DNA from: Stappia indica
GTDB taxonomy: Bacteria > Pseudomonadota > Alphaproteobacteria > Rhizobiales > Stappiaceae
Direction: 5' to 3'
Assembly: GCF_020177335.1 (NCBI RefSeq)
Contig: NZ_JAIVMG010000004.1
Coordinates: forward strand, 62,001-126,000
Length of the DNA stretch: 64,000 nucleotides
Shown: positions 1 through 64,000 of the stretch, in pieces
Layout: the number at the start of each line of letters is the position of its first letter
How positions within the stretch are numbered: position 1 is the stretch's first letter
The notes under the pieces: generated by a model
The model's database searches: none
What the model saw: only the letters and a program-made list of their open reading frames with translations
What the model was told of the DNA's origin: nothing
Made by a program: the position numbers and the translations under genes

Positions 1-491
1 GGGCCGGCATCGCGGACAACCCGTGCATAGAGCCGCAGCCAGCCGGCGGCGCAGCCAAGCGCGGTCCAGAAAAACCCGGTTCCGGCGACCCGGTCGGCAA
101 GCACACCGATGCTGGCATAGAGCAGGCCCCAGTGGGCCATGTCGACGAGGAAGTCGAGCATCCCGCCCAGCCGCGACGCCCGACCGGTGATCCGGGCAAG
201 CGCGCCATCGACACAGTCGAGGGTCAACACCGCGCAGCTCAACGCGGCTACGGCAGGCCCCGCGACAGAGAGCGGCAACAGCCCGGCGCTTGCCGGCAGC
301 ATCAGCACCAAAAGGCCAGAAAAAGCGGTGATCGCGCTCGGGCTCACCCTCGTGCGTGCAAACAGCCAGACCAGCGGAAAACTCCAGATCCGGTAGAAAA
401 TCACCACCGCCCAGTCGCCGCGCAGCTCGTCCTGCACCTTGCCGTTCCGATAATCGGCGGCGAGTGCCGCCAGCGTTGGCTTTCGCCGCAT
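1..491 (-). CDS. CDP-alcohol phosphatidyltransferase family protein (partial, C-terminus beyond window)
   Basis: This integral-membrane enzyme would join a CDP-activated alcohol or lipid to a second alcohol. Translating the minus strand from an ATG at 491 gives about 163 residues that run off the window edge. The complete family signature is visible at residues 92-117: D92, D95-G96, A99-R100, G109, D113 and D117, which bind the metal and CDP. Hydrophobic segments flank it. It is divergent from the nucleotidyltransferase at 574 with an 82-bp gap. That context suggests it uses a CDP- or CMP-activated head group made nearby (inositol-phosphate or aminoethylphosphonate type) or condenses CDP-diacylglycerol with inositol phosphate. 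The substrate is inferred. A GTG five codons upstream is an alternative start. Confidence 0.85.
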   Translation of the reverse strand, partial: MRRKPTLAALAADYRNGKVQDELRGDWAVVIFYRIWSFPLVWLFARTRVSPSAITAFSGLLVLMLPASAGLLPLSVAGPAVAALSCAVLTLDCVDGALARITGRASRLGGMLDFLVDMAHWGLLYASIGVLADRVAGTGFFWTALGCAAGWLRLYARVVRDAG

Positions 492-573
492 GTGCCCGAT
501 ACCCACACTGTCCCTTGCCGAGGCCTCACGCCTCCCCTAATACTGACCCGCCTTATCACAAACCGATGGTCAT

Positions 574-1365
574 ATGCGCAATATCACCGCTATTCTTCTT
601 GCCGCCGGACGGGGCGTGCGCATGGGTGCCCGAGGCCGGATGACGCCAAAGGGCCTGCTGTCGCTCGGCGACCGGTCCTTTGTCGAGGAATCGCTCGATA
701 CCTTGCGTGCCCATGACATCGGAGCAATCCGGATCGTCACCGGGCATCTGGAGGAGCAGTATCGGGAGATGGCTGGGAAAGGTCAGCCCGGCGTGACGCT
801 GGCGCACAATCCCGACTACGCGGTCAAGGGATCGCTGCACAGCCTGCTGGTCGGGCTTGACGGCCACACCGGCCCCTGCCTGGTGCTGGAGACCGACCTG
901 ATCTACGAACCGCGCGCCATTTCTGCCGCCATCGGCACTGCGGACCGGTCGGCGCTGCTGGTGTCCGGGCCGACTGAGGCCGGCGACGAGGTCTATGTCT
1001 GGGCGGATGAACGCACCGGCACCCTGTGTCTGCGCGACATGTCCAAGACCGCCGGTCAATGGCCGGATCCTCACCATGGCGAGCTGGTCGGAATCACCCA
1101 TCTCACTGGCGAGGCGGTCGAGGCGCTGAAGGCAATCGGCGCGGGGATGGTGGCGGAAACGCCGATGGCCGATTACGAATCCGGCCTGGTGGCGCTGGCC
1201 CGCGAGCATCCGGTGACCTGCCCGAAGATCGACGATCTCGCCTGGGCGGAGGTTGATGACGAGACCATGCTCGCCCGCGCCGCCGAGCGGGTCTATCCGC
1301 GCATTGTCGCCGCCCGCCAGGCCGCCACGAACCAAAGCGCTGCCGGCACCCCGGTTCCCGCCTGA
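574..1365 (+). CDS. Stand-alone sugar/alcohol-phosphate nucleotidyltransferase (CTP-type, LicC/PntC/IPCT-like)
   Basis: This 263-residue cytosolic protein should transfer a nucleotide (probably CMP) to a phosphate or phosphonate. The Rossmann-type NTP-binding signature is intact near the N-terminus (LLAAGRGVRMG at residues 8-18, then a PK pair), followed by a metal-binding acidic residue in LVLETDLIYEP. The size and motif resemble phosphocholine or AEP cytidylyltransferases and inositol-1-phosphate cytidylyltransferases. It is divergent from a CDP-alcohol phosphatidyltransferase, and a myo-inositol-phosphate synthase and a PEP mutase lie nearby. Inositol-1-phosphate and AEP are therefore the two leading candidate substrates. 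The specificity cannot be read from the sequence. No strong Shine-Dalgarno is visible before the ATG. Confidence 0.75.
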   Translation: MRNITAILLAAGRGVRMGARGRMTPKGLLSLGDRSFVEESLDTLRAHDIGAIRIVTGHLEEQYREMAGKGQPGVTLAHNPDYAVKGSLHSLLVGLDGHTGPCLVLETDLIYEPRAISAAIGTADRSALLVSGPTEAGDEVYVWADERTGTLCLRDMSKTAGQWPDPHHGELVGITHLTGEAVEALKAIGAGMVAETPMADYESGLVALAREHPVTCPKIDDLAWAEVDDETMLARAAERVYPRIVAARQAATNQSAAGTPVPA

Positions 1366-1381
1366 GGCCCCCGGCCTTCCG

Positions 1382-2605
1382 TCAATGAGGCCGCGACAGC
1401 ACCTGCTGTGCGGCCAGCGTTCCGCCAAGCGCCAGGACAATCGCCAGCCAGCTGCTGGTGAACCCGGACAGGCTGCCGATCTCCCCCATCGCCCAGGAGA
1501 CCTTGGTCGCCACCAGCGCCAGATAGCCGCACAGGGCCAGCGCGACGATCCGGGTCGGCGCGATGATCCGCCCCGAGCCGGCAACCGGCGCAAGGCTCGC
1601 GCCCAGGAGCGCATAGACACCGGGCAGGAACAGCGCCGCCCAGCGGCGCCACAGCGCCGCATCCACATCCGGTGTCTTCAGCGGATTGCCCGCCTCCGCC
1701 AGCCTCTCCAGCGGCGCCTGCGGCAGGTAAAATGCCGGAACGTCGTAGAACTCAAGGGTTTCGGGGAAAAGATCCAGCCGGATATCGATGCTGTCGTAGC
1801 GCGTCATCAGATAGAGCGATTTGCGCGCGTAGCCTTGGCTGCGGGCCGCCCCCTCACCGCCCTGTTGCGGCAGGCTGGCCCAGAGATCGACATCGTAGAA
1901 CCGCCAGAAGTTCTCATGCCCGGTCGGCACGGCGCGCTTGGCGACCAGCACATCGCGCAGATCGCCGCTCACCACCCCCCGGTAGAGTTCCACATCCCGC
2001 AGCTCCGGCGCCCCGTCACGCAAGACCGTTGCCCGCAGCGCGTTGCCGCTCAGGACGAACCAGCGTTTTTCATCGACGATGCCACGGGCAAAGCGCGCGC
2101 CATAACCGCCCAGTTCCAGCTCCGCCTGGGCAAACACCGCCGCCGGTCGCCACCAGCGTTCGAGCGAGAATTGCAGCGCGCCGGTAAGGCACCCGAACAC
2201 CGCCACCACCGCGAGCGTCTGCGCCGGCGACCATCCCGCCCCGGCCAGAACCGTCGTCTCGCGGTTGAACAGACGATAGAGCTCGGAGGCAAAAAGGCCG
2301 ATGAAACAGGCCACCGGAAACAGCCGGGTGACGATATCCACCGCCCGGTAGAGCAGATACCGGGCCAGAATGCCGCCCTTGCCCATCTCCAGCGCCTCGG
2401 CCCGCGCCAGAACGTCATCGAGGTTCTGCGCCAGATCGATCGCGAAGGCGATGATCAGGAACATCAGCATCACCAGGCCGCTCACTCGCAGATAGAGCAG
2501 CAGCGCCCGCCGCCCGGCAATGCCGAACACCGGCGCCCGCGCGCCAGACCAGGCACCCGCCTGCCGCCGTCCCTGAAGCGTGGAGGTCAGGGCGCTCATG
2601 GTCAT
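1382..2605 (-). CDS. lptG: LptF/LptG-family permease (second of a pair)
   Basis: This inner-membrane transporter subunit (407 residues) belongs to the family that feeds lipopolysaccharide to the Lpt bridge. An N-terminal group of hydrophobic helices is followed by a large soluble, presumably periplasmic, domain (about residues 130-300) and further C-terminal helices, the normal LptF/G plan. The start is set by an ATGA overlap with the stop of the upstream lptF-like gene, so the two are translationally coupled. The pair sits inside a sphingolipid-type locus and not beside lptD/surA-type genes. It could be a dedicated lipid exporter or the only Lpt pair of the genome; the window cannot separate these. 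Confidence 0.8.
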   Translation of the reverse strand: MTMSALTSTLQGRRQAGAWSGARAPVFGIAGRRALLLYLRVSGLVMLMFLIIAFAIDLAQNLDDVLARAEALEMGKGGILARYLLYRAVDIVTRLFPVACFIGLFASELYRLFNRETTVLAGAGWSPAQTLAVVAVFGCLTGALQFSLERWWRPAAVFAQAELELGGYGARFARGIVDEKRWFVLSGNALRATVLRDGAPELRDVELYRGVVSGDLRDVLVAKRAVPTGHENFWRFYDVDLWASLPQQGGEGAARSQGYARKSLYLMTRYDSIDIRLDLFPETLEFYDVPAFYLPQAPLERLAEAGNPLKTPDVDAALWRRWAALFLPGVYALLGASLAPVAGSGRIIAPTRIVALALCGYLALVATKVSWAMGEIGSLSGFTSSWLAIVLALGGTLAAQQVLSRPH

Positions 2606-3819
2606 GCCCGCTGTCCGACCGGGCGCAGCAGGGAATGGCGGCGCGCCCGCACCATCAGGCCCAGCAGCAGCAGCGCGGCCATGGCCATCACCGCACCTCC
2701 GCCGACCATCGTCCATGCGCCCTTGCCGGCCAGATCGGCGAGCGCGGCGCGCAAGGCAAGATCGAACGCCAGCAGCGCGGCACAGCCCGCCGGCATCACG
2801 AAGAAATTCGACAGCCCCCCTTGCGCCAGAACGCAGGCAACCAGCGCCAGCACCGGTGCCACCAGCGCCGCCAGCGCCCGGCCATAGCGTTCCGCGGCGA
2901 TCTCCCGGGCCTCGCGCGCCGTGTCGCTTCCCCCTTGCGCCCACAAGGCTTCGGCGAAGGTCCATTCCTCCGCCACCTCGCGTCGCGCGGCATGGCGCAG
3001 GATGTTGCGCAGGCTCACCGGCACCTCGACGTTTTCCACCCGCACCAGCGGCAGCATCGGCACATCGGCGATATCGGATCCGCCCAGAGACCTGAGATTC
3101 GGGCCACGCCCACCGCTCGACACCGCATCACCGCCGCCCTCATCGACGCGCTTGAAGTCATAGGCGTTCACCCGGCCGAGCCCGAGATTGTAGTTGCCCT
3201 CCGCGTCCGGACCGATCAGCTTCCAGTCCTCCGCCTGGGTCACGCGCCAGGCGCCATCCTCGCCCGGCTGGTGCACGAACAGGCTCTCATGCGGCGGCGA
3301 GACGCTGCTGTCGCTCAGCGCGGCGAAAGTCTTGCCGCGAATGGTCTCGATCAGCGTGCCCTCGCTGGGTTCGGTGATCCGGCGGAACAGAAGATCGCTC
3401 GTCAGGTTGAACACCACCGCCCGGTTGGCGCTGGCGGCCAGAGGGTTGAGGAAGCCGGACACCAGCAAGCTGGCGCCAAAGGCCATGACGCCCACCACAA
3501 GCACCACTTTCAGGGCCAATGACCAGGACACGCCAGCGGCGGACAGCGCCACCAGCTCCCGCTCCTCACGCGCGGCGACCAGCGCGAAATAGACGCCGAT
3601 GACGCAGGCCAGCGCCAGGGCGAAGTCGAAGATCTCCGGCGAGGTCAGCAACAGGATCGACAGCGCGGAGACAAGCCCGCCGCCATTGCCCAGCACCTCT
3701 TCCAGTATGCCGGTCAGCTTCTCGGCGAGAAACACCACCTCGATGGTGGCGACAACGATCACCACCTTGGCCGCGATGCGCGCCATCAGGGCGCGCGAGG
3801 CAAGCCCTCCCATCCTCAT
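2602..3819 (-). CDS. lptF: LptF/LptG-family permease (first of a pair)
   Basis: This is the partner permease of about 405 residues, with N-terminal membrane helices, a long soluble middle region (roughly residues 120-300) and three closing helices near the C-terminus. In the known family, LptF and LptG form a heterodimer driven by the LptB ATPase; no ATPase gene is seen here. The start is uncertain: ATG at 3819 is chosen because it lies just ahead of the first helix, but an in-frame start at 3879 and a second ATG at 3813 exist and none has a clear ribosome-binding site. It is divergent from the pgpA-like gene and overlaps the next permease by four bases. Confidence 0.78.
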   Translation of the reverse strand: MRMGGLASRALMARIAAKVVIVVATIEVVFLAEKLTGILEEVLGNGGGLVSALSILLLTSPEIFDFALALACVIGVYFALVAAREERELVALSAAGVSWSLALKVVLVVGVMAFGASLLVSGFLNPLAASANRAVVFNLTSDLLFRRITEPSEGTLIETIRGKTFAALSDSSVSPPHESLFVHQPGEDGAWRVTQAEDWKLIGPDAEGNYNLGLGRVNAYDFKRVDEGGGDAVSSGGRGPNLRSLGGSDIADVPMLPLVRVENVEVPVSLRNILRHAARREVAEEWTFAEALWAQGGSDTAREAREIAAERYGRALAALVAPVLALVACVLAQGGLSNFFVMPAGCAALLAFDLALRAALADLAGKGAWTMVGGGAVMAMAALLLLGLMVRARRHSLLRPVGQRA

Positions 3820-3933
3820 GCCGGACCGCACAGCATGGGGGAACGCACGGGCCGCACACCTGCCCGCCGCCCTCGGCACATCGCATCGCGCAGGTCTGTC
3901 CGCATCGTCTCCGGGCCGGTTTCGTGATAGTCA

Positions 3934-3981
3934 GTCGGCAACAACACCGCCCGATTCCCTTTAATATCATAGGTTGCCGAC
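3934..3981. repeat. 9-bp inverted repeat ahead of pgpA-like gene
   Basis: GTCGGCAAC at 3934-3942 is repeated in inverse as GTTGCCGAC at 3973-3981, ending one base before the ATG of the downstream gene and covering its AGG ribosome-binding site. It could be an operator for the divergent lptF and pgpA promoters, or an RNA stem that hides the start. Either role is inference. Confidence 0.4.
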
Positions 3982-3982
3982 G

Positions 3983-4438
3983 ATGCGCCGTCTTGCCTAT
4001 CTCGTTGGGTTGTCACTGGGCGCCGGCCATGCGCCGTTCTGGCCCGGCACCTTCGGCGCCGCCGTCGGCCTCCTCTTCGCCGCCAGCCTGATGGCGCTTG
4101 CCTGGCCGGTCAAGCTCGCGGGCCTCGTGCTGCTGTTTGTCATCGGTGTCTGGGCCTCGGCGGCGGTTGCCGCCGATACCGGTCTTGAAGATCCGCAAAT
4201 CGTCGTTGTCGATGAAAGCTTCGGCGCCGCCGCCGTGGTTCTGGTGCTGCCGTTCGATCCGCTCTGGTGGGCAGCCGGCTTCATCGCCTTTCGCGCCTTC
4301 GACATTCTCAAGCCCTTCCCGGTCAATTGGGTGCAGGACAAGGTGAAGGGCGGGCTCGGCATCATGCTCGATGATGCCGCCGCCGCTGTCTATGCGATCC
4401 TTCTGCTGCTGCCGGCAAGCTGGCTTCTGGGCAATTGA
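3983..4438 (+). CDS. pgpA: PgpA-type phosphatidylglycerophosphatase / lipid-phosphate phosphatase
   Basis: This 151-residue membrane phosphatase matches PgpA along its length: an early G-T-F-G segment after WPG, the acidic block DPQIVVVDESFG, the FRAFDILKPFP segment and the closing GGLGIMLDD block. PgpA removes the terminal phosphate of phosphatidylglycerophosphate. In inositol-lipid pathways a phosphatase does the equivalent step on phosphatidylinositol phosphate. Its position next to a CDP-diglyceride synthase-like gene and an inositol-phosphate synthase gene makes that second role plausible here. ATG at 3983 is preferred over a TTG at 3974 because AGG at 3971-3973 is well spaced for it. 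Confidence 0.85.
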   Translation: MRRLAYLVGLSLGAGHAPFWPGTFGAAVGLLFAASLMALAWPVKLAGLVLLFVIGVWASAAVAADTGLEDPQIVVVDESFGAAAVVLVLPFDPLWWAAGFIAFRAFDILKPFPVNWVQDKVKGGLGIMLDDAAAAVYAILLLLPASWLLGN

Positions 4439-4453
4439 TCACCGCAGTCTCCC

Positions 4454-5377
4454 CTAGCCGATCAGCCGCAACAAAAGAACGAGCGCCGGGCCGGCGATCA
4501 GCCAGGCATCGGCGATATCCAGCACTCCGCCCTGCCGGGGCAGCACCTGCGGATAGTCCTTGACCCCGGAGGCCCGCTTCAGCCGCGACCCGGCAAGATC
4601 GCCGACAACCGCCGTCACCGCGATCAGGGCGGCGACCAGCACCGCCAGCCACAGCGGCCAGCCAAGCACCAGCGGTCCGGCCAGCGCCGCTGTCAGCGCA
4701 AGCGCGGCGCCGCCAATCGCCAGCCCCTCGATGGTCTTGCGCGGACTCAAAACCGGAAACGCCGGACGGCGACCGAACATCTTGCCGCCAAGCAGGGCAT
4801 AGCTGTCGTAGGTTTCCACCAGAAGAAAGGCGAGCAGCAGCAGACCGGCATTGTCACCGGTCAGCGCGCAGGCGACGAACAACACCAGCGGCAGCACCGG
4901 GAAGAGCACAAGTTCAGCGGCGATCCGTGCCCCTCGTCCCTCACCGCCCGGCATCATCGCCAGGGTACCAGCCGCGATCAGCCCGGAAAGCGTCACAAGG
5001 CCGGCGCTCCAGACGAGCGGCAGGGCATCAACTGCCATGCCGGCTCCGAAGCACAGCCCCCCCAGACCGAGGGGCAGAAGCCTGCGCATGACCGATCCGC
5101 TTGCCCCCTCGCAGCGCAGCAGCGCCACCTGCCCGGCCTCATGGCCGATGCGCAGGCAAAGGGCGGCAAGGCACAGCCACAGCACCGCCCCGCCAAACAC
5201 GAAGGGCAAAACGGCGGCGGCGACAATGACCAGTTCGGTGACGAAGGTCGGCCAGAGCGGACGGGCCTTGGCCGCCGTCGCCGGCACGAGACTGCCCAGC
5301 CCCAGCACCAGCGCGCCGAAGCCGAGGCCAATGGCGATCGCCCAGAGCACCAGATCCGGCGCCAGAACGACCGTCAC
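4454..5377 (-). CDS. cdsA: CDP-diglyceride synthase-like protein (CdsA family)
   Basis: This protein of 307 residues has about eight or nine membrane helices. It would make CDP-diacylglycerol, or a CDP-activated relative, from CTP and a phosphatidic acid. The CdsA signature is recognisable near the C-terminus: S-R-L-K-R, then V-K-D, then P-R-Q-G-G-V-L-D with a final D. The usual PGHGG reads PRQGG and the usual DR reads DI, so it is a divergent member. A GTG start at 5377 overlaps the stop of the upstream reductase gene (GTGA) and is preceded by AAGGGG. A housekeeping CdsA is probably encoded elsewhere, so this copy may serve the local lipid pathway; that is inference. Confidence 0.8.
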   Translation of the reverse strand: MTVVLAPDLVLWAIAIGLGFGALVLGLGSLVPATAAKARPLWPTFVTELVIVAAAVLPFVFGGAVLWLCLAALCLRIGHEAGQVALLRCEGASGSVMRRLLPLGLGGLCFGAGMAVDALPLVWSAGLVTLSGLIAAGTLAMMPGGEGRGARIAAELVLFPVLPLVLFVACALTGDNAGLLLLAFLLVETYDSYALLGGKMFGRRPAFPVLSPRKTIEGLAIGGAALALTAALAGPLVLGWPLWLAVLVAALIAVTAVVGDLAGSRLKRASGVKDYPQVLPRQGGVLDIADAWLIAGPALVLLLRLIG

Positions 5378-6201
5378 GACCGCCCCTTGCGGGCGATGCG
5401 CATCTGATAGCGGCGCAGCAAGGGCGCCAGCATGCTGTGGCCATAGGCCAGCATGGTCATCTGCGCGCCCGGCGCCACCAGGAAGCGTCCGCGCGAGGCG
5501 CCCTTGACGATCCGCTCGGCAACCCGCTCCGCCGACCACAACCCGCCGCCGGCGGTGATCGCCTGGGTGATCGCCGGCTTGGTCTCGTTTTCCGCCGCAA
5601 GCTGTGGGGTGTCCGTATCCGGCGGATAGGCCAGCGTCACGGAAATGCCCTTGCCGGCCAGTTCGACCCGCAACACCTCGGCCAGGCCGCGCAGGGCGAA
5701 TTTCGACGGCGCATAGGCCGCATAGCCGTAAATGCCGAAAAACGCCGCGCCGGACGAGACGAACACCATGCGTCCGCCACCGGCCTCGGCCATCTCCGGG
5801 GCCACGACCCGGGCGATATTGAGTGCGCCGAAATAATTGGTCGCCATCTGGTCGTGATGGTCATCAACCGGCTGGTCGAGGAAATGGCCGGGCCGTGCGA
5901 TCCCGGCATTGAGCACCGCCCAATCCGGCGGCCCCATCTCCGCGATCGCCGCCTGCACCGCGGCCGCGCCGGCTTGTGCATCGGCCACATCGGCCGGATA
6001 GAGGCCGATCCGCGCCTCCGGCGCCATGGCCGCCAGCTGCTGCCGTGCGACCTCCAGCCGGTCGGCGCGGCGCGACACCAGCGCCAGATCGAAGCCAAGG
6101 CCGGCGAGCTTGCCCGCCAGCGCCAGGCCGATGCCGCTGCTGCCGCCGGTGATCAGCGCAACCGGCCGTCCGTCCTGCCTGTCGCGCCCACCGGCCGGCA
6201 T
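5374..6201 (-). CDS. 3-ketosphinganine reductase-type short-chain dehydrogenase
   Basis: This 275-residue SDR carries the cofactor motif TGGSSGIG (residues 18-25), NAG at 98-100, catalytic S150, and Y163/K167 in YAPSK. The stretch after it, FALRGLAEVLRVEL followed by AYPPDTDTP (about 191-199), is characteristic of eukaryotic-type 3-ketodihydrosphingosine reductase (KDSR/FVT1/Tsc10) and unlike ordinary fatty-acid reductases. It would reduce 3-ketosphinganine, the product of the serine palmitoyltransferase at 8130-9368, with NADPH. The gene sits 2 bp after the inositol-phosphate synthase gene and overlaps the cdsA-like gene, so all three are in one operon. Some bacteria (for example Caulobacter) use an unrelated reductase, which makes this type noteworthy. 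Confidence 0.82.
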   Translation of the reverse strand: MPAGGRDRQDGRPVALITGGSSGIGLALAGKLAGLGFDLALVSRRADRLEVARQQLAAMAPEARIGLYPADVADAQAGAAAVQAAIAEMGPPDWAVLNAGIARPGHFLDQPVDDHHDQMATNYFGALNIARVVAPEMAEAGGGRMVFVSSGAAFFGIYGYAAYAPSKFALRGLAEVLRVELAGKGISVTLAYPPDTDTPQLAAENETKPAITQAITAGGGLWSAERVAERIVKGASRGRFLVAPGAQMTMLAYGHSMLAPLLRRYQMRIARKGRS

Positions 6202-6203
6202 GG

Positions 6204-7316
6204 TCAGCCCTCCCGGCCTTCCGCGAAGGCGATAAGCCGCTCGTAGCCTTCCGAATCCTCGATCTGCGTCGGCGGATGCTTGAACAGGAAGGCGCTGGCA
6301 TCATCGATCGGCCCAGCCAAGCCGCGATCACGGGCGATCCGCGCGCAGCGGATGGCGATCAGCGCCATCGCCGCCGCATTCGGCGAATCCTCCACCTCAA
6401 GCCGCATTTCCACATGGGTGCGCACACCGCCGAACAGCCGCCCCTCAAGGCGCACATAGGCCACCTTGCGGTCTTCCAACCACGGCACGTAGTCCGACGG
6501 GCCGATGCGGATCTCGCTGTCGTCGAGACGAGCATTCATCGCCGTCTGCACCGCCTCGGTCTTCGATTCCCGCTTCATCGTCAGACGGTCCATGTCCATC
6601 ATGTTGAGGAAGTCGGTATTGCCGCCCACATTGAGCTGATAGGTCTTGTCCACCTTGACGCCGCGCATGTCGGCCAGCCGGGCAAGGGTGCGGTGGGTGA
6701 TGGTCGCGCCGAACTGCGCCTTGAAGTCATCGCCGACAATCGGCACGCCCGCATCGCGGAACCGCTTGGCCCAGACCGGGTCGGAGGCGATGAACACCGG
6801 AATGCCATTGACGAAGGCGCAACCGGCCTCCAGCGCGCATTCGGCGTAGAACTCGGTCGCCTCGATCGAGCCGACCGGCAGGAAGTTGATGATCACCTCG
6901 GCCCGCGCCTCGCGCAGGGCGGCAACAACGCCCGCCTTGTCGAGCGGTGCGTCCGGCGAGACCACGAAGCTGCGGTCCGGCGCCTGGTTGCGCATGAAGG
7001 CGGACACGCCATCGAGATCCGGACCGCGAAACACCGGCGCGATCATCTCCGACAGGGCATCGTGGAAGATCTCGGTGCAGTTGGGCAGGGCCACCGCCGC
7101 CTCGCCGACCGTGCGCCCGACCTTGCGCGCGTCCACATCGAAGGCGGCGACGATTTCCACGTCGGACGGCTTGTAGCCGCCAAGCACCGGGAACGGAACG
7201 CCGATCGCGTCCTCGCCCTTTTCGCGGCAATAGGCAACACCCTGCACCAGCGAGCTGGCGCAGTTGCCGGCGCCGACGATCGCCGTGCGGATCGAAGTGG
7301 CGGAAGAACCTGTCAT
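6204..7316 (-). CDS. ino1: myo-inositol-1-phosphate synthase (short actinobacterial/archaeal type)
   Basis: This 370-residue enzyme converts glucose-6-phosphate to inositol-phosphate using NAD. The N-terminal nucleotide-binding block (GAGNCASSLVQGV) and the FVNGIP and NVGGNTDF segments are typical of the short Ino1 group. The start at 7316 is chosen because homology begins right after it; AGGGG lies about 13 bases upstream. A start at 7388 is possible but adds 24 Arg-rich residues. Inositol-phosphate synthase in a sphingolipid locus implies inositol-containing lipids, as in Bacteroides. The reductase gene follows after 2 bp. Confidence 0.9.
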   Translation of the reverse strand: MTGSSATSIRTAIVGAGNCASSLVQGVAYCREKGEDAIGVPFPVLGGYKPSDVEIVAAFDVDARKVGRTVGEAAVALPNCTEIFHDALSEMIAPVFRGPDLDGVSAFMRNQAPDRSFVVSPDAPLDKAGVVAALREARAEVIINFLPVGSIEATEFYAECALEAGCAFVNGIPVFIASDPVWAKRFRDAGVPIVGDDFKAQFGATITHRTLARLADMRGVKVDKTYQLNVGGNTDFLNMMDMDRLTMKRESKTEAVQTAMNARLDDSEIRIGPSDYVPWLEDRKVAYVRLEGRLFGGVRTHVEMRLEVEDSPNAAAMALIAIRCARIARDRGLAGPIDDASAFLFKHPPTQIEDSEGYERLIAFAEGREG

Positions 7317-7436
7317 GTTACTGCTTAACCCCTGCCAATTGCCGGCGCGCCGCGCCGGCCTTTCGTTCTTGCGGCGCCACCAGCGCACGCGGCTGTCTTC
7401 ATGTGAAGTGTCGTTCGAGCATCCGATGCTGCCGCT

Positions 7437-8120
7437 TTACTCGATCTGGATTCGTTCCACCAGCGGCCTGCCCGTCGCCGCGTCATGTCCCATCACCGAG
7501 ACCGTGCGCACGCTCGGCATGAGCCCGCTCTCATCCACATCGATATAGGCATAGATCGGCCGCATCTGCCGCCCCCCGGCCGGTACGGTGAGTTCTGCCC
7601 GCCCTGGCGCCACCAGTCGCAGGGTCGCCTTGCGTTCCGGATAGGACACCACGTAAAGCCGGAACACGGTCGGATCGTCCGTCCGCTCGGTCCGCACGCC
7701 GAAGGCGAAATTGTCCTCGATCATCTTCAGCGGCAGGCGCTCGCCCGTCGTGTTGTAGCGGCGCCAGTAGGCGGCCACCGGCTCATTCGGGTCGAGCGTG
7801 CCGTCCTCGCGGAAGCGCGCGGCGTAGATCACCGTGTTGGGATTGGTCGAACGCTGCAGGTAGAACAGCATGTTCGGCTCGTTCGGCACCGGAAACTCCG
7901 GCCGCACCACCGGCAGCGTCTTCACCTCGGTCACGGCGGAGGCCCGCGCCCGCTGGGTCGACGCGGCGAAGCCCCGCTTCACCCCTTCCTGTGCAACCGC
8001 CGGCCCGCCCGGTCCGCCTGCAAGACACAGCAGCCCAAGCAGCAATGTCAGCGCGCACGCCAGGTGAAGCAACCGGCGCGATCCAGCAGGAGCCAATGGT
8101 GAGCCGGAACGGGCAACCAT
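7437..8120 (-). CDS. Secreted DUF4833-like protein
   Basis: This is a 227-residue protein of unknown function. An N-terminal signal peptide (hydrophobic core about residues 18-35, probable cut after AVA) places it in the periplasm or attaches it to the outer membrane. The mature part has a conserved-looking block (PNEPNMLFYLQRSTNPNTVI and, further on, a YWRRY and a NFAFGVRTER segment) that I recognise as DUF4833; this comes from memory of the family. It lies 9 bp after the serine palmitoyltransferase gene, so co-transcription is likely. Working between a sphingolipid synthase and an inositol-phosphate synthase, it may take part in periplasmic handling of the lipid. That is a guess from context. 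Confidence 0.65.
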   Translation of the reverse strand: MVARSGSPLAPAGSRRLLHLACALTLLLGLLCLAGGPGGPAVAQEGVKRGFAASTQRARASAVTEVKTLPVVRPEFPVPNEPNMLFYLQRSTNPNTVIYAARFREDGTLDPNEPVAAYWRRYNTTGERLPLKMIEDNFAFGVRTERTDDPTVFRLYVVSYPERKATLRLVAPGRAELTVPAGGRQMRPIYAYIDVDESGLMPSVRTVSVMGHDAATGRPLVERIQIE

Positions 8121-8129
8121 GGCGCGGGC

Positions 8130-9368
8130 TCAGACCCCGCCAAGCGCCAGCGCGCGCACCCGTTCCGGATCTTGCCCGGCGGCGACCACCGCCGCGATGA
8201 TGCCGATCGTCCGGTCCATTTCCTCATCCGTATGAGCGGCGGAGATGAAGAAGCGGATGCGGGGCTGGTCCTTGGGCACACCGATCTGCACGATCGGCGG
8301 CGCGTAGATACCCTCTTCAAGCAGCGCCTGGGAGGCGATCATGGTCTGCTCGACAGTGGAAAACAGCAGCGGCACGACCCCGCGGCCGATGGAGGCGCCC
8401 GTGTCGAGCCCGGCTTCCCGTGCCTTGTCGCGGAAGTAGACGGAGTTGCGATGCAGTCGCTCGACCAGTTCCGGATGTTCCCGCAACTGGATGAGGGCGC
8501 CATGCGCGCTGCCCAGCGCCGCCGGCGACAAGCCGACACTGTAGACGAAGCCAGGCAACGCGAAGCGCAGCCAGTCGATCACGCCCTTTTCCGCGCAGAC
8601 AAAGCCGCCGGAGGACACGAAAGACTTGGACAGGGTGCCGACGGTCAGCTCGATCCGGCCCGGATCGATCTCGAAATGCTCGCACAGCCCCCGGCCGGTG
8701 GCGCCGAGAACGCCATAGGAATGGGCCTCATCGACCAGAAGCCAGGCATCGTGGGCTTCCTTGATCTCGACCAGGCGCGGCAGATCCGGGATGTCGCCAT
8801 CCATCGAATAAAGACCCTCGACCACCACCAGCACGTTGCGGTACTGGCCACGCACCTCGGCAAGCTGCCGCTCGAGGTCGTCCAGATCATTATGCCGGAA
8901 GGTGCGGTGATCGTAGCGGCCATTCTTGGCGCCGACGAAGATCGAGTTGTGGGCCAGTTCGTCGATCAGCACCAGATCGCGCGGTCCCATCAGATAGTTG
9001 ATCAGCGACAGGTTCACCAGATAGCCGCTGACAAGGCACATCACATCGCCGACACCGAGGAATTCGGCCATCTCGCTTTCGAAGGCCCGGTGACCGGACC
9101 GCTCGCCGCCGACCAGCCGGGACGCGCCGACGCTGCTGCCGAGCCGATGCAATCCCTCGCTCGCCTTCTTGATGACCTCTGGATGATGGCTGAGGCCAAG
9201 GTAGTCGTAGTGCCCGAAACTGACGAAGGGGATGTTCTTCTGTTCGCAGATCTCGCGCTGCCGGTCCACCGGAAGGAAGTAGGGGTTGTGCCGCTCGATG
9301 ATCGACTTGCCGGCGAGACGGAAGCGCCGCTCAGCGACAACGGAAAAGCTTGGCCGATCAGGCTTCAT
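8130..9368 (-). CDS. spt: Serine palmitoyltransferase-type alpha-oxoamine synthase
   Basis: This 412-residue PLP enzyme should condense serine with a fatty acyl thioester to give 3-ketosphinganine, the first step of sphingolipid synthesis. The PLP lysine is K248 in TLSKSF, the aspartate is D213 in DEAHSYG, and the Ser/Gly-rich GSSVGASRLVGG segment at 77-88 is typical. The oxoamine synthase family also contains KBL, BioF and HemA. The serine palmitoyltransferase reading rests on the adjacent KDSR-type reductase and on the N-terminal FGHYDYLGL block seen in this subgroup. GGGGG lies upstream of the ATG. No acyl carrier protein or ceramide synthase gene is visible in the window. Confidence 0.85.
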   Translation of the reverse strand: MKPDRPSFSVVAERRFRLAGKSIIERHNPYFLPVDRQREICEQKNIPFVSFGHYDYLGLSHHPEVIKKASEGLHRLGSSVGASRLVGGERSGHRAFESEMAEFLGVGDVMCLVSGYLVNLSLINYLMGPRDLVLIDELAHNSIFVGAKNGRYDHRTFRHNDLDDLERQLAEVRGQYRNVLVVVEGLYSMDGDIPDLPRLVEIKEAHDAWLLVDEAHSYGVLGATGRGLCEHFEIDPGRIELTVGTLSKSFVSSGGFVCAEKGVIDWLRFALPGFVYSVGLSPAALGSAHGALIQLREHPELVERLHRNSVYFRDKAREAGLDTGASIGRGVVPLLFSTVEQTMIASQALLEEGIYAPPIVQIGVPKDQPRIRFFISAAHTDEEMDRTIGIIAAVVAAGQDPERVRALALGGV

Positions 9369-9690
9369 TATAGTCTACCCCCAGCGCCCGAACGAATGTC
9401 GAGAACAATACGGAACTTATCAATTTTCCCACCCAGGACCGGTGGGCGTCACCTTGACCACAGCGCGCCGGCCGCGGGGCGAAGGCCCCTGCCCATCCCC
9501 CGACGCAATCCGCCGGAAACACCCGAGACTTCTGAAAGCGTGTCCAGACCGGGGCGCTCCACTCGCCGCAAAGGTCACGATACGGTGAGGCTGCGTAAAT
9601 ACCTCAAAGGCCCCAACCTGTCGAGTAAGCCGGCGCAGGGTCGCCGGCAAAACACACCCCTCGGCGGCGAAACCCATCGTGATGCCACGC

Positions 9691-9705
9691 TGACGTGCCA
9701 CGTCA
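9691..9705. promoter_or_regulatory. Perfect dyad TGACGTG-C-CACGTCA
   Basis: Two 7-bp arms around a single central base make a near-perfect operator-like palindrome about 320 bp upstream of the serine palmitoyltransferase start. Its binding protein is unknown. Confidence 0.35.
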
Positions 9706-9799
9706 TCGATATATTTGTCGAGGCGTTTTCAACCGGTTACACAGGCCCGTCCGCCCCCTCGCGCAGGAGGCGTGGCGGCACTGGTCGGCGCTGGGAAGC

Positions 9800-9842
9800 G
9801 CCCGTATAGGGCGGAAATCAACGGCTTCCGCCCTATACGGGC
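9800..9842. repeat. 17-bp perfect inverted repeat with 9-base loop
   Basis: GCCCGTATAGGGCGGAA at 9800-9816 pairs perfectly with 9826-9842 around the loop ATCAACGGC. It is about 110 bp downstream of the biosynthetic AEP transaminase stop. No T-run follows on either strand, so it is not a classical intrinsic terminator. It could be an mRNA 3'-end stem or a dispersed palindromic repeat. Confidence 0.7.
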
Positions 9843-9951
9843 AGCGTGCCAGAGGTCGCGCCGCAGCGATCTTCCGCCGTGCGTCCGCGCGGGCAAGGCG
9901 CGCGCGATCGCCGCGCCTCCTCGCAAGAGCGCAGGAAAGCGCCCCACAACC

Positions 9952-11061
9952 TCAGGCAATCAATTTCTGTTTCATTTCTGTTATAACGGCGGTCACGGCC
10001 TCCAGAAATCCATGCATGGTCTCAGGGGTGATCGCACCGATGGTGCCGACTCGGAAGGTGCCGTGCTGGCGCATCTTGCCCGCATAGATAGCATAGCCTC
10101 GCCGCCGCAGCACATCGTAGAAGCGGGTGAAGTCGAACCAACTCTCCTGCGGTTCGAGGAACGACACGATCACCGGCGCCTGGCGTTCGCGCGGCAGCGC
10201 GCTGGCAAAGCCGAGCCGCGTCATGCCCGCGAGCAGCGTGTCGCAATTTTCCGTATAGCGGGCGAGCCGGGCCGCGGGGCCGCCTTCCTCGCGCAACTCC
10301 GCAAGCGCCGCATCGAGCGCTGCCATCACCTGCACCGGCGGGGTGAAGCGCCATTGCCCATCGCCCGCCAGCGCCTGTTCCTGCAGATGGAGGTCAAGGA
10401 CCAGCGAATGCGCATGGCCGGCGCAGCGGTCCAGCAGCTCGCGCCGGCACAGAACGAACCCCAGCCCCGGCACCCCTTGCAGGCATTTGTTGGCCGAGGC
10501 CGCCAGCCCGGCGAAGGCCAGCTCCCGCGCATCGAGCGGCAGAGCGCCGAACCCGCTCATGGAATCCACCAGGAGCTCGCGTCCGGCCTCGCGCACGGTC
10601 CGGGCGATCTCCGCCAGCGGATTGAGCAGCCCGGACGTGGTCTCGCAATGCACCGCCGCGACGAAGCCGATCTCCGGCGCATCCTCCAGCCGGCGCGCCA
10701 GCTCCGCCATGTCGTGCACCTCGGTCTCGGCGACCTCATACACCTGATGGTGGCGGCCGATGCGGCGGCAGATCTCGGCGATCCGCTGGCCGTAGGCGCC
10801 ATTGACCAGCACCAGAACGCCCACATCCGGGGCGACCAGCGTGCCGAGCATGGCTTCTACCGCGAAGGTGCCGCTGCCCTGCACCGGCACGGCGGCGTAG
10901 TCGGCACCGGCGCCGGCCACAGCCCGCACACCGTCGAGCACCCGCCCGGTCAACGCGACGAAGGCCGGATCGCGCGAGCCCCAGTCCTGCGGCAAGGCCT
11001 GCTTGACCTGGGCGCTGGTGGTCAGGGGTCCCGGTGTCAGCAGGATCGGTTCGTCATGCAT
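9952..11061 (-). CDS. phnW: 2-aminoethylphosphonate:pyruvate transaminase (biosynthetic operon copy)
   Basis: This is a fold-type I PLP transaminase of 369 residues. K192 in SANKCLQGVPG should bind PLP; D166 in LLVDSMSGFG and the [10 protein letters not shown] opening are standard for PhnW. In this operon, directly after PEP mutase and phosphonopyruvate decarboxylase, it should run in the direction phosphonoacetaldehyde to AEP. ATG at 11061 is chosen because GGAG sits 9 bases upstream; ATGs at 11067 and 11076 are alternatives. It overlaps the decarboxylase stop by 8 bases. A second, divergent copy at 20010-21203 belongs to the degradation operon. Confidence 0.92.
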   Translation of the reverse strand: MHDEPILLTPGPLTTSAQVKQALPQDWGSRDPAFVALTGRVLDGVRAVAGAGADYAAVPVQGSGTFAVEAMLGTLVAPDVGVLVLVNGAYGQRIAEICRRIGRHHQVYEVAETEVHDMAELARRLEDAPEIGFVAAVHCETTSGLLNPLAEIARTVREAGRELLVDSMSGFGALPLDARELAFAGLAASANKCLQGVPGLGFVLCRRELLDRCAGHAHSLVLDLHLQEQALAGDGQWRFTPPVQVMAALDAALAELREEGGPAARLARYTENCDTLLAGMTRLGFASALPRERQAPVIVSFLEPQESWFDFTRFYDVLRRRGYAIYAGKMRQHGTFRVGTIGAITPETMHGFLEAVTAVITEMKQKLIA

Positions 11062-12211
11062 CGCCATTGGCTCCATGCTGTGAGAGATAGGCGCGAAACC
11101 GGCGGGCCACATCGCGCGGCGCCGTCGTCGGTCGGCCAAGATTTTCCATGCCGCTGGCCGCGACCCGAATGTGGAGGCAGCGCGGACCGGGCTGGTCCAG
11201 CGCCGCGCGGAACGCAGCCTGCGCCTGATCGAGACCATCCACCCGCGCGGCGAACCGGTAGCCGCAGGCAGCGGCAACCGCCGCGAAGTCCACCTGCGGC
11301 GAGACCGTCGCCTGGCCGCCGGTGGATTCATGCATGCCGTTGTCGAGGATCACATGGGTGAGATTTTCCGGCGCCTCGGCGCCGATGGTCGCCATGTTGC
11401 CGAGCTTCATCAACGCCGCGCCGTCGCCATCCAGCACCACGATCTGGCGCGAGGAATTGAGCGCCGCACCAAGGCCGATGGCGCTGGCTCCACCCATGGA
11501 GCCGACGCAATAAAGATTGCGCGGGTGATCCTCCAGCGTGAACAGCTCCCGGCCGGTGAAGCCGGTGGTGGCGATCACCCCCGCGCCCGGCGGCAGCGCC
11601 GCGACGATCCGCTCCATCACCGCCACCCGCCGTGCCGGGCCCGTGGCGCCAACAAAATCGGCGACAGCGACGGCCGCGCGCACCGGCGGGCGCTCCTGCG
11701 TGAGCGGCATCGGTCGGATCGCTCCCTTCGGCTGGACAAAGGCGAAGGGCCGCCCGGTCTCCGACATATGCGCGCGTGCGGCGGCGAGCTTTCCCGCCAC
11801 CTCGTCGGCGGAGGCGGGAAAGAGCTCGTGGCGCGCGCCAATCAGTTCCAGAAGCTCCGGCGTGATCCGCCCCATCAGATCGTGCTGCGGCTCGTCCTTC
11901 AGCCCCGGCTGACCGCGCCAGGTGACGATCATCAGCGTCGGGATCTCAAACGGATGGTTCAGCGAGGTCACCGGATTGACCGCATTGCCAAGACCGGAGT
12001 TCTGGCACATCACCACCGTGTCCCGGCCGGCCAGCCAGGCGCCGGCGGCAATCGCCACCGCCTCGCCCTCGCTGGTCGCCCCCACATAGCGGGCCGCCGG
12101 ATCGGCGATCACCGCGTTCATCAGGGGGGTGAGGAAGCTGCAGGGCACCCCGGTAAAGAAATCGATGCCCTGCCTGGTGGCGGCGGAAAGAAAGTCGGAT
12201 GCCTCGATCAT
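11054..12211 (-). CDS. ppd: Phosphonopyruvate decarboxylase
   Basis: This is a TPP- and Mg-dependent decarboxylase of 385 residues. It drives phosphonate synthesis by converting phosphonopyruvate to phosphonoacetaldehyde, which pulls the unfavourable PEP mutase step. The N-terminal TPP half carries the glutamate in ATSEGEAVA (about 46-54). The C-terminal half has the TPP/Mg motif starting GDGAALMKLG and ending at N in ILDNG. ATG at 12211 begins the homologous region 7 bp after the PEP mutase stop. The next gene overlaps its end. Sulfopyruvate decarboxylase is the nearest alternative but is unlikely in this operon. Confidence 0.93.
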   Translation of the reverse strand: MIEASDFLSAATRQGIDFFTGVPCSFLTPLMNAVIADPAARYVGATSEGEAVAIAAGAWLAGRDTVVMCQNSGLGNAVNPVTSLNHPFEIPTLMIVTWRGQPGLKDEPQHDLMGRITPELLELIGARHELFPASADEVAGKLAAARAHMSETGRPFAFVQPKGAIRPMPLTQERPPVRAAVAVADFVGATGPARRVAVMERIVAALPPGAGVIATTGFTGRELFTLEDHPRNLYCVGSMGGASAIGLGAALNSSRQIVVLDGDGAALMKLGNMATIGAEAPENLTHVILDNGMHESTGGQATVSPQVDFAAVAAACGYRFAARVDGLDQAQAAFRAALDQPGPRCLHIRVAASGMENLGRPTTAPRDVARRFRAYLSQHGANGDA

Positions 12212-12218
12212 CTGCCGC

Positions 12219-13880
12219 TCACATCGAATCCCGCGCCTGGGCAAGGTCCATCACGTCGTTCACGTTGCGCCAGTAGCCGCGCACATAGACAACGGCGATG
12301 CGTGCTCCCTTCTCCGCCAGCCGGGTCAGCACCGCACCGGTATCGGCGGATTCGAGGCGGCCTTCGCCCTGCATCGCCGCGAGCTCCGCCTTCAGGCGCC
12401 GTGTGCCCTCGGCACTGGTGCGCAGCAGGCCGATCCATTCCCCGTCGCCGGCCCCATCGCTTTTCCCATCGCTTTTCGCATCGCTCTGGCCCTCGACGAA
12501 CCGGGTCAGCAGCGGCGCCACCCCGCCAAGGTCCGGATCGTCGCTGAACGGCAGCGTGCAGGCGACCGGATCGCGACCGGTGGTGCTCCCGTCCGGGTCG
12601 ACCAGCAGGACGATGTCCTCCTCCCGCTCCTCCAGAAGGCCGAGGAAGAACGGGCGGTAGACGATATCGCCGAAGGACAGCACCATCGCCCCGTCGAGCC
12701 GCTCCAGCGCCAGCGCCAGCGAGGCCGCCTCGCCGGTGGTGGCATGGTCCTCGTTCACCACCTTGTGGATGCCCGGCACGGTCACCGCATCGGCGCGATA
12801 GCCGGCAACCACGGTGATATCGCTCACCCCATGCCGGTTCAGCGCCTCGACCTGACGGCCCAGGATCGACCGGCCCCGGACCGGCACCATGCATTTGGGC
12901 TGTTCCAGGGTGAGATCGCCCAGGCTCTCGCCGCGCGTCGCCGCCAGGATCACGCCCTGCGCCGATCCGCTTGACGCGGCGAGATAGCGCTTTTCGGCAG
13001 CTTCCAGTTCCCCGGCGCCGGCCAGTGCGAACACATCGGCCAGCGGCGCGACGCTGTCTTCCACGTCGATCAGGGTCTCGCTGCGCTTCAGCTCCGCGCA
13101 GGTGTCGCGCATCGCCTGAATGGAGCTGCGCAGATTGTGGTTCGCCCAGATCACCATCGACGCGCCAACCTCGCGGAACCGATCGGTCGGGGTGCGGTAG
13201 TATTTGGTCGGAATGAGGATCACCGGCGCCCGGTTGTCCCATTCCCGGCAGAAGGCGAGGATTTCGTCCGCCGAGCTTTTCTTGGAGTGAATGACGATGG
13301 CGTCCGCCCCGGCATCCGCATAGGCATGGGCACGCTTCAGCGCTTCCTCCAGCCCGCGCCCGGCGATCAGCGCCTCGACCCGCGCGACGATGGAGAAGTC
13401 GGCGTGCTCCTGGGTGTCCTTGCCGGCCTTGATCTTGCCGCAGAACTCGTCGATGTCGGCGAGCGGCTGGTTCTCGCCGAGGAACGAGTTGGTCTTGGGG
13501 AAGATCTTGTCCTCGATGCACACCCCGGCCACGCCACGCTGGCACAGCTTTTTCACGAAACGGCGGAAATTGTTGAAGTTGCCGTAGCCGGTATCGCCAT
13601 CGACCAGGATCGGCAGGCTAGAGGCGTCGGACATGTATTCCAGCATGTCCAGCACCTGGGTCCAGGACAGCTCGTTGTTGTCCCGCACGCCGAGCGTCGC
13701 CGACATGGACAGGCCCGAAGCCCAGATCCCCTCAAAGCCGGCTTCCTCGACGATCTTCGCCGACAATCCGCTGTGCGCCTCCATCAGGAACGCCATCTCC
13801 GGCCGGGTCAGCAACTGGCGCAACCGGGTGAACCGGGAGACGGGTGCGGCGTTCGATCCGCGCGTGTTTTCCAACAGCAA
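12219..13880 (-). CDS. pepM: Phosphoenolpyruvate mutase fused to a nucleotidyltransferase domain
   Basis: This is a 553-residue bifunctional protein. Residues about 15-300 are PEP mutase, which forms the C-P bond: DGDTGYG at 94-100 and the diagnostic [10 protein letters not shown] at 123-132. Residues 309-553 are a nucleotidyltransferase domain, as in fusions thought to make CMP-AEP. In that domain the usual LAAGxGxRL loop reads LAATRGESL, so the second glycine-rich position and the arginine are replaced; this may be a subfamily trait or reduced activity. The start is TTG at 13880, supported by AAAGGA six bases upstream; no suitable ATG exists. A short Ser-Asp-Gly/Lys repeat lies near residue 470. 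Confidence 0.93.
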
Positions 13881-13892
13881 GGGCAGTCCTTT
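13881..13892 (-). promoter_or_regulatory. Ribosome-binding site that sets the TTG start of pepM
   Basis: On the minus strand AAAGGA (13892-13887) is followed by six bases and then TTG at 13880. It is the only well-spaced Shine-Dalgarno before the PEP mutase domain, and no ATG or GTG is available in frame nearby. Confidence 0.6.
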
Positions 13893-13978
13893 CAATGATG
13901 ACGGCAGGCTGGGAGGCAAGGAAGAGGATGGGTCAGGCGCCGGTGCAGGCCCTGAGCGGACCCGGGCCGGTCCCTTCC

Positions 13979-14797
13979 TTAGACCTTGAACCTGTATTCG
14001 GTCGAGGCGGCACGCTCCACATCCGGCGGATAATTCGCATGTTTGTCGGCGTAGTAGCGCGCCAGATGGTCGCCGTCCGCCGCGCGGTTGTAGGTGGCGA
14101 AATAGAGCCGGCGCTGACGATCGCTGCGGTTGGTCTCGGACCGGTGCGGACAGAAGCTGTCGATCAGCACCACATCGCCCGGCTCTGTCGCCACCGGCAC
14201 GAAGGTCATGTCCTTCATATCCTCGTCGGTCAAGGGTTCCCATTCGCGGAACATGCCGCGCTGGTGATGGCCGGCGGCGAACTCGACGCAGCCGCTTTCC
14301 GGTGTCGCCGGATCGACGCACACCATGATGGAGACGAAGCGCGGCGCGTAGTTCCACCAGCCCGCCTGCTGGTCCTGATGCGGCGTGAAGCCGGCGCCGC
14401 CCGGGCGTTTGAAATTGACCTTCTCCTTGAACAGCGCCGCCGGTCCGCCGAGCGCTTCGCCGGCATAGCCGAGCAGTGCGGTACTGAGCCCGGCGAAGAC
14501 CGGAGAGAACGGCACCAGATTTTCCATCCGGCTGATCACCCGGCGCGGCTCCGGGTCCTCGACCGTCTCGCCGTAGACCCAATGCTGGCCCGGCGCTTCC
14601 GGCACCTTTTCCAGCCGTTCGATCTCCGCTTCGATGGCCGCAATTGCCGCCGGATCGAAGGCGTTCTTGAGCAGAAGGAACCCATCGGCCTGGTAGCGCG
14701 CGCTTTCCTCAGCGCTCATGGCGCGCGGCAAGGCGAAGCCGTTTTCATCCGCCGGCGCCGCCGTGTTCAGTGCCATGCCGCCCGTCGTCTCTCCCAT
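13979..14797 (-). CDS. PhyH-family Fe(II)/2-oxoglutarate dioxygenase, possible AEP hydroxylase
   Basis: This is a phytanoyl-CoA-dioxygenase-type oxygenase of 272 residues. The iron ligands H140-x-D142 (in TPHQDQQAG) and H218 (in CPHRSETN) are present, with an arginine near 229 suited to 2-oxoglutarate. PhyH members in phosphonate loci (PhnY* type) hydroxylate AEP to 1-hydroxy-AEP. Here it heads the biosynthetic operon, so it may hydroxylate AEP either as a head-group decoration or ahead of breakdown by the PbfA-like lyase at 15801. ATG at 14797 follows GAGGGGA with good spacing. A 98-bp gap separates it from pepM. Confidence 0.8.
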
Positions 14798-14950
14798 GCG
14801 TCTTCCCCTCGCTGCCGCCGATCCGATCGCCCGCAAGCCTGCACCCGGAAGTTACCCCGGGGCGCTCGGGCGGCTCATTGGTAGCGAAGGAGCTGGCAAA
14901 AGAAAAGGACCACGCCGCCGCGCGACAGCGCCGCAGGACGGGCGCAGAGG

Positions 14951-15790
14951 TCAGGAGCCGGCGAGCAGTACCACGCCGCCCGCAACCGCAACGGCGGCGA
15001 TCATCCGGCTTTTCCACGGGCGTTCGCCGAAGAGCATCACGCCGATGGTTGCGGCGACGACGACGCTGACCTCGCGCACGGCGGACACGGCGCCAAGCGG
15101 CGCCAGCAGGTTGGCATAGATCACCAGCGCATAGGCACCGACCGAACTGAACCCGGCGAGCAATGTGTATTTCGCCATCGGCCGCGCCAGCACCCGCAAC
15201 TGTCCCCAGCGCCGCTGGGCGACCACCGCCACCACCAGCGCCTCGGACAGGAACAGCCAGCCCATGTAGCCGAAGGCGCTGCCGGACAGCCGCACCCCCA
15301 TGCCATCGACCAGGCTGTAGCTGGCGATGATGAAACCGGTGCCGATGGCCGCCGCCAGCGCCAGGGGCTGTTCGGCCAGAGAACGGCGCGCGGTGAAGGA
15401 CAGAAGGGCGATGCCGCCGGAGACGCAGGCAATGCCGATGGCCGCTGGCATCGGCAGCCGCTCGCCGGCGAAAACGAAGGCGCCAAGGGCCACCAGCATC
15501 GGCGACAGGCCCCGGGCGATCGGATAGACCTGCGACAGATCGCCGATCCGGTAGGAGACGAACAGGAACAGGTAGTAAAAGTAATGCAGCGTGGCGGAGG
15601 CTAGAATGAACGGCCAGCTTTCCGGTGCCGGGGCGGGCGACAAGAGCACCATCGCCCCGCCGACGAAGGTATGGGCGATCGCCACGCAGGCAAGGATCAG
15701 CGCCCGGTCGCCGGCGGCCTTGACCATGGCGTTCCAGCTGGCGTGCAGGACCGCCGCCGTCAGCACCAGGAAAAGAGCGAAACCGGACAC
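14951..15790 (-). CDS. EamA/DMT-family transporter
   Basis: This inner-membrane carrier of 279 residues has about ten hydrophobic helices in two homologous halves, the EamA plan; small metabolites are the usual substrates, often exported. It starts with GTG 10 bp after the PbfA-like gene and has GAGG eight bases upstream, so it is the last gene of the phosphonate degradation operon. The context suggests transport of a phosphonate or an amino compound from the pathway, but nothing in the sequence defines the substrate. Confidence 0.8.
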   Translation of the reverse strand: MSGFALFLVLTAAVLHASWNAMVKAAGDRALILACVAIAHTFVGGAMVLLSPAPAPESWPFILASATLHYFYYLFLFVSYRIGDLSQVYPIARGLSPMLVALGAFVFAGERLPMPAAIGIACVSGGIALLSFTARRSLAEQPLALAAAIGTGFIIASYSLVDGMGVRLSGSAFGYMGWLFLSEALVVAVVAQRRWGQLRVLARPMAKYTLLAGFSSVGAYALVIYANLLAPLGAVSAVREVSVVVAATIGVMLFGERPWKSRMIAAVAVAGGVVLLAGS

Positions 15791-15800
15791 TCAGATTGCC

Positions 15801-17165
15801 TCAGCAATGGGCAAGGACGGCCTCGCTGACAATATCCAGCGCCCGGTCGAGATCCTCACGGGAAATCACCAGGGGCGGCGACAGGGTGAGGACGCATCCC
15901 TGACTGATCTTGAAACTCAGCCCCGCATCGAGGCAACGATAATAGATCGCCTCCGCCAGCGCTGTGCCGGGCGTGCGCGCTGCCCGATCGGTAACGATTT
16001 CCAGCCCGAACATCAACCCGCGTCCGCGCACATCGCCGATGATCGGCGCGCGCGCCTTCAGCTCTTCCATCCGGGCGATGGCATGGGCGCCAAGCGTTGC
16101 CGCGCGCTCCACCAGCCCCTCATCCTCGATGATCTGCAAGGTGGTCAGTGCCGCCCGCGCCGTCACCGGGTTTTTCTCGTGGGTGTAGTGACCGATGGCG
16201 AAATCGCCGGCGACATTCAGCTCCGGCCGGGCGACCACCGCTGCAATCGGCAGGATGCCGCCGCCCAGCGCCTTGCCCATCACCAGAATATCCGGCGTGA
16301 CCTCATCATGTTCGCAGGCGAAATAGCGCCCGGTCTTGCCCAGACCCGTGGGGATCTCGTCGAAGATCAGCAGCGCGCCGCGCTGGGTGCAGGCCTCCCG
16401 CACCGCCTTCCAGAAGCCGGGAGGCGGAACGTAGGGCACCGCGCGCATCGGCTCGGCGATCACCGCCGCCACATCGCCCTCGCGCTCCAGCACATAATCG
16501 ACCATCCCGGCGCAGGCGAGCCCGCAGGTCTCGGGGCCGGCGTGATTGTAGGGGCAGCGATAGCAGGCGAACGGCGCCACATGCTCCGTGCCCGGCAGCA
16601 GCGGCCCGGCAATGCCGGAGCGGAAGGTGTGCTCACCGCCGACGCTGGCGGCGCCGAACCCGGCCCCGTGGAACGCATCCCAGAACGAGATGGTCTTGAA
16701 CCGGCCGGTCGCCGCACGGGCGATCTTCAGCGCCACCTCGTTGGCATCGGACCCGCCAGTGGTGAAGAGACAGCGCGACAGGGTTCCCGGCGCGATGCGA
16801 CCGAGCTTTTCCGCCAGTTCCACCGCCGGCTCGCAGGTAAAGCGGCGCGGCGCGAAGGGCAGTGCATCGATCTGCGCCTTGATCGCCGCCGTCAGACGCG
16901 GGTGGCCATAGCCGATGTGATGAACGCTGTTGCCATGGAAATCCATGAACCGCCGGCCGGCGGTGTCCTCGATCCAGATCCCTTCCGCCTTCGCAATCGC
17001 CGACAGGCACGGCGAGGACAGGCTCTGATGCAGGAAGGCGTCGGCGTCCCGCTCCAGCAGCGCGTCGGTCGGCCCGTGCCGGCTTGCCGCGCGCCAGGCC
17101 TGACGCGCCGCCGAGGTATTGGCCTCCCCTTCCGTGTGCACGGGCGATTCAGGCTCCTGCGTCAT
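15801..17165 (-). CDS. pbfA: PbfA-like (R)-1-hydroxy-2-aminoethylphosphonate ammonia-lyase (class III aminotransferase fold)
   Basis: This 454-residue PLP protein of the class III aminotransferase fold has K298 (in MGKALGGG) for PLP and D269-E270 in LLIFDEIPTGLGKTG. The unusual SVHHIGYGHPR block (80-90) and the CYRCPY block (201-206) fit the lyase subgroup better than ornithine- or GABA-type transaminases. PbfA turns 1-hydroxy-AEP into phosphonoacetaldehyde and ammonia, feeding PhnY and PhnA, which are encoded immediately upstream. GAGGA precedes the ATG at 17165. The call rests on fold, motifs and operon; an ordinary transaminase is the alternative. Confidence 0.78.
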   Translation of the reverse strand: MTQEPESPVHTEGEANTSAARQAWRAASRHGPTDALLERDADAFLHQSLSSPCLSAIAKAEGIWIEDTAGRRFMDFHGNSVHHIGYGHPRLTAAIKAQIDALPFAPRRFTCEPAVELAEKLGRIAPGTLSRCLFTTGGSDANEVALKIARAATGRFKTISFWDAFHGAGFGAASVGGEHTFRSGIAGPLLPGTEHVAPFACYRCPYNHAGPETCGLACAGMVDYVLEREGDVAAVIAEPMRAVPYVPPPGFWKAVREACTQRGALLIFDEIPTGLGKTGRYFACEHDEVTPDILVMGKALGGGILPIAAVVARPELNVAGDFAIGHYTHEKNPVTARAALTTLQIIEDEGLVERAATLGAHAIARMEELKARAPIIGDVRGRGLMFGLEIVTDRAARTPGTALAEAIYYRCLDAGLSFKISQGCVLTLSPPLVISREDLDRALDIVSEAVLAHC

Positions 17166-17230
17166 GCGGGTTTTCCTCGGTGACGACACCCACGCCGGCA
17201 AGGTTCGAGGCCGGCGCGGCAGGCTTCCCC

Positions 17231-18685
17231 CTACCAGGGCAGGGAGAAGGTCTTGATGTTGGTGTAGCTCTTCATCGCCTCGATGACACCTTCCTTGTAG
17301 CCAAGGCCGCTGTCCTTGATGCCGCCGAAGGGCGACATCTCGATGCGGTAGCCCGGCACCTCCCAGATGTTCACCGTGCCGACGTTGAGCCCTTTCACAT
17401 AGGCGGTCGCCCGGTCCATGCGGTTGGTGCAGACCCCCGACGACAGGCCGAAGGCGGTGGAGTTGGAAATACGCATGACCGCCGCATCGTCCCCGGGCAC
17501 CCGCACCACCGGGATCACCGGCCCGAAGGTTTCCTCAAGCACGAGTTCGCTTTCATGCGGCACATGGTCGACCACGATCGGCGGCAGCAGCGCGCCCTGG
17601 CGCCCCGGATGGTAGAGCACCTTTGCGCCGGCTTCGGCGGCCTTGGTCACCCGCGCATCGAACATCGCCGCCGCTTCGGCGTGGACGACCGTGCCCAGAT
17701 CCGTGTTCGCGTCCATCGGATCGCCGAACACCAGCTTGCGCGCCCGCTCCTCGATCATCTCCACCAGCCGGTCGGCGATCTTCTCCTGCGCCAGGATCCG
17801 CTTCACCGCCGTGCAGCGCTGGCCGGAGTTCTTGGTTGCCCCGGCAACCGCCAGATCCGCCGCCCGGGCCAGATCCTCCTCACCCAGATCGTCGAGCACG
17901 ATCAGCGGATCGTTGCCGCCAAGTTCCAGCACCGTGCGCTTGTATCCGGCGGTATCGGCGATCATCTTGCCCACCGGAACGCCGCCGGTGAAGGTGACCA
18001 GCTCAATCTCCGGATTGGTGATCATCTCCGCGCCGATATCCTTCGGCCAGCCGGTGACCACCGACAGCATCTCAGGCGGCAGCCCGGCATCGTAAAGGAT
18101 ATCCGCCAGCATCAACGCGGTGAGCGGCGTCAGTTCCGTCGGCTTGACGACGACGCAATTGTTGGTCGCCACCGCCGGCGCCACCTTGTGCGCCACCATG
18201 TTGAGCGGATGGTTGAACGGGGTGATCGCGGAAATCGCGTTCAGCGGCTCGCGGGTGGTGAAGATCTTGCGCGCCTTGCCATGGGGCGTCAGATCGCAGG
18301 AGTAGACCTCGCCATCGTCGATGATGCACATCTGCGCCGACAGGGTGAAGACGTCATAGGCGCGCCCCACCTCGTAAAGGGAATCCTTCTTGGAAATCCC
18401 CAGCTCCAGGGTGATCGTATCGGACAGCGCCTCCTTGCGCTCCACCAGAAGCTCGGCCGCGCGGAACAGGATCTGTTGCCGCTCGTAGCGCGTCAGGCTC
18501 GGCCGGTAGGCGGCGGCGATGGCGAAGGCCTCGCGCGCATGGGCCGCCGTTCCCGCCGGCACCGTGCCGATCACCTCCCCGGTGAAGGGGTAGCGCACCT
18601 CGATGACATCCTCGGCATCGACCTTGCGCCCGGCGATCCGCATCGGCTCGTGACGCACGCTCAAGCCGCGTTCGCTCATGTTCAT
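17231..18685 (-). CDS. phnY: Phosphonoacetaldehyde dehydrogenase
   Basis: This NAD-dependent aldehyde dehydrogenase of 484 residues oxidises phosphonoacetaldehyde to phosphonoacetate. The catalytic cysteine is C291 in [11 protein letters not shown], the general base is E254 in LELGGND, and N158 is in PFNHP. The protein is full length for the family. It lies between the phosphonoacetate hydrolase gene (34-bp gap upstream) and the PbfA-like gene (65 bp downstream), the standard PhnWAY setting. GAGGAGG sits seven bases before the ATG. Confidence 0.95.
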
Positions 18686-18719
18686 GTCGGAACCTCCTCT
18701 GCGTGCCCCGCGCGCCGGG

Positions 18720-19973
18720 TCAGCCCGCCGCCGCCGTCGCCGCCACCTGGAAGGCGTCGAAGTTGCGCAAGTCCGGCTCGTTGCCGAGATCGGGCAGAAC
18801 CCGGTTGACGATGAACGGCACCGCCTGCTCGGTCAGCCCGCCATGGGAACGCAGCGGCTCGTTCAGCGCGGACAGGTCGTGCCGCGAGGCGCTGGTGCCC
18901 AGCGTCTTGTTCTCCGAGGAGATCAGCACCAGATCGCCGATCCGGTCCGCCGGCAGCTCGAAGCGGCGGCAGGCCTCCGCCCGGTCGACCACCAGATCGA
19001 TGCCGTCGATGGCCGACAGCCGGGCGATCAGATCGGCCGCATCCGCCCCGTCCGGCAGATAGGTGGTGGCGAAGGAACCCAGCGCGCCGTGATGGACGAC
19101 GTAGGGGTCGGTGATCGGCAGGATCACCCGCGCCGCGTCCTTGCCGAGCCAGCCGTCGAACAGATCCTGCAGATAGATCACGTCCGGCGCGCCATCGGCG
19201 GTGTGCTTGGGCTTCATGCCATGATCGGCGGTGATGACGATGGCCGCGCCCAGCGCATCCAACTCGGTCAGGTAGCGGTCGAACATCTCGTAGAAGGCAT
19301 TGGCCTCCGGCACGCCCGGCGCATATTTGTGCTGCACGTAGTCGGTGGTCGTCAGATACATGACGTCCGGCTTGAATTCCTTCAAGAGCTTGACGCCGGC
19401 GGCGAAGACGAATTCGGACAGTTCCGCCGAATAGACCTCCGGCACCGGACGGCCGAGCCAGGCGCTGGCATTGTCGATGCCATGCTCAGCCTTGGTGGTC
19501 GTGGCCGATTTCTCCGAGGAAAAGCAGATCGCCCGCCCCTCGTCGAAGGCAAGGCCGGAGCCGAGCAGCGCCCGCAGCTTGTCCTTGGCGGTCACCACGG
19601 CGACCCGGCAGCCAGCATCGTAGAAACCCTTGAACACGGTCGGCGCGCGCAGGAAGCGCGGATCGTTCATCATCACCTCTTCGCCGGTTTCCGGCTCATA
19701 GAGGTAGTTGCCGCAGATGCCATGCACCGCCGGCGGCCGGCCGGTGGCAATCGACAGGTTGTTCGGGTTGGTGAAGCTCGGGATCACCGAATGGGCGGTG
19801 CGCACGGTCCCGGTCTCGCGGATCCGCTTCAAGGTCGGCATCAGGCCGGCGGCGATGGCCTCGTCGAGATAGGCCGGCTCGCAGCCATCGAGACAGATGG
19901 CGATGGCCGGCACCTTCGGGCGCGGATAGGCGCGGCCGTTGACCTGGACGGGGAACTTGGTGATCTGGTTCAT
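18720..19973 (-). CDS. phnA: Phosphonoacetate hydrolase
   Basis: This two-zinc enzyme of the alkaline phosphatase superfamily (417 residues) cleaves phosphonoacetate to acetate and phosphate. All expected ligands and the nucleophile are present: D29, T68 (nucleophile, in SFTNPNN), D211, H215, D250, H251 and H377. This numbering coincides with what I recall for the Sinorhizobium meliloti enzyme, so there are no net gaps. It is the C-P bond-breaking step of the AEP degradation pathway encoded here. No strong Shine-Dalgarno precedes the ATG; it follows phnW by 36 bp. Confidence 0.97.
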
Positions 19974-20009
19974 CGGATGGACTTCGCTTTGTTCGAAAGG
20001 ATGGGGCGC

Positions 20010-21203
20010 TCAGGCAACGAGCTTGGTGCGTTCTTCAAGGGCGATGGTCGGCGGCACGGCGCTGGACACGCCCATTTCGGCCAGGCACTCGGCGACGGCG
20101 GCGACGACCTTGCGCATCACCGGCGGATCCATCCGGCCGATGCAGCCGACGCGGAAGCTTTCCACCACCGTCAGCTTGCCGGGATAGATGATGAAGCCCT
20201 TGGCCTTCATCCGCGCGTAGAAGTCGGCAAAGCCGAAGGCCGGGTCGGCCGGGGTGAAGAAGGTGACGATGATCGGCGACAGCCAGCGCTCGCTGAGCAG
20301 GGTCTCGAAGCCGAGCCCGCGCATGCCCTCCACCAGCGTATCGCGATTGGCGGTGTAGCGGGCCAGACGTCCGGCCACCCCGCCTTCCTCACGGTGCTGG
20401 CGCAGCGCCTCGATGAAAGCGGCGACCACATGGGTCGGCGGGGTAAAGCGCCACTGGCCGGTCTTTTCCATATGCACCCATTGGGCATGAACATCGAGGC
20501 TGAGCGAGGAGCTGACGCCCTTGGCCTCTTCCAGCGCGCTTCTACGGGCGATGACGAAGCCGAAGCCCGGCACGCCCTCGATGCATTTGTTGGCCGAGGA
20601 CACCATCGCCTCGAAGGCGATCTCGCCCACCTCCAGCGGCACCGCGCCGAAGGCGCTCATGCTGTCGACCAGGAGCTTGCGCCCATGCGCGGCCACCGTA
20701 TCGGCGATTTCCCTGACCGGATTGAGAATGCCGGAACTGGTTTCGCAATGAACGACGATCACATGGGTGATGGCCGGATCGGCCTCCAGCGCCCGGGCGA
20801 CCTCCTCTCCGCGCGGCGGCAGATAGTCGCCCTTGTCGATCACCGCATAGGCGCGTCCCAGATAGTCCAGCGTCTGGGCGGTGCGCTGGCCATAGGCACC
20901 GTTGATCAGCACCAAGGCCTTGCCATCGCGCGGCAGGAAGCTGCCGAGCATCGCCTCCACCGCGAAGGTGCCGCTGCCCTGCACCGGCACGCAGTCGTAA
21001 TCCTCGCCGCCCGGCCCGATCAGCGCCAGCAACTCGCGGCGGAGCTGCGCCGTCATGGCGCGGAAGTCATCGTCCCAGGAGCCCCAGTCGCGCAGCATGG
21101 CCTTCTTCACCTCGTGCGAGGTGGTGAGGGGACCGGGCGTCAGCAGGTAAGGTTCGCCGCACAGCGGCGCGGGCAGGACGGCCTGCGAGCAATCAGTCGA
21201 CAT
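20010..21203 (-). CDS. phnW: 2-aminoethylphosphonate:pyruvate transaminase (degradation operon copy)
   Basis: This PLP transaminase of 397 residues has K206 in [11 protein letters not shown] and D180 in [10 protein letters not shown]. It should convert AEP plus pyruvate to phosphonoacetaldehyde plus alanine, the first step of the phnW-phnA-phnY-pbfA operon it heads. It clearly resembles the copy at 9952-11061 but diverges in the C-terminal half and has a 16-residue N-terminal extension. ATG at 21203 follows GGAGG. An AT-rich operator-like region lies 165-200 bp upstream. Confidence 0.95.
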
Positions 21204-21365
21204 CGGATCAAAGCCTCCAGGCAAAAGGGATCGGCCGGGACCTGTTCGGCAGCCGCCAGCTAAGGCACCCAAGGCGCCCGCACGGCCCGTACCCGTCCGG
21301 TCCAGACGCCGCCCAATCGGGCGACCCCTGTTGACCGCCCGATGATGCGAGGAAGCGAAATATTT

Positions 21366-21400
21366 GTAAAATCGCTATTTCAAATGGATTTGAACGATTT
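21366..21400. promoter_or_regulatory. AT-rich dyad upstream of phnW; candidate phosphonate-regulator operator
   Basis: AAAATCGCTATTTC (21368-21381) runs into the perfect dyad TTCAAAT-GG-ATTTGAA (21379-21394), closed by CGATTT at 21395-21400 that mirrors the initial AAATCG. A closely related motif (CAAATCGCTAATTTC) lies at 27508-27522 upstream of the AEP transporter operon, on the same strand and at a similar distance from its start codon. The LysR protein at 27622 is the obvious candidate binder. Confidence 0.55.
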
Positions 21401-21439
21401 CACTTATACATAAAATCCGGCCGTCGCGGACCCGCGAGG

Positions 21440-23104
21440 TCAGCCCTCGGCGACCGCCAGCCGGCTTTCCAGAAGGTCGCCGCTCTGGCTGAGGATCGGG
21501 TAGGCGATGGTGGCGATCAGCGAGTTGATCTGCTTGTAATGGCGGATCGTTTCCAGATGGATTTCACTGGTCTCGATGGCATTGATGCTGCCCTCGCGCA
21601 GGCGTTTCAGGTGCCGGGCGCTGCTGTCCCGCTCCAGTTGCCGCAGCCGGTCCTTTTCCTCCACCAGCTGCCGCGCGGTCTCCCGGTCGCCGGAAACCAG
21701 CAGATTGAGCGCCAGTTGCAGGTTGGACAAGACCCGCTGATGCAGGTCGGTCAGCTCCCGCCAGCCATCCTCGGAGAACGCCAGCCGCCGGTCCCGCCGC
21801 TTTTCCGCCAGCGCCAGGAGGTCCTTGACGATGATATCGCCCACATGCTCCAGGCTGATCGCATGGCCGGTCAGCTCGAAGCAACGCTGCGCGTCGGCCT
21901 GATCGAGGCGGGAGCGGGCCAGTTCCGTGAGATAGGTCTTGATCTCCGCCTGCGCCCGGTCGAGGTCGTCATCCAGCGCCCGGGTGCGGGCGATCAGCGG
22001 CGCCGAGCCGCTCTCATAAAGCTCCATCACCGGCGCCAGCATCCGCTGCACTGTCTCGCCCATGCCCAGCAACTCGCGGGTCGCGCCGGCAATCGCCAGA
22101 TGCGGCACCTTGAGGGCGCCGCGGTCGAGCGCGCTGATGCGGGTCTCCGGCAGCTCTTCCTTTTCCGCCGCTGCCAGGCCGATCACCCCTTCGATGACCC
22201 GGGCCATCGGGTGACAGAGCGGCAGGCCAATCAGCAACAGGGTTGCGTTGAACAGGAGATGGGCGTTGACGATCTGCGCTGCGGCACTCGCGCCGAGCAG
22301 GTCGAGCGGCGGCGCCACGGTGACGAGCAGGAAGAGGGCCGCCAGCGAACCGCCGCCACGAAACACCATGTTGCCGATGACGATGCGCCGCGCCTCGATC
22401 GACGCGCCCCGGGTCAGCCCGAGGGCGATCAGCCCACCGCCGAAATTGGCGCCCAACGCCAGCGCGATGCCCAGATCGGCGGGCAACACGTTCTGCGCCG
22501 CCAGCGTCATGAACAGGAGGATCGCCCCGACGCTGGAATGCACCGCCCAGGTGAACAGCGCGCCGAGCAGGAAAGCGGTCAGGAAGTCGCCCGACAGATA
22601 GTCGACCACGAGGGCGAAGAAGGTGCCTTCGCGCAAGGGCGCCGTCGCCTCGCCCATCAACCGCAGGGACAACAGGATCAGGGCGATACCGACGAGAATG
22701 CGGCCGCTCTGGCGCTGTTCGCGGCTGCGTCCGTTGAGAAACAGCGCACCGCCGACGACCAGACAGATCGGCATCAGCCAGGAGATGTCATAAGCCAGAA
22801 TGCGCACCACCAGCGCCGAGCCGAGATCCGCCCCCAGCATCAACGACAGCCCCACCGGCAAGCCCAGCAGGCCGCTGGCGGCGAAGCCGGCGCCCAGAAC
22901 CGCCACGGCGGTGGAGCTTTGCAGCACCACGGCGGCGATGGTTCCACTGGCGGCCGCCTTCACCGCGCCAGTGCGGGCCCGGCCGATGGCCCGGCGCAAT
23001 CCAGCCCCGTGTGCCCGCTCCACTCCGGTCCGCACCATCCGGACCGCGAAGAGCAGCAACGTAACGGCACCCGCCAAATGCAGCAGCATCAACGATACGG
23101 TCAT
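21440..23104 (-). CDS. Na/Pi-cotransporter-family protein with C-terminal PhoU-like domain
   Basis: This 554-residue protein has an N-terminal membrane half with the paired QSS-type repeats of the NptA/YjbB family (LQSSTAVAV near residue 62; VHSSVGAIL in the second repeat, where Q is replaced by H) and a helical PhoU-like C-terminal region from about 340. Bacterial members can export phosphate. Its position between the AEP transporter and the phnW operon suggests it disposes of phosphate released by phosphonoacetate hydrolase when AEP is used for carbon or nitrogen. That role is inference. AAGGA precedes the ATG. Confidence 0.85.
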   Translation of the reverse strand: MTVSLMLLHLAGAVTLLLFAVRMVRTGVERAHGAGLRRAIGRARTGAVKAAASGTIAAVVLQSSTAVAVLGAGFAASGLLGLPVGLSLMLGADLGSALVVRILAYDISWLMPICLVVGGALFLNGRSREQRQSGRILVGIALILLSLRLMGEATAPLREGTFFALVVDYLSGDFLTAFLLGALFTWAVHSSVGAILLFMTLAAQNVLPADLGIALALGANFGGGLIALGLTRGASIEARRIVIGNMVFRGGGSLAALFLLVTVAPPLDLLGASAAAQIVNAHLLFNATLLLIGLPLCHPMARVIEGVIGLAAAEKEELPETRISALDRGALKVPHLAIAGATRELLGMGETVQRMLAPVMELYESGSAPLIARTRALDDDLDRAQAEIKTYLTELARSRLDQADAQRCFELTGHAISLEHVGDIIVKDLLALAEKRRDRRLAFSEDGWRELTDLHQRVLSNLQLALNLLVSGDRETARQLVEEKDRLRQLERDSSARHLKRLREGSINAIETSEIHLETIRHYKQINSLIATIAYPILSQSGDLLESRLAVAEG

Positions 23105-23369
23105 GTTTCTGTCCTTCTTGCTTCAACCGCCGACCCGGGAATCGCCACGCCCCCGCCGCGCGGGTCGCGGGCAGGTTTCTCCGGTCGAATCGTCCAATAT
23201 CACCCAGGATTGCGGTGGCTTTGCGACCTCCCGGGGCACTACACCCCGCCGGTCCGCGAAACCGGTGACACGCCCGCATGGGCGACCCTAACCGCTACAT
23301 ATGACAATCGGATCGGCCTTCCGCCGATCTGCCGCGCGCACCCACCTCGCAGATGCGCGCGGCGCTACT

Positions 23370-25076
23370 CTAGTGCCCGTCCCGCCGGCGCCAGACACTG
23401 GTTCGGCGCAGCAGGGAGCCGGTCGCCACCACCTGAACGAGCTTCACGCACACCGACGTCAGCACGATCATGATGGCCATCGCCGCCGCCGGCGCCTGAT
23501 CGCCGACGTCATCCATGTTCAGGACGGCGATGGAGGCCAGTTTCGTATCCGGCGCATACAGGAACACCGCCGCCGAGACGGTCGTCATCGCATTCAGGAA
23601 AAGATAGATCGCCACGTCGATAATCAAGGGCAGGCAGATCGGCACATGCACCCGCCACATGGTCTTGTAGGCCGGCACCTTGAGCGAGGCGGAGACCGCT
23701 TCGAACTCCCGATCCACCTGCTTCAGCGCGGTGACGAAGGACAGGTGCGAGACCGTGTAGAAATGCACCACCGTCGACAGCACCAGGATCGCCATCGTGC
23801 CGTAGAACCCGCTCAGCGGATTGAGCGGATTGGAGAAGAAGAACACATAGGCAAGACCCAGCACCAGGCCGGGCACCGCCATCGGGATCATCGCCAGCAT
23901 GTGCAGCAGACCGCGGGCAAACGGCAGCCCGTCCGACTTCTCGACGAAATAGGCGCCGAGGAAGATCACGCTGGTGCCGATCACCGCCGTCCAGGCGGCC
24001 ATTTCCAGCGAATTGGTGAAGGAGGCCCAGCCGTTCGGGTCGATGGCGTTGAAGTCGTAATGCACCAGCGACAGGGTCAGATTGTACGGCCAGTAGGTCA
24101 CCAGCGAGGCGAACACCGCCGTGCCGATGATGCCAATCAGGAACACCGCGACCAGCGAGCAAAAGGCGAGGAAGGCCCGGTCGCGGGTCTTGTTCGGCAC
24201 CGGCACGTAAGGCACCGCCCGCGCCGAAAGCTGCGCCACCTGCTTGCGCCGCACGATCCGGTCGACGGAAAACGAGATGATCGCGGGGAACAGGAGGATC
24301 AGGCCGACGACGGCGCCCATGGAAAAGCTCTGCTGGCCGACCACCTGCTTGTAGATATCCGTCGCCAGAACATTGAAGTTGCCGCCAATCACCTTGGGCA
24401 CGCCGAAATCGGTGATCGTCAGGGTGAAGACGACGAAGCCGGCGCTGATCAGCCCGTAGCGCGCGCCGGGAATGGTGATGGTCCAGAACGCCCGCCAGCG
24501 CGAGGTGCCCATCGCCTCCGCCGCCTCGTAGAGCCGCGCATCGGCGGTCGACAGCGCCGTTACCATGATCATCAGCACATGGGGAAACACATAGAAGGTG
24601 ATGCCGAGCACGATGCCGATCGGCCCGTAGATCGAGTTGCCGAACAACAGCCCCTTGATCATCCCCTGATTGCCGAACAGATAGATCAGCGCAATCGCCG
24701 ACAGCAGCGACGGCGCCAGGATCGGGATCATGGCAATCGCCCGGAACAGGCCGCGCCCGGGCATGCAGGTCCGGGTCAGCGCATAGGCGTAGCCGAAGGC
24801 GAGAAGACAGGCGAGAACCGTGACCACCAGGGCGATCTCGACCGAGTTGAAGATCGACTGGATCAACCCGGCGGACGAGAAGTACTTGGCGAAGTTGGCG
24901 AGCCCGACATAGGCGCCGAAGTCATCCTGTAGGCTCTTGATGAAGATCGTCGCCAGCGGCGCGGCGACGAAGACGATGAGCAGCCCGACGCCCGCCAGCA
25001 GTCCCAGCGTCGACACCAGACGGCCGCCGTCGATCGGCGCCCGCCCGGCAAAAGCGGTGCTGTCGGCTGCGCTCAT
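23370..25076 (-). CDS. 2-aminoethylphosphonate-type ABC transporter, fused two-domain permease
   Basis: This 568-residue inner-membrane protein contains two permease domains in tandem, each with about six helices and an EAA-type cytoplasmic loop (EAAEAMGTSRWRAFWTITIP around 195 and EAVSASLKVPAYKTMWRVHVP near 460). Fused permeases of this type occur in putative AEP importers (PhnU2 group) and in Fe(III) FbpB-type systems; the neighbouring phosphonate genes favour AEP. Its ATG overlaps the ATPase stop by four bases (ATGA), so the two are coupled. Confidence 0.87.
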   Translation of the reverse strand: MSAADSTAFAGRAPIDGGRLVSTLGLLAGVGLLIVFVAAPLATIFIKSLQDDFGAYVGLANFAKYFSSAGLIQSIFNSVEIALVVTVLACLLAFGYAYALTRTCMPGRGLFRAIAMIPILAPSLLSAIALIYLFGNQGMIKGLLFGNSIYGPIGIVLGITFYVFPHVLMIMVTALSTADARLYEAAEAMGTSRWRAFWTITIPGARYGLISAGFVVFTLTITDFGVPKVIGGNFNVLATDIYKQVVGQQSFSMGAVVGLILLFPAIISFSVDRIVRRKQVAQLSARAVPYVPVPNKTRDRAFLAFCSLVAVFLIGIIGTAVFASLVTYWPYNLTLSLVHYDFNAIDPNGWASFTNSLEMAAWTAVIGTSVIFLGAYFVEKSDGLPFARGLLHMLAMIPMAVPGLVLGLAYVFFFSNPLNPLSGFYGTMAILVLSTVVHFYTVSHLSFVTALKQVDREFEAVSASLKVPAYKTMWRVHVPICLPLIIDVAIYLFLNAMTTVSAAVFLYAPDTKLASIAVLNMDDVGDQAPAAAMAIMIVLTSVCVKLVQVVATGSLLRRTSVWRRRDGH

Positions 25077-26266
25077 GCCCCGGCCTCCGCCGCCGGCTGC
25101 GCCCGCCCGCCGGCGGTGCGTTCATCGCCGGGATAGACGCACAGCCGGTCTCTTGGCAGGGAAAACGGCAGCGTGCTGCCTTCGCTGATGCCGAAATCGC
25201 GCAGGATGTTGGCGGAAAGATCGGCGTCGAAGGCTTCCCCCTCAAAACCGTCGACCCGCACCCGTGCCCGGCTGAAGGAGCCGAGGAAGTCGATGCTCTC
25301 CACATAGCCGAGGAAGCGGTTTTCCGCCGTCTCTTCCAGCCCGCGGAACACCACGTCCTCGGGCCGGAAGCTGACCAGCACCTCGCTGGCCCGGTCCGGC
25401 ACCTGGGCCGTGTCGAGCGACAGGGCCTGTTCGCCGATGCGCACCGAACCGTCCGCGCCGATGCGGCCACGCAACAGGTTCATGTGCCCGACGAAATCGG
25501 CGACGAAGGCGCTTTGCGGGCGGGAATAGACCTCCATCGGCGTGCCGACCTGCTCGATCTTGCCCTTGCTCATGACAACGACGATATCGGCGAGCGCCAG
25601 CGCCTCCTCCTGGTCGTGGGTCACCATCACGGTGGTGACGCCAAGCCGGCGCTGCAGGTCCTTCATCTCGTGGCGCAGATCCACCCGCACCTTGGCATCG
25701 AGCGCGCTCAACGGCTCATCGAGCAGCAACAGGCCCGGCTGCATCGCCAGCGCCCGCGCCAGTGCCACCCGCTGCTGTTCGCCGCCCGACAGCGCCGCCG
25801 GATACTTGCGCCCCGAGGTGGGCAGATGCACCAGTTCCAGGAGCTCCTGCACCCGCTTGGCGATTTCCGCCTTGGGCAGACCCTGATTGACCAGGCCATA
25901 GCCGACATTGGCGTTGACGGTGAGATTGGGAAACAGGGAATAGGACTGAAAGACGATGCCGAAATCGCGCTGCGAGGGCGGCAGGTTGGAGATATCCCGC
26001 CCGTCCTGGACGATCCGCCCCGAGGACTGGCGCTCCAGGCCGGCGATCGACCGCAGCAAGGTGGTCTTGCCGCAGCCCGAGGGGCCGAGGAAGCAGACGA
26101 ACGAGCCGCGCTCGATCGTCAGCGAGATATCGGCAAGGGCCGAGAAGTCGCCGAAGCGCTTGCAGACGTCCCGGATTTCAAGAAACACATCGCTCTCCGC
26201 TGCCTCGGGTTCGGGCGACAGGCGCGCCGACTGGGCAAGGGCCGGGCGTTTCGCTGCCATGTTCAT
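25073..26266 (-). CDS. phnT: 2-aminoethylphosphonate-type ABC transporter ATP-binding protein
   Basis: This ATPase of 397 residues has Walker A GPSGCGKTT, the Q-loop FQSYSLF, the ABC signature LSGGEQQR, Walker B LLLLDEP and the H-loop histidine in MVTHDQEE. A C-terminal TOBE-like region follows, as in the Fe/AEP/polyamine importer group. ATG at 26266 is preceded by AAGGAT with eight-base spacing; a start at 26386 would add 40 non-conserved residues. It follows the binding-protein gene after 80 bp and overlaps the permease gene. Confidence 0.9.
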   Translation of the reverse strand: MNMAAKRPALAQSARLSPEPEAAESDVFLEIRDVCKRFGDFSALADISLTIERGSFVCFLGPSGCGKTTLLRSIAGLERQSSGRIVQDGRDISNLPPSQRDFGIVFQSYSLFPNLTVNANVGYGLVNQGLPKAEIAKRVQELLELVHLPTSGRKYPAALSGGEQQRVALARALAMQPGLLLLDEPLSALDAKVRVDLRHEMKDLQRRLGVTTVMVTHDQEEALALADIVVVMSKGKIEQVGTPMEVYSRPQSAFVADFVGHMNLLRGRIGADGSVRIGEQALSLDTAQVPDRASEVLVSFRPEDVVFRGLEETAENRFLGYVESIDFLGSFSRARVRVDGFEGEAFDADLSANILRDFGISEGSTLPFSLPRDRLCVYPGDERTAGGRAQPAAEAGA

Positions 26267-26346
26267 GACCGGCGATCCTTCCGAGCTGATTGGAAAGAAG
26301 GAAGAAGTCCGGCCGGACGCGCCGGCCGGTCTCGCTGATGTGCCGC

Positions 26347-27384
26347 TTATTTCGGCGCGGACTTCGAGCCGTAGCGCTTTTCCCACTCTTCAAGGATACG
26401 CTTGCGGTTTTCAGCCGCCCAGCCGAAATCGTTGTCGATCATCTTGTCCTGGATGTTCTCCGGGAAGTTATCGACCGGCTTGGCGATGCCCGGCATGGCC
26501 ACCACCGCATAGGCCTCGTTGTACATCCGGTTGGCCTTTTCGGTAACGGACCAATCGGCGAAGGCCTTGGCGCCGGCCTTGTTCTTGGCCGTCTTCATGA
26601 TGCCGAAGCTCTCAAGGTCCCAGCCGAGCCCCTCGGACGGGGCGATCACCGCCACCGGCGCGCCGTCGCTCTTGAGCTGTGCGCCCTTGTAGGCGAAGGA
26701 GACGCCGATCGGATATTCGCCGCGCCCGGCCATCTTGCACGGGGCGGAGCCGGAATGGGTGTAGATGCCGATGTTTTCGTGCAAGCCGTCCATGTAGGAC
26801 CAGGCCATGTCCTCGCCCCAGATCTGCATCCAGCTCGACACATCGAGGAACCCGGTGCCCGAAGAGGCCGGGTTCGGCATGACGATATGACCCTTGTAGA
26901 CCGGCTTCAGCAGATCCTGCCAGCTCGTCGGCATCGGCAGGCCCTTGGCCTCCGCCTCATAGGTGTTGACGCAGAGCGAAGCCACCCAGGCGCGCTGGCC
27001 GACCCAGCGCGGCGGCGACTGCTTGTCCATCAGCGCCGGCGACAGCTTGTCGACCCCGGCCGGTGCGTAGCCCTCCAGAAGGCCCCGGTCGGCCATCATC
27101 AGAAGGCTGGTGGCGGCAAGACCCCAGACGATATCCGCCGGCGAGTTCTCCCCCTCCGCCAGCAGCTTCGCCGTGATCACGCCGGTGGAATCGCGCACCC
27201 ACTGGATTTCATAGTCCGGGTTGTCCGCCTCGAAGGCTTCGGCAAACCCGGTCAGCTCCTCCGGTTCGACCGCCGTGTAGACCGTGATCTTCTCCCGCGC
27301 CGCGGCCGCCTCGATGCCAATGGCGAGCGTGGCGACCGCGGCGAATCCTGCAATGCGGCCAAAGGTCTGTGCTACCGTTCCCAT
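26347..27384 (-). CDS. phnS: 2-aminoethylphosphonate-type ABC transporter substrate-binding protein
   Basis: This periplasmic binding protein of 345 residues has a signal peptide (cut expected after AAAA near residue 30) and a fold of the iron/AEP-binding class: ITVYTAVEPEEL near the mature N-terminus and the NPASSGTGFLDV phosphate-contacting-type loop mid-protein. It would capture AEP for the fused permease and the ATPase. ATG at 27384 is chosen over 27396 because GGAG lies six bases before it. It heads the transporter operon and is divergent from the LysR gene. Confidence 0.88.
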   Translation of the reverse strand: MGTVAQTFGRIAGFAAVATLAIGIEAAAAREKITVYTAVEPEELTGFAEAFEADNPDYEIQWVRDSTGVITAKLLAEGENSPADIVWGLAATSLLMMADRGLLEGYAPAGVDKLSPALMDKQSPPRWVGQRAWVASLCVNTYEAEAKGLPMPTSWQDLLKPVYKGHIVMPNPASSGTGFLDVSSWMQIWGEDMAWSYMDGLHENIGIYTHSGSAPCKMAGRGEYPIGVSFAYKGAQLKSDGAPVAVIAPSEGLGWDLESFGIMKTAKNKAGAKAFADWSVTEKANRMYNEAYAVVAMPGIAKPVDNFPENIQDKMIDNDFGWAAENRKRILEEWEKRYGSKSAPK

Positions 27385-27507
27385 ATAAGTCTCCATCCGC
27401 GAAGGTGATCGGTTCACTCGCCGCCCGGCAGGTTGTTTTGTCGTTTTGCCGGTGCGACTGGGCGCAAACCTTACGCTACAAGGAAACGATTGGCGAAGCC
27501 CATAAGT

Positions 27508-27536
27508 CAAATCGCTAATTTCGATACGACGTATCG
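27508..27536. promoter_or_regulatory. Operator-like region between phnS and the LysR gene
   Basis: CAAATCGCTAATTTC (27508-27522) matches the motif upstream of phnW, and the perfect dyad CGATAC-GAC-GTATCG (27522-27536) follows at once. A dyad in the gap between a LysR gene and its divergent target is the usual LysR arrangement. Confidence 0.55.
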
Positions 27537-27621
27537 CATGAATTAATATAAAAGACATCTGTGCGCCGAGCGCGCCTGTCTTGTCCAGGTGTTTGCCGGC
27601 ATGAGAAATCGAGGACCCGGA

Positions 27622-28506
27622 ATGCGGTATGTGCAGTTGCGCGCCTTTCACAACGTCGCCATGGCCGGCGGCTTTTCCAAGGCGGCGGATGTCCTCGGGC
27701 TGACCCAGCCGGCGGTCTCCGACCAGGTGCGCAAGCTGGAGGAAGAGTATGACATCGCGCTGTTTTACCGGAACAAGCGCCAGGTCTCGTTGACCGATAC
27801 CGGACACGGGCTGCTGGAGATCACCCGGCGCATGTTCGATACGGAAAACCAGGCGATGGAGTTCTTGTCCGAGGCGCGGGACCTGCGCACCGGCAGCTTG
27901 CGCATCATCGCCGACAGCGCCCTTCACCTCCTGCATCTGCTGCCGCCGTTCAAGCAGCGCTATCCGGGCATCGAGATTTCCATTCGCAGCGGCAACACCG
28001 AAACCGTGCTCAAGGCGCTTGGCGACTATGCCGCCGATGTGGGCGTGCTCGGCGAGATGATCGAGCGTCCCGGCTTCAAGGCCAGGACCCTGGGCAGCGA
28101 ACCGCTGATCGCCTTTGTCGCCCGCTCCCACCCCTGGAGCCAGCGGAGCGGGGCGACCCTTGCCGAAATCTGCTCCCAGCCGCTGATCCTGCGCGAGAAC
28201 GGCTCCAAGACCCGGCAGAAGTTCGAGGATGAGGTGCACCGGCGTGGCCTGCCCCTGCAGATCGCCATCGAGGCGGAGGGGCGCGAGGCCGTGCGCGAGA
28301 TCGTCGCCACCGGCCTTGGCGTCGGCGTCGTCTCCCAGGCCGAGTTCGGCCACGATCCGCGGCTGGCGATCATCCCGATCCTGGATGCCGACATGCACAT
28401 GGAAGAAGCCCTGCTCTGCCTCAGCGAGCGCGCCCAGGCCAAGCTGATTTCCGCCTTCTTCGAAATCGCCGCCGAAAGCCGGACGGACGAACAGCCCACC
28501 GGCTGA
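27622..28506 (+). CDS. LysR-family regulator, probable regulator of AEP uptake and use
   Basis: This is a LysR protein of 294 residues. The N-terminal helix-turn-helix (about 1-60: LRAFHNVAMAGGFSKAADVLGLTQPAVSDQ, read in two parts) is followed by a periplasmic-binding-like effector domain from about 85 to 290. ATG at 27622 is preferred because GAGG lies at proper spacing; ATG 27601 and GTG 27589 are upstream options. It is divergent from phnS, so it most likely senses AEP or a pathway intermediate and controls phnS-T-permease and possibly the phnW operon through the shared motif. The effector is inferred. Confidence 0.85.
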   Translation: MRYVQLRAFHNVAMAGGFSKAADVLGLTQPAVSDQVRKLEEEYDIALFYRNKRQVSLTDTGHGLLEITRRMFDTENQAMEFLSEARDLRTGSLRIIADSALHLLHLLPPFKQRYPGIEISIRSGNTETVLKALGDYAADVGVLGEMIERPGFKARTLGSEPLIAFVARSHPWSQRSGATLAEICSQPLILRENGSKTRQKFEDEVHRRGLPLQIAIEAEGREAVREIVATGLGVGVVSQAEFGHDPRLAIIPILDADMHMEEALLCLSERAQAKLISAFFEIAAESRTDEQPTG

Positions 28507-28525
28507 CGCAAGGCCCGCCCCCACT

Positions 28526-30976
28526 TCATGCCTTGATCCGGGCGCCGCGCGGGTCATAGGCCGGGCGAAGGGATGCGGTTGCCGGATAGCGCTGGCCGGC
28601 GATATCGACCTCCCATGTGCCGTCCGCGACATGGGCCGCATCGACACCGCCTTCGGCCCGCACCATCGCCAGCGCCACCGGCCCGCCGAGGGAGAAGCCA
28701 TAGGCGGCGGAGCGCAGATCGCCCACCGGCTCTCCATTGCGCAGCACCAGTTCCCCGCCCCAGGCCACCGCCTGCGGATCGCCGACCACCAATTGCACGA
28801 CCCGCCGGCGGGGCGGTGTCCCGCGACGCTCCAGCAGCGCCTCCCGGCCGATGAAGCCGCCAGGCTTGTCGAAATCGACGGCAAACGCGAGGCCGGCCTC
28901 GAACGGGGTGACATCCGGGTCGAGTTCCCGCCCCCAGGCCCGATAGCCCTTTTCCAGCCTCAGCCCCTCCAGCGCGTAGTAACCCGCGTCCCGCAGCCCG
29001 AGATCGGCACCGGCCTCGAACAGCGCGTCATAGACCCCGGCGGCGAATTCCGCCGGCACGTAGAGCTCAAAGCCAAGCTCGCCCACATAGGTCATGCGGT
29101 TGGCCAGCACCGTGGCATGGCCGAGATCGATCTCCCGGTGGCTGGCGAAGGGAAAGGCGTCACTGCCCAGATCCGCATCGGTCAGCCGGGAAAGCAGGGT
29201 GCGCGCCTGCGGCCCCATCACACTGAGGACCGCATGGGCGGAGGTGACATCGGTGAGCACCGCTGCGGCGCCTTCCGGGATCTGCCGGCGGATCCAGTCC
29301 GCATCCCGCACCGGCTGCGCGGTGCCGGTCACGATCAGGAAGCTGTCCGGCCCGCGCCGCATCACCGTCAGATCGCTTTCATAGCCACCGCGCGCATTGA
29401 AGAGCCCGGTGTAGACCGAGCGCCCCACCGGCACGTCCACATTGGCCCCGCAGATCCGGTTCAGCACCGTCACCGCGTCCTTGCCCTGAAACAGGAACTT
29501 GGCGAAGGAGGTCTGGTCGAACACCGCCACGGCCTCGCGCACGGCCCTGTGCTCGCGGCCCACCGCCTCGAACCAGTTCTGCCGACCGAAGGAATAGCGG
29601 GTCGCCCGCTCCTCCCCCGGCCCGGCGAACCAGTTGGCCCGCTCCCAGCCCATCTTCGAGCCGAACACCGCGCCCTTTGCCGCCAGCCGGTCATAGAGCG
29701 GCGATTTGCGCAAGGGGCGGGCGGTCTCCAGCTCCCGGTTCGGCCAGGGCATGGCGTAATGCAGGCCGAGCGTCTCCTTCACCCGGTCATGCAGCCAGCG
29801 CGGGTTGTTGTTGAACCGGCCGAAGCGGCGGATGTCGACCGGCCACAAGTCCTGGGTCGGCGCGCCGTTGACGATCCATTCGGCCAGCGCCATGCCGGCC
29901 CCGCCGGCGCTGGCGATGCCCATGGAGTTGAACCCGGCGCCGACGAAGAAATTACGCAAGGACGGCGCCTCGCCGAGAATGAAATTGTTGTCCGGCGTGA
30001 AGCTCTCCGGCCCGTTGTAGAACTGGCGGATTTCCGCCTTCTCCAGATCCGGGACCCGCTGCAGCGCGTTTTCCATCAGGATCTGGAACTGGTCCCAGTC
30101 GTCCGGCAGGAGCTGGAAGACGAAATCGTCGGGAATGCCTTCCATGCCCCAGGGCTTGGCCTCTGGCTCGAAGCCGCCCATGACGAGGCCGCCAACCTCT
30201 TCCTTGAAATAGATATAGCCGTCCGGATCGCGCATCACCGGCAGGTCCGGATGAACCCCGGCCATCTTGCCGGTGACGATATACATGTGCTCGGCCGAAT
30301 GCAGCGGTACGTCGACGCCGCACATCGCTCCGACCTTGCGCGCCCATTGCCCGGCACAATTGACCACCGTCCGGGCGGTGATCGCCCCGTGATCGGTCTC
30401 AACGCCGGTGACCGCGCCCTTCGCCGTCGTCACGCCGGTGACCCGCACACCCTCGATGATCCGCGCGCCGCCCTGGCGCGCGCCCCGCGCCAGCGACTGG
30501 GTGAGGTCGGTCGGGTTGGCCTTGCCATCGCCCGGCAGCCACACCGCGCCAACCAGATCCTCCGTCGCCATCACCGGCCAGAGCGCGCCCGCTTCCGCCG
30601 GGCTCAGCACCTCGATCTCCACCCCTTGCGCCCGGGCAGAGGCGGCGGTGCGCCGCAGCACCGTCATCCGTTCCGCGCTGCGGGCAACGGTCAACGAGCC
30701 GCAGTTCTTCCAGCCGGTGGCAAGTCCGGTCTCCGCCTCCAGCCCGGCATACAGCTCGGTGGAGGCGCGGATCAGCCGGGTCATGCTCTCATGCGAGCGC
30801 AACTGGCCGACAAGGCCGGCCGCGTGCCAGGTGGTGCCGCCCGAGAGCTTGCCCTGTTCCAGCAGCACCACATCCCGCTTGCCGAGCTTCGTCAGGTGAT
30901 AGGCGAGACTGGCGCCGACGATGCCGCCGCCAATGATGACGATTTCCGCCTGGGAGGGAACGGGTGCTGGCGACAT
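28526..30976 (-). CDS. FAD-dependent dimethylglycine/sarcosine dehydrogenase-family protein with GcvT domain
   Basis: This 816-residue two-domain enzyme has an N-terminal DAO-type FAD domain, with the dinucleotide motif GGGIVG at 16-21 and the SGGTTWHAAGL segment in which H51 should carry covalent FAD as in dimethylglycine and sarcosine dehydrogenases. From about residue 430 the C-terminal half is a GcvT-like aminomethyltransferase domain that would pass one-carbon units to tetrahydrofolate. It probably demethylates a methylated amine; the exact substrate is unknown. ATG at 30976 has GGAG seven bases upstream. It is divergent from a DeoR regulator. Confidence 0.88.
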   Translation of the reverse strand: MSPAPVPSQAEIVIIGGGIVGASLAYHLTKLGKRDVVLLEQGKLSGGTTWHAAGLVGQLRSHESMTRLIRASTELYAGLEAETGLATGWKNCGSLTVARSAERMTVLRRTAASARAQGVEIEVLSPAEAGALWPVMATEDLVGAVWLPGDGKANPTDLTQSLARGARQGGARIIEGVRVTGVTTAKGAVTGVETDHGAITARTVVNCAGQWARKVGAMCGVDVPLHSAEHMYIVTGKMAGVHPDLPVMRDPDGYIYFKEEVGGLVMGGFEPEAKPWGMEGIPDDFVFQLLPDDWDQFQILMENALQRVPDLEKAEIRQFYNGPESFTPDNNFILGEAPSLRNFFVGAGFNSMGIASAGGAGMALAEWIVNGAPTQDLWPVDIRRFGRFNNNPRWLHDRVKETLGLHYAMPWPNRELETARPLRKSPLYDRLAAKGAVFGSKMGWERANWFAGPGEERATRYSFGRQNWFEAVGREHRAVREAVAVFDQTSFAKFLFQGKDAVTVLNRICGANVDVPVGRSVYTGLFNARGGYESDLTVMRRGPDSFLIVTGTAQPVRDADWIRRQIPEGAAAVLTDVTSAHAVLSVMGPQARTLLSRLTDADLGSDAFPFASHREIDLGHATVLANRMTYVGELGFELYVPAEFAAGVYDALFEAGADLGLRDAGYYALEGLRLEKGYRAWGRELDPDVTPFEAGLAFAVDFDKPGGFIGREALLERRGTPPRRRVVQLVVGDPQAVAWGGELVLRNGEPVGDLRSAAYGFSLGGPVALAMVRAEGGVDAAHVADGTWEVDIAGQRYPATASLRPAYDPRGARIKA

Positions 30977-31024
30977 GGCAGGGCTCCGATGCAGGTGATC
31001 CAACGGGATCAAGACAGATCACGC

Positions 31025-31062
31025 TTTGCAAAACTTTGCAAATATTTTCGTTATTTTGCAAA
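31025..31062. promoter_or_regulatory. Three phased TTTGCAAA palindromes; candidate DeoR operator
   Basis: TTTGCAAA occurs at 31025-31032, 31035-31042 and 31055-31062, that is at 10- and 20-bp steps on the same helix face, between the divergent oxidase and DeoR genes. The copies are self-palindromic. Repeated short sites of this kind are typical for DeoR-family repressors. Confidence 0.65.
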
Positions 31063-31117
31063 ATTCGTGATATACCGGATTTGCCAACCGCGGCCTTCGG
31101 CGACCAGTCTCCGCGCG

Positions 31118-31927
31118 ATGAAACCAGACAGGATCCTTGTTCAGGTGAGCGACACATCCCCTTTTCCCGCCGAGCACCGCCGGGCCTTGATCCTGGAGGA
31201 GCTGGACCGTCATCAGGCGGTGACGATCCGCGCCCTCAGCGACCGGCTTGGCGTCTCCCGCGAGACCCTGCGCAAGGACATCGCCCTCTTGGCCGAGGCC
31301 AATTGCCTGCGCCAGGTGCGCGGCGGCGCGGTGATCGCCGATGCGCAGGAACCGCCAGTGGAGGAGCGCACCCAGACCAACCCGGAGGGCAAACGGGCGA
31401 TGGCCCGCCATGCCGCCGGCCTCGTTGCCGACAACGCCTCGGTGCTGATCGATTCCGGCACCAGCACCCGGATGCTGGCCGAGCTGCTGGCCCGGCGCAG
31501 CGGCCTCAGCATCTTCACCAACGATCTGCGCATCGCCCTTGATCTCAGGGCCAGCGCCCGCGCCGTGCATGTGCTGGGCGGACAACTCGGCACGGATGAG
31601 GAAGCGACCCAGGGGCTCGATGCCATCGACATGCTGCGCGGCTACACCGTCGACATTGCCTTTGTCGGCGTTGGCGGGCTCAGCGCCGACCGGCTGGTGT
31701 CCGACTTCAGCCGAGATGGCGCCGCCCTGCGCTGTGCCATGCTCGCCGCTGCCCGCCGCCCCGTGCTGCTGGCCGACCACAGCAAGATCGACCGGCCCGC
31801 CCCCGTCCGGCTGACCGATATCCCCACAGGGACCCGGCTGATCACCGACCGGCCGCCCACCCCGCCTCTGACCCAGGCGCTGGAGAGCGCCGGAATGACC
31901 CTCGATATCGCCCCCGACATCACCTGA
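31118..31927 (+). CDS. DeoR-family transcriptional regulator
   Basis: This repressor of 269 residues has an N-terminal DeoR helix-turn-helix (about 20-75; RRALILEEL, then ALSDRLGVSRETLRKDIALL) and a sugar-phosphate-isomerase-like sensor domain with the usual DSGTST and GVGGLSADR and ADHSKI blocks. It is divergent from the flavin/folate oxidase gene, with the TTTGCAAA sites between, and probably represses that gene and itself. ATG at 31118 is used; GTG at 31145 with an AGGA upstream is a reasonable alternative. Confidence 0.87.
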   Translation: MKPDRILVQVSDTSPFPAEHRRALILEELDRHQAVTIRALSDRLGVSRETLRKDIALLAEANCLRQVRGGAVIADAQEPPVEERTQTNPEGKRAMARHAAGLVADNASVLIDSGTSTRMLAELLARRSGLSIFTNDLRIALDLRASARAVHVLGGQLGTDEEATQGLDAIDMLRGYTVDIAFVGVGGLSADRLVSDFSRDGAALRCAMLAAARRPVLLADHSKIDRPAPVRLTDIPTGTRLITDRPPTPPLTQALESAGMTLDIAPDIT

Positions 31928-32046
31928 CCACACACCCGAAAGCAGCAAGACCGGGAGGAATGGGGTCGGGACCGCAAGTCATTGGACGTCCGCCCCCGCC
32001 GGGGCTATGACCGAAGACAAGATCATTCCCAGTGGTGAGCGACTTC

Positions 32047-33279
32047 ATGACCGGCCCTCTTTCCCATCTGCGTGTTCTCGACCTGTCGCGGGTTCTTGCC
32101 GGACCCTGGTCCACCCAGGCGCTCGCCGACATGGGCGCCGAGGTGATCAAGATCGAACGGCCCGGCGCCGGCGACGACACCCGGGGCTGGGGCCCTCCCT
32201 TCCTCAAGGACGCGGACGGCAACGAGACCCGGGAAAGCGCCTATTTCCTCTCCGCCAACCGGGGCAAGAAATCGGTCGCCGTCGACCTCTCGCGCGAGGA
32301 AGGCCGGCACCTGGTGCTGGAGATCGCCAAGCGCTCCGACATTCTGGTGGAGAATTACAAGCTCGGCGGGCTGAAGAAATACGGGCTCGACTATGACAGC
32401 CTGAAAGAGGTCAATCCGCGCCTGATCTATTGCTCGATCACCGGCTTCGGTCAGACCGGCCCCTATGCCGCCCGCGCCGGCTACGATTTCATGATCCAGG
32501 GCATGGGCGGGCTGATGTCGGTCACCGGCGAGGCCGACGGCCGGCCCGGCGGCGGACCGCAGAAGGTCGGCGTCGCCCTGACCGACATTCTCACCGGGCT
32601 TTACGCCACCATCGGCATTCTCGGCGCGCTCGCCGAGCGTGAGCGCTCCGGTGAAGGCCAGCACATCGACCTGGCGCTGTTCGATGTTCAGGTCGCCGCC
32701 CTTGCCAACCAGTCGCTCAACTATCTGGTGTCCGGCACCGCCCCCGTGCGGCTGGGCAATGCCCATCCCAACATCGTGCCCTATCAGGCGTTCGAGACCG
32801 CCGATGGCCATCTCATTCTCGCCGTCGGCAATGACGGGCAGTTCGCCCGCTTCTGCGAGATCGCCGGCCGGCCGGAACTGGCCACCGATCCGCGCTACCT
32901 CAGCAATCAGGCGCGGGTCGCCAACCGGGACACCCTGGTGCCGCAGATCGCCGAGATGCTGACCAAGCGCACCACCGCCGACTGGATCGCCGCGCTGGAA
33001 ACCGCCGGCGTTCCTTGCGGCCCGATCAATACCATCGCCGAGGTGTTCCAGGAGCCGCAGGCGCTGGCGCGCGGCCTCGCCACCCAGATGGCCCACGCCA
33101 GTGGCGCCACCGCGCCCGGTGTCGCCAGCCCCTTGCGCTTCTCCCGCACGCCGGTGAACGACAAGGTCGCCCCGCCGATGCTCGGCCAGCACACCCGCCA
33201 GGTTCTCGCCGAGGTGCTTGGGCTCAGCGAGACGGAAATCGGTGCTCACGAGGCCGAGGGCACCGTCGCCGCTGGGTAG
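32047..33279 (+). CDS. CaiB/BaiF-family (class III) CoA-transferase
   Basis: This CoA-transferase of 410 residues moves CoA between carboxylic acids. The catalytic aspartate is D147 in AGYDFMIQGMGGL, and the opening LRVLDLSRVLAGPW is standard. The protein is full length for the family. It follows the DeoR gene on the same strand after 119 bp, so it may or may not be part of that regulon. The substrate pair (for example succinyl-CoA with a dicarboxylate) cannot be told from the sequence. ATG at 32047 is used; a GTG lies five codons upstream and no strong Shine-Dalgarno is seen. Confidence 0.88.
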   Translation: MTGPLSHLRVLDLSRVLAGPWSTQALADMGAEVIKIERPGAGDDTRGWGPPFLKDADGNETRESAYFLSANRGKKSVAVDLSREEGRHLVLEIAKRSDILVENYKLGGLKKYGLDYDSLKEVNPRLIYCSITGFGQTGPYAARAGYDFMIQGMGGLMSVTGEADGRPGGGPQKVGVALTDILTGLYATIGILGALAERERSGEGQHIDLALFDVQVAALANQSLNYLVSGTAPVRLGNAHPNIVPYQAFETADGHLILAVGNDGQFARFCEIAGRPELATDPRYLSNQARVANRDTLVPQIAEMLTKRTTADWIAALETAGVPCGPINTIAEVFQEPQALARGLATQMAHASGATAPGVASPLRFSRTPVNDKVAPPMLGQHTRQVLAEVLGLSETEIGAHEAEGTVAAG

Positions 33280-33296
33280 CCCGCCGCCGACCAGGT

Positions 33297-33475
33297 TGCA
33301 CTGCAAGATTTCTGTGCAATTTTTCGCTGCAGCGCAAAATTCTGCGGCGCAGCCGGGCACGCCGCCCTTCCCTCCGGCGTGCCCGTCGGCCTGCGGGCTT
33401 TCGAACCAAGCCATTCAATTAATTTGACAATTCCCGCCGATAAACATTTCCCCTGCATCTGGCATGCATCTTGAA
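33297..33475 (+). promoter_or_regulatory. Candidate nitrogen-type promoter region of urtA
   Basis: TGGCATG-N4-TTGAA at 33460-33475 resembles a sigma-54 promoter (GG and the second element spaced by ten bases, but GA instead of GC). Upstream, TGCAC at 33297-33301 and GTGCA at 33314-33318 form a dyad like an enhancer-binding-protein site, though with wider spacing than the NtrC consensus. Nitrogen control of urea uptake is common, so the match is reasonable but not exact. Confidence 0.35.
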
Positions 33476-33524
33476 GTCCCCTCTTGTCATGCCGGTGACG
33501 GCGACATGAGACAGGGGGACAGCG

Positions 33525-34820
33525 ATGACTGCGGCGGTATTGAAGACAACGGCGGGCCTGGCGCTTGCGGCACTTCTGGCGACGGCAACGCCCCAGGGCC
33601 TGCGCGCCGAGGACACCATCAAGATCGGCATCCTGCATTCGCTTTCGGGAACCATGGCGATTTCCGAGACGACCCTGAAGGATGCCGTGCTGATGCTGAT
33701 CGAGGAGCAGAACCGCAAGGGCGGCGTGCTCGGCAAGAAGCTGGAGGCGGTGGTTGTCGATCCGGCCTCCGACTGGCCGCTGTTCGCCGAAAAGGCGCGG
33801 GAGCTGATCGAGGTCGAGAAGGTCGCCGCCGTCTTCGGCTGCTGGACCTCCGTATCGCGCAAATCGGTGCTGCCGGTGTTCGAGGAGCTGAACGGGCTGC
33901 TGTTCTACCCGCTCCAGTATGAGGGCGAGGAAAGCCAGCGCAACGTGTTCTACACCGGCGCGGCGCCGAACCAGCAGGCGATCCCCGCCGTCGAATACCT
34001 GATGCAGGAGGAAGGGGTGGAACGCTGGGTGCTGGCCGGCACCGACTATGTCTATCCGCGCACCACCAACAAGATCCTGGAGACCTACCTGAAGTCCAAG
34101 GGCGTTGCCGCCGAGGACATCATGATCAGCTACACCCCGTTCGGCCACAGCGACTGGCAGACCATCGTCGCCGATATCAAGGCCTTCGGCTCGGCCGGCA
34201 AGAAGACCGCCGTGGTCTCCACCATCAATGGCGATGCCAATGTCCCCTTCTACAAGGAGCTGGGCAATGCCGGCATCAAGGCGGAGGACATTCCGGTCAT
34301 CGCCTTTTCCGTCGGCGAGGAGGAACTGGCCGGGCTCGACACCGGCCCGCTGGTCGGCCATCTCGCCGCCTGGAACTACTTCCAGTCGGTCGACACGGAA
34401 GCGAACGCCGCCTTCGTCGAGACCTGGCGCGCCTTCACCGGCGACGGCGAACGGGTCACCAACGATCCGATGGAGGCCCATTACCTCGGCTTCAACATGT
34501 GGGTGAAGGCGGTGGAGAAGGCCGGCAGCACCGAACCGGATGCGGTGATCGACGCCATCGTCGGCGTCACCGTGCCCAACCTCAGCGGCGGCTATTCGGC
34601 GATGATGCCGAACCACCACATCACCAAGCCGGTGCTGATCGGCGAGATCCAGGACGATGGCCAGTTCGAGACAGTCTGGGAAACGCCCGGGCTCGTGGTC
34701 GGCGATGCCTGGTCCGATTATCTGGACGGCTCCAGGGACCTGATCGCCGATTGGCGCCCGCCGATGGCCTGCGGAAACTTCAACACCGCAACGGGTAAGT
34801 GCGGCGGTTCGGGCAGCTGA
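33525..34820 (+). CDS. urtA: Urea ABC transporter substrate-binding protein
   Basis: This periplasmic binding protein of 431 residues has a signal peptide (cut after about residue 28, LRA-ED) and the UrtA-type body: TIKIGILHSLSGTMAISE at the mature start, the FGCWTSVSRKSVLPVFEE segment near 105, YPLQYEGEE and the NDPMEAHYLGFNMW segment near 320. It captures urea or short amides. GGGGGA precedes the ATG. It heads the five-gene urt operon, which continues with two permeases and two ATPases. Confidence 0.96.
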   Translation: MTAAVLKTTAGLALAALLATATPQGLRAEDTIKIGILHSLSGTMAISETTLKDAVLMLIEEQNRKGGVLGKKLEAVVVDPASDWPLFAEKARELIEVEKVAAVFGCWTSVSRKSVLPVFEELNGLLFYPLQYEGEESQRNVFYTGAAPNQQAIPAVEYLMQEEGVERWVLAGTDYVYPRTTNKILETYLKSKGVAAEDIMISYTPFGHSDWQTIVADIKAFGSAGKKTAVVSTINGDANVPFYKELGNAGIKAEDIPVIAFSVGEEELAGLDTGPLVGHLAAWNYFQSVDTEANAAFVETWRAFTGDGERVTNDPMEAHYLGFNMWVKAVEKAGSTEPDAVIDAIVGVTVPNLSGGYSAMMPNHHITKPVLIGEIQDDGQFETVWETPGLVVGDAWSDYLDGSRDLIADWRPPMACGNFNTATGKCGGSGS

Positions 34821-34954
34821 CAGGCGCCTGACCTTCGCATCCAGAGGGAGGGGGGCGGACAATGTATCCGCCTCCCCCGACCTTGCCTCGCGCTGCGCTC
34901 AACGCCGGCGCCGCCGCATCGGCTCCGCCCGCACCCAAGTCGTCCAGAGGTCCC

Positions 34955-36613
34955 ATGATCCGAGCTTGCCTTTTGCCTCCGGCCCAGGCGATCCCCGCCC
35001 TTCGTGCCCTGCTGCTCCTCGCCCTCGTGCTGGGCGCCTCCCTTGCCGGCAGCCTGGCCCGCGCCGAGGAAAGCGCCGATCTGCGCGCGGCCATCGCCGC
35101 ATTGGCGAAGGGTTCCTTTGCTGAGACCGAGAAACGGATCGCCGCGCTCGCCGCCCTTGGCGATGCCCGTGCCGTCCCGGCGCTGGAAGCGCTCGCTGGC
35201 GGAGATCTTTACCGCCGCGAGGCCGATGGCGCGGTCTTCATCGCCCGCAGCGCCGGCGGCGGCTATCGGCTCACCGAACCGCTGAGCTTGCAAGACGTCG
35301 GCACCGCCGGACGCCGCGAGGTCAAGAAGATCCGCGTCAACAACCGGCTGCGGCGGACAATCCGCGCCGCCCTTGGCGCCCTCACCTTGAGCGCGTCCGA
35401 TCCGGCCCGACGACTTGCGGCCGCCAAAGCGATCCTCAAGACCCGCGATGGGGAAGCGGTCGAAGCGCTGGACCAGGCACTTGCCCGCGAGACCGATCCT
35501 CAGGTGGCCGCCGTCATGCAGGCCGCACGGGCGGCGGCGGTGCTGGCCTCCGACCGCAGCGCCGAGGAAAAGAGCGCGGCCATCGACCTGCTCGCCGCCC
35601 GCGGCGACCGCGAGGCCATGGCAATTGTCGCAAGCATCGCCACCGCCGGGGACGCGCCCCTTGCGGCGCAGGCCAAGGCTGCCGTCGCCCGCATGGAACG
35701 AAGCCAGGCGCTGTGGGATGTCGCCCGCAACATCTGGTACGGCCTGTCGCTCGGCTCGGTGCTGCTGCTGGCGGCCATCGGCCTTGCCATCACCTTCGGC
35801 GTGATGGGGGTCATCAACATGGCCCATGGCGAGATGGTGATGCTCGGCGCCTACACCGCCTTCATGGTGCAGGGCCTTTTCGGCGCGCTCGCGCCGGGGC
35901 TGATCGACTATGCCCTGGTGGTCGCCCTGCCCGCCGCCTTCCTCGTCACCGGCCTTGTCGGCATCGCCATCGAGCGCGGCGTGATCCGCTTTCTCCATGC
36001 CCGGCCGCTGGAAACCCTGCTTGCCACCTGGGGGGTGTCTCTGATCCTGCAACAGGGGGTGCGCACCCTCTTCGGCCCGACCAACCGGGAGGTCGGCAGC
36101 CCCTCCTTCATGTCCGGCGCCTTCGAACTCGGCCAGCTGACCATCACCTACAACCGGCTGTGGATCCTCGTCTTCTCGCTCACCCTGTTCGCCGCGCTGA
36201 TCGCGGCGATGAGGAAGACCCGCTTCGGCCTGACCATCCGCGCCGTCACCCAGAACCGGCGCATGGCCGCCTCCATGGGCATCCGCACGCCGCTGGTCGA
36301 CGCGCTCACCTTCGGGCTCGGCTCCGGCATCGCCGGCATTGCCGGCGTCGCCCTGTCGCAGATCGACAATGTGTCGCCCAACCTCGGCCAATCCTACATC
36401 ATCGACAGCTTCATGGTGGTGGTGTTCGGCGGGGTCGGCAATCTCTGGGGGACCCTGCTCGGGGCCATGAGCCTTGGCATCGCCAACAAGTTCCTGGAGC
36501 CCTTCGCCGGCGCCGTGCTGGCCAAGATCCTGGTCCTCGTCTTCCTCATCCTGTTCATCCAGAAGCGCCCGCGCGGCCTGTTCGCCCTCAAGGGGCGGGC
36601 GGTGGAGGCATGA
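34955..36613 (+). CDS. urtB: Urea ABC transporter permease UrtB
   Basis: This 552-residue protein of the LivH family has an N-terminal signal-like segment and a long alanine-rich helical, HEAT-like region (about 35-255) typical of UrtB, before eight or so membrane helices from about 265 to the end. The ITFGVMGVINMAHGEMVMLG segment marks the start of the permease. ATG at 34955 follows AGAGG by five bases; an upstream start at 34862 would add 31 non-conserved residues. It pairs with UrtC. Confidence 0.95.
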   Translation: MIRACLLPPAQAIPALRALLLLALVLGASLAGSLARAEESADLRAAIAALAKGSFAETEKRIAALAALGDARAVPALEALAGGDLYRREADGAVFIARSAGGGYRLTEPLSLQDVGTAGRREVKKIRVNNRLRRTIRAALGALTLSASDPARRLAAAKAILKTRDGEAVEALDQALARETDPQVAAVMQAARAAAVLASDRSAEEKSAAIDLLAARGDREAMAIVASIATAGDAPLAAQAKAAVARMERSQALWDVARNIWYGLSLGSVLLLAAIGLAITFGVMGVINMAHGEMVMLGAYTAFMVQGLFGALAPGLIDYALVVALPAAFLVTGLVGIAIERGVIRFLHARPLETLLATWGVSLILQQGVRTLFGPTNREVGSPSFMSGAFELGQLTITYNRLWILVFSLTLFAALIAAMRKTRFGLTIRAVTQNRRMAASMGIRTPLVDALTFGLGSGIAGIAGVALSQIDNVSPNLGQSYIIDSFMVVVFGGVGNLWGTLLGAMSLGIANKFLEPFAGAVLAKILVLVFLILFIQKRPRGLFALKGRAVEA

Positions 36614-36650
36614 CGCGCGCACGCGGCAAAACGCCAGAAAGGCCGGCCCC

Positions 36651-37802
36651 ATGACACGACGGTTCTTCACCCATGGCATGACCCGGGGCAGCTGGGTCTT
36701 CCTGGCGCTGCTGGCGGCGGCCGGTGTGCTCGTTCCGGCTCTGAACCTCGGCCTCCCCGCAGGGCACCCCCTGCACATGCCGACCTATGCGGTGACGCTT
36801 TCCGGCAAGTACCTGACCTATGCGCTGCTGGCGCTGGCGCTCGATCTGGTCTGGGGCTATTGCGGCATCCTCTCCCTTGGCCATGCCGCCTTCTTCGCCC
36901 TTGGCGGCTATGCCATGGGCATGTACCTGATGCGGCAGATCGGCCCGCGCGGCGTCTATGGCGATCCGCTGTTGCCGGATTTCATGGTCTTCCTCGACTG
37001 GCAGGAACTGCCCTGGTACTGGCTCGGCTTCGACGCCTTTCCCGTCGCCCTGGCGATGGCGCTTGTTGTCCCCGGCCTCCTCGCCTTCGTCTTCGGCTGG
37101 TTCGCCTTTCGCGCCCGCGTCGGCGGCGTCTACCTGTCGATCATCACCCAGGCGATGACCTACGCGCTGCTGCTGGCGTTCTTCCGCAACGACATGGGCT
37201 TTGGCGGCAACAACGGCCTGACCGATTTCAAGGAGATTCTCGGCTTCGACCTGCAGTCCGATGCGACCCGCGCCGGGCTGTTCGCCGCCTCGGCGCTCGC
37301 CCTCGGCCTTGCCTTCGTGCTGTGCGTCGCCATCACCTCCTCAAGGCTCGGCAAGGTGCTGGTTGCCGTGCGCGACGCGGAAAGCCGCACCCGTTTCCTC
37401 GGCTATCGGGTCGAGCACTACAAGCTGTTCGTCTGGACCGTTTCGGCGATGATGGCCGGGCTCGCCGGCGCCCTCTACGTGCCCCAGGTCGGCATCATCA
37501 ACCCGGGCGAATTCGCCCCGGCCAACTCCATCGAGGCGGTGATCTGGGTGGCCATCGGCGGGCGCGGCACGCTGGTCGGCCCGGTCCTTGGCGCCGGCCT
37601 GGTGAATTTCGCCAAGAGCTGGTTCACCGCCGCCCTGCCCGAACTCTGGCTCTTCGCCCTCGGCGCGCTGTTCATCGCCGTGACCCTGTTCCTGCCCAAG
37701 GGCCTTGTCGGCAGCCTGCCTCGCTTGTGGGCCAACGCCACCAGCGCCCGATCCAAGGCCCCGCCTGACGCGCGCACCAAGGCGCCGGCGGCGGCGGAGT
37801 AG
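36651..37802 (+). CDS. urtC: Urea ABC transporter permease UrtC
   Basis: This LivM-type permease of 383 residues has about ten hydrophobic helices; the LALDLVWGYCGILSLGHAAF and the NNGLTDF and ESRTRFLGY segments are characteristic of UrtC. It completes the urea channel with UrtB. ATG at 36651 has AAAGG nine bases upstream. The stop TAG is followed closely by the urtD Shine-Dalgarno, indicating tight coupling. Confidence 0.95.
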   Translation: MTRRFFTHGMTRGSWVFLALLAAAGVLVPALNLGLPAGHPLHMPTYAVTLSGKYLTYALLALALDLVWGYCGILSLGHAAFFALGGYAMGMYLMRQIGPRGVYGDPLLPDFMVFLDWQELPWYWLGFDAFPVALAMALVVPGLLAFVFGWFAFRARVGGVYLSIITQAMTYALLLAFFRNDMGFGGNNGLTDFKEILGFDLQSDATRAGLFAASALALGLAFVLCVAITSSRLGKVLVAVRDAESRTRFLGYRVEHYKLFVWTVSAMMAGLAGALYVPQVGIINPGEFAPANSIEAVIWVAIGGRGTLVGPVLGAGLVNFAKSWFTAALPELWLFALGALFIAVTLFLPKGLVGSLPRLWANATSARSKAPPDARTKAPAAAE

Positions 37803-37812
37803 GAGAATGACC

Positions 37813-38601
37813 ATGCCCCACCATGCCCCCCCAACCATGCCCGGCCAGCCCGATCCTCACCGGCATGACACCCTGCTCTATCTCGACGGGGTCAGTGTCG
37901 CCTTCGACGGCTTCCAGGCGCTGAACAACCTCTCAATGGTGGTCGCGCGCACGGAGATGCGCGCGGTCATCGGCCCGAACGGCGCCGGCAAGACCACCAT
38001 GATGGATGTCATCACCGGCAAGACCCGGCCCGACAGCGGCACCCTGCGCTTCGGCGAGACCATCGACCTCACCCGCCATGACGAAGCGGACATCGCCGGC
38101 TTCGGCATTGGCCGCAAGTTCCAGAAACCGACCGTGTTCGAAAGCCACACGGTGGAGGACAACCTGGCGCTGGCGCTGAAGGGCCGGCGCGGCCCCTTCG
38201 CCGCCCTGTTCCATGTGACAGGCGATGACGAACGCCAGCGCATCGACGACCTGCTGTCGCTGATCCGCCTGGCGCACCTGCGGGCCGCGCCGGCCGGCGG
38301 GCTCAGCCATGGCCAGAAGCAATGGCTGGAGATCGGCATGCTGCTGGCCCAGGACCCGCAGCTTCTCCTGATCGACGAACCCGCCGCCGGCATGACCGAT
38401 GCGGAAACGGCGGCCACCGCCGAGCTGTTGCGCGACATCGCCCGGACCCACTCGGTGGTGGTGGTCGAACATGACATGGCGTTCGTGCGGGCGCTCGATG
38501 TCAAGGTGACCGTGCTGCACGAGGGATCGGTGCTGGCCGAAGGCTCGCTCGACCATGTCTCAGCAAACCGGAAGGTGATCGATGTCTATCTCGGACGCTA
38601 G
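37813..38601 (+). CDS. urtD: Urea ABC transporter ATP-binding protein UrtD
   Basis: This ATPase of 262 residues, LivG-type, has Walker A GPNGAGKTT, the signature LSHGQKQWLEIGM (SHGQ in place of SGGQ, normal for UrtD), Walker B LLLIDEP and an H-loop VVVEHDM. ATG at 37813 is preferred because AGGAG lies seven bases upstream; the ATG at 37807 is too close to it. It overlaps the urtE start by 20 bases. Confidence 0.94.
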   Translation: MPHHAPPTMPGQPDPHRHDTLLYLDGVSVAFDGFQALNNLSMVVARTEMRAVIGPNGAGKTTMMDVITGKTRPDSGTLRFGETIDLTRHDEADIAGFGIGRKFQKPTVFESHTVEDNLALALKGRRGPFAALFHVTGDDERQRIDDLLSLIRLAHLRAAPAGGLSHGQKQWLEIGMLLAQDPQLLLIDEPAAGMTDAETAATAELLRDIARTHSVVVVEHDMAFVRALDVKVTVLHEGSVLAEGSLDHVSANRKVIDVYLGR

Positions 38602-39328
38602 CGGACACCGGCCCGACCCGAGGGCCATGGGCACATTGACCGTCGAGGCCATCGACCTCTCCTATGGCGCTGCGCAAGCGCTGAAGGGCGTCAGCCTTCA
38701 GGCCGAGCCCGGCCGGATCACCTGTCTGATGGGCCGCAACGGCGTTGGCAAGACCTCCACCTTGCGCGCCATTGCCGGCCAGCAGCCGATTTCCGGCGGC
38801 CGCATCCTCTGGCGCGGCGCGGATATCGCGCACCTGCCCGCCCATCGGCGGGCGCGGCAGGGCATTGCCCTGGTGCCGCAGGGGCGCGACATCTTCCCCC
38901 AGCTCACCGTTCGCGAGAACCTGGAGACCGGTTTCGCCCCGCTCCCACGGGCCAGCCGGTTCATTCCCGATACCGTGTTCGAGCTGTTTCCGATCCTTGC
39001 CGACATGCTGCACCGGCGCGGCGGCGACCTTTCCGGCGGACAGCAACAGCAACTGGCGATCGGCCGGGCGATGGTCATGCGGCCATCGCTGCTGCTGCTC
39101 GACGAGCCGACGGAAGGCATCCAGCCGTCCGTGATCAAGGACATCGGCCGGGCGATTTCCTATCTGCGCGAAACCGGCGAGATGGCGATCCTGCTGGTGG
39201 AACAGTATTTCGAGTTCGCCCGCGATCTCGCCGACCGGTTCGCGGTGATGGATCGGGGCACCATCGTCCTTTCCGGCGAGAAATCCGATCTGGACGAACA
39301 GGCGGTGCGCGCCCATCTCACTGTCTGA
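38582..39328 (+). CDS. urtE: Urea ABC transporter ATP-binding protein UrtE
   Basis: This LivF-type ATPase of 248 residues has Walker A GRNGVGKTS, the signature LSGGQQQQLAIGRA, Walker B LLLLDEP followed by TEGIQP, which is diagnostic for UrtE, and a LVEQYFEFA H-loop region with Q in place of H as in this family. It starts inside the end of urtD (ATG at 38582, AAGG six bases upstream). An internal ATG at 38627 is possible. This closes the urt operon; no urease genes are in the window. Confidence 0.94.
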   Translation: MSISDASGHRPDPRAMGTLTVEAIDLSYGAAQALKGVSLQAEPGRITCLMGRNGVGKTSTLRAIAGQQPISGGRILWRGADIAHLPAHRRARQGIALVPQGRDIFPQLTVRENLETGFAPLPRASRFIPDTVFELFPILADMLHRRGGDLSGGQQQQLAIGRAMVMRPSLLLLDEPTEGIQPSVIKDIGRAISYLRETGEMAILLVEQYFEFARDLADRFAVMDRGTIVLSGEKSDLDEQAVRAHLTV

Positions 39329-39369
39329 TCGAATCACTGTCTGATCGAACGGCAGTGCCGCCCGCCCCG

Positions 39370-40128
39370 TCAGCCCCGGCCGATATAGGGCATCGCGGTC
39401 GCCATCACCGTCATGAACTGCACATTGGCGTCGAGCGGCAGGCTCGCCATATGCAGCACCGCATTGGCTACGTTGGCGACATCCATCACCGGTTCGGCAC
39501 GCAGGGAGCCGTCCGCCTGCGGCACGCCCTGCTGCATCGCCTCGGTCATGTCCGACGCCGCATTGCCGATGTCGATCTGACCACAGGCGATGTTGCAGCC
39601 CCGCCCATCCAGCGACAGCGAGCGGGTCAGCCCGGTGATCGCATGTTTGGAGGCGGTGTAGGGCGCCGAACCCGGGCGCGGCACATGGGCAGAGATCGAG
39701 CCGTTGTTGATGATACGCCCGCCTTGCGGGTCCTGATCGCGCATGGCGATGAAGGCGGCCCGGGCGATCAGGAACGCCCCATCCAGATTGACCGACAGCA
39801 CCCGGCGCCACTCCTCGAAGGACGTGTCGCCCACGGTGGCGCCCTTCACGTTGGTGCCCGCATTGTTGAACACCACGTCGAGCCGGCCATACCTGTCGGC
39901 GATGCCGCCGAACAGATCATCGACCGCCACCGGATCGGTGACATCACAGGCAATGCACAGGGCGTTCTCGCGACCAGCCGACGACAGGGCAGCGGTTTCC
40001 GCCAGCCGCTCGGCCCGCCGCCCGGTCAGCACCGTGCGGTAGCCGGCCTCCAGAAACGCCACCGCGCAGGCCCGCCCGATGCCGGAGGACGCCCCGGTCA
40101 CCAGCACCACATCTCCCGCACCCGCCAT
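39370..40128 (-). CDS. Short-chain dehydrogenase/reductase of unknown substrate
   Basis: This NAD(P)-dependent oxidoreductase of 252 residues has TGASSGIG at 11-18, NNAG near 88, a serine in INNGSISAH, and catalytic Y/K in YTASK near 155. It converges on the end of urtE from the opposite strand with a 41-bp gap. It resembles the broad 3-oxoacyl-ACP reductase/FabG-like group, and the substrate cannot be assigned. GGAGGGG precedes the ATG. Confidence 0.85.
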
Positions 40129-40250
40129 CTATCCCCTCCGCTGAACTGCTGAATTTCAAAGCCGCCGCACCATGCGCGATGCCCACAGTCAAAGGCAAGC
40201 AGGCAAAGGCAAGCGGGCAAAGGCAAGCGGTCCAGGCCTGCCCCCGCCCC

Positions 40251-40649
40251 TCACCCCAATGCGCGGGCGACAAGGAAACCGCAGGTGGCGGAGACGCCGG
40301 TCAGGCAGGCGCCCCAGGCGACATCCACGAGGGTCACGTCGAGCGGCCAGTCACGCAAGGTCGCCAGATTGGTGAAATCATAGGTGGCATAGGCGAAGAA
40401 GCCGAACAGCAGGCCATAGACGGCCGCGTCCCACCACTGGCCGCTGCGCAGCGCCGGCGCCACCGCGAAGATGACGATCCCGACCACATAGACGGTGTAA
40501 AACGCCGCCGCGACGGCGAAATTCACCTGATCCGCCATCAGGCTGCCAAGTCTCTCCCGATAAAATCCACCGGCCAGATGCCCCAACCACAGATAGTCGA
40601 GGGCAAGGAAGACGATGGCCGAGCCCAGAAACCCAATCGCATATGACAT
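40251..40649 (-). CDS. DUF2177-family membrane protein
   Basis: This small membrane protein of 132 residues has four hydrophobic helices. LALDYLWLGHLAGGFYRERLG near the N-terminus and the FFAYATYDFTNLATLRDW block are typical of DUF2177, whose function is unknown. It stands alone between an SDR gene and bacterioferritin and is divergent from the latter. GAGGAA is present about eleven bases before the ATG. Confidence 0.82.
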   Translation of the reverse strand: MSYAIGFLGSAIVFLALDYLWLGHLAGGFYRERLGSLMADQVNFAVAAAFYTVYVVGIVIFAVAPALRSGQWWDAAVYGLLFGFFAYATYDFTNLATLRDWPLDVTLVDVAWGACLTGVSATCGFLVARALG

Positions 40650-40770
40650 TGGTCATTCCTCGTTGTGCCGTCTGGAGGATAAACGCAATCAGACCGCGAT
40701 CGGTTCACCGAAAAACCAATCTCGTCGGTCCGCCGTAGATCGGGGCAGTCGGATGGTCTCCGCTCTGGAA

Positions 40771-40787
40771 TTTGGAATAATTCTAAA
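40771..40787. promoter_or_regulatory. Irr box (iron control element) upstream of bfr
   Basis: TTTGGAATAATTCTAAA fits the rhizobial Irr consensus TTTRGAAYNRTTCYAAA, as I recall it, at every position. It lies 72 bp before the bacterioferritin start, so haem/iron control of bfr by Irr is expected. Confidence 0.75.
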
Positions 40788-40858
40788 CTAAGATGCCGCG
40801 AATCCGCAGCGCATGACGCGATGCGTGTCCCCGGAAGATGCATAGAGGAGTTGATGGA

Positions 40859-41344
40859 ATGAAGGGCAGTGAGAAGGTTATCGAGCGTCTGAACGAGGCC
40901 CTGTTTCTGGAGCTTGGCGCGGTCAACCAGTATTGGCTGCATTACCGGATGCTGGACGACTGGGGCCTGACCAAGCTGGCCAAGAAGGAGCGCGCGGAAT
41001 CCATCGAGGAGATGCAGCACGCCGACAAGCTGGTCGCGCGGATCCTGTTCCTGGAAGGCCATCCCAACCTGCAGAGCGTTGCCCCGCTGCGCATCGGCCA
41101 GGACGTCAGGGAAGTGCTGGAATCCGATCTGGCCGGCGAGCATGAGGCCCGCACCTCCTACGCCAAGTCGCGCGACATCTGCCGCGAAGAAGGCGACTAT
41201 GTGTCGATGCATCTGTTCGAGGAGCTGCTGACCGACGAGGAAGGCCACATCGACTTCCTCGAAACCCAGCTCGACCTTCTGGAGAAGATCGGCGTGGAAC
41301 GCTACAGTCAGTTGAACGCCGGCTCCGCCGACGAGGCCGAATAA
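40859..41344 (+). CDS. bfr: Bacterioferritin
   Basis: This haem-containing iron-storage protein (161 residues) forms 24-mer cages. All di-iron site residues line up with E. coli Bfr: E18, E51, H54, and the later pair in [10 protein letters not shown]. The haem-ligand methionine M52 is also present. GAGGAG precedes the ATG at 40859. An Irr box lies upstream, and a strong terminator follows directly, so the gene is a single transcription unit. Confidence 0.96.
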
Positions 41345-41351
41345 GCCTTTC

Positions 41352-41385
41352 GCCGCGCCGGAAACGGCGCGGCCTTTTTCTTTTT
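41352..41385 (+). terminator. Intrinsic terminator after bfr
   Basis: GCCGCGCCG (41352-41360), a GAAA tetraloop and CGGCGCGGC (41365-41373) form a perfect 9-bp stem, followed by CTTTTTCTTTTT. Confidence 0.92.
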
Positions 41386-41399
41386 GGGGGGAGACACTC

Positions 41400-42260
41400 A
41401 TGAAAATGCCCTTGATCGCCGCGGCGATCGCCTTCGCGCTGACCGGTGCGGCAAGCGCCGCCTGTCCGGATGACGCCGCCGTCGACGCCTTCTTCGCCGC
41501 ACGGCAAGCCGCCGAGCCCGCGCCCCTGGCCATCGCCGCCGGCGCGCCGCTTGCCGACGGCCAATGCGCCCAGGACATGCTGGTCGCCCGGCTGACGGAA
41601 AGCCTCGGTCCGGTGATCGGCTACAAGGCCGGCCTGACCTCGCCGCCGGCGCAAAAGGCCTTCGGCGTCAGCGAGCCGGTGTTCGGCACCCTGCTGAAGG
41701 GCATGATCCTTGAATCGGGCGCGACGGTGCGCCCGGCCGAGGCGGTGCGCCCCCTGTTCGAGGCGGATATGATCGTCGAGATCGGCGATGCCGCCGTCAA
41801 CGAGGCCACCACGCCGGCCGAGGTGCTGGCCTCGATCCGTGGCGTGCGGCCCTTCCTGGAACTGCCCGCCCTGGTCGTCGGGCCGGACACCAAGCTGGAC
41901 GGCGCGGCCATCACCGCCATCAATGTCGGTGCCTGGAAGGGGGTGATGGGTGACCTGATCGCCCTGCCCGAGGGCGACGCCGGCGTTGCCATGCTGGCCG
42001 ATTTCACCGCCCGCATGACCGATGCCAAGACCGGCGAGACGCTGTCCGCCGCGCCCGGCAAGGCGGTGCTTGGTCATCCGCTCAATGCGGTGATCTGGGT
42101 CGCCAAGACCCTGAAGGCGCAAGGCAAGGCGCTGGCGCCCGGCGATCTCGTCTCGGTCGGCACCTTCGGACCGCTGACGCCGATGAAGCCGGGCATGAGC
42201 GTCCGCCTCACCTACGAGGGACTTCCCGGCACGCCGAGCCTCGACGCCAGTTTCGAGTAA
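41400..42260 (+). CDS. Secreted hydratase/fumarylacetoacetase-fold protein
   Basis: This 286-residue protein is related to 2-keto-4-pentenoate hydratases. It carries a clear signal peptide (about residues 1-21, cut after ASA), which is unusual for a family that is normally cytosolic. The metal-site acidic residues are visible in LFEADMIVEIGDAAVNE (about 118-134), and YKAGLTSPPAQKAFGV matches the lid region of the family. A periplasmic role is inferred from the signal. GGGGGGAG precedes the ATG. It follows the bfr terminator with its own start region and is not obviously in an operon. Confidence 0.8.
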   Translation: MKMPLIAAAIAFALTGAASAACPDDAAVDAFFAARQAAEPAPLAIAAGAPLADGQCAQDMLVARLTESLGPVIGYKAGLTSPPAQKAFGVSEPVFGTLLKGMILESGATVRPAEAVRPLFEADMIVEIGDAAVNEATTPAEVLASIRGVRPFLELPALVVGPDTKLDGAAITAINVGAWKGVMGDLIALPEGDAGVAMLADFTARMTDAKTGETLSAAPGKAVLGHPLNAVIWVAKTLKAQGKALAPGDLVSVGTFGPLTPMKPGMSVRLTYEGLPGTPSLDASFE

Positions 42261-42275
42261 GCCGGCGATCCACGG

Positions 42276-42310
42276 AAAAATCCGGCCGGCCTCCGAATGG
42301 GGGCCGGCCG
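42276..42310 (-). terminator. Intrinsic terminator between the convergent hydratase and tex genes
   Basis: CGGCCGGCC (42283-42291) pairs with GGCCGGCCG (42302-42310); on the minus strand the stem is followed by a five-T run (A-run at 42276-42280). It ends tex transcription and may also act on the opposite strand. Confidence 0.75.
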
Positions 42311-42319
42311 CTTGCCTCG

Positions 42320-44773
42320 TTATTTCTTTTTCTTGTTGAACGCGGCGGCCAGCGCCGCCGCCATGGCGCTGTTCTGATCCGGCGCAGCGCCGCCGCCCTG
42401 GCGCTGTCCGCCAGACTTCGAACCGCCAGACTTCGGACCGCCGGATTTCCCGTATCCTGTTTTCGGCCCGGACCGGTCACCGCCCTTCGGCCCGGTGGAT
42501 TTGCCGCGCGCACCGCCGGCGGTCTGGCCCGCGTCCGCGCCGCCGTCCTTGCGCATGGACAGGGCGATGCGCTTGCGCGGCAGATCGACCTCGATCACCC
42601 GGACCCGGACGATATCGCCCGCTTTCACCACCTCGGACGGATCGCGCACGAACCGGTCGGCGATCTGCGACACATGCACCAGCCCGTCCTGATGCACGCC
42701 GATATCGACGAAGGCGCCGAAATTGGTGACGTTGGTGACCGTGCCTTCCAGCCCCATGCCGGGCCGCAGGTCGGACAGGGTCTCCACCCCATCCTGCAGC
42801 CGGGCGGTGCGGAATTCCGGACGCGGATCGCGGCCCGGCTTTTCCAGTTCCGCCAGAATGTCGCGCACGGTCGGCAGGCCGAAGCGCTCGTCGGTGAACT
42901 CTTCCGCATCGAGCGCCCGAAGCCGCTCCGGATGGCCCATCACCTCGTCGAGCGAGCGGCCGCAGGCGGCAACGATGCGCTTGGCCAGCGGATAGGCTTC
43001 CGGGTGCACCGAGGAGGCATCCAGCGGATTGTCACCACCCGGGATCCGCAGAAAGCCGGCGCATTGCTCGAACGCCTTCGGACCGAGCCGGGGCACGGTG
43101 AGCAGATCCTTGCGGGTGCGGAACGCCCCTTGCGCCTCCCGGTGCGCGACAATCGCGCTGGCGAGCCCCTCCGACAGGCCCGACACCCGGGTCAGCAACG
43201 GCACCGAGGCGGTGTTGAGGTCGACGCCGACCGCGTTCACCGCATCCTCGACCACCGCGTCGAGCGAGCGCGCCAGCTTGGTCTGGTTGACGTCATGCTG
43301 ATACTGGCCGACGCCGATGGACTTCGGCTCGATCTTCACCAGTTCCGCCAGCGGATCCTGCAACCGCCGGGCAATCGAGGCCGCCCCGCGCAGGGACACA
43401 TCCACATCCGGCAGCTCCTTCGCCGCCAGCGCGCTGGCCGAATAGATCGACGCGCCCGCCTCGTTGACGATCACCTTGACCGGCTTCCGGTCCGCCGGAA
43501 TATCGGCGAGGCAATCGGCGACCAGACGGTCGGTCTCGCGGCTGGCGGTGCCATTGCCGATGGCCACCAGGGCGATATCGTGCCGGGCGATCAGCGCCTG
43601 CAGGGTGGCGCGCGAACCGCTGACATCGTTGCGCGGCTGGAACGGGTAGATCGTCGCCGTCTCGATCAGCTTGCCGGTGCCATCGACCACCGCCACCTTG
43701 ACGCCGGTGCGAATGCCCGGATCAAGACCGAGCACCGACTTGCGCCCGGCCGGCGCGGCCAAGAGCAAATCCTTGAGATTGCGCGCGAACACGTGGATCG
43801 CCTCATCCTCGGAGCGCTCGCGCAGGCTGTTCATCAGCTCCAGCTCCAGATGCAGCGCCAGCTTCACCTTCCAGGCCCAGCGGGCACAGTCCATCAGCCA
43901 CTTGTCGGCCGGACGCCCCCTATCCTCGATCCCGGCGGCGGTCATCACCATCCGCTCCACCGGCCTGACCGGCGCGGTGTCCTCCGCGTCAACCACCAGA
44001 TCGAGCGCCAGAATCCCCTCGTTGCGCCCGCGCATCAGCGCCAGCGCCCGGTGGCTCGGGATGTCCGCCCATTTCTCCTGATGCTCGAAATAGTCGGAGA
44101 ACTTGGCCCCGGCCTCCTCCTGCCCGGAGACGACGCGGGAGCGCAACTGACCGCCGCGCATCAGGTGGTTGCGCAGCCGCCCCACCAGCGCCGCATCCTC
44201 GGAAAACCGCTCCATCAGGATCTGCCGCGCCCCGTCGAGCGCCGCCTTCACATCGGCAACGCCCTTGTCCGCATCCACATAGCCGGCGGCCACCTGCTCC
44301 GGGTTCTGGGACGGGTCGCCAAGCAGCCCATCGGCCAGCGGCTCCAGCCCCGCCTCGCGGGCGATCTGCGCCTTGGTCCGCCGCTTCTTCTTGAAGGGCA
44401 GATAAAGATCCTCAAGCTGCGCCTTGCTGTCGGCGGCACGGATCCGCTCCGCCAGATCCGGCTCCAGCTTGCCCTGTTCCTCGATGGATTTCAGGATCGC
44501 CGACCGCCGCGTTTCCATTTCCCGCAGGTAGACGAGCCGCTCTTCCAGTGTGCGCAGCTGGGTGTCGTCGAGCCCACCGGTCGCTTCCTTGCGGTAGCGG
44601 GCGACGAAGGGCACGGTCGCCCCTTCATCCAAGAGCGCCACCGTCGCCGCCACCTGCTCCGGCCGGCAGGCAAGCTCCCCGGCGATACGGCGGGCGATCT
44701 GCGCCGCGACCCCGGGGGCCGGCGGCTGGTTCTTCCCGGTGGCGACTGCGGCAGGTTCAATCGGCTCGGACAT
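42320..44773 (-). CDS. tex: Tex-family RNA-binding transcription accessory protein
   Basis: This nucleic-acid-binding protein of 817 residues has an N-terminal Tex helical region, a YqgF/RNase H-like domain ([20 protein letters not shown] in the middle), helix-hairpin-helix motifs ([20 protein letters not shown]) and an S1 RNA-binding domain ([20 protein letters not shown]). The C-terminal tail is basic and Gly/Lys/Ser-rich, encoded by short tandem repeats, ending in KKKK. ATG at 44773 is chosen as the conserved start. Tex proteins are cytosolic and affect transcript stability; the gene appears monocistronic. Confidence 0.94.
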
Positions 44774-44981
44774 GATCAGGCTCTTCACTTTCGTCAATCA
44801 TCCGTCTTGTGACGGGCGCCAGACCCTACTCGGGACGCCGGCAAAGCAAAAGACCGACGCCGCGCCTCTCCCGTCCGCTGTTCAGATTTTTTTCGCGCGC
44901 CGGACTGAACCAGGCGCCAAGACGCTGCGTAGCTTTCCACGGGGCTACGACAGAAAACAGCTGAGAACAGAGGAATTCAAG

Positions 44982-45545
44982 ATGACTGTTTCCCTCAAGA
45001 CGCTTGCCCGCAACACCCTTGCCGGCGCCCTGCTCGCCGCCGTCCTGCCGGTGGGCGCCGCGACCCTCGCCGCGGCGGATGCGCAGATGTCCGCCTCCAA
45101 GACCATTGTGGAACGCGCCGCCGCCTCCAGCGATCACACCACGCTGGTCGCCGCGGTCAAGGCCGCCGGGCTGGTCGAAACCCTGTCGGGGTCTGGCCCG
45201 TTCACGGTGTTCGCTCCCACCAACGACGCCTTCGGCAAGCTGCCGGACGGCACGGTCGACACCCTGTTGAAGCCTGAGAACAAGGCGCAGCTCACCAAGA
45301 TCCTGACCTGCCATGTGGTCGCCGCCGAGGCGATGTCCAGCGCCATCGCCAAGCTGATCGCCGATGGCGGCGGCTCCCATCCGGTCGAGACCGTGGGCGG
45401 CTGCGTCTTCACCGCCAAGAGCGAAGGTGGCAAGATCATGCTGGAAGACGGCCAGGGCAACATGGCGACCGTAATCGCTGCCGATCTGGACCAGTCGAAC
45501 GGCGTGATCCATGTGATCGACACCGTGCTGTTGCCGGCAAGCTGA
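44982..45545 (+). CDS. Secreted fasciclin-domain protein
   Basis: This 187-residue protein has a signal peptide (about 1-32) and one fasciclin (FAS1) domain over the rest: LVAAVKAAGLVETLSGSGPFTVFAPTNDAF and the closing NGVIHVIDTVLLP are diagnostic (read as separate blocks). FAS1 proteins act in adhesion or surface contacts; the bacterial role is poorly defined. AGAGGA precedes the ATG and a strong terminator follows the gene, so it is transcribed alone. Confidence 0.92.
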   Translation: MTVSLKTLARNTLAGALLAAVLPVGAATLAAADAQMSASKTIVERAAASSDHTTLVAAVKAAGLVETLSGSGPFTVFAPTNDAFGKLPDGTVDTLLKPENKAQLTKILTCHVVAAEAMSSAIAKLIADGGGSHPVETVGGCVFTAKSEGGKIMLEDGQGNMATVIAADLDQSNGVIHVIDTVLLPAS

Positions 45546-45571
45546 CCCGTCCGGCCCAACTGATAAACTGT

Positions 45572-45602
45572 CCCGGCGCGCGCCCGCGTGCCGGTTTTTT
45601 TT
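45572..45602 (+). terminator. Intrinsic terminator after the fasciclin gene
   Basis: CCGGCGCG (45572-45579) and CGTGCCGG (45586-45593) form an 8-bp stem with one G-U pair, followed by an uninterrupted T-run at 45594-45602. Confidence 0.9.
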
Positions 45603-45622
45603 CCGCGCGTGGCCTGCCGCGA

Positions 45623-46738
45623 TCAGCGCACCACGGTGATCCGTTCCGCCGCCCGCGTCACCGCCGTATAGAGCCAGCGCGCCTGATGTTCGCGGAACGC
45701 CCAGCTTTCATCGAACAGAACCACATCATCCCATTGCGAGCCCTGTGCCTTGTGCACGGTCAGCGCATAGCCGTAGTCGAATTCGTCGGAGCGGCGGCGC
45801 AGGGCATAGGGGATCTGCTCGGCACCATCCTCGAACAAGCCCGGCAGCACCTTGACGCTGACCTTCGCCCGGCCGCCCGCATCGTCCTCGGGACGAATGT
45901 CGAACCGGATGGTGTTTCCCTTGGAGGGGCGCAGCCGGTCGACCGTCCACAAACCGCCGTTGAGGAGCCCCTTGGTCTTGTCGTTGCGCAGGCACACCAG
46001 CTTGTCACCAACACCGGGCATCGGCGTGGTGAAGCCCTTCAGCTCGCGGATCCGGCCATTGTACAGCCGGCGGGTCCGGTTGGTGCCAACCAGCACCTGA
46101 TCGGCGGCAAGGATCGCCTCGGCGTCGATCTCACGGCGCGAGATGATGCGGCTGTCGCCATAAGTGCCGGCGGCCAGTTCACCGCCCTCGCGGATCAGCA
46201 TCGACATATGCACGATCGGATTGTCGCGCGCCTGCCGGTGCACCTCGGTCAGCATGATGTCCGGCTCGGCCTCGGTGAAGAAACCGCCACCCTTGACCGG
46301 CGGCAACTGCGCCGGATCGCCGAGCACCAGCACGGGCGTGCCGAAGGACAGGAGATCGCGGCCGAGGTCCTCATCGACCATCGAACATTCGTCGATGACG
46401 ATCAGCTTGGCCTTGGCGGCGATGCTGTCCCGGTTGATCGAGAAGCTGAGCGCGCCCTCCTCCTCGTCCTCCGTCTCCTCCTTGCGCCCGCGCGGGCGGT
46501 AGATCATCGCATGGATGGTGGAGGCGTCGGCGCAGCCCTTCTGCCGCAGCACATGCGCGGCCTTGCCGGTGAAGGCGCCGAAGGCCACAGCCCCGTCGAT
46601 GCCCTCGGCCAGATGCCGGGCAAGCGTGGTCTTGCCCGTGCCGGCATAGCCGAACAGGCGGAACACCTGCTTGTCGCGGTTTTTCAGCCAGCGCGCGGTT
46701 TCGGTAAGGGCGTCGGTTTGTTGCGGCGACCAATCCAT
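45623..46738 (-). CDS. Dda/RecD-like superfamily 1 DNA helicase
   Basis: This ATP-dependent helicase of 371 residues has Walker A GYAGTGKTT, Walker B VIDECSMVDE, GDPAQLPPV (motif III), and the C-terminal UvrD-like motifs LTVHKAQGSQWDDV and LYTAVTRA. It is short, like phage T4 Dda, and lacks the RecD exonuclease-partner regions. ATG at 46738 is used; a longer frame to 46822 is not conserved. It stands alone between the fasciclin terminator and the dpp operon. Confidence 0.9.
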   Translation of the reverse strand: MDWSPQQTDALTETARWLKNRDKQVFRLFGYAGTGKTTLARHLAEGIDGAVAFGAFTGKAAHVLRQKGCADASTIHAMIYRPRGRKEETEDEEEGALSFSINRDSIAAKAKLIVIDECSMVDEDLGRDLLSFGTPVLVLGDPAQLPPVKGGGFFTEAEPDIMLTEVHRQARDNPIVHMSMLIREGGELAAGTYGDSRIISRREIDAEAILAADQVLVGTNRTRRLYNGRIRELKGFTTPMPGVGDKLVCLRNDKTKGLLNGGLWTVDRLRPSKGNTIRFDIRPEDDAGGRAKVSVKVLPGLFEDGAEQIPYALRRRSDEFDYGYALTVHKAQGSQWDDVVLFDESWAFREHQARWLYTAVTRAAERITVVR

Positions 46739-46847
46739 CGAGCGATTCCCGTTTCGTTCGCCCCTTCCTAACCGGTTCGCGGCGCGATGGCACGCCCCGA
46801 TCCGGCGAACCGGGAAAAGCAAGGCCTGTCGTGATCCGGAAAGAGCG

Positions 46848-46870
46848 CCCCCGGCGCCACGCGCCGGGGG
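46848..46870 (-). terminator. Hairpin downstream of dppF
   Basis: CCCCCGGCGC (46848-46857), a CAC loop and GCGCCGGGGG (46861-46870) form a 10-bp stem 19 bp after the dppF stop on the minus strand. The following T content is weak (CTCTTT), so it is a probable but not ideal terminator of the dpp operon. Confidence 0.5.
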
Positions 46871-46888
46871 GCTGTCACATCGCCGGCC

Positions 46889-47719
46889 TCAAGCCGCCGA
46901 CTTGGCCGCCAGCCGCGCCTTGATGCTGGCCACATCGGCCCGCGGCGTCGCAGCGAACAGGGTCTTGGTGTAGTCGTGCTGCGGGTTGTCGAACACCGCA
47001 TCCCGGGTGCCGTATTCCACCGCCTCACCGAAATACATCACCATCACCTGGTCGGCGATGTAGCGCACCACCGACAGGTCGTGGCTGATGAACACATAGG
47101 TGAGGTTGAACTCGTCCTGCAGATCGGCGAGCAGATTGAGGATCTGCGCCTGCACCGAAAGATCGAGCGCGGACACCGGCTCATCGAGCACCAGGAGCTT
47201 CGGCTTCAGCATGATCGCCCGGGCGATGGCCACGCGCTGGCGCTGACCGCCGGAGAACATGTGCGGATAGCGGCCGTAATGCTCCGGCTTCAGGCCCACC
47301 TTTTCCAGCATCGCCATCGCCAGGTCGCGCCGCTCGGCCGCCGGGGTCGAGGTGTTCAGCAGGAGCGGTTCTTCCAGCACTGCGCCGATCTTCTGGCGCG
47401 GGTTGAGCGACCCATAGGGGTTCTGGAAGACGATCTGCACCGCCTGACGCATCTCCCGCGTCACCTTGCCGGCATTGATGTCGATCGGCGCCCCGTCGAT
47501 CTCGATCGAGCCGGAGGTCGGCGCGTCGATCATCGTCAGCATCCGCGCCAGGGTCGACTTGCCGCAGCCCGATTCGCCGACCACCGCCAGGGTGCTGCCA
47601 CGCTCCACGTCGAAGCTGACGCCCTTGACCGCGTGCAACACGCGCGGCGGGGTGAACATCCCGCCCTTGGTGACGTAGTCGCGTTTCAGGTCGCGCACCT
47701 TGAGGATCGCATCGCTCAT
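46889..47719 (-). CDS. dppF: Peptide ABC transporter ATP-binding protein DppF
   Basis: This oligopeptide-type ATPase of 276 residues has Walker A GESGCGKST, the signature FSGGQRQRVAIARA, Walker B LLVLDEP and H-loop ISHDLSVV. It works as the second ATPase beside DppD. Its ATG overlaps the dppD stop (ATGA). The C-terminal part carries the HDYTKTLFAATP segment typical of the family. It ends the dppABCDF operon. Confidence 0.92.
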   Translation of the reverse strand: MSDAILKVRDLKRDYVTKGGMFTPPRVLHAVKGVSFDVERGSTLAVVGESGCGKSTLARMLTMIDAPTSGSIEIDGAPIDINAGKVTREMRQAVQIVFQNPYGSLNPRQKIGAVLEEPLLLNTSTPAAERRDLAMAMLEKVGLKPEHYGRYPHMFSGGQRQRVAIARAIMLKPKLLVLDEPVSALDLSVQAQILNLLADLQDEFNLTYVFISHDLSVVRYIADQVMVMYFGEAVEYGTRDAVFDNPQHDYTKTLFAATPRADVASIKARLAAKSAA

Positions 47720-48573
47720 GTCCGCGCCTCCGTCTGCTCACGTGCGAACGCTTCGGTGTAGTCGCTGACGGTCGGCAGCCGGTCGCCGGTGGCGTTCTCC
47801 GGCAAGGCCGACAGCAGCGCGCGGGTATAGGGATGCTCCGGCGCCTCGAACAGCGTCAGCACATCCGCCGTTTCCATCTGCTTGCCCTGATACTGGACCA
47901 CCACCCGATCCGCCGTTTCGGCGACGACGCCCATGTCATGGGTGATCATGATCAGGCCCATGCCGTGGTCGCGCTGCAACCCGGTCAACAGATCGAGGAT
48001 CTGCTTCTGGATGGTCACATCCAGCGCGGTGGTCGGCTCATCGGCGATCAGCAGCTTGGGATGGCAGGCCGTGGCGATGGCGATCATCACCCGCTGGCAC
48101 TGGCCGCCCGACATCTGATGCGGGAAGGCGTTCACCCGCCGCTCCGGCTCGGGAATGCCCACGGCGGTCAGAAGCTCGATCACCCGGTCCCGGCGCTGCC
48201 GCCGGTTGAGATCGGTATGCGCCTTCAGGGTTTCCAGAAGCTGGAACCCGACCGTGAAACACGGGTTGAGGCTGGCGATCGGCTCCTGGAAGATCATCGA
48301 AATGTCCTTGCCGATGACCTTGCGCCGCTGCGCCGTGCTCAGGCTGCGCAGATCAACGCCCTCGAAAGACATTTCATCGGCGGTCACCGTCGCGCTGTCC
48401 GGCAACAGACCCATCATCGCCAGCATGGCGACCGACTTGCCCGACCCGGATTCGCCGACGATCGCCAGCACCTCGCCGGCCTCGACCGTGTAGTCGACCC
48501 CGTCGAGCGCCCGGAACGGGCCGGCGGCGGTGTCGAACTCGACACGCAGATTGCGGATTTGCAGAAGACTCAT
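47716..48573 (-). CDS. dppD: Peptide ABC transporter ATP-binding protein DppD
   Basis: This ATPase of 285 residues has Walker [20 protein letters not shown] (the peptide-transporter Q-loop), the signature [14 protein letters not shown], Walker B LLIADEP and H-loop ITHDMGVV. It pairs with DppF. The gene starts 5 bp after the dppC stop and overlaps dppF by four bases, so translation is coupled. Confidence 0.92.
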
Positions 48574-48578
48574 CTGGC

Positions 48579-49493
48579 TCAGCTCCGCTTCAGCTTCGGA
48601 TCGAGCGCGTCACGCAGACCGTCGCCGACAAGGTTGATGGCCAGCACGGTGATCAGGATCGCCAGACCCGGGAAGGTCACCACCCACCACGCCCGCAGGA
48701 TGAACTCGCGCGCTTCGGCCAGCATGGTGCCCCATTCCGGCGTCGGCGGCTGCGCGCCCATGCCCAGGAAGCCCAGCGCGGCCGCATCGAGGATGGCATT
48801 GGAGAACGACAGGGTCGCCTGCACGATCAGCGGCGCCAGACAGTTCGGCAGGATGGTCTTGAACATCAGCCGCAGATTGCCGGCGCCCGCCAGCCGCGCC
48901 GCCACCACATAGTCGCGGTTGCGCTCGCTGAGCACCGCCGCGCGGGTCAGCCGCACGAAATGCGGTTGCAGCACGATGGCGATGGCGATCATCGCATTGA
49001 CCAGCCCCGGCCCGAGCACGGCCACCAGCACCAGCGCCAGCAGCAGCGAGGGAAAGGCAAGGATCACGTCCATCACCCGCATGATGGTGGTATCGACCCA
49101 GCCCCGGAAATAGCCGGCGATCAGCCCAAGGACCACGCCGCCGGACAGGGCGATGGTCACCACCACCACGCCGATGAACAGGGAAAAGCGCGCGCCGAAG
49201 ATCAGCCGCGACAGGATATCGCGCCCGACCGCATCGGTGCCGAGCAGGAAGCTGACATTGCCCCCCTCCTGCCAGAACGGCGGCGTCAGGAAGTTGTCGC
49301 GATACTGGAAGTTGGGGTCATGCGGCGCCACCAGCGGCGCGAGCAGAGCGATCAGCACCAGCGTCAGGAACACGAACAGGCCGATCACCGCGCCCCGGTT
49401 CTGCGAGAAATAGAACCAGAACTCGGCCAGCATCGCCCGGTTGGCATTGCGGCTTTCGGTTTTTGCCGCGGCGGAGGCATCAAGAGAAGACAT
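48579..49493 (-). CDS. dppC: Peptide ABC transporter permease DppC
   Basis: This 304-residue inner-membrane permease has an N-terminal hydrophobic segment, a soluble loop ending LLGTDAVGRDILSRLIFGAR (the DppC/OppC hallmark) and five further helices including the EAA loop VVAARLAGAGNLRLMFKTILPN. It forms the channel with DppB. The start is 15 bp downstream of the dppB stop. Confidence 0.92.
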   Translation of the reverse strand: MSSLDASAAAKTESRNANRAMLAEFWFYFSQNRGAVIGLFVFLTLVLIALLAPLVAPHDPNFQYRDNFLTPPFWQEGGNVSFLLGTDAVGRDILSRLIFGARFSLFIGVVVVTIALSGGVVLGLIAGYFRGWVDTTIMRVMDVILAFPSLLLALVLVAVLGPGLVNAMIAIAIVLQPHFVRLTRAAVLSERNRDYVVAARLAGAGNLRLMFKTILPNCLAPLIVQATLSFSNAILDAAALGFLGMGAQPPTPEWGTMLAEAREFILRAWWVVTFPGLAILITVLAINLVGDGLRDALDPKLKRS

Positions 49494-49508
49494 GGGAGAG
49501 CTCCGCGA

Positions 49509-50516
49509 TCAGGTATGGCGAATACGGGGATTGACGAGGCCGTAAAGCACATCGACGATCAGATTGACGATCATGACGATGGCGGCAATCATCAAGAGCC
49601 CGCCCTGCACGACCGGATAGTCGCGCCGCGCGATGCTGTCGACCATCCACTTGCCGATGCCCGGCCAGGAGAAGATCGTTTCCGTCAGGATCGCGCCCGC
49701 CAGCAGCACCCCGACCTGAAGGCCGATGGTGGTGATCACCGGGATCAGCGCGTTGCGCAGTGCATGCAGACCGATCACCCGGCTGGAGGACAGGCCCTTG
49801 GCCCGCGCCGTGCGCACGTAATCCTCGCCCAGCACTTCCAGCATCGCCGAGCGCGTCTGCCGCGCGATCACCGCCAGCGGGATCGTCGCCAGCACGATGG
49901 ACGGCAGGATCAGATGGCTGACCGCCGACTTGAACGCCCCCGGTTGGCCGGACAGCAGACTGTCGATCAGCATGAACCCGGTGGTCTGCGGGAAGAAATA
50001 CATCAGCGAGATCCGCCCCGACACCGGCGTCCATTGCAGAATGCCGGAGAACAGGATGATCAGCAGAAGGCCCCACCAGAAGATCGGCATGGAATAGCCG
50101 ACCAGCGCGGTTCCCATGATGGTCTGGTCGGTGAACGACCCGCGCCGCACCGCGGCGATGATCCCGGCCGGAATGCCCAGCGCCACGGCGATGATGATCG
50201 CGCAAAGCCCCAACTCGACGGTCGCGGGAAAGAGGGTCAGGAATTCGGTGAGGACCGGCTTCTTGGTGACGATCGACGTCCCAAGGTCGCCGCTGAGCAG
50301 ACCGACCAGATAGTCGAAATACTGCTCCCAGATCGGACGCGAAAAGCCGAACTGATCCATCAGCTCGGCATAACGCTCGTCGGAGATGCCGCGCTCGCCG
50401 GCCATGAGAAGGACCGGGTCGCCAGGCAAAAGGCGGATGAAACCGAATGAGATGATCGTCACGCCGAGAAATGTCGGGATCAGAAGGCCAATTCGGCTGA
50501 ACAGGAATCGGAACAT
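49509..50516 (-). CDS. dppB: Peptide ABC transporter permease DppB
   Basis: This permease of 335 residues opens with the DppB-type segment RIGLLIPTFLGVTIISFGFIRLLPGDP and carries the EAA-type loop YVRTARAKGLSSSRVIGLHALRN near residue 225. Six helices are visible. The start is uncertain: ATG at 50516 is used, but GTG at 50528 is in frame and neither has a convincing Shine-Dalgarno. The dppA-dppB gap contains a strong stem-loop. Confidence 0.9.
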   Translation of the reverse strand: MFRFLFSRIGLLIPTFLGVTIISFGFIRLLPGDPVLLMAGERGISDERYAELMDQFGFSRPIWEQYFDYLVGLLSGDLGTSIVTKKPVLTEFLTLFPATVELGLCAIIIAVALGIPAGIIAAVRRGSFTDQTIMGTALVGYSMPIFWWGLLLIILFSGILQWTPVSGRISLMYFFPQTTGFMLIDSLLSGQPGAFKSAVSHLILPSIVLATIPLAVIARQTRSAMLEVLGEDYVRTARAKGLSSSRVIGLHALRNALIPVITTIGLQVGVLLAGAILTETIFSWPGIGKWMVDSIARRDYPVVQGGLLMIAAIVMIVNLIVDVLYGLVNPRIRHT

Positions 50517-50534
50517 GAATGTATCCACAAGGAG

Positions 50535-50562
50535 CGCACCGGCCGGAGGTCCGGCCGGTGCG
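50535..50562 (-). promoter_or_regulatory. Strong stem-loop between dppA and dppB
   Basis: CGCACCGGCCGGA (50535-50547) is perfectly inverted at 50550-50562, a 13-bp GC stem with a two-base gap. No T-run follows on the minus strand. Such stems often stabilise the upstream binding-protein mRNA or partly terminate transcription, giving more DppA than permease. Confidence 0.65.
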
Positions 50563-50623
50563 TCGGTTTGTGCCGGGATTCCGCAACGTCATCAACGCCG
50601 CGATCCCTCGTCTGGACTGTGGT

Positions 50624-52228
50624 TTACTCGGCGATATCCACGCCGTCAAACCAATGGCCGCCAAGCGGGTCCATCACATAGCCCGAAACCTTGCTCGACA
50701 TCGGCATGAACACCACCGAATGGGCGATGGTCGCCCACGGCGCCTGCTCCTTGAAGACCACCTGGGCCTCTTCGTAGAGCTTGGTGCGCTCGGCCTTGTC
50801 GGAGGTCACCTTGGCCTTCTGGATCAGGTCCTCGAACGGCTTGTGGCACCAGTGGGCGCGGTTGGAGCCGCCGACACCGTCGCAGCCGAGCAGAACGGCG
50901 AGGAAGTTGTCCGGATCGCCATTGTCACCGGTCCAGCCGAGCAGCACCGCGCCATCGCGATCGGTTTCCTTCGAGCGCTTCAGGTACTCGCCCCACTCAT
51001 AGGAGACGATTTCCACATCGACGCCGATCTTGCCGAAATCGGCCTGCATCACCTCGGCCATGCGCCGTGCGTTCGGGTTGTACGGGCGCTGCACCGGCAT
51101 CGCCCAGATCTTCATCTTCAGATCCTTGACGCCGGCTTCGTCGAGCATCGCCTTGGCCGCTTCCAGATCGAAAGCGTCATCCTCGATCGCCGCGTTGTAG
51201 GACCACATCGTCGGCGGGATCGGGTTCTTCGCCGCCTGGCCGGTGCCCTGGAACACCGCATCCAGAATGGCCTGCTTGTTGATCGCCTTGTTCAGCGCCT
51301 TGCGGACCTTCGGATTGTCGAACGGCGCCTTCGTGGTGTTGTAGGCCATGTAGCCGACGTTGAGGCCTTCCTGCTCCATCAGGGTCAGGTTGGGGTCAGC
51401 CTTGATGTCGGCAACATCCGCCGGCGCCGGGAACGGCACCACGTGGCACTCGCCAGCCTTCAGCTTCTGCAGGCGCACCGAGGCATCGGTGGTGATGGCG
51501 AAGATCAGGTTGTCGATCGGCTGCTTGCCGGCCCAGTGATCGGCGAAGGCCTGGTAGCGGATCACCGCGTCCTTCTGGTAGCCGACGAACTGGAACGGAC
51601 CGGTGCCGACCGGCTCCTGGTTCATCAGTTCCATCTTGCCGTCAGCAGCGAGCTTGTCGGCATATTCCTGCGACTGGATCGACGCGAAATCCATCGCCAG
51701 GTTGGCGATCATCGGCGCTTCCGGGCGAGTCAGCACGAACTTCACGGTGTAGTCATCGACCTTGACGATCTCTTTCACGAGATCGGGCATCGACATGCCG
51801 TTGAAATACTCCCAGGACGCACCGGCGGTGTAGCTGTGCCACGGGTGGTTCTTGTCGAGCTGACGCGCGAAGGAGAAGATCACGTCATCGGCGTTGAAGT
51901 CGCGGGTCGGCGTGAAGGACGCGGAGGAGTGGAACTTCACCCCCTTGCGCAGGTTGAAGGTATACTCCAGCCCGTCGTCGGACACGGTCCAGCTCTCGGC
52001 GAGGCCCGGACGGACCTCCGTGGAGCCGCGCACGAACTCGACCAGGCGGTTGAACACCGGCTTGGACGAGGCGTCGAAGGTGGTTCCGGTGGTGTAAAGG
52101 GCGCTGTCGAAGCCTTCCGGCGAGCCTTCCGAGCAATAGACCAGCGTCTTCGCCGAAGCGGCGGACACCAGCAGCGCGGACAGGCTGGCGCCCAGAAGCG
52201 CAGCTTTCATGGTACGGCGGATGATCAT
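50624..52228 (-). CDS. dppA: Peptide ABC transporter substrate-binding protein DppA
   Basis: This periplasmic family 5 binding protein of 534 residues has a signal peptide (about 1-26, cut after ASA) and then KTLVYCSEGSPEGFDSAL, the classic DppA start. Further dipeptide-type markers are DFNADDVIFSFARQ and a Cys-containing loop LGCDGVGGSN near 445. It captures dipeptides or possibly haem. GGGAGACG precedes the ATG. It heads the dppABCDF operon. Confidence 0.93.
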   Translation of the reverse strand: MIIRRTMKAALLGASLSALLVSAASAKTLVYCSEGSPEGFDSALYTTGTTFDASSKPVFNRLVEFVRGSTEVRPGLAESWTVSDDGLEYTFNLRKGVKFHSSASFTPTRDFNADDVIFSFARQLDKNHPWHSYTAGASWEYFNGMSMPDLVKEIVKVDDYTVKFVLTRPEAPMIANLAMDFASIQSQEYADKLAADGKMELMNQEPVGTGPFQFVGYQKDAVIRYQAFADHWAGKQPIDNLIFAITTDASVRLQKLKAGECHVVPFPAPADVADIKADPNLTLMEQEGLNVGYMAYNTTKAPFDNPKVRKALNKAINKQAILDAVFQGTGQAAKNPIPPTMWSYNAAIEDDAFDLEAAKAMLDEAGVKDLKMKIWAMPVQRPYNPNARRMAEVMQADFGKIGVDVEIVSYEWGEYLKRSKETDRDGAVLLGWTGDNGDPDNFLAVLLGCDGVGGSNRAHWCHKPFEDLIQKAKVTSDKAERTKLYEEAQVVFKEQAPWATIAHSVVFMPMSSKVSGYVMDPLGGHWFDGVDIAE

Positions 52229-52587
52229 TGAAAACGTCTCCCATAAATGTCTTCGGCCCGCCGGAGTTTTCTTGTTTGGCCCCTTCCAAAACGGAAAGAT
52301 GCCATCGGTCCGGCAGACCCTGCCGGCACTCTAGTGCCGCGAAAGCCCCCGTACAACCGTGACGATCTTCTCAATTTCCGAATTTAAAGGAAGATTTTGC
52401 CTCATCTGCCGGAATGGTGAGCCGATCGACCACCTTACGTTCAGAGCGGCATGGAACATTCTTCCGTCGGGAGAGGTTTCTCGCCATCGTCCGGCACCGC
52501 CGGAACCCAAACGGAAGAAGACGCCGGACACGCGACGTCATGCCGTAACGTGACGGCAGGACGCGCGCGGCGACGGCGAGGAAGGCG
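52229..52587. other. 359-bp gene-free stretch upstream of dppA
   Basis: It should hold the dppA promoter. I see a dyad CGGCACT-CT-AGTGCCG at 52324-52339 that could be an operator or a leader stem, and an AT-richer patch near 52370-52400. The short frames here show no family features. Confidence 0.45.
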
Positions 52588-54981
52588 CTAGAGCTCGTCC
52601 TCGCCCCCCGGCATATCGCCGGGCTTGGCCTTGGGCACCGACGGGCGCTTGCGCGGCTGCGGCGACCTGTCGCCATCGGCGGCCGTGGCGGCAGCGGGTT
52701 CGTTGGCAGGCAGCGCCACGGGCGGGGTTGCCGGGTGGTAGGTGACCTGCGGGAACGGGATTTCGATTCCCTCTTCGTCGAACACCGCCTTGATCTTTTC
52801 ATTGTAGGCGCGCCCGACCGCCCATTGCGAACCGGGCACGGTCTTGATCCGGGCCCGCACGGTGATCGCGCTGTCGCCGAAGGTGGTAATGCCGTGCATC
52901 TCCAGCGGCTCCAGGATCTGCACGCCGATCTCTTCCTTCTTCAGCCGCTCGAACGCGGTTTCCATCGCCCGCTTCACCTGGCCGATGTCGCTGTCATAGG
53001 CCACGCCGATCGCCGCCACGTGATAGGCGTAACCACGCATGAAGTTTGCGATCCGGTCGACGGTGGAGAACGGAATCACATGCGCCGTGCCGTCGATGTC
53101 GCGCAGCCGCACCGAACGGATGGTCAGGTTCTCCACCGTTCCGGTCACCCCGCCGAGCGTCACCACATCCCCCTCGTTCATGGCGTTTTCGAACTGGATG
53201 AAGGCACCGTTGATGATGTCCTGCACCAGCTTCTGCGAGCCGAAGGAAATCGCCAGACCGAAGACACCGGCACCGGCGATCAGCGGGCCGATGTTGACCC
53301 CCAGTTCCGAGAGGGTCAGCAATGCGATCATCACCACCAGGACAATGGAAAACGCATTGCGAAACAGACCGAACAGGGTCTTTTCCCGTGACGTCGGCAG
53401 GCGACCGCGCGGATTGAGCTTCAGGTCCACCCAGGACATCACCGCCAGCCAGATCAGGAAACCGACCAGAAGCACGATGCCGGCCGAGGCAGTCCCGCCC
53501 AGGAAATTGCGCCCGTCATTGCTGCGGAACCAACCTTGCGCGTCGACCGCCCCCCACACATGCAGGATCGAGACGACAACGCCGACAAACACGCCGAGCC
53601 GCAACAGTGAGAGAATGCGCGGGATGAAGGTGTTGAGCCGCCGCTCCAAGAGCGGCAGGGTGGTATGGGCCCCGCCGGGCAGGCGAATGCCGCCGGCAAT
53701 GGCACGGGTCAGCGCCAGCGACACCAGCGTCCCGATCATCACCGACAGCACCGACAGCGCCGTCGCCCGCATCATGAAGGTGGTGGCATCGATGGGCCGC
53801 GACAGCCAGACCGAAAGCAGCAACAGCACATAGAAGATCGCCACCAGATGCCAGGTGCGGGCGGCCACTTCGACCAGACCGGTGGTGAACATGTTGGTCT
53901 GCGCCTCGGCATAGGCGCTGATCCGGCTCCGCGTCGCCAGACGGTTGCGCAGGATCGCGAAAATCGCCATCCCGACGCTCAGCAGCACCAGGATCATGCG
54001 CAAGGAATCGGCGAGGACGAAGGAGATGTAACGGGACACCAGCGGTGTCGCCACCATGGTGCCATAGCCCAGCACGTTGACAATCGCGAACAGCCAGCGA
54101 CGCCAGTACAGCGCCTGGACGTCGTCGAGCGGCACCAGCCGCAAGGCGGAAAACTTCGGGCTGAGCGCGAAGCGGAGGCTCACCTTGGCGATCTGCACGA
54201 AGAAGAAGGCGTTGAGGAACAGGGATTCGACCAGTTCGACCTGCCCGCGCACCTGACCATAGGAAATCGCCACCGCATAGCCCACGCCGAAACACAGACC
54301 GACGATCACCAGCTCCAGCCCCGCCCGCAACAGCAGCAGCATGGCGCGGCGCAGGATCGTGCCGGTCTCCGCCCCCTCCGCCATCCGCGCGAAGAAACGG
54401 TCGGAAAGCCGGCGCAAGATGTAAAGGAGAATGACCGTGGCGGCGACCAGCAGGGCGAGCTGGATCAGGATGCCGTTGACCTGATCCCAGTTCGCGCCGC
54501 TGGCATAGGTCAATGCCCGTGGCAGCGAGGAGAGTGAGCGGGTAATCCGGTCAAGATAAATCCCGGCTTCCTTGACCAGGCCCTGGCTCGCCTGGGCGAT
54601 GCGCACCGCCAGATGGTCCGGCTGCTTCTCGGCGACGGCCTCATCGGCTCCTGCCGCCGCGCCTGTCGGCGTCTCTGCCGTGGCGGCCGCGTCCGGCGCC
54701 TCTGCAGCGGGCGCTGGGGGCGGCGCGTCCACCGGCGCGGCGCGCCCTTCCTTCAGGTACCGGATCATCGCGTCGCGCGCATCCGGATCCTCAAGAATGC
54801 GGATCAGCGCATCGGCACCGGACCGCGCCGCCTCATCCGACACTGCGGCCGCGCCCGGCGCAGCGACCGGGGCAGCAGTTGGGGCAGCTGCTCCCGTCTG
54901 CGCAGTGGCCACCGACCCCACGGGAAATGCCATCAGTGCAACTGCAATGAGAAGGGCAACAAGCCCGGGCCAGCGCATCAT
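52588..54981 (-). CDS. Large MscS-family mechanosensitive channel protein
   Basis: This 797-residue membrane protein has a signal peptide (about 1-28), an Ala/Pro-rich linker (about 29-130) and about ten helices. The conserved MscS pore and beta-domain lie near 570-650 (LSELGVNIGPLIAGAGVFGLAISFGSQKL read in parts, then the DVVTLGGVTGTVENLTIRSVRLRD segment). A soluble C-terminal vestibule and a basic Pro-rich tail follow. It would act as an osmotic release valve. ATG at 54981 has GGAG eight bases upstream. It resembles the long YbdG/MscK-like alphaproteobacterial group and appears monocistronic. Confidence 0.9.
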   Translation of the reverse strand: MMRWPGLVALLIAVALMAFPVGSVATAQTGAAAPTAAPVAAPGAAAVSDEAARSGADALIRILEDPDARDAMIRYLKEGRAAPVDAPPPAPAAEAPDAAATAETPTGAAAGADEAVAEKQPDHLAVRIAQASQGLVKEAGIYLDRITRSLSSLPRALTYASGANWDQVNGILIQLALLVAATVILLYILRRLSDRFFARMAEGAETGTILRRAMLLLLRAGLELVIVGLCFGVGYAVAISYGQVRGQVELVESLFLNAFFFVQIAKVSLRFALSPKFSALRLVPLDDVQALYWRRWLFAIVNVLGYGTMVATPLVSRYISFVLADSLRMILVLLSVGMAIFAILRNRLATRSRISAYAEAQTNMFTTGLVEVAARTWHLVAIFYVLLLLSVWLSRPIDATTFMMRATALSVLSVMIGTLVSLALTRAIAGGIRLPGGAHTTLPLLERRLNTFIPRILSLLRLGVFVGVVVSILHVWGAVDAQGWFRSNDGRNFLGGTASAGIVLLVGFLIWLAVMSWVDLKLNPRGRLPTSREKTLFGLFRNAFSIVLVVMIALLTLSELGVNIGPLIAGAGVFGLAISFGSQKLVQDIINGAFIQFENAMNEGDVVTLGGVTGTVENLTIRSVRLRDIDGTAHVIPFSTVDRIANFMRGYAYHVAAIGVAYDSDIGQVKRAMETAFERLKKEEIGVQILEPLEMHGITTFGDSAITVRARIKTVPGSQWAVGRAYNEKIKAVFDEEGIEIPFPQVTYHPATPPVALPANEPAAATAADGDRSPQPRKRPSVPKAKPGDMPGGEDEL

Positions 54982-55560
54982 CGGTTCGTCTCCAGAAGCT
55001 CTCCAGGGTCTGGACCCTAGTCCAGTGGGCGCACACCCTGCGGGCACGTCGCAAGCGATGCCGCCCCTCCCAAGGAGCGCCGGCCCTTTCTACCTAGCTG
55101 AAAGAGAAACGCCGTCAACCGGCCGCATGGCTTCCACGCTCCCGGCCATGAGAGGGCGAGGTACCAAGGCAGCCGCAAAACTGCTCGGCGCAATCGCGGC
55201 CTGAAACGACACGTACCGAGGCCATTGGCTCCAGAGGGAGCAGCGGGATACGTCCCCCGCGTCGTCCCGCCCGGGCGCCAGCGCCTTGCAGGTAGTACGG
55301 TGCGCCGCAAGAGTTTCCAGGCAGACACCATCCTCTGCCTCGCTGACAGTTGCAGCCTACGCACACTGTGGCAAAGGGTCCACCCCTGCTTGCATCCCGG
55401 AGATGAATCGCGACCGGCGCTATGAGCGCCACGCCAGATCTGCCGCACCTCCCCCAGCGTTACACGCGTATCCCCCGCGAAGTTGCGCAAGAGGCACAAA
55501 AAGCCTCAACAGATTCGTAACGCGCGTCCTATAATTTTAGGTGGAGATGAAAGGTTTGAA
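54982..55560. other. 579-bp stretch with no recognisable gene
   Basis: No frame here shows family features and no tRNA-like fold is seen. A perfect TATAAT lies at 55530-55535, 25 bp before the DUF2336 gene start, but the -35 region is weak, and the gap leaves a very short leader. The rest is unexplained; a small RNA cannot be excluded. Confidence 0.4.
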
Positions 55561-56631
55561 ATGCTCAACGACCTGTTGACGCTTGCACGGAACCCGTCCC
55601 GCGAGGCGCGAGGCCATTTGCTTCAGCGCGTCGCGGACGTGTTCCTGGACGGCGTCGGCAAGCATACAGAGGCCGAGCTGGTCCTGTTTTGCGAGATCAT
55701 CCTCAAATTGCTGGAGGGCAGCAGCCTGGCCCAGCGCGCGCGCCTGTCCCGGCGCATGGCCCCCTGGGGCGAGACCCCGAATCGGGTCGCCTATCGCCTG
55801 GCCAGCGATGAAATCACCGTTGCCGCGCCCATGCTGGAGCAAAGCCCCAGCCTGACGGAAAGCGATCTGCTCAAGCTGACCCGGCGGATGCCCCAGACCC
55901 ATCTGATCGCCATCGCCCACCGGGTGGACATGCCCAGGCGCGTGTCCGACCTCCTGGTGGAAAAGGGAACGATCCGGGTCTGGCGGACCATGGCCGGCAA
56001 CACCCGCAGCAGCATGTCCGACTGGGCCATGCGCACGCTCGCCAAGCGGTCGATTTCCGACACCCAGCTTCGCCGCAACCTGAGTGCCCGGCAGGATCTG
56101 ACACCGCTGATCTGCGACTGGCTGATCCCGCATGTGAACACCCCCACCCGCATCCGTCTGGAAGCCATCCGCTCCGGCTCCAACCCGGGCCAGATGACCA
56201 CCCCGGAGCAGATTCGCAAGGAGTTGCGGTCGCGTTTCGACATCTCGATCGAGACCTGCGACGTGGAACGCCTGTGGCAACTGGTTCGCGACGACGACTT
56301 CAGCCTCGACAAGCTGATGCTCGTCCTGCTCGCCGAACGGCGTCACAATGATGCGCTCGACCTGTTCGCCCGCCGCATGAAACGGGCGCTGCATGCCATG
56401 CAGGGAACGGTGTTCCAGGCCGGGATCGATGAGTTGATCTCCCAGGCCCATGCCGCCCGACTGTCCGATCAGGTCTTCCTCGCGCTGGCGCAACTGCGCT
56501 GCCAGCATCTGCGCATTCCCGAAAGCCAGGCGACCAGATGGCTGGACATGTTCCGCCAGCTCGCCCCTGCGTCCCGGAACAGCGGGCCATCCCCCGCCAA
56601 ATCGTCGCCAACGTCCCGGGCGCCGAACTGA
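55561..56631 (+). CDS. DUF2336-family protein
   Basis: This all-helical cytosolic protein of 356 residues has the DUF2336 pattern in its first 250 residues (LNDLLTLARNPSREARGHLLQRVADVF and repeated short helix pairs such as LTRRMPQTHLIAIAHR). The family is found almost only in alphaproteobacteria and has no firm function. ATG at 55561 has AAAGG seven bases upstream; a longer frame from 55483 lacks support. It stands upstream of pqiA-like and flagellar genes on the other strand. Confidence 0.82.
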   Translation: MLNDLLTLARNPSREARGHLLQRVADVFLDGVGKHTEAELVLFCEIILKLLEGSSLAQRARLSRRMAPWGETPNRVAYRLASDEITVAAPMLEQSPSLTESDLLKLTRRMPQTHLIAIAHRVDMPRRVSDLLVEKGTIRVWRTMAGNTRSSMSDWAMRTLAKRSISDTQLRRNLSARQDLTPLICDWLIPHVNTPTRIRLEAIRSGSNPGQMTTPEQIRKELRSRFDISIETCDVERLWQLVRDDDFSLDKLMLVLLAERRHNDALDLFARRMKRALHAMQGTVFQAGIDELISQAHAARLSDQVFLALAQLRCQHLRIPESQATRWLDMFRQLAPASRNSGPSPAKSSPTSRAPN

Positions 56632-56690
56632 CGGCGGCCCGGCCAGGGGCGTGCGGCCCCGCCGATCAGCTCAGTTCAGGTCAGGCCAGT

Positions 56691-57131
56691 TCACGTCAGG
56701 GGGCGGGCCAGCCAGGCCGCCAGCGCGGTCGAAAGCGCCGCCGTGCCATAGAACCAGAGACCGGGGAGTGCCATGGCGGTCGCCAGTCCGCTGGACTTGG
56801 CGGCGAACACGACCAGCGCCACCAGCATCACATCCATCATCGACCACTTGCCCAGCGCCGCCATCAGCCCGTGCGGCACCGCCGCCCGTCCGGCGACCAC
56901 GCCCACATGCAGCGCCAGGATCTTGAGCGCGGGAAAGCCGATGGAAACCGCCGCCACCAGACCGGCCAGGGCGCGCTCCCCGTCGATCCACAGGCCGGCG
57001 ACAACCTGAATGAGCGTCGGCTGGTCCTGAAAAAAATACAGCCGCTCCATCTGCAGGAGCGGCATGGTCAGGCCAAGAACGAAGCACACCGTGGCGAGGG
57101 GCAAAAGCAGGGATATCAGCAGGCGGCGCAC
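56691..57131 (-). CDS. Paraquat-inducible protein A (PqiA)-like membrane protein
   Basis: This 146-residue protein has four hydrophobic helices. LTMPLLQMERLYFFQDQPTL near the start and KWSMMDVMLVALVVFAAKSS in the second half are the PqiA family hallmarks. It corresponds to a single PqiA unit, shorter than the two-unit E. coli protein. It is expected in the inner membrane with links to lipid transport or stress. It starts with GTG, supported by GGAG eight bases upstream, and follows fliJ on the same strand after 152 bp. Confidence 0.8.
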   Translation of the reverse strand: MRRLLISLLLPLATVCFVLGLTMPLLQMERLYFFQDQPTLIQVVAGLWIDGERALAGLVAAVSIGFPALKILALHVGVVAGRAAVPHGLMAALGKWSMMDVMLVALVVFAAKSSGLATAMALPGLWFYGTAALSTALAAWLARPLT

Positions 57132-57283
57132 AGTCAGCTCCAGGAGAAAGATGGGGGCTAGGGTCTGATCCCTCCCCCCGACAGAACGGCCCGGCCGGCG
57201 AGAGGCACCAGCCCGTGCCCGCGCGCCCTTCGCCCTGCCGCCAACGGGCGGAACGACCGTGCGAAGGGACCCGCGCGGCGGCC

Positions 57284-57700
57284 TCAGCGCACGGTGTGGG
57301 CCCGGCGCCGTCCGGCGATTTCGTCGAGCTCGTCCTGCTCACGGGCCTCGCGCTCGCCGCGCTCCCGGATCTGGTCCCGCTCTTCCAGCAGCTCGAATTT
57401 CTTCAGCTCTTCGAGTGCCTCGCGCAGCTCCTCGCGGGCATTCTCAAGCTGCTCGTTCAATTCCTCGGCGGAATTCAACAGGTTGTCCCGGCGCTGCGCC
57501 GCTGCCTTGGCGAAGGTCGGATAGGCGAAATGGGTCTCGTCGGTGATTCCCACCCGCTTCTGTTCCGACGCGATCTGGTCGTCCAGCTCTCGCGCCATGC
57601 GCTTGAACTCGTCCACCATCGATTCGATCTGGCTCACCTGCCGGCGCCGCTCATCGACCTGAAACTGCTTCAAACGAATTAAACTTTCACGCGACTTCAT
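57284..57700 (-). CDS. fliJ: Flagellar export chaperone FliJ
   Basis: This 138-residue, almost fully coiled-coil, highly charged protein follows fliI after 29 bp. The arrangement RLKQFQVDERRRQVSQIESMVDEF at the N-terminus is typical of FliJ, the central stalk-like partner of the FliI ATPase in flagellar type III export. ATG at 57700 is used; a GTG lies one codon upstream. Low sequence conservation is normal for the family, so the identity rests largely on position and coiled-coil form. Confidence 0.85.
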   Translation of the reverse strand: MKSRESLIRLKQFQVDERRRQVSQIESMVDEFKRMARELDDQIASEQKRVGITDETHFAYPTFAKAAAQRRDNLLNSAEELNEQLENAREELREALEELKKFELLEERDQIRERGEREAREQDELDEIAGRRRAHTVR

Positions 57701-57729
57701 CACTCAGCACTCCCGTCTAAGCCGCAATC

Positions 57730-59055
57730 CTACGCAAGAGTCATTTCCAAAAGGTTGGCGAGACGCTGATAGCCTTCATCAAGCGATGTCGCCTCGCCCT
57801 TGCCCTGGGACAGGAAGGTTTCCAGCCCCTCGTTTCGGCCGATCGCCTCGTCGACCAACGGATCGGAACCCCGGCGGTAGGCGCCGAGCCGGATCAGCTC
57901 CTCCATGTCCGCGTGGGTCGCCATCAGCTGCTTGGCCTTGCGCAGCACCGGCAGGACGTCGTCCGGCACGCAGCGCGGCATGGTGCGCGACACCGATTTC
58001 AGCACATTGATCGCCGGATAGCGACCGCGCTCGGCGATTGCCCGCTCCATGACGATATGGCCATCGAGAATGCCGCGCACCGCATCGGCGACCGGCTCGT
58101 TGTGATTGTCCCCCTCCACCAGCACCGTGAACAGGCCGGTGATGAAGCCGCTGCCGGCCTTGCCCGGCCCCGCCCGCTCCAGCAGTTTCGGCAATTCGGT
58201 AAAGACGGTCGGCGTATACCCCTTGGAGGTCGGCGGCTCGCCGACCGACAGGCCGATCTCCCGCTGCGCCATGGCAAAGCGCGTCACCGAATCCATCATG
58301 CACATGACATTGCGCCCGGCATCGCGAAAGTGCTCGGCGACGGTCATGGTCATGTAGGCGGCCTGGCGCCGCATCAGCACGCTCTCGTCGGAGGTGGCGA
58401 CGACGACCACGCTGCGCGCCAGCCCCTCCGGCCCCAGATCGTCCTCGACGAACTCCTGCACCTCGCGGCCGCGCTCGCCGATCAGGCCGATCACCGCCAC
58501 ATCCGCCGCCATGTTGCGGGCAATCATCGACATCAGCACCGACTTGCCCACGCCCGAGCCGGCGAAGATGCCCATCCGCTGCCCCTGGCAGCAGGTGACG
58601 AAGGTGTTCAGCGCCCGGACACCCAGGTCGAGCGCCGGCCCCACCCGGCCCCGGTCGCTGGCCGGCGGCGGGGTCGAGCGCAGCCGCCGCGGCACGCCGC
58701 CGCTGGGCAGCGGTCCGCGGCCATCGATCGGATCGCCCATGGCATTGACCACCCGGCCGAGCCAGGCGTCGCACGGATAGGTGAGGCTGTCGCGCGCGGT
58801 CAGCACGGCACGGCAGCCCATGCGCACCCCCTCCAGCCCGGCGAAGGGCATGCACAGGGCACGGCCCTCGCGGAACCCGACCACCTCGGCATGAACGGGC
58901 GGCTCGCCCTCGCCGCAATCGACGGCCAACAGCGCGCCCACGCTCATTTCGTGGATCGGCCCGGCCACCTCCAGCAGCAGCCCCTGCACGGACACGACAC
59001 GGCCGAACACCTCGGCGGACATCAGTGATTCTATTTCGGCAAACAGCGGTTCCAT
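57730..59055 (-). CDS. fliI: Flagellum-specific ATP synthase FliI
   Basis: This 441-residue hexameric ATPase powers flagellar protein export. Walker A is [14 protein letters not shown] (about residues 160-173), Walker B lies in [15 protein letters not shown], and the [19 protein letters not shown] segment is the FliI signature. It is full length. It is transcribed with fliJ and divergent from ctrA, an arrangement seen in several alphaproteobacteria, where CtrA often controls early flagellar genes. Confidence 0.96.
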
Positions 59056-59425
59056 TCGCGCACCAGATTGCGAGCTCGGTCGGGCACGGTAACCTATCGT
59101 TTACATGTTTGGTTAATCTTAATCCCGAGGGTTTTGTGGATGATGAGCCGAGCTTGGGCCCATATCCGGCATCGAAGTGAGTCACGTGAGTCGGTTACGC
59201 CGTCTTGTTAATGTGAAATCTGAAGATTCTTCGGGCTTAATTTCCGAAGTTTTTTCAGCTAATTGGGCGGAAATCCCAAACTCGCTTCATCGGTGCTTGC
59301 AGGTGTGAATCAGAATTTGTTAACCATTGTCTCACACAGTGAGTCGGGGTTAACCGCAGTCCTTCGCACCGGGAGCATTTCGGCCGGAGCGGCTTGCCCA
59401 GGATAGGCAGACATAGGGGATTGGC
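59056..59425. promoter_or_regulatory. Divergent fliI/ctrA control region with five GANTC sites
   Basis: The AT-rich gap holds GANTC (CcrM methylation) sites at 59179-59183, 59188-59192, 59225-59229, 59307-59311 and 59341-59345. TTAAC/GTTAA half-sites like those bound by CtrA lie at 59113-59123, 59207-59211, 59320-59324 and 59350-59354, the last two in a GTTAACC context 30 bp apart. No full TTAA-N7-TTAA site was found. Methylation-dependent and autoregulated ctrA transcription is the expected reading. Confidence 0.65.
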
Positions 59426-60115
59426 ATGCGTGTCCTGTTGATCGAGGATGACAGCGCCACGGCGCAGAGCATCGAACTGATGCTCAAGTCCGAAAACTTT
59501 AACGTCTACACGACGGATCTTGGCGAGGAAGGCATCGACCTCGGCAAACTCTATGACTATGACATTATCATGCTGGACCTCAACTTGCCGGACATGTCGG
59601 GCTATGAGGTCCTGCGCACCTTGCGTGTGTCGAAGATCAAGACGCCGATCCTGATCCTCTCCGGTCTTGCCGGTATCGAGGACAAGGTTCGCGGTCTCGG
59701 CTTCGGTGCCGACGACTACATGACCAAGCCGTTCCACAAGGACGAGCTGGTGGCGCGCATCCATGCGATCGTGCGACGCTCGAAGGGTCATGCCCAGTCG
59801 GTCATCACCACCGGCGATCTGGTGGTCAATCTGGACACCAAGACGGTCGAGGTCGCGGGCCAGCGCGTGCATCTCACCGGCAAGGAATACCAGATGCTCG
59901 AGCTGCTTTCGCTGCGCAAGGGCACGACGCTGACCAAGGAGATGTTCCTGAACCATCTCTATGGCGGCATGGACGAGCCGGAGCTGAAGATCATCGACGT
60001 GTTCATCTGCAAGCTGCGCAAGAAGCTCGCGGCGGCAACCGCCGGGCGCAACTACATCGAGACCGTTTGGGGACGCGGCTACGTGCTGCGCGAGCCGGAA
60101 GAAAAAGCGGCCTGA
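59426..60115 (+). CDS. ctrA: Cell-cycle response regulator CtrA
   Basis: This OmpR-type regulator of 229 residues has a receiver domain (1-115) with phospho-acceptor D51 in [10 protein letters not shown], acidic pocket EDD (7-9) and K in [22 protein letters not shown] winged-helix domain follows, with the highly conserved CtrA recognition segments [22 protein letters not shown] and the [10 protein letters not shown] end. Very strong similarity to CtrA orthologues is evident. It controls division, flagellar and chemotaxis genes across alphaproteobacteria. AGGGG precedes the ATG, and a terminator follows. Confidence 0.98.
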
Positions 60116-60150
60116 GCCGCCCACGCAAGGCCAGTTTCCCGACCTCCTTG

Positions 60151-60174
60151 GACCCCGCCCCTGGCGGGGTCTTT
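60151..60174 (+). terminator. Intrinsic terminator after ctrA
   Basis: GACCCCGCC (60151-60159), a three-base loop and GGCGGGGTC (60163-60171) form a perfect 9-bp stem followed by TTT and a mixed T-rich run. Confidence 0.8.
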
Positions 60175-60280
60175 GCGTTTCCGGCCCCTAGGGTCGAGAC
60201 CGACACCACTCCTGATTGACAGCGAAGATGACCTATAGGTATCCCTGGTATATTCGAATATTCGAAATCAGAGGATCCCC

Positions 60281-60736
60281 ATGCAGAAATTCGCGATGTT
60301 CCTGGTTGCCGCGCTGGCGATGGCCGTTGCCGCCCTCCAGCCCGCCACGGCGGAGACCGACAAGACCGCCGGCCTGTTCGTCAATCTGACCACCGATGAC
60401 ACCTGGTCGGCTGCCAAGGCGATCTCCTTCGCCCATCAGCGGGTTCTGAAGGGCGGTCACAAACCGGTGGCGATCTGGCTCAACGTCCGCGCCGTCTATC
60501 TGGCGGACAAGAAGCGCCCCTCCAATGTCCCGGGCCTCTTGCGTTCGGCGGACACCTCCATCCAGGACATGCTGACCGCGTTCATGGCCGACGGTGGCCG
60601 CGTGGTGATGTGCAGCGCCTGCTCCAAGGCCTCCGGACTGACCAAGGCGGACTATATCGACGGCGTGGAGATGGGGACCTGGCCGGTGGTCGAGAGCCTG
60701 CTGTTCGATCCGGCGGTCAAGACGCTGGCCTGGTAA
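60281..60736 (+). CDS. Secreted DsrE-family protein
   Basis: This 151-residue protein has a signal peptide (about 1-24, cut after ATA) and a DsrE-like domain: LFVNLTTDDTWSAAKAISFA at the start and VMCSACSKASGLTKADYIDGVEMG near the end. Two cysteines in CSAC could be redox active or carry sulfur. DsrE proteins are normally cytosolic sulfur carriers, so an exported form probably has another role. AGAGGA precedes the ATG. It converges on the chemotaxis genes, separated by a 12-bp stem-loop. Confidence 0.82.
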   Translation: MQKFAMFLVAALAMAVAALQPATAETDKTAGLFVNLTTDDTWSAAKAISFAHQRVLKGGHKPVAIWLNVRAVYLADKKRPSNVPGLLRSADTSIQDMLTAFMADGGRVVMCSACSKASGLTKADYIDGVEMGTWPVVESLLFDPAVKTLAW

Positions 60737-60780
60737 GCGAAGGCGGCGCCGCGCCGCCCCGCGAAAGCGGCAGACATGAC

Positions 60781-60809
60781 AACGGCCGCCCCGGCAAGGG
60801 GCGGCCGTT
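60781..60809. terminator. Bidirectional hairpin between the DsrE-like and cheR genes
   Basis: AACGGCCGCCCC (60781-60792) and GGGGCGGCCGTT (60798-60809) form a perfect 12-bp stem with a five-base loop between two convergent genes. The T-run is short, so efficiency is uncertain. Confidence 0.7.
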
Positions 60810-60835
60810 TGGGTATTCGGCACTGGCGTCGGCAG

Positions 60836-61696
60836 TTATCCGGCGACCGACAACCGGGGGCGGGGCGTCGCAGCGCTCGGCCCCGCCTGGCCGGTCTGAT
60901 AGAGACCGCGCAGGCCCGGCACCGGACGGAACGCATCGGTGAGCCCGACCACGGTTTCCGCCGCGCCAAGCACCAGATAACCATCCGGGGCGATCCCACG
61001 GGCGATCCGCTGCAACACATCGACCTTGGTCGGCTGGTCGAAATAGATCAGCACATTCCGGCAGAACACGATGTCGAAGGTGCCAAGGCCGGCGAAGCTC
61101 TCCAGCAGGTTGAGCTTGCGCCACTGCACCATCGCCCTGAGGTCCGCATTGATCTGCCACAGATCGCCCTTCTGGGTGAAATACTTCAGCAACATCTGGA
61201 TCGGCAGGCCGCGCTGCACCTCGAACTGGCTGTAAATGCCGTTGCGAGCCTTGTCGAGCACCTCGCTCGACAGGTCGGTGGCGATGATCTCCACCCGCAT
61301 GCCGGCCAGCTTGTGCGCTGCCTCCTTCAGGCAGATCGCCAGCGAATAGGGCTCCTGGCCGGTCGAGGCCGCCGCACACCAGATGCGGATCGTCCGCCGG
61401 TCGGCCCGCGCCTTGATCATGGCGGGCAGCATGGTCTCCCGGAACAGCTGAAACGGCGTGCCGTCCCGGAAGAAGAAGCTCTCGTTGGTGGTCATTGCTT
61501 CCACCACATCGGTTGCGATCTGTGTCGCCCCCGGCTTCTGCATGGCCTGCACCAGCTCGCTCAGGCTCGTCAGCCCGTGTCGCCGGGCCACCGGCAGCAG
61601 CCGGCTTTCGACGAGATATTGTTTTTCGTTAGACAGGACCAGCCCGGACCGGGACTTCAGGAACTGCTGGAGATACTCGAACTGAGACGCAATCAC
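60836..61696 (-). CDS. cheR: Chemotaxis protein methyltransferase CheR
   Basis: This SAM-dependent enzyme of 286 residues methylates glutamates on chemoreceptors. TTNESFFFRD near 68-77, WCAAASTGQEPYSLA (SAM site) and the FCRNVLIYFD motif are the CheR hallmarks. The start is a GTG at 61696 that overlaps the cheB stop (GTGA) and has GGAGG seven bases upstream; a longer frame to 61765 lies inside cheB and is rejected. It is the last gene of this chemotaxis run. Confidence 0.95.
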   Translation of the reverse strand: MIASQFEYLQQFLKSRSGLVLSNEKQYLVESRLLPVARRHGLTSLSELVQAMQKPGATQIATDVVEAMTTNESFFFRDGTPFQLFRETMLPAMIKARADRRTIRIWCAAASTGQEPYSLAICLKEAAHKLAGMRVEIIATDLSSEVLDKARNGIYSQFEVQRGLPIQMLLKYFTQKGDLWQINADLRAMVQWRKLNLLESFAGLGTFDIVFCRNVLIYFDQPTKVDVLQRIARGIAPDGYLVLGAAETVVGLTDAFRPVPGLRGLYQTGQAGPSAATPRPRLSVAG

Positions 61697-62910
61697 CTGA
61701 AGCCTCCACTCAAGACCCGAACGATCTTCGGGCCGATATCGGAAATCGGAAGTATGTCGCTGCACATGCCGGTCTGAACCGCCGCGCCGGGCATCCCCCA
61801 GACCACGCTCGTTGCCTCGTCCTGGGCAATGATACTGCCACCGCCGGCGGCGATCGTGCGCACGCCATCGGCACCGTCATGCCCCATGCCGGTCAGCACC
61901 ACGGCCAGGGCCGCCGAGCCATACGCCTTGGCCACGCTGTCGAACAACGGATCGACGGCCGGCTTGCAGAAATTGATCGGCGGCTCGTCATTGAGCTGCG
62001 CCACCACCTGGCCGCCGTCCTTGGCCACCGTCATGTGATGGCCGCCGGGCGCCACATAGATATGCCCCGGCTTCAGCACCTCGCCATGCTCGGCCTCCTT
62101 GGCCGGGCGCATGGCCGCCTTGGCCAAATGCTCGGCCAGGATCGCCGTAAAGGTTGGCGGCATGTGCTGGGTCACCACCACCGGCACTTCGCGGATGGCC
62201 GTGCCGATGTCCGACAGAACCTTTTGCAGCGCCTGCGGCCCACCGGTCGAGGAGCCGATGGCAATGATCCGGGGCCGAACGTTTGAGTAGGCGCGCGTCT
62301 TCGTCTCCGGCGCCGCCGGTGCGGCATGCGGCATGGCGGCGGCCCGCACATAGCCGCGCGGCACTGCCGGTGCCCGCGAGACCGGCGTTTGTGCCGCCAG
62401 CCGGCCGGCGCTGGTCTGAGCCCGCATCGGCCGTGCCCCGGCCGAGGGCTGCCCCCGCCGACGCTGGCCAAGAGCCTTGATCTTTTCGATCAGATCCCGC
62501 CGGAAATCCTGGGAGGTGGTGACCGCGCTGGAGGTTTCCGGCTTCGGGATATAGTCCTGAGCTCCAAGCGACAACGCCCGCAGGCTGATCTCGGCGTTGC
62601 GCCGGGTCAAGGTCGAGGCCATCACCACGATGAGGTCGCGCTTCTTCCTGAGCATCAGCGGCAGGGCGGTCAGACCGTCCATTTCCGGCATTTCGATATC
62701 GAGCACCACCACATCCGGGGCGCTGCGTTCGATGTCGTCGACCGCGAGCTTGCCATTGCGATGAGCTGCGACCAGTTGCAGAGCCGGGTCTTCCTCGACC
62801 CAGCGACCGATCAGACCTCGAATGACGACGGAATCATCCACCACCATCACGCGGATCGCCGCGCCGGCAGCCCGACCCGGGGCTGCGGTGGCAGAAGGAA
62901 TAGGGCTCAT
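61693..62910 (-). CDS. cheB: Chemotaxis response regulator/methylesterase CheB
   Basis: This two-domain protein of 405 residues has a receiver domain (20-140) with D71 in VVVLDIEMPEMDGL and a C-terminal methylesterase domain with the catalytic serine in IAIGSSTGGPQAL, histidine in TQHMPP and aspartate in GMGHDGADG. A Pro/Ala-rich linker of about 60 residues separates them. It removes methyl groups added by CheR. It follows cheY after 22 bp. Confidence 0.96.
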   Translation of the reverse strand: MSPIPSATAAPGRAAGAAIRVMVVDDSVVIRGLIGRWVEEDPALQLVAAHRNGKLAVDDIERSAPDVVVLDIEMPEMDGLTALPLMLRKKRDLIVVMASTLTRRNAEISLRALSLGAQDYIPKPETSSAVTTSQDFRRDLIEKIKALGQRRRGQPSAGARPMRAQTSAGRLAAQTPVSRAPAVPRGYVRAAAMPHAAPAAPETKTRAYSNVRPRIIAIGSSTGGPQALQKVLSDIGTAIREVPVVVTQHMPPTFTAILAEHLAKAAMRPAKEAEHGEVLKPGHIYVAPGGHHMTVAKDGGQVVAQLNDEPPINFCKPAVDPLFDSVAKAYGSAALAVVLTGMGHDGADGVRTIAAGGGSIIAQDEATSVVWGMPGAAVQTGMCSDILPISDIGPKIVRVLSGGFR

Positions 62911-62932
62911 TGTCCTGGTTCCTTCGGGCCGC

Positions 62933-63298
62933 TCACAGAAGACCGGCTTCTTGGAACTTCGCTTCGACGATGTCCTTGTCGAAGGGCTTCATGATGTATT
63001 CGTTCGCACCGGCCCGGATGGCCCGGGTGATATGCGCCACATCGTTTTCGGTGGTGCAGAACACCACGATCGGCGCTCCCCCGCCCTCTTCCTTGCGCAG
63101 AGCAAGCAGGAATTCCAGGCCGTCCATCTCCGGCATGTTCCAGTCCAGCAGGATCGCGTCCGGCATCCGCTGGCGGCACAGCTCCAGCGCCTTCAGGCCA
63201 TCTTCCGCTTCGCTGATCTCGAATTCCAGCTCCTCGAGGATGCGACGAGCGACCTTCCGGATCACGCTTGAATCGTCGACGACGAGACAGTGTTTCAT
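62933..63298 (-). CDS. cheY: Chemotaxis response regulator CheY
   Basis: This single-domain receiver of 121 residues has phospho-acceptor D52 in AILLDWNMPEMDGLEFL, acidic pocket DD (8-9), T in FCTTEND and K in MKPFDKDIVE. It would carry the signal from CheA to the flagellar motor or act as a phosphate sink. ATG at 63298 follows GGAG by nine bases. It is encoded between cheW and cheB. Confidence 0.94.
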   Translation of the reverse strand: MKHCLVVDDSSVIRKVARRILEELEFEISEAEDGLKALELCRQRMPDAILLDWNMPEMDGLEFLLALRKEEGGGAPIVVFCTTENDVAHITRAIRAGANEYIMKPFDKDIVEAKFQEAGLL

Positions 63299-63355
63299 TT
63301 CAACTTGCTCCCGAATGCCGGTACCCGACATGCCGATCCCGGTGTTTTATGAAGC

Positions 63356-63835
63356 TCACGCGGCCGCCATCGGCTCCACCATGGCGCCGAACAAACGCTT
63401 GATATCGAGGATGATCATCAGCTTGCCATCGAGGCGATGCACGCCGCCGGAGATCTCCGCCCAGCGCTTGTCGAGATTCGACGGGTTCGGCTCGTGCGAA
63501 TCCATCGACAGGCGCAGGACCTCGCCGACCGTGTCGATCACCAGCCCGTAGCTCTCGCCCTTGTGCTCGATGCCGACTGCCATCACCTGCGCGTTCTCGT
63601 CCCGGTCGGGCAGATGCAGGCGCTTGCGCATGTCGATCGCCGTGACGATCCGACCGCGCAGGTTCAGCACCCCCGCCACTTCGGGTGCCGCCAGCGGTAC
63701 CCGCGTGACGCTGTCGGGCACGAACACGTCATGCACCTGGCTGATCGGCAGACCGAACAGCTGGCCGCCGATGACGACGGTCACATACTGGATGCTGTCT
63801 TCCGCGCCGGTCGCAAGATTGTCGTTGCTGCTCAT
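63356..63835 (-). CDS. cheW: Chemotaxis coupling protein CheW
   Basis: This 159-residue CheW adaptor links receptors to CheA. The fold markers are YVTVVIGGQLFGLPISQVHDVF near 17-38, the GVLNLRGRIVTAIDMRKRL segment near 60 and GLVIDTVGEVL. Its ATG overlaps the cheA stop (ATGA), so the two are translationally coupled. It is full length. Confidence 0.95.
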   Translation of the reverse strand: MSSNDNLATGAEDSIQYVTVVIGGQLFGLPISQVHDVFVPDSVTRVPLAAPEVAGVLNLRGRIVTAIDMRKRLHLPDRDENAQVMAVGIEHKGESYGLVIDTVGEVLRLSMDSHEPNPSNLDKRWAEISGGVHRLDGKLMIILDIKRLFGAMVEPMAAA

Positions 63836-64000
63836 GCCGCAATCCCCAATTCACCAGAGAACATGTCCTTGAGCGACGCAATCAGCCCCGGCCGGTCGAA
63901 CTTCGCCACGTAATCATCGAAGCCGGCCTGGCGCCCGCGCTCGATCGAGGCCGGGGAGACCACCGCCGACAGGGCGAGCACCGGCAGCTTGCGGAAACGC
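63832..64000 (-). CDS. cheA: CheA-type histidine kinase, C-terminal receiver domain (partial)
   Basis: Only the last 55 or so codons are in the window. They read as the end of a receiver domain: LPVLALSAVVSPASIERGRQ and then AGFDDYVAKFDRPGLI, which matches the receiver fused to the C-terminus of many alphaproteobacterial CheA proteins. The stop TGA overlaps the cheW ATG. A full kinase upstream is expected but cannot be seen. Confidence 0.75.
   Translation of the reverse strand, partial: RFRKLPVLALSAVVSPASIERGRQAGFDDYVAKFDRPGLIASLKDMFSGELGIAA

Follow-up and report, generated by a model that had tools for sequence, protein, structure and literature searches.

The locus is a real, conserved gene cluster in Stappia indica. 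We somewhat favor the reading that this one cluster builds an outer-membrane lipid that bears inositol and sugar and is probably sphingoid-based, and that it supplies 2-aminoethylphosphonate (AEP), or hydroxy-AEP, to the same lipid. The reactions, the AEP acceptor, the sugar, the type of backbone and the part played in transport are predicted from gene families, gene order, co-occurrence, and the residues of PntC, a putative CTP:AEP cytidylyltransferase.

The cluster is truncated at the left edge of the window (the whole 64-kb stretch of DNA analyzed here). It continues about 5 kb further to the left and ends at G000:C4:57237 (L004:7237), outside the window. This left part holds CdpPT2 (a PIP-synthase-like CDP-alcohol transferase), an FGGY kinase, a Stealth gene, and a PimA-like GT4 glycosyltransferase, the last three of which would add a sugar layer. 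The nearest solved relative of the glycosyltransferase is PimA (132 bits, the next family scoring 56), and its sugar donor is a prediction.

Seventeen genes keep their order in all 15 other fetched genomes that have an orthologue of the serine palmitoyltransferase (SPT)-like synthase. The lipid operon and the AEP operon are one conserved unit; the gap between the SPT-like gene and the AEP genes is 583 bp, and the two may be transcribed separately. Co-occurrence of the operons in relatives, run as a test of the original prediction, was found, with the AEP operon adjoining the lipid operon in 16/16 Stappiaceae. A PEP mutase above the cut-off is present in 16/16 Stappiaceae genomes with the lipid operon and in 0/21 without it, a pattern that rests on few independent events because the genomes are related. 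Parts of the gene set recur in two other families, and the pairing of the operons is repeated in one distant family. There, in genome G200, the core cluster is followed about 7 kb on by PhyH-PntC, divergent to PepM/NTP-Ppd-transaminase.

The lipid-side and AEP genes named in the original prediction are present, on the evidence of family profile matches and checked boundaries, and the complete set for AEP synthesis scores above curated cut-offs for all three enzymes. These are the biosynthetic copy of AEP transaminase (9952..11067; TIGR03301, 423 bits, cut-off 361), phosphonopyruvate decarboxylase (Ppd, 11054..12244; TIGR03297, 415 bits, cut-off 313), and PEP mutase (PepM, 12219..13841, its start uncertain as the frame is open further upstream; TIGR02320, 389 bits, cut-off 320), all on the minus strand. 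PepM has the EDKxxxxxNS motif (PMC6697681). Its C-terminus carries a second NTP_transf_3 domain (PF12804, 50 bits), which may be the true AEP activator.

The nucleotidyltransferase encoded at 574..1365 on the plus strand (NTP_transf_3) is the putative PntC, which would link the lipid and AEP operons. Its best match in the Protein Data Bank is 6PD1, the PntC-AEPT of T. denticola (131 bits), followed by LicC (34 bits), and it keeps the equivalents of Arg15, Lys25, Lys153, Glu104, and Glu196 (Rice 2019, PMC6697681). PntC is adjoined by CdpPT1, a divergent CDP-alcohol phosphotransferase (CDP-OH_P_transf; PF01066, 31 bits) and the proposed CMP-AEP transferase. This gene is cut by the window edge (3..506, minus strand), and the whole gene (L004:11772-12506) carries the DxxDGxxARx8GxxxDxxxD motif. 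The similarity of CdpPT1 to solved enzymes is weak (best E 0.058). In the stretches compared from 30 genomes, PntC accompanies every CdpPT1: both are found in 21, PntC only in one (G839, fragmented), and neither in eight.

The predicted export pair is a second LptF/LptG-type pair, encoded on the minus strand (LptG-like, 1382..2605, PF03739, 87 bits; LptF-like, 2602..3819, PF03739, 55 bits). A genome search places the canonical pair elsewhere, on contig C6 (220 and 214 bits), and the cluster pair is separate from it, in line with the dedicated pair originally proposed; its exporter role is predicted. The genome encodes three PF01148 proteins, among them the CdsA-like cytidylyltransferase of the cluster (CTP_transf_1; 4454..5377, minus strand; PF01148, 116 bits), whose KR, KD, GG, and D residues are conserved among relatives. 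A DUF4833 protein with a hydrophobic N-terminal stretch (7437..8120, minus strand; PF16117, 101 bits) has counterparts in few genomes of the phylum (3/398, this genome counted). DUF4833 and LptF/G are seen in 0/5 stretches of family f31, several of which are fragments.

The backbone would be made by the SPT-like alpha-oxoamine synthase (8130..9368, minus strand) and a KDSR-like SDR (5374..6201, minus strand), the proposed 3-ketosphinganine-type reductase. The SDR has a YAPSK motif and scores 149 bits with adh_short and 147 bits with PRK06181, below the cut-off of 215. For the synthase, the best match among solved structures, 3A2B (SPT, 204 bits), is close in score to 8S1Y (KBL/BioF-type, 193 bits), and the protein scores below the cut-offs of all three curated SPT models (NF047599, 285 vs 500 bits; NF047600, 268 vs 640; NF047603, 201 vs 670). 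In a tree that contained no characterized SPT, its neighbors include the PKS-adjacent paralogue of the same genome, whereas its clade does not take in the cluster enzymes of f31. Neither a ceramide synthase nor a sphingoid kinase was recognized within the cluster. A PF04339 protein, of the family to which CC_1154 presumably belongs, is present elsewhere in the genome. The ceramide-type backbone originally proposed stays a prediction. The wider idea of a ceramide capped with phosphoinositol, AEP or both is partly supported: the co-occurrence and the supply genes hold, whereas the presence of PntC and CdpPT1 without PEP mutase in three genomes counts against it.

The relatives of the synthase also bear on a different and rather improbable explanation, a lipid-anchored surface glycan. 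Like their counterparts in Rkp-type capsule clusters, the synthase and SDR would then make the anchor only, and AEP would be placed on the glycan, perhaps via the Stealth phosphotransferase, and not on the lipid. The outside relatives of the synthase that were inspected sit in loci of capsule type: in Acidisoma (54%), with capsular biosynthesis genes, an LTA-synthase-family gene, and an SDR; on a Pseudomonas plasmid (44%), with PKS and capsule genes; and in Sinorhizobium meliloti (43%), where the neighbors are an SDR, a capsule gene, and a gene of PKS size (7.5 kb). The copy on contig C1 of this genome adjoins a PKS as well as genes that look, by eye, like capsule export genes. Moreover, Stealth is present in 18/18 genomes with the cluster-type PepM and a readable FGGY neighborhood (16 Stappiaceae, G200, and G839). 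On the other hand, the cluster showed neither PKS genes nor genes for capsule export, and has LptF/G in their place. Stealth is missing from genome G1091, which has PntC and CdpPT1; PepM is missing from G1013 and G1061, which have Stealth; and the family of CdpPT1 is one of lipid/inositol phosphotransferases.

For the single AEP-bearing lipid that we favor, supply of both inositol phosphate and AEP is encoded at the locus, as predicted. The myo-inositol-1-phosphate synthase (MIPS; 6204..7316, minus strand) scores 116 bits with PF01658 and 404 bits with TIGR03450, under a cut-off of 638 that is mycothiol-specific. It is found in this genome together with CdpPT2, which has the catalytic motif, and a PgpA-like phosphatase (3974..4438, plus strand; PF04608, 128 bits). 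The best-scoring models for CdpPT2 are inositol-phosphate-lipid synthases, with scores under the cut-offs of the PIP synthase models (120 vs 180 and 77 vs 170 bits). The phosphatase is proposed to act on an inositol-phosphate lipid, by analogy to BT_1525 as described in part of PMC9246714. As a point against the reading, clusters outside Stappiaceae lack PgpA, which is seen in 0/9 stretches of family f49 and in 0/5 of f31, where several are fragments.

These genes could also serve two products, diacylglycerol-based lipids resembling phosphatidylinositol mannosides and a separate sphingoid lipid that bears AEP directly (compare Bdellovibrio stolpii and the AEP-ceramide of Trypanosoma cruzi), and we give this a similarly low probability. 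The PIP synthase and PgpA-type phosphatase of Bacteroides use glycerolipids, according to the available part of PMC9246714, the substrate of PimA is phosphatidylinositol, and no enzyme like BT_1522, which passes inositol phosphate to ceramide, was recognized in the cluster. However, genes for inositol and SPT-like genes are intermingled in every cluster compared, including those of five f49 genomes without AEP genes, which suggests one product.

Least probable is that phosphoethanolamine, or a different amino-phosphate, is what PntC and CdpPT1 add, AEP having another fate. In favor of this, the pair occurs without PepM in three genomes that are 99-100% complete (G1013, G1091, and G1061), Glu104 is replaced by Asp in all three PntC proteins of f31, which matches LicC, and phosphoethanolamine is not in the published PntC substrate table in its accessible portion. 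Against it, the two Glu residues in contact with the amine of AEP are kept in 16/16 Stappiaceae and 3/3 f49 proteins, PepM is present in 19/22 PntC genomes, and in the AEP cluster of G858 a CdpPT1 homologue (28%) is grouped with PhyH and PntC, all of them divergent to PepM-Ppd-transaminase. The catalytic residues of PntC are likewise conserved in all 16 Stappiaceae and the three f49 proteins; in the f31 proteins the Lys153 position is not Lys. The pair in the three genomes without PepM may use another substrate, or imported AEP.

In the single-lipid pathway proposed here, the SPT-like synthase and SDR would produce a long-chain amino alcohol, and MIPS would produce inositol phosphate. The CdsA-like enzyme would form a CDP-lipid, which CdpPT2 would couple with inositol phosphate. 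The extra phosphate would be stripped by a phosphatase, in Stappiaceae PgpA, and the PimA-like enzyme would attach a hexose. AEP from PepM, Ppd, and the transaminase would be converted by PntC to CMP-AEP, from which CdpPT1 would move AEP onto the lipid, either to a sphingoid/ceramide hydroxyl or to the inositol-glycan. The second LptF/LptG pair would power lipid export.

In strains that have it, a PhyH-type dioxygenase would hydroxylate AEP to hydroxy-AEP. This proposed AEP 1-hydroxylase (13979..14836, minus strand) scores 111 bits with PF05721 and 127 bits with a methylphosphonate-hydroxylase model, below the cut-off of 500. It adjoins PepM or PntC in nine genomes, five of which lack PbfA. 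In S. indica a complete operon for AEP breakdown and uptake (14951 to 28914) comes after the one for synthesis. The breakdown genes for AEP and hydroxy-AEP (14951..21272, minus strand) encode an EamA transporter, PbfA (679 bits, cut-off 525), PhnY (800, 636), PhnA (535, 408), and PhnW (482, 401). A Na/Pi symporter and the AEP ABC uptake genes PhnU2, PhnT2, and PhnS2 (802, 497, and 482 bits, all above cut-off) lie at 21440..28914 on the minus strand. This genome builds AEP and, in an adjoining operon, appears to digest the same phosphonate. This neighborhood is found in 2/16 Stappiaceae genomes, S. indica (G000) and S. taiwanensis (G013).

Lipids with a rare C-P head group of this kind have to date been described from invertebrates, a few parasites, and a single predatory bacterium. 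The steps from AEP to cell-surface phosphonyl modification were called unknown in a passage of Rice et al. (2019, PMC6697681), and PntC with CdpPT1 is a candidate for AEP activation and transfer that is tied to a specific lipid pathway. If our reading is true, the cluster would supply the genetic basis of a class of bacterial lipids that chemistry has revealed in B. stolpii. According to a section of PMC12366243, the S form of hydroxy-AEP is so far undetected in the oceans; the cluster may point to a biological source of hydroxy-AEP.

Several known systems share parts of the cluster. The rhizobial rkpA-G-H-I-J genes are K-antigen genes. The S. meliloti locus has a homologous alpha-oxoamine synthase (43%) and SDR (40% over 163 residues), together with a PKS-sized gene and capsule genes, none of which were seen in the Stappia cluster. 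The Caulobacter region CC_1168-CC_1152, as presented in parts of PMC11324152, has spt, second LptC/F/G copies, and comparable head-group candidates, the CDP-alcohol-type transferase CC_1159 and the nucleotidyltransferases CC_1153 and CC_1152. It differs in its phosphoglycerate head group, the reductase CerR, and the presence of CerS, and the word inositol is absent from the main text.

The Bacteroides genes BT_1522-BT_1526 (Heaver et al. 2022, PMC9246714) include MIPS, a CDP-alcohol PIP synthase, and a PgpA-like PIP phosphatase, as in Stappia. In comparison, the part of that report available places no phosphonate, PimA-like, FGGY, or LptF/G genes among them. The alternative cluster in that paper (NTP transferase, CDP-alcohol transferase, and HAD hydrolase) uses a CDP-activated head group.

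The pnt clusters with PntC in Treponema denticola and Atopobium rimae share PepM, Ppd, AEPT, and the AEP cytidylyltransferase with Stappia, as well as the fusion of PepM to PF12804, which is found in about one third of PEP mutases (Rice et al. 2019, PMC6697681, in part). Their partners are LicD-like phosphotransferases or glycosyltransferases, whereas Stappia has a CDP-alcohol transferase and enzymes of inositol-lipid and sphingoid type in this place. None of the words sphingo, inositol, and CDP-alcohol occurs in the main text of that paper.

The predicted product resembles the sphingophosphonolipids of Bdellovibrio (Bacteriovorax) stolpii, which carry 1-hydroxy-2-aminoethylphosphonate on a sphingoid lipid (PMC6148460, PMC12366243). 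Those lipids are known from chemistry, their descriptions in the portions consulted name no inositol or sugar, and no gene cluster for them was found in the literature searched. It is also akin to the trypanosome lipids in which PEP mutase-derived AEP is on ceramide (PMC5648825) or, in GIPLs, on the mannose-bearing glycan of an inositol-phospho-lipid (PMC7618162, PMC11765627), going by parts of these reports. The trypanosome lipids are eukaryotic with a glucosamine-containing GPI-type glycan, the likeness is limited to the predicted product, and the ethanolamine-phosphate cytidylyltransferase of T. brucei is reported in that literature not to accept AEP. Tentatively, and with less confidence than in the general reading, the locus could be a bacterial counterpart of the GIPLs, making a hexosyl-inositol-phospho-sphingolipid that is capped with AEP (1-hydroxy-AEP in PhyH-bearing strains) by a CMP-AEP-dependent CDP-alcohol phosphotransferase. 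If so, it would show which genes bacteria need to make sphingophosphonolipids, and its transferase would have a new activity.

The lipid and AEP genes in the window at G000:C4:62001-126000 (contig C4 of the 4.66-Mb S. indica genome, G000) are best explained, in our judgment at slightly better than even, as one cluster making an inositol/sugar, probably sphingoid lipid that is supplied with 2-aminoethylphosphonate (AEP) or hydroxy-AEP. The lipid and AEP genes named in the original prediction are all present in the window, as family or profile matches. The start of the cluster is not at the window edge. It continues leftward on the same contig, from L004:12506 down to 7237 in the adjoining stretch (L004). 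From the edge outward, this region encodes the rest of a CDP-alcohol transferase (CdpPT1, 3-506 in the window), a GT4 glycosyltransferase, a Stealth protein, an FGGY kinase, and a second CDP-alcohol transferase (CdpPT2). The LptF/LptG pair of the cluster is distinct from the canonical pair at C6, and the genome encodes three PF01148 proteins, the cluster CdsA among them.

The AEP operon, with PEP mutase (PepM), phosphonopyruvate decarboxylase (Ppd) and a transaminase, is located at 9952-13841, and a PhyH dioxygenase gene lies to its right (13979-14836). Beyond PhyH is an operon for AEP breakdown and uptake (EamA, PbfA, PhnY, PhnA, PhnW, a Na/Pi symporter, PhnU2, PhnT2 and PhnS2). Over 9952-28914, AEP synthesis directly adjoins AEP/hydroxy-AEP breakdown and uptake, with a PhnW-type transaminase in each operon. 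This arrangement is found in two of the 16 Stappiaceae genomes read, those of S. indica and S. taiwanensis (G013), the only two in which EamA-PbfA-PhnY-PhnA adjoins the cluster. A catabolic assignment for the transaminase at 9952 was set aside, as a second PhnW (20010-21272) sits in the breakdown operon.

The cluster is highly conserved in its family. Its serine palmitoyltransferase (SPT)-like protein, encoded at 8130, is 94% identical to the counterpart in S. taiwanensis (Stappiaceae, Hyphomicrobiales). Orthologues with at least 74% identity are present in 16 of 61 related genomes, comprising 13 of the 14 in the genus (S. indica included) and all three of a second Stappiaceae genus (g7). The sole genus member without the cluster, G001, has an 89% complete genome. 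When 40 kb around the SPT-like orthologue is compared in the 15 genomes besides S. indica, the set of 17 genes from CdpPT2 to PepM, including the AEP operon, has an identical order in all 15. The co-occurrence of the lipid and AEP operons in relatives, raised in the original prediction, is borne out. All 16 Stappiaceae genomes that carry the cluster have a PEP mutase above the curated cut-off, and none of the 21 without it does; G032 falls short, with 307 bits where 320 are required. As the genomes compared are related, this pattern represents one or a few independent events, not 37, and no weight is placed on a Fisher value, which would count them as independent.

Outside Stappiaceae, myo-inositol-1-phosphate synthase (MIPS) was used as the first marker. 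It is found in 30 of 385 alphaproteobacterial genomes, S. indica included. Of the 29 others, 19 were fetched and 10 left out; the cluster is present in G082 (family f49) and G200 (family f31), and no such cluster is seen in the 8-20 kb read from each of the other 17. The FGGY kinase is found in 9 of 244 genomes in the order of G082 and 6 of 96 in that of G200. Five f49 genomes (G082, G906, G936, G958, G974) have the core only, namely SPT-like, DUF4833, MIPS, short-chain dehydrogenase/reductase (SDR), CdsA, LptF, LptG, GT4, FGGY and CdpPT2. G1091 adds PntC, the proposed CTP:AEP cytidylyltransferase, and CdpPT1, and G1013 and G1061 add both of these and Stealth. In G952, only Stealth, FGGY and CdpPT2 are seen, and the SPT-like gene and its neighbors are not found within the 60 kb read. 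In f31, G200 carries the CdpPT2, FGGY, Stealth, GT4, CdpPT1, MIPS, CdsA, SDR and SPT-like genes. PhyH-PntC, divergent to PepM/NTP-Ppd-transaminase, is located about 7 kb from this core. The same AEP cluster is located on other contigs in G839 and G858 (both fragmented), and in G858 a CdpPT1 homologue (28%) adjoins PhyH and PntC. G800 and G803 have core genes only. Based on the gene content across Stappiaceae, f49 and f31, the common element is the lipid core, and AEP genes accompany it in two families.

Absence of PntC, CdpPT1, Stealth, PgpA and LptF/G was judged with a 40-bit threshold within the stretches read; PepM was searched for genome-wide, as was PbfA in 19 genomes. G838, with an FGGY match (35%) and otherwise only a weak PbfA-like match, is left out of the 30-genome counts. 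A contig scan finds 85 places that encode an SPT-like relative. Among the 80 loci kept, many of them stretches of just 3-12 kb, the cluster is seen in none but S. taiwanensis. Plasmid searches gave no PntC at 1e-20, 107 records for MIPS (all below 60% identity), and 17 records for the SPT-like protein, with the cluster in none of the three examined.

The AEP and lipid genes are probably connected through gene 574, a nucleotidyltransferase that the original prediction had left unspecified. Among solved structures, the best match to its product is PntC-AEPT of Treponema denticola (6PD1), with 131 bits across the whole domain versus 34 bits for LicC. According to Rice et al. (PMC6697681), Arg15, Lys25 and Lys153 are tied to catalysis, and Glu104 and Glu196 to the AEP amine. 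Equivalents of all five residues are kept in gene 574, and likewise in 16 of 16 Stappiaceae and three f49 proteins. The three f31 proteins have Asp at the Glu104 position and a residue other than Lys at Lys153. In the stretches read from 30 genomes, PntC and CdpPT1 occur together in 21, PntC alone in one (the fragmented G839), neither in eight, and CdpPT1 without PntC in none. The catalytic motif described in PMC9246714 is present in CdpPT1 and CdpPT2. Given the PntC match and residues, the co-occurrence and this motif, the leading candidate route is activation of AEP by PntC followed by its transfer by CdpPT1. The AlphaFold model of a CdpPT1 orthologue (pLDDT 41.5) is too poor for use.

Several results do not fit the AEP reading well. 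PEP mutase is missing, at the threshold used, in three of the 22 genomes with PntC (G1013, G1091 and G1061, 99-100% complete), where PntC-CdpPT1 may use imported AEP or phosphoethanolamine. In G952, PepM is of another type (34%) with no fused NTP domain matched, and no PntC is present in the stretch read. AEP could also be activated by the NTP domain fused to PepM, which scores 30 bits to LicC and 29.5 bits to 6PD1; alternatively, this domain may act on a different phosphonate. Such fusions are described as common in PMC6697681. By eye, the domain in the window (12219-12980) seems to have no equivalent of Glu104 of PntC. Moreover, PgpA is found in none of the nine f49 and none of the five f31 stretches. 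This weakens the phosphatase step, and as a result our confidence in the overall explanation was reduced a little, from fairly likely to its present level.

PhyH adjoins PepM in six of 16 Stappiaceae genomes (G000, G013, G008, G011, G005, G010), and with the three f31 genomes it lies beside PepM or PntC in nine. The hydroxy-AEP lyase PbfA is not found at 1e-100 in five of the nine (G008, G010, G200, G839, G858). A purely catabolic PhyH was therefore set aside, and a role in head-group formation is more likely for PhyH than one in breakdown. PbfA is next door in two of the remaining four genomes, and a catabolic role is possible in these four. In B. stolpii, sphingolipids are reported to carry hydroxy-AEP as a head group (PMC12366243).

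For the lipid backbone, no curated model passed for the SPT-like protein (bioF 316 bits against a cut-off of 426; SPT models 285/500, 268/640 and 201/670). BioF, the best model, was set aside given the lipid-gene context. In a tree of 73 relatives, with several long branches and no characterised SPT, the cluster proteins of Stappiaceae and f49 group together in a single clade (24 rows, 100/98). The nearest larger group holds the PKS-adjacent copy of this genome, similar copies from other Stappiaceae and from members of the order, Roseomonas-type loci and the two f31 cluster proteins. Three outside relatives examined are all in capsule-type loci, and an SDR gene adjoins the synthase in two, an arrangement reminiscent of rhizobial rkp genes. 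Whether the setting is lipid or capsule, a synthase paired with an SDR is consistent with a sphingoid base; serine as the substrate and N-acylation to ceramide are our inference. A PF04339 protein elsewhere in the genome would be only a speculative ceramide synthase, and no weight is placed on it.

Two other loci were observed. At L005:850-14217 (contig C1 of S. indica), a second alpha-oxoamine synthase lies beside a 2534-aa PKS-like protein, and inspection by eye suggests capsule export genes (KpsC/KpsS-like) nearby; this locus resembles Rkp-type capsule-anchor loci. On a plasmid of Acidisoma sp. PAMC 29798 (L280), a 54% SPT-like relative is accompanied by SDR, sterol desaturase-family, LTA synthase-family and capsule genes, possibly for a sphingoid-type capsule anchor.

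DUF4833 (7437-8120) has a YWRR motif that is conserved by eye. It is present in 16 of 16 Stappiaceae and eight of nine f49 clusters, and in none of the five f31 stretches. The family is matched in 3 of 398 genomes of the phylum, and no relatives were found in viral contigs. Its AlphaFold model (pLDDT 38) is too poor for use.

For the inositol and sugar steps, CdpPT2 stays under the cut-off of each of its best models, which are archaetidylinositol-phosphate synthase (120 bits), PIP synthase (77) and BT1523 (67); it also matches PIPS structures. The GT4 enzyme has 132 bits to PimA and 56 to the next family. In the open-licence PMC literature, with subscription journals outside this scope, neither a description of the cluster nor a gene set for bacterial sphingophosphonolipids was found, nil results of little weight. 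Lipid data have been published for Stappia stellulata DSM 5886, which served as an outgroup in PMC8319176. The individual parts are of known kinds. The MIPS-PIPS-PIP phosphatase set of Bacteroides, as described in PMC9246714, is repeated here by CdpPT2, MIPS and PgpA, and the glycosyl step (GT4, PimA-like) is extra in comparison. For the Caulobacter head group, a CDP-alcohol transferase and nucleotidyltransferases have already been proposed (PMC11324152). What seems new is that a CDP-alcohol transferase and nucleotidyltransferase are combined with genes for AEP, for inositol and for a PimA-like step.
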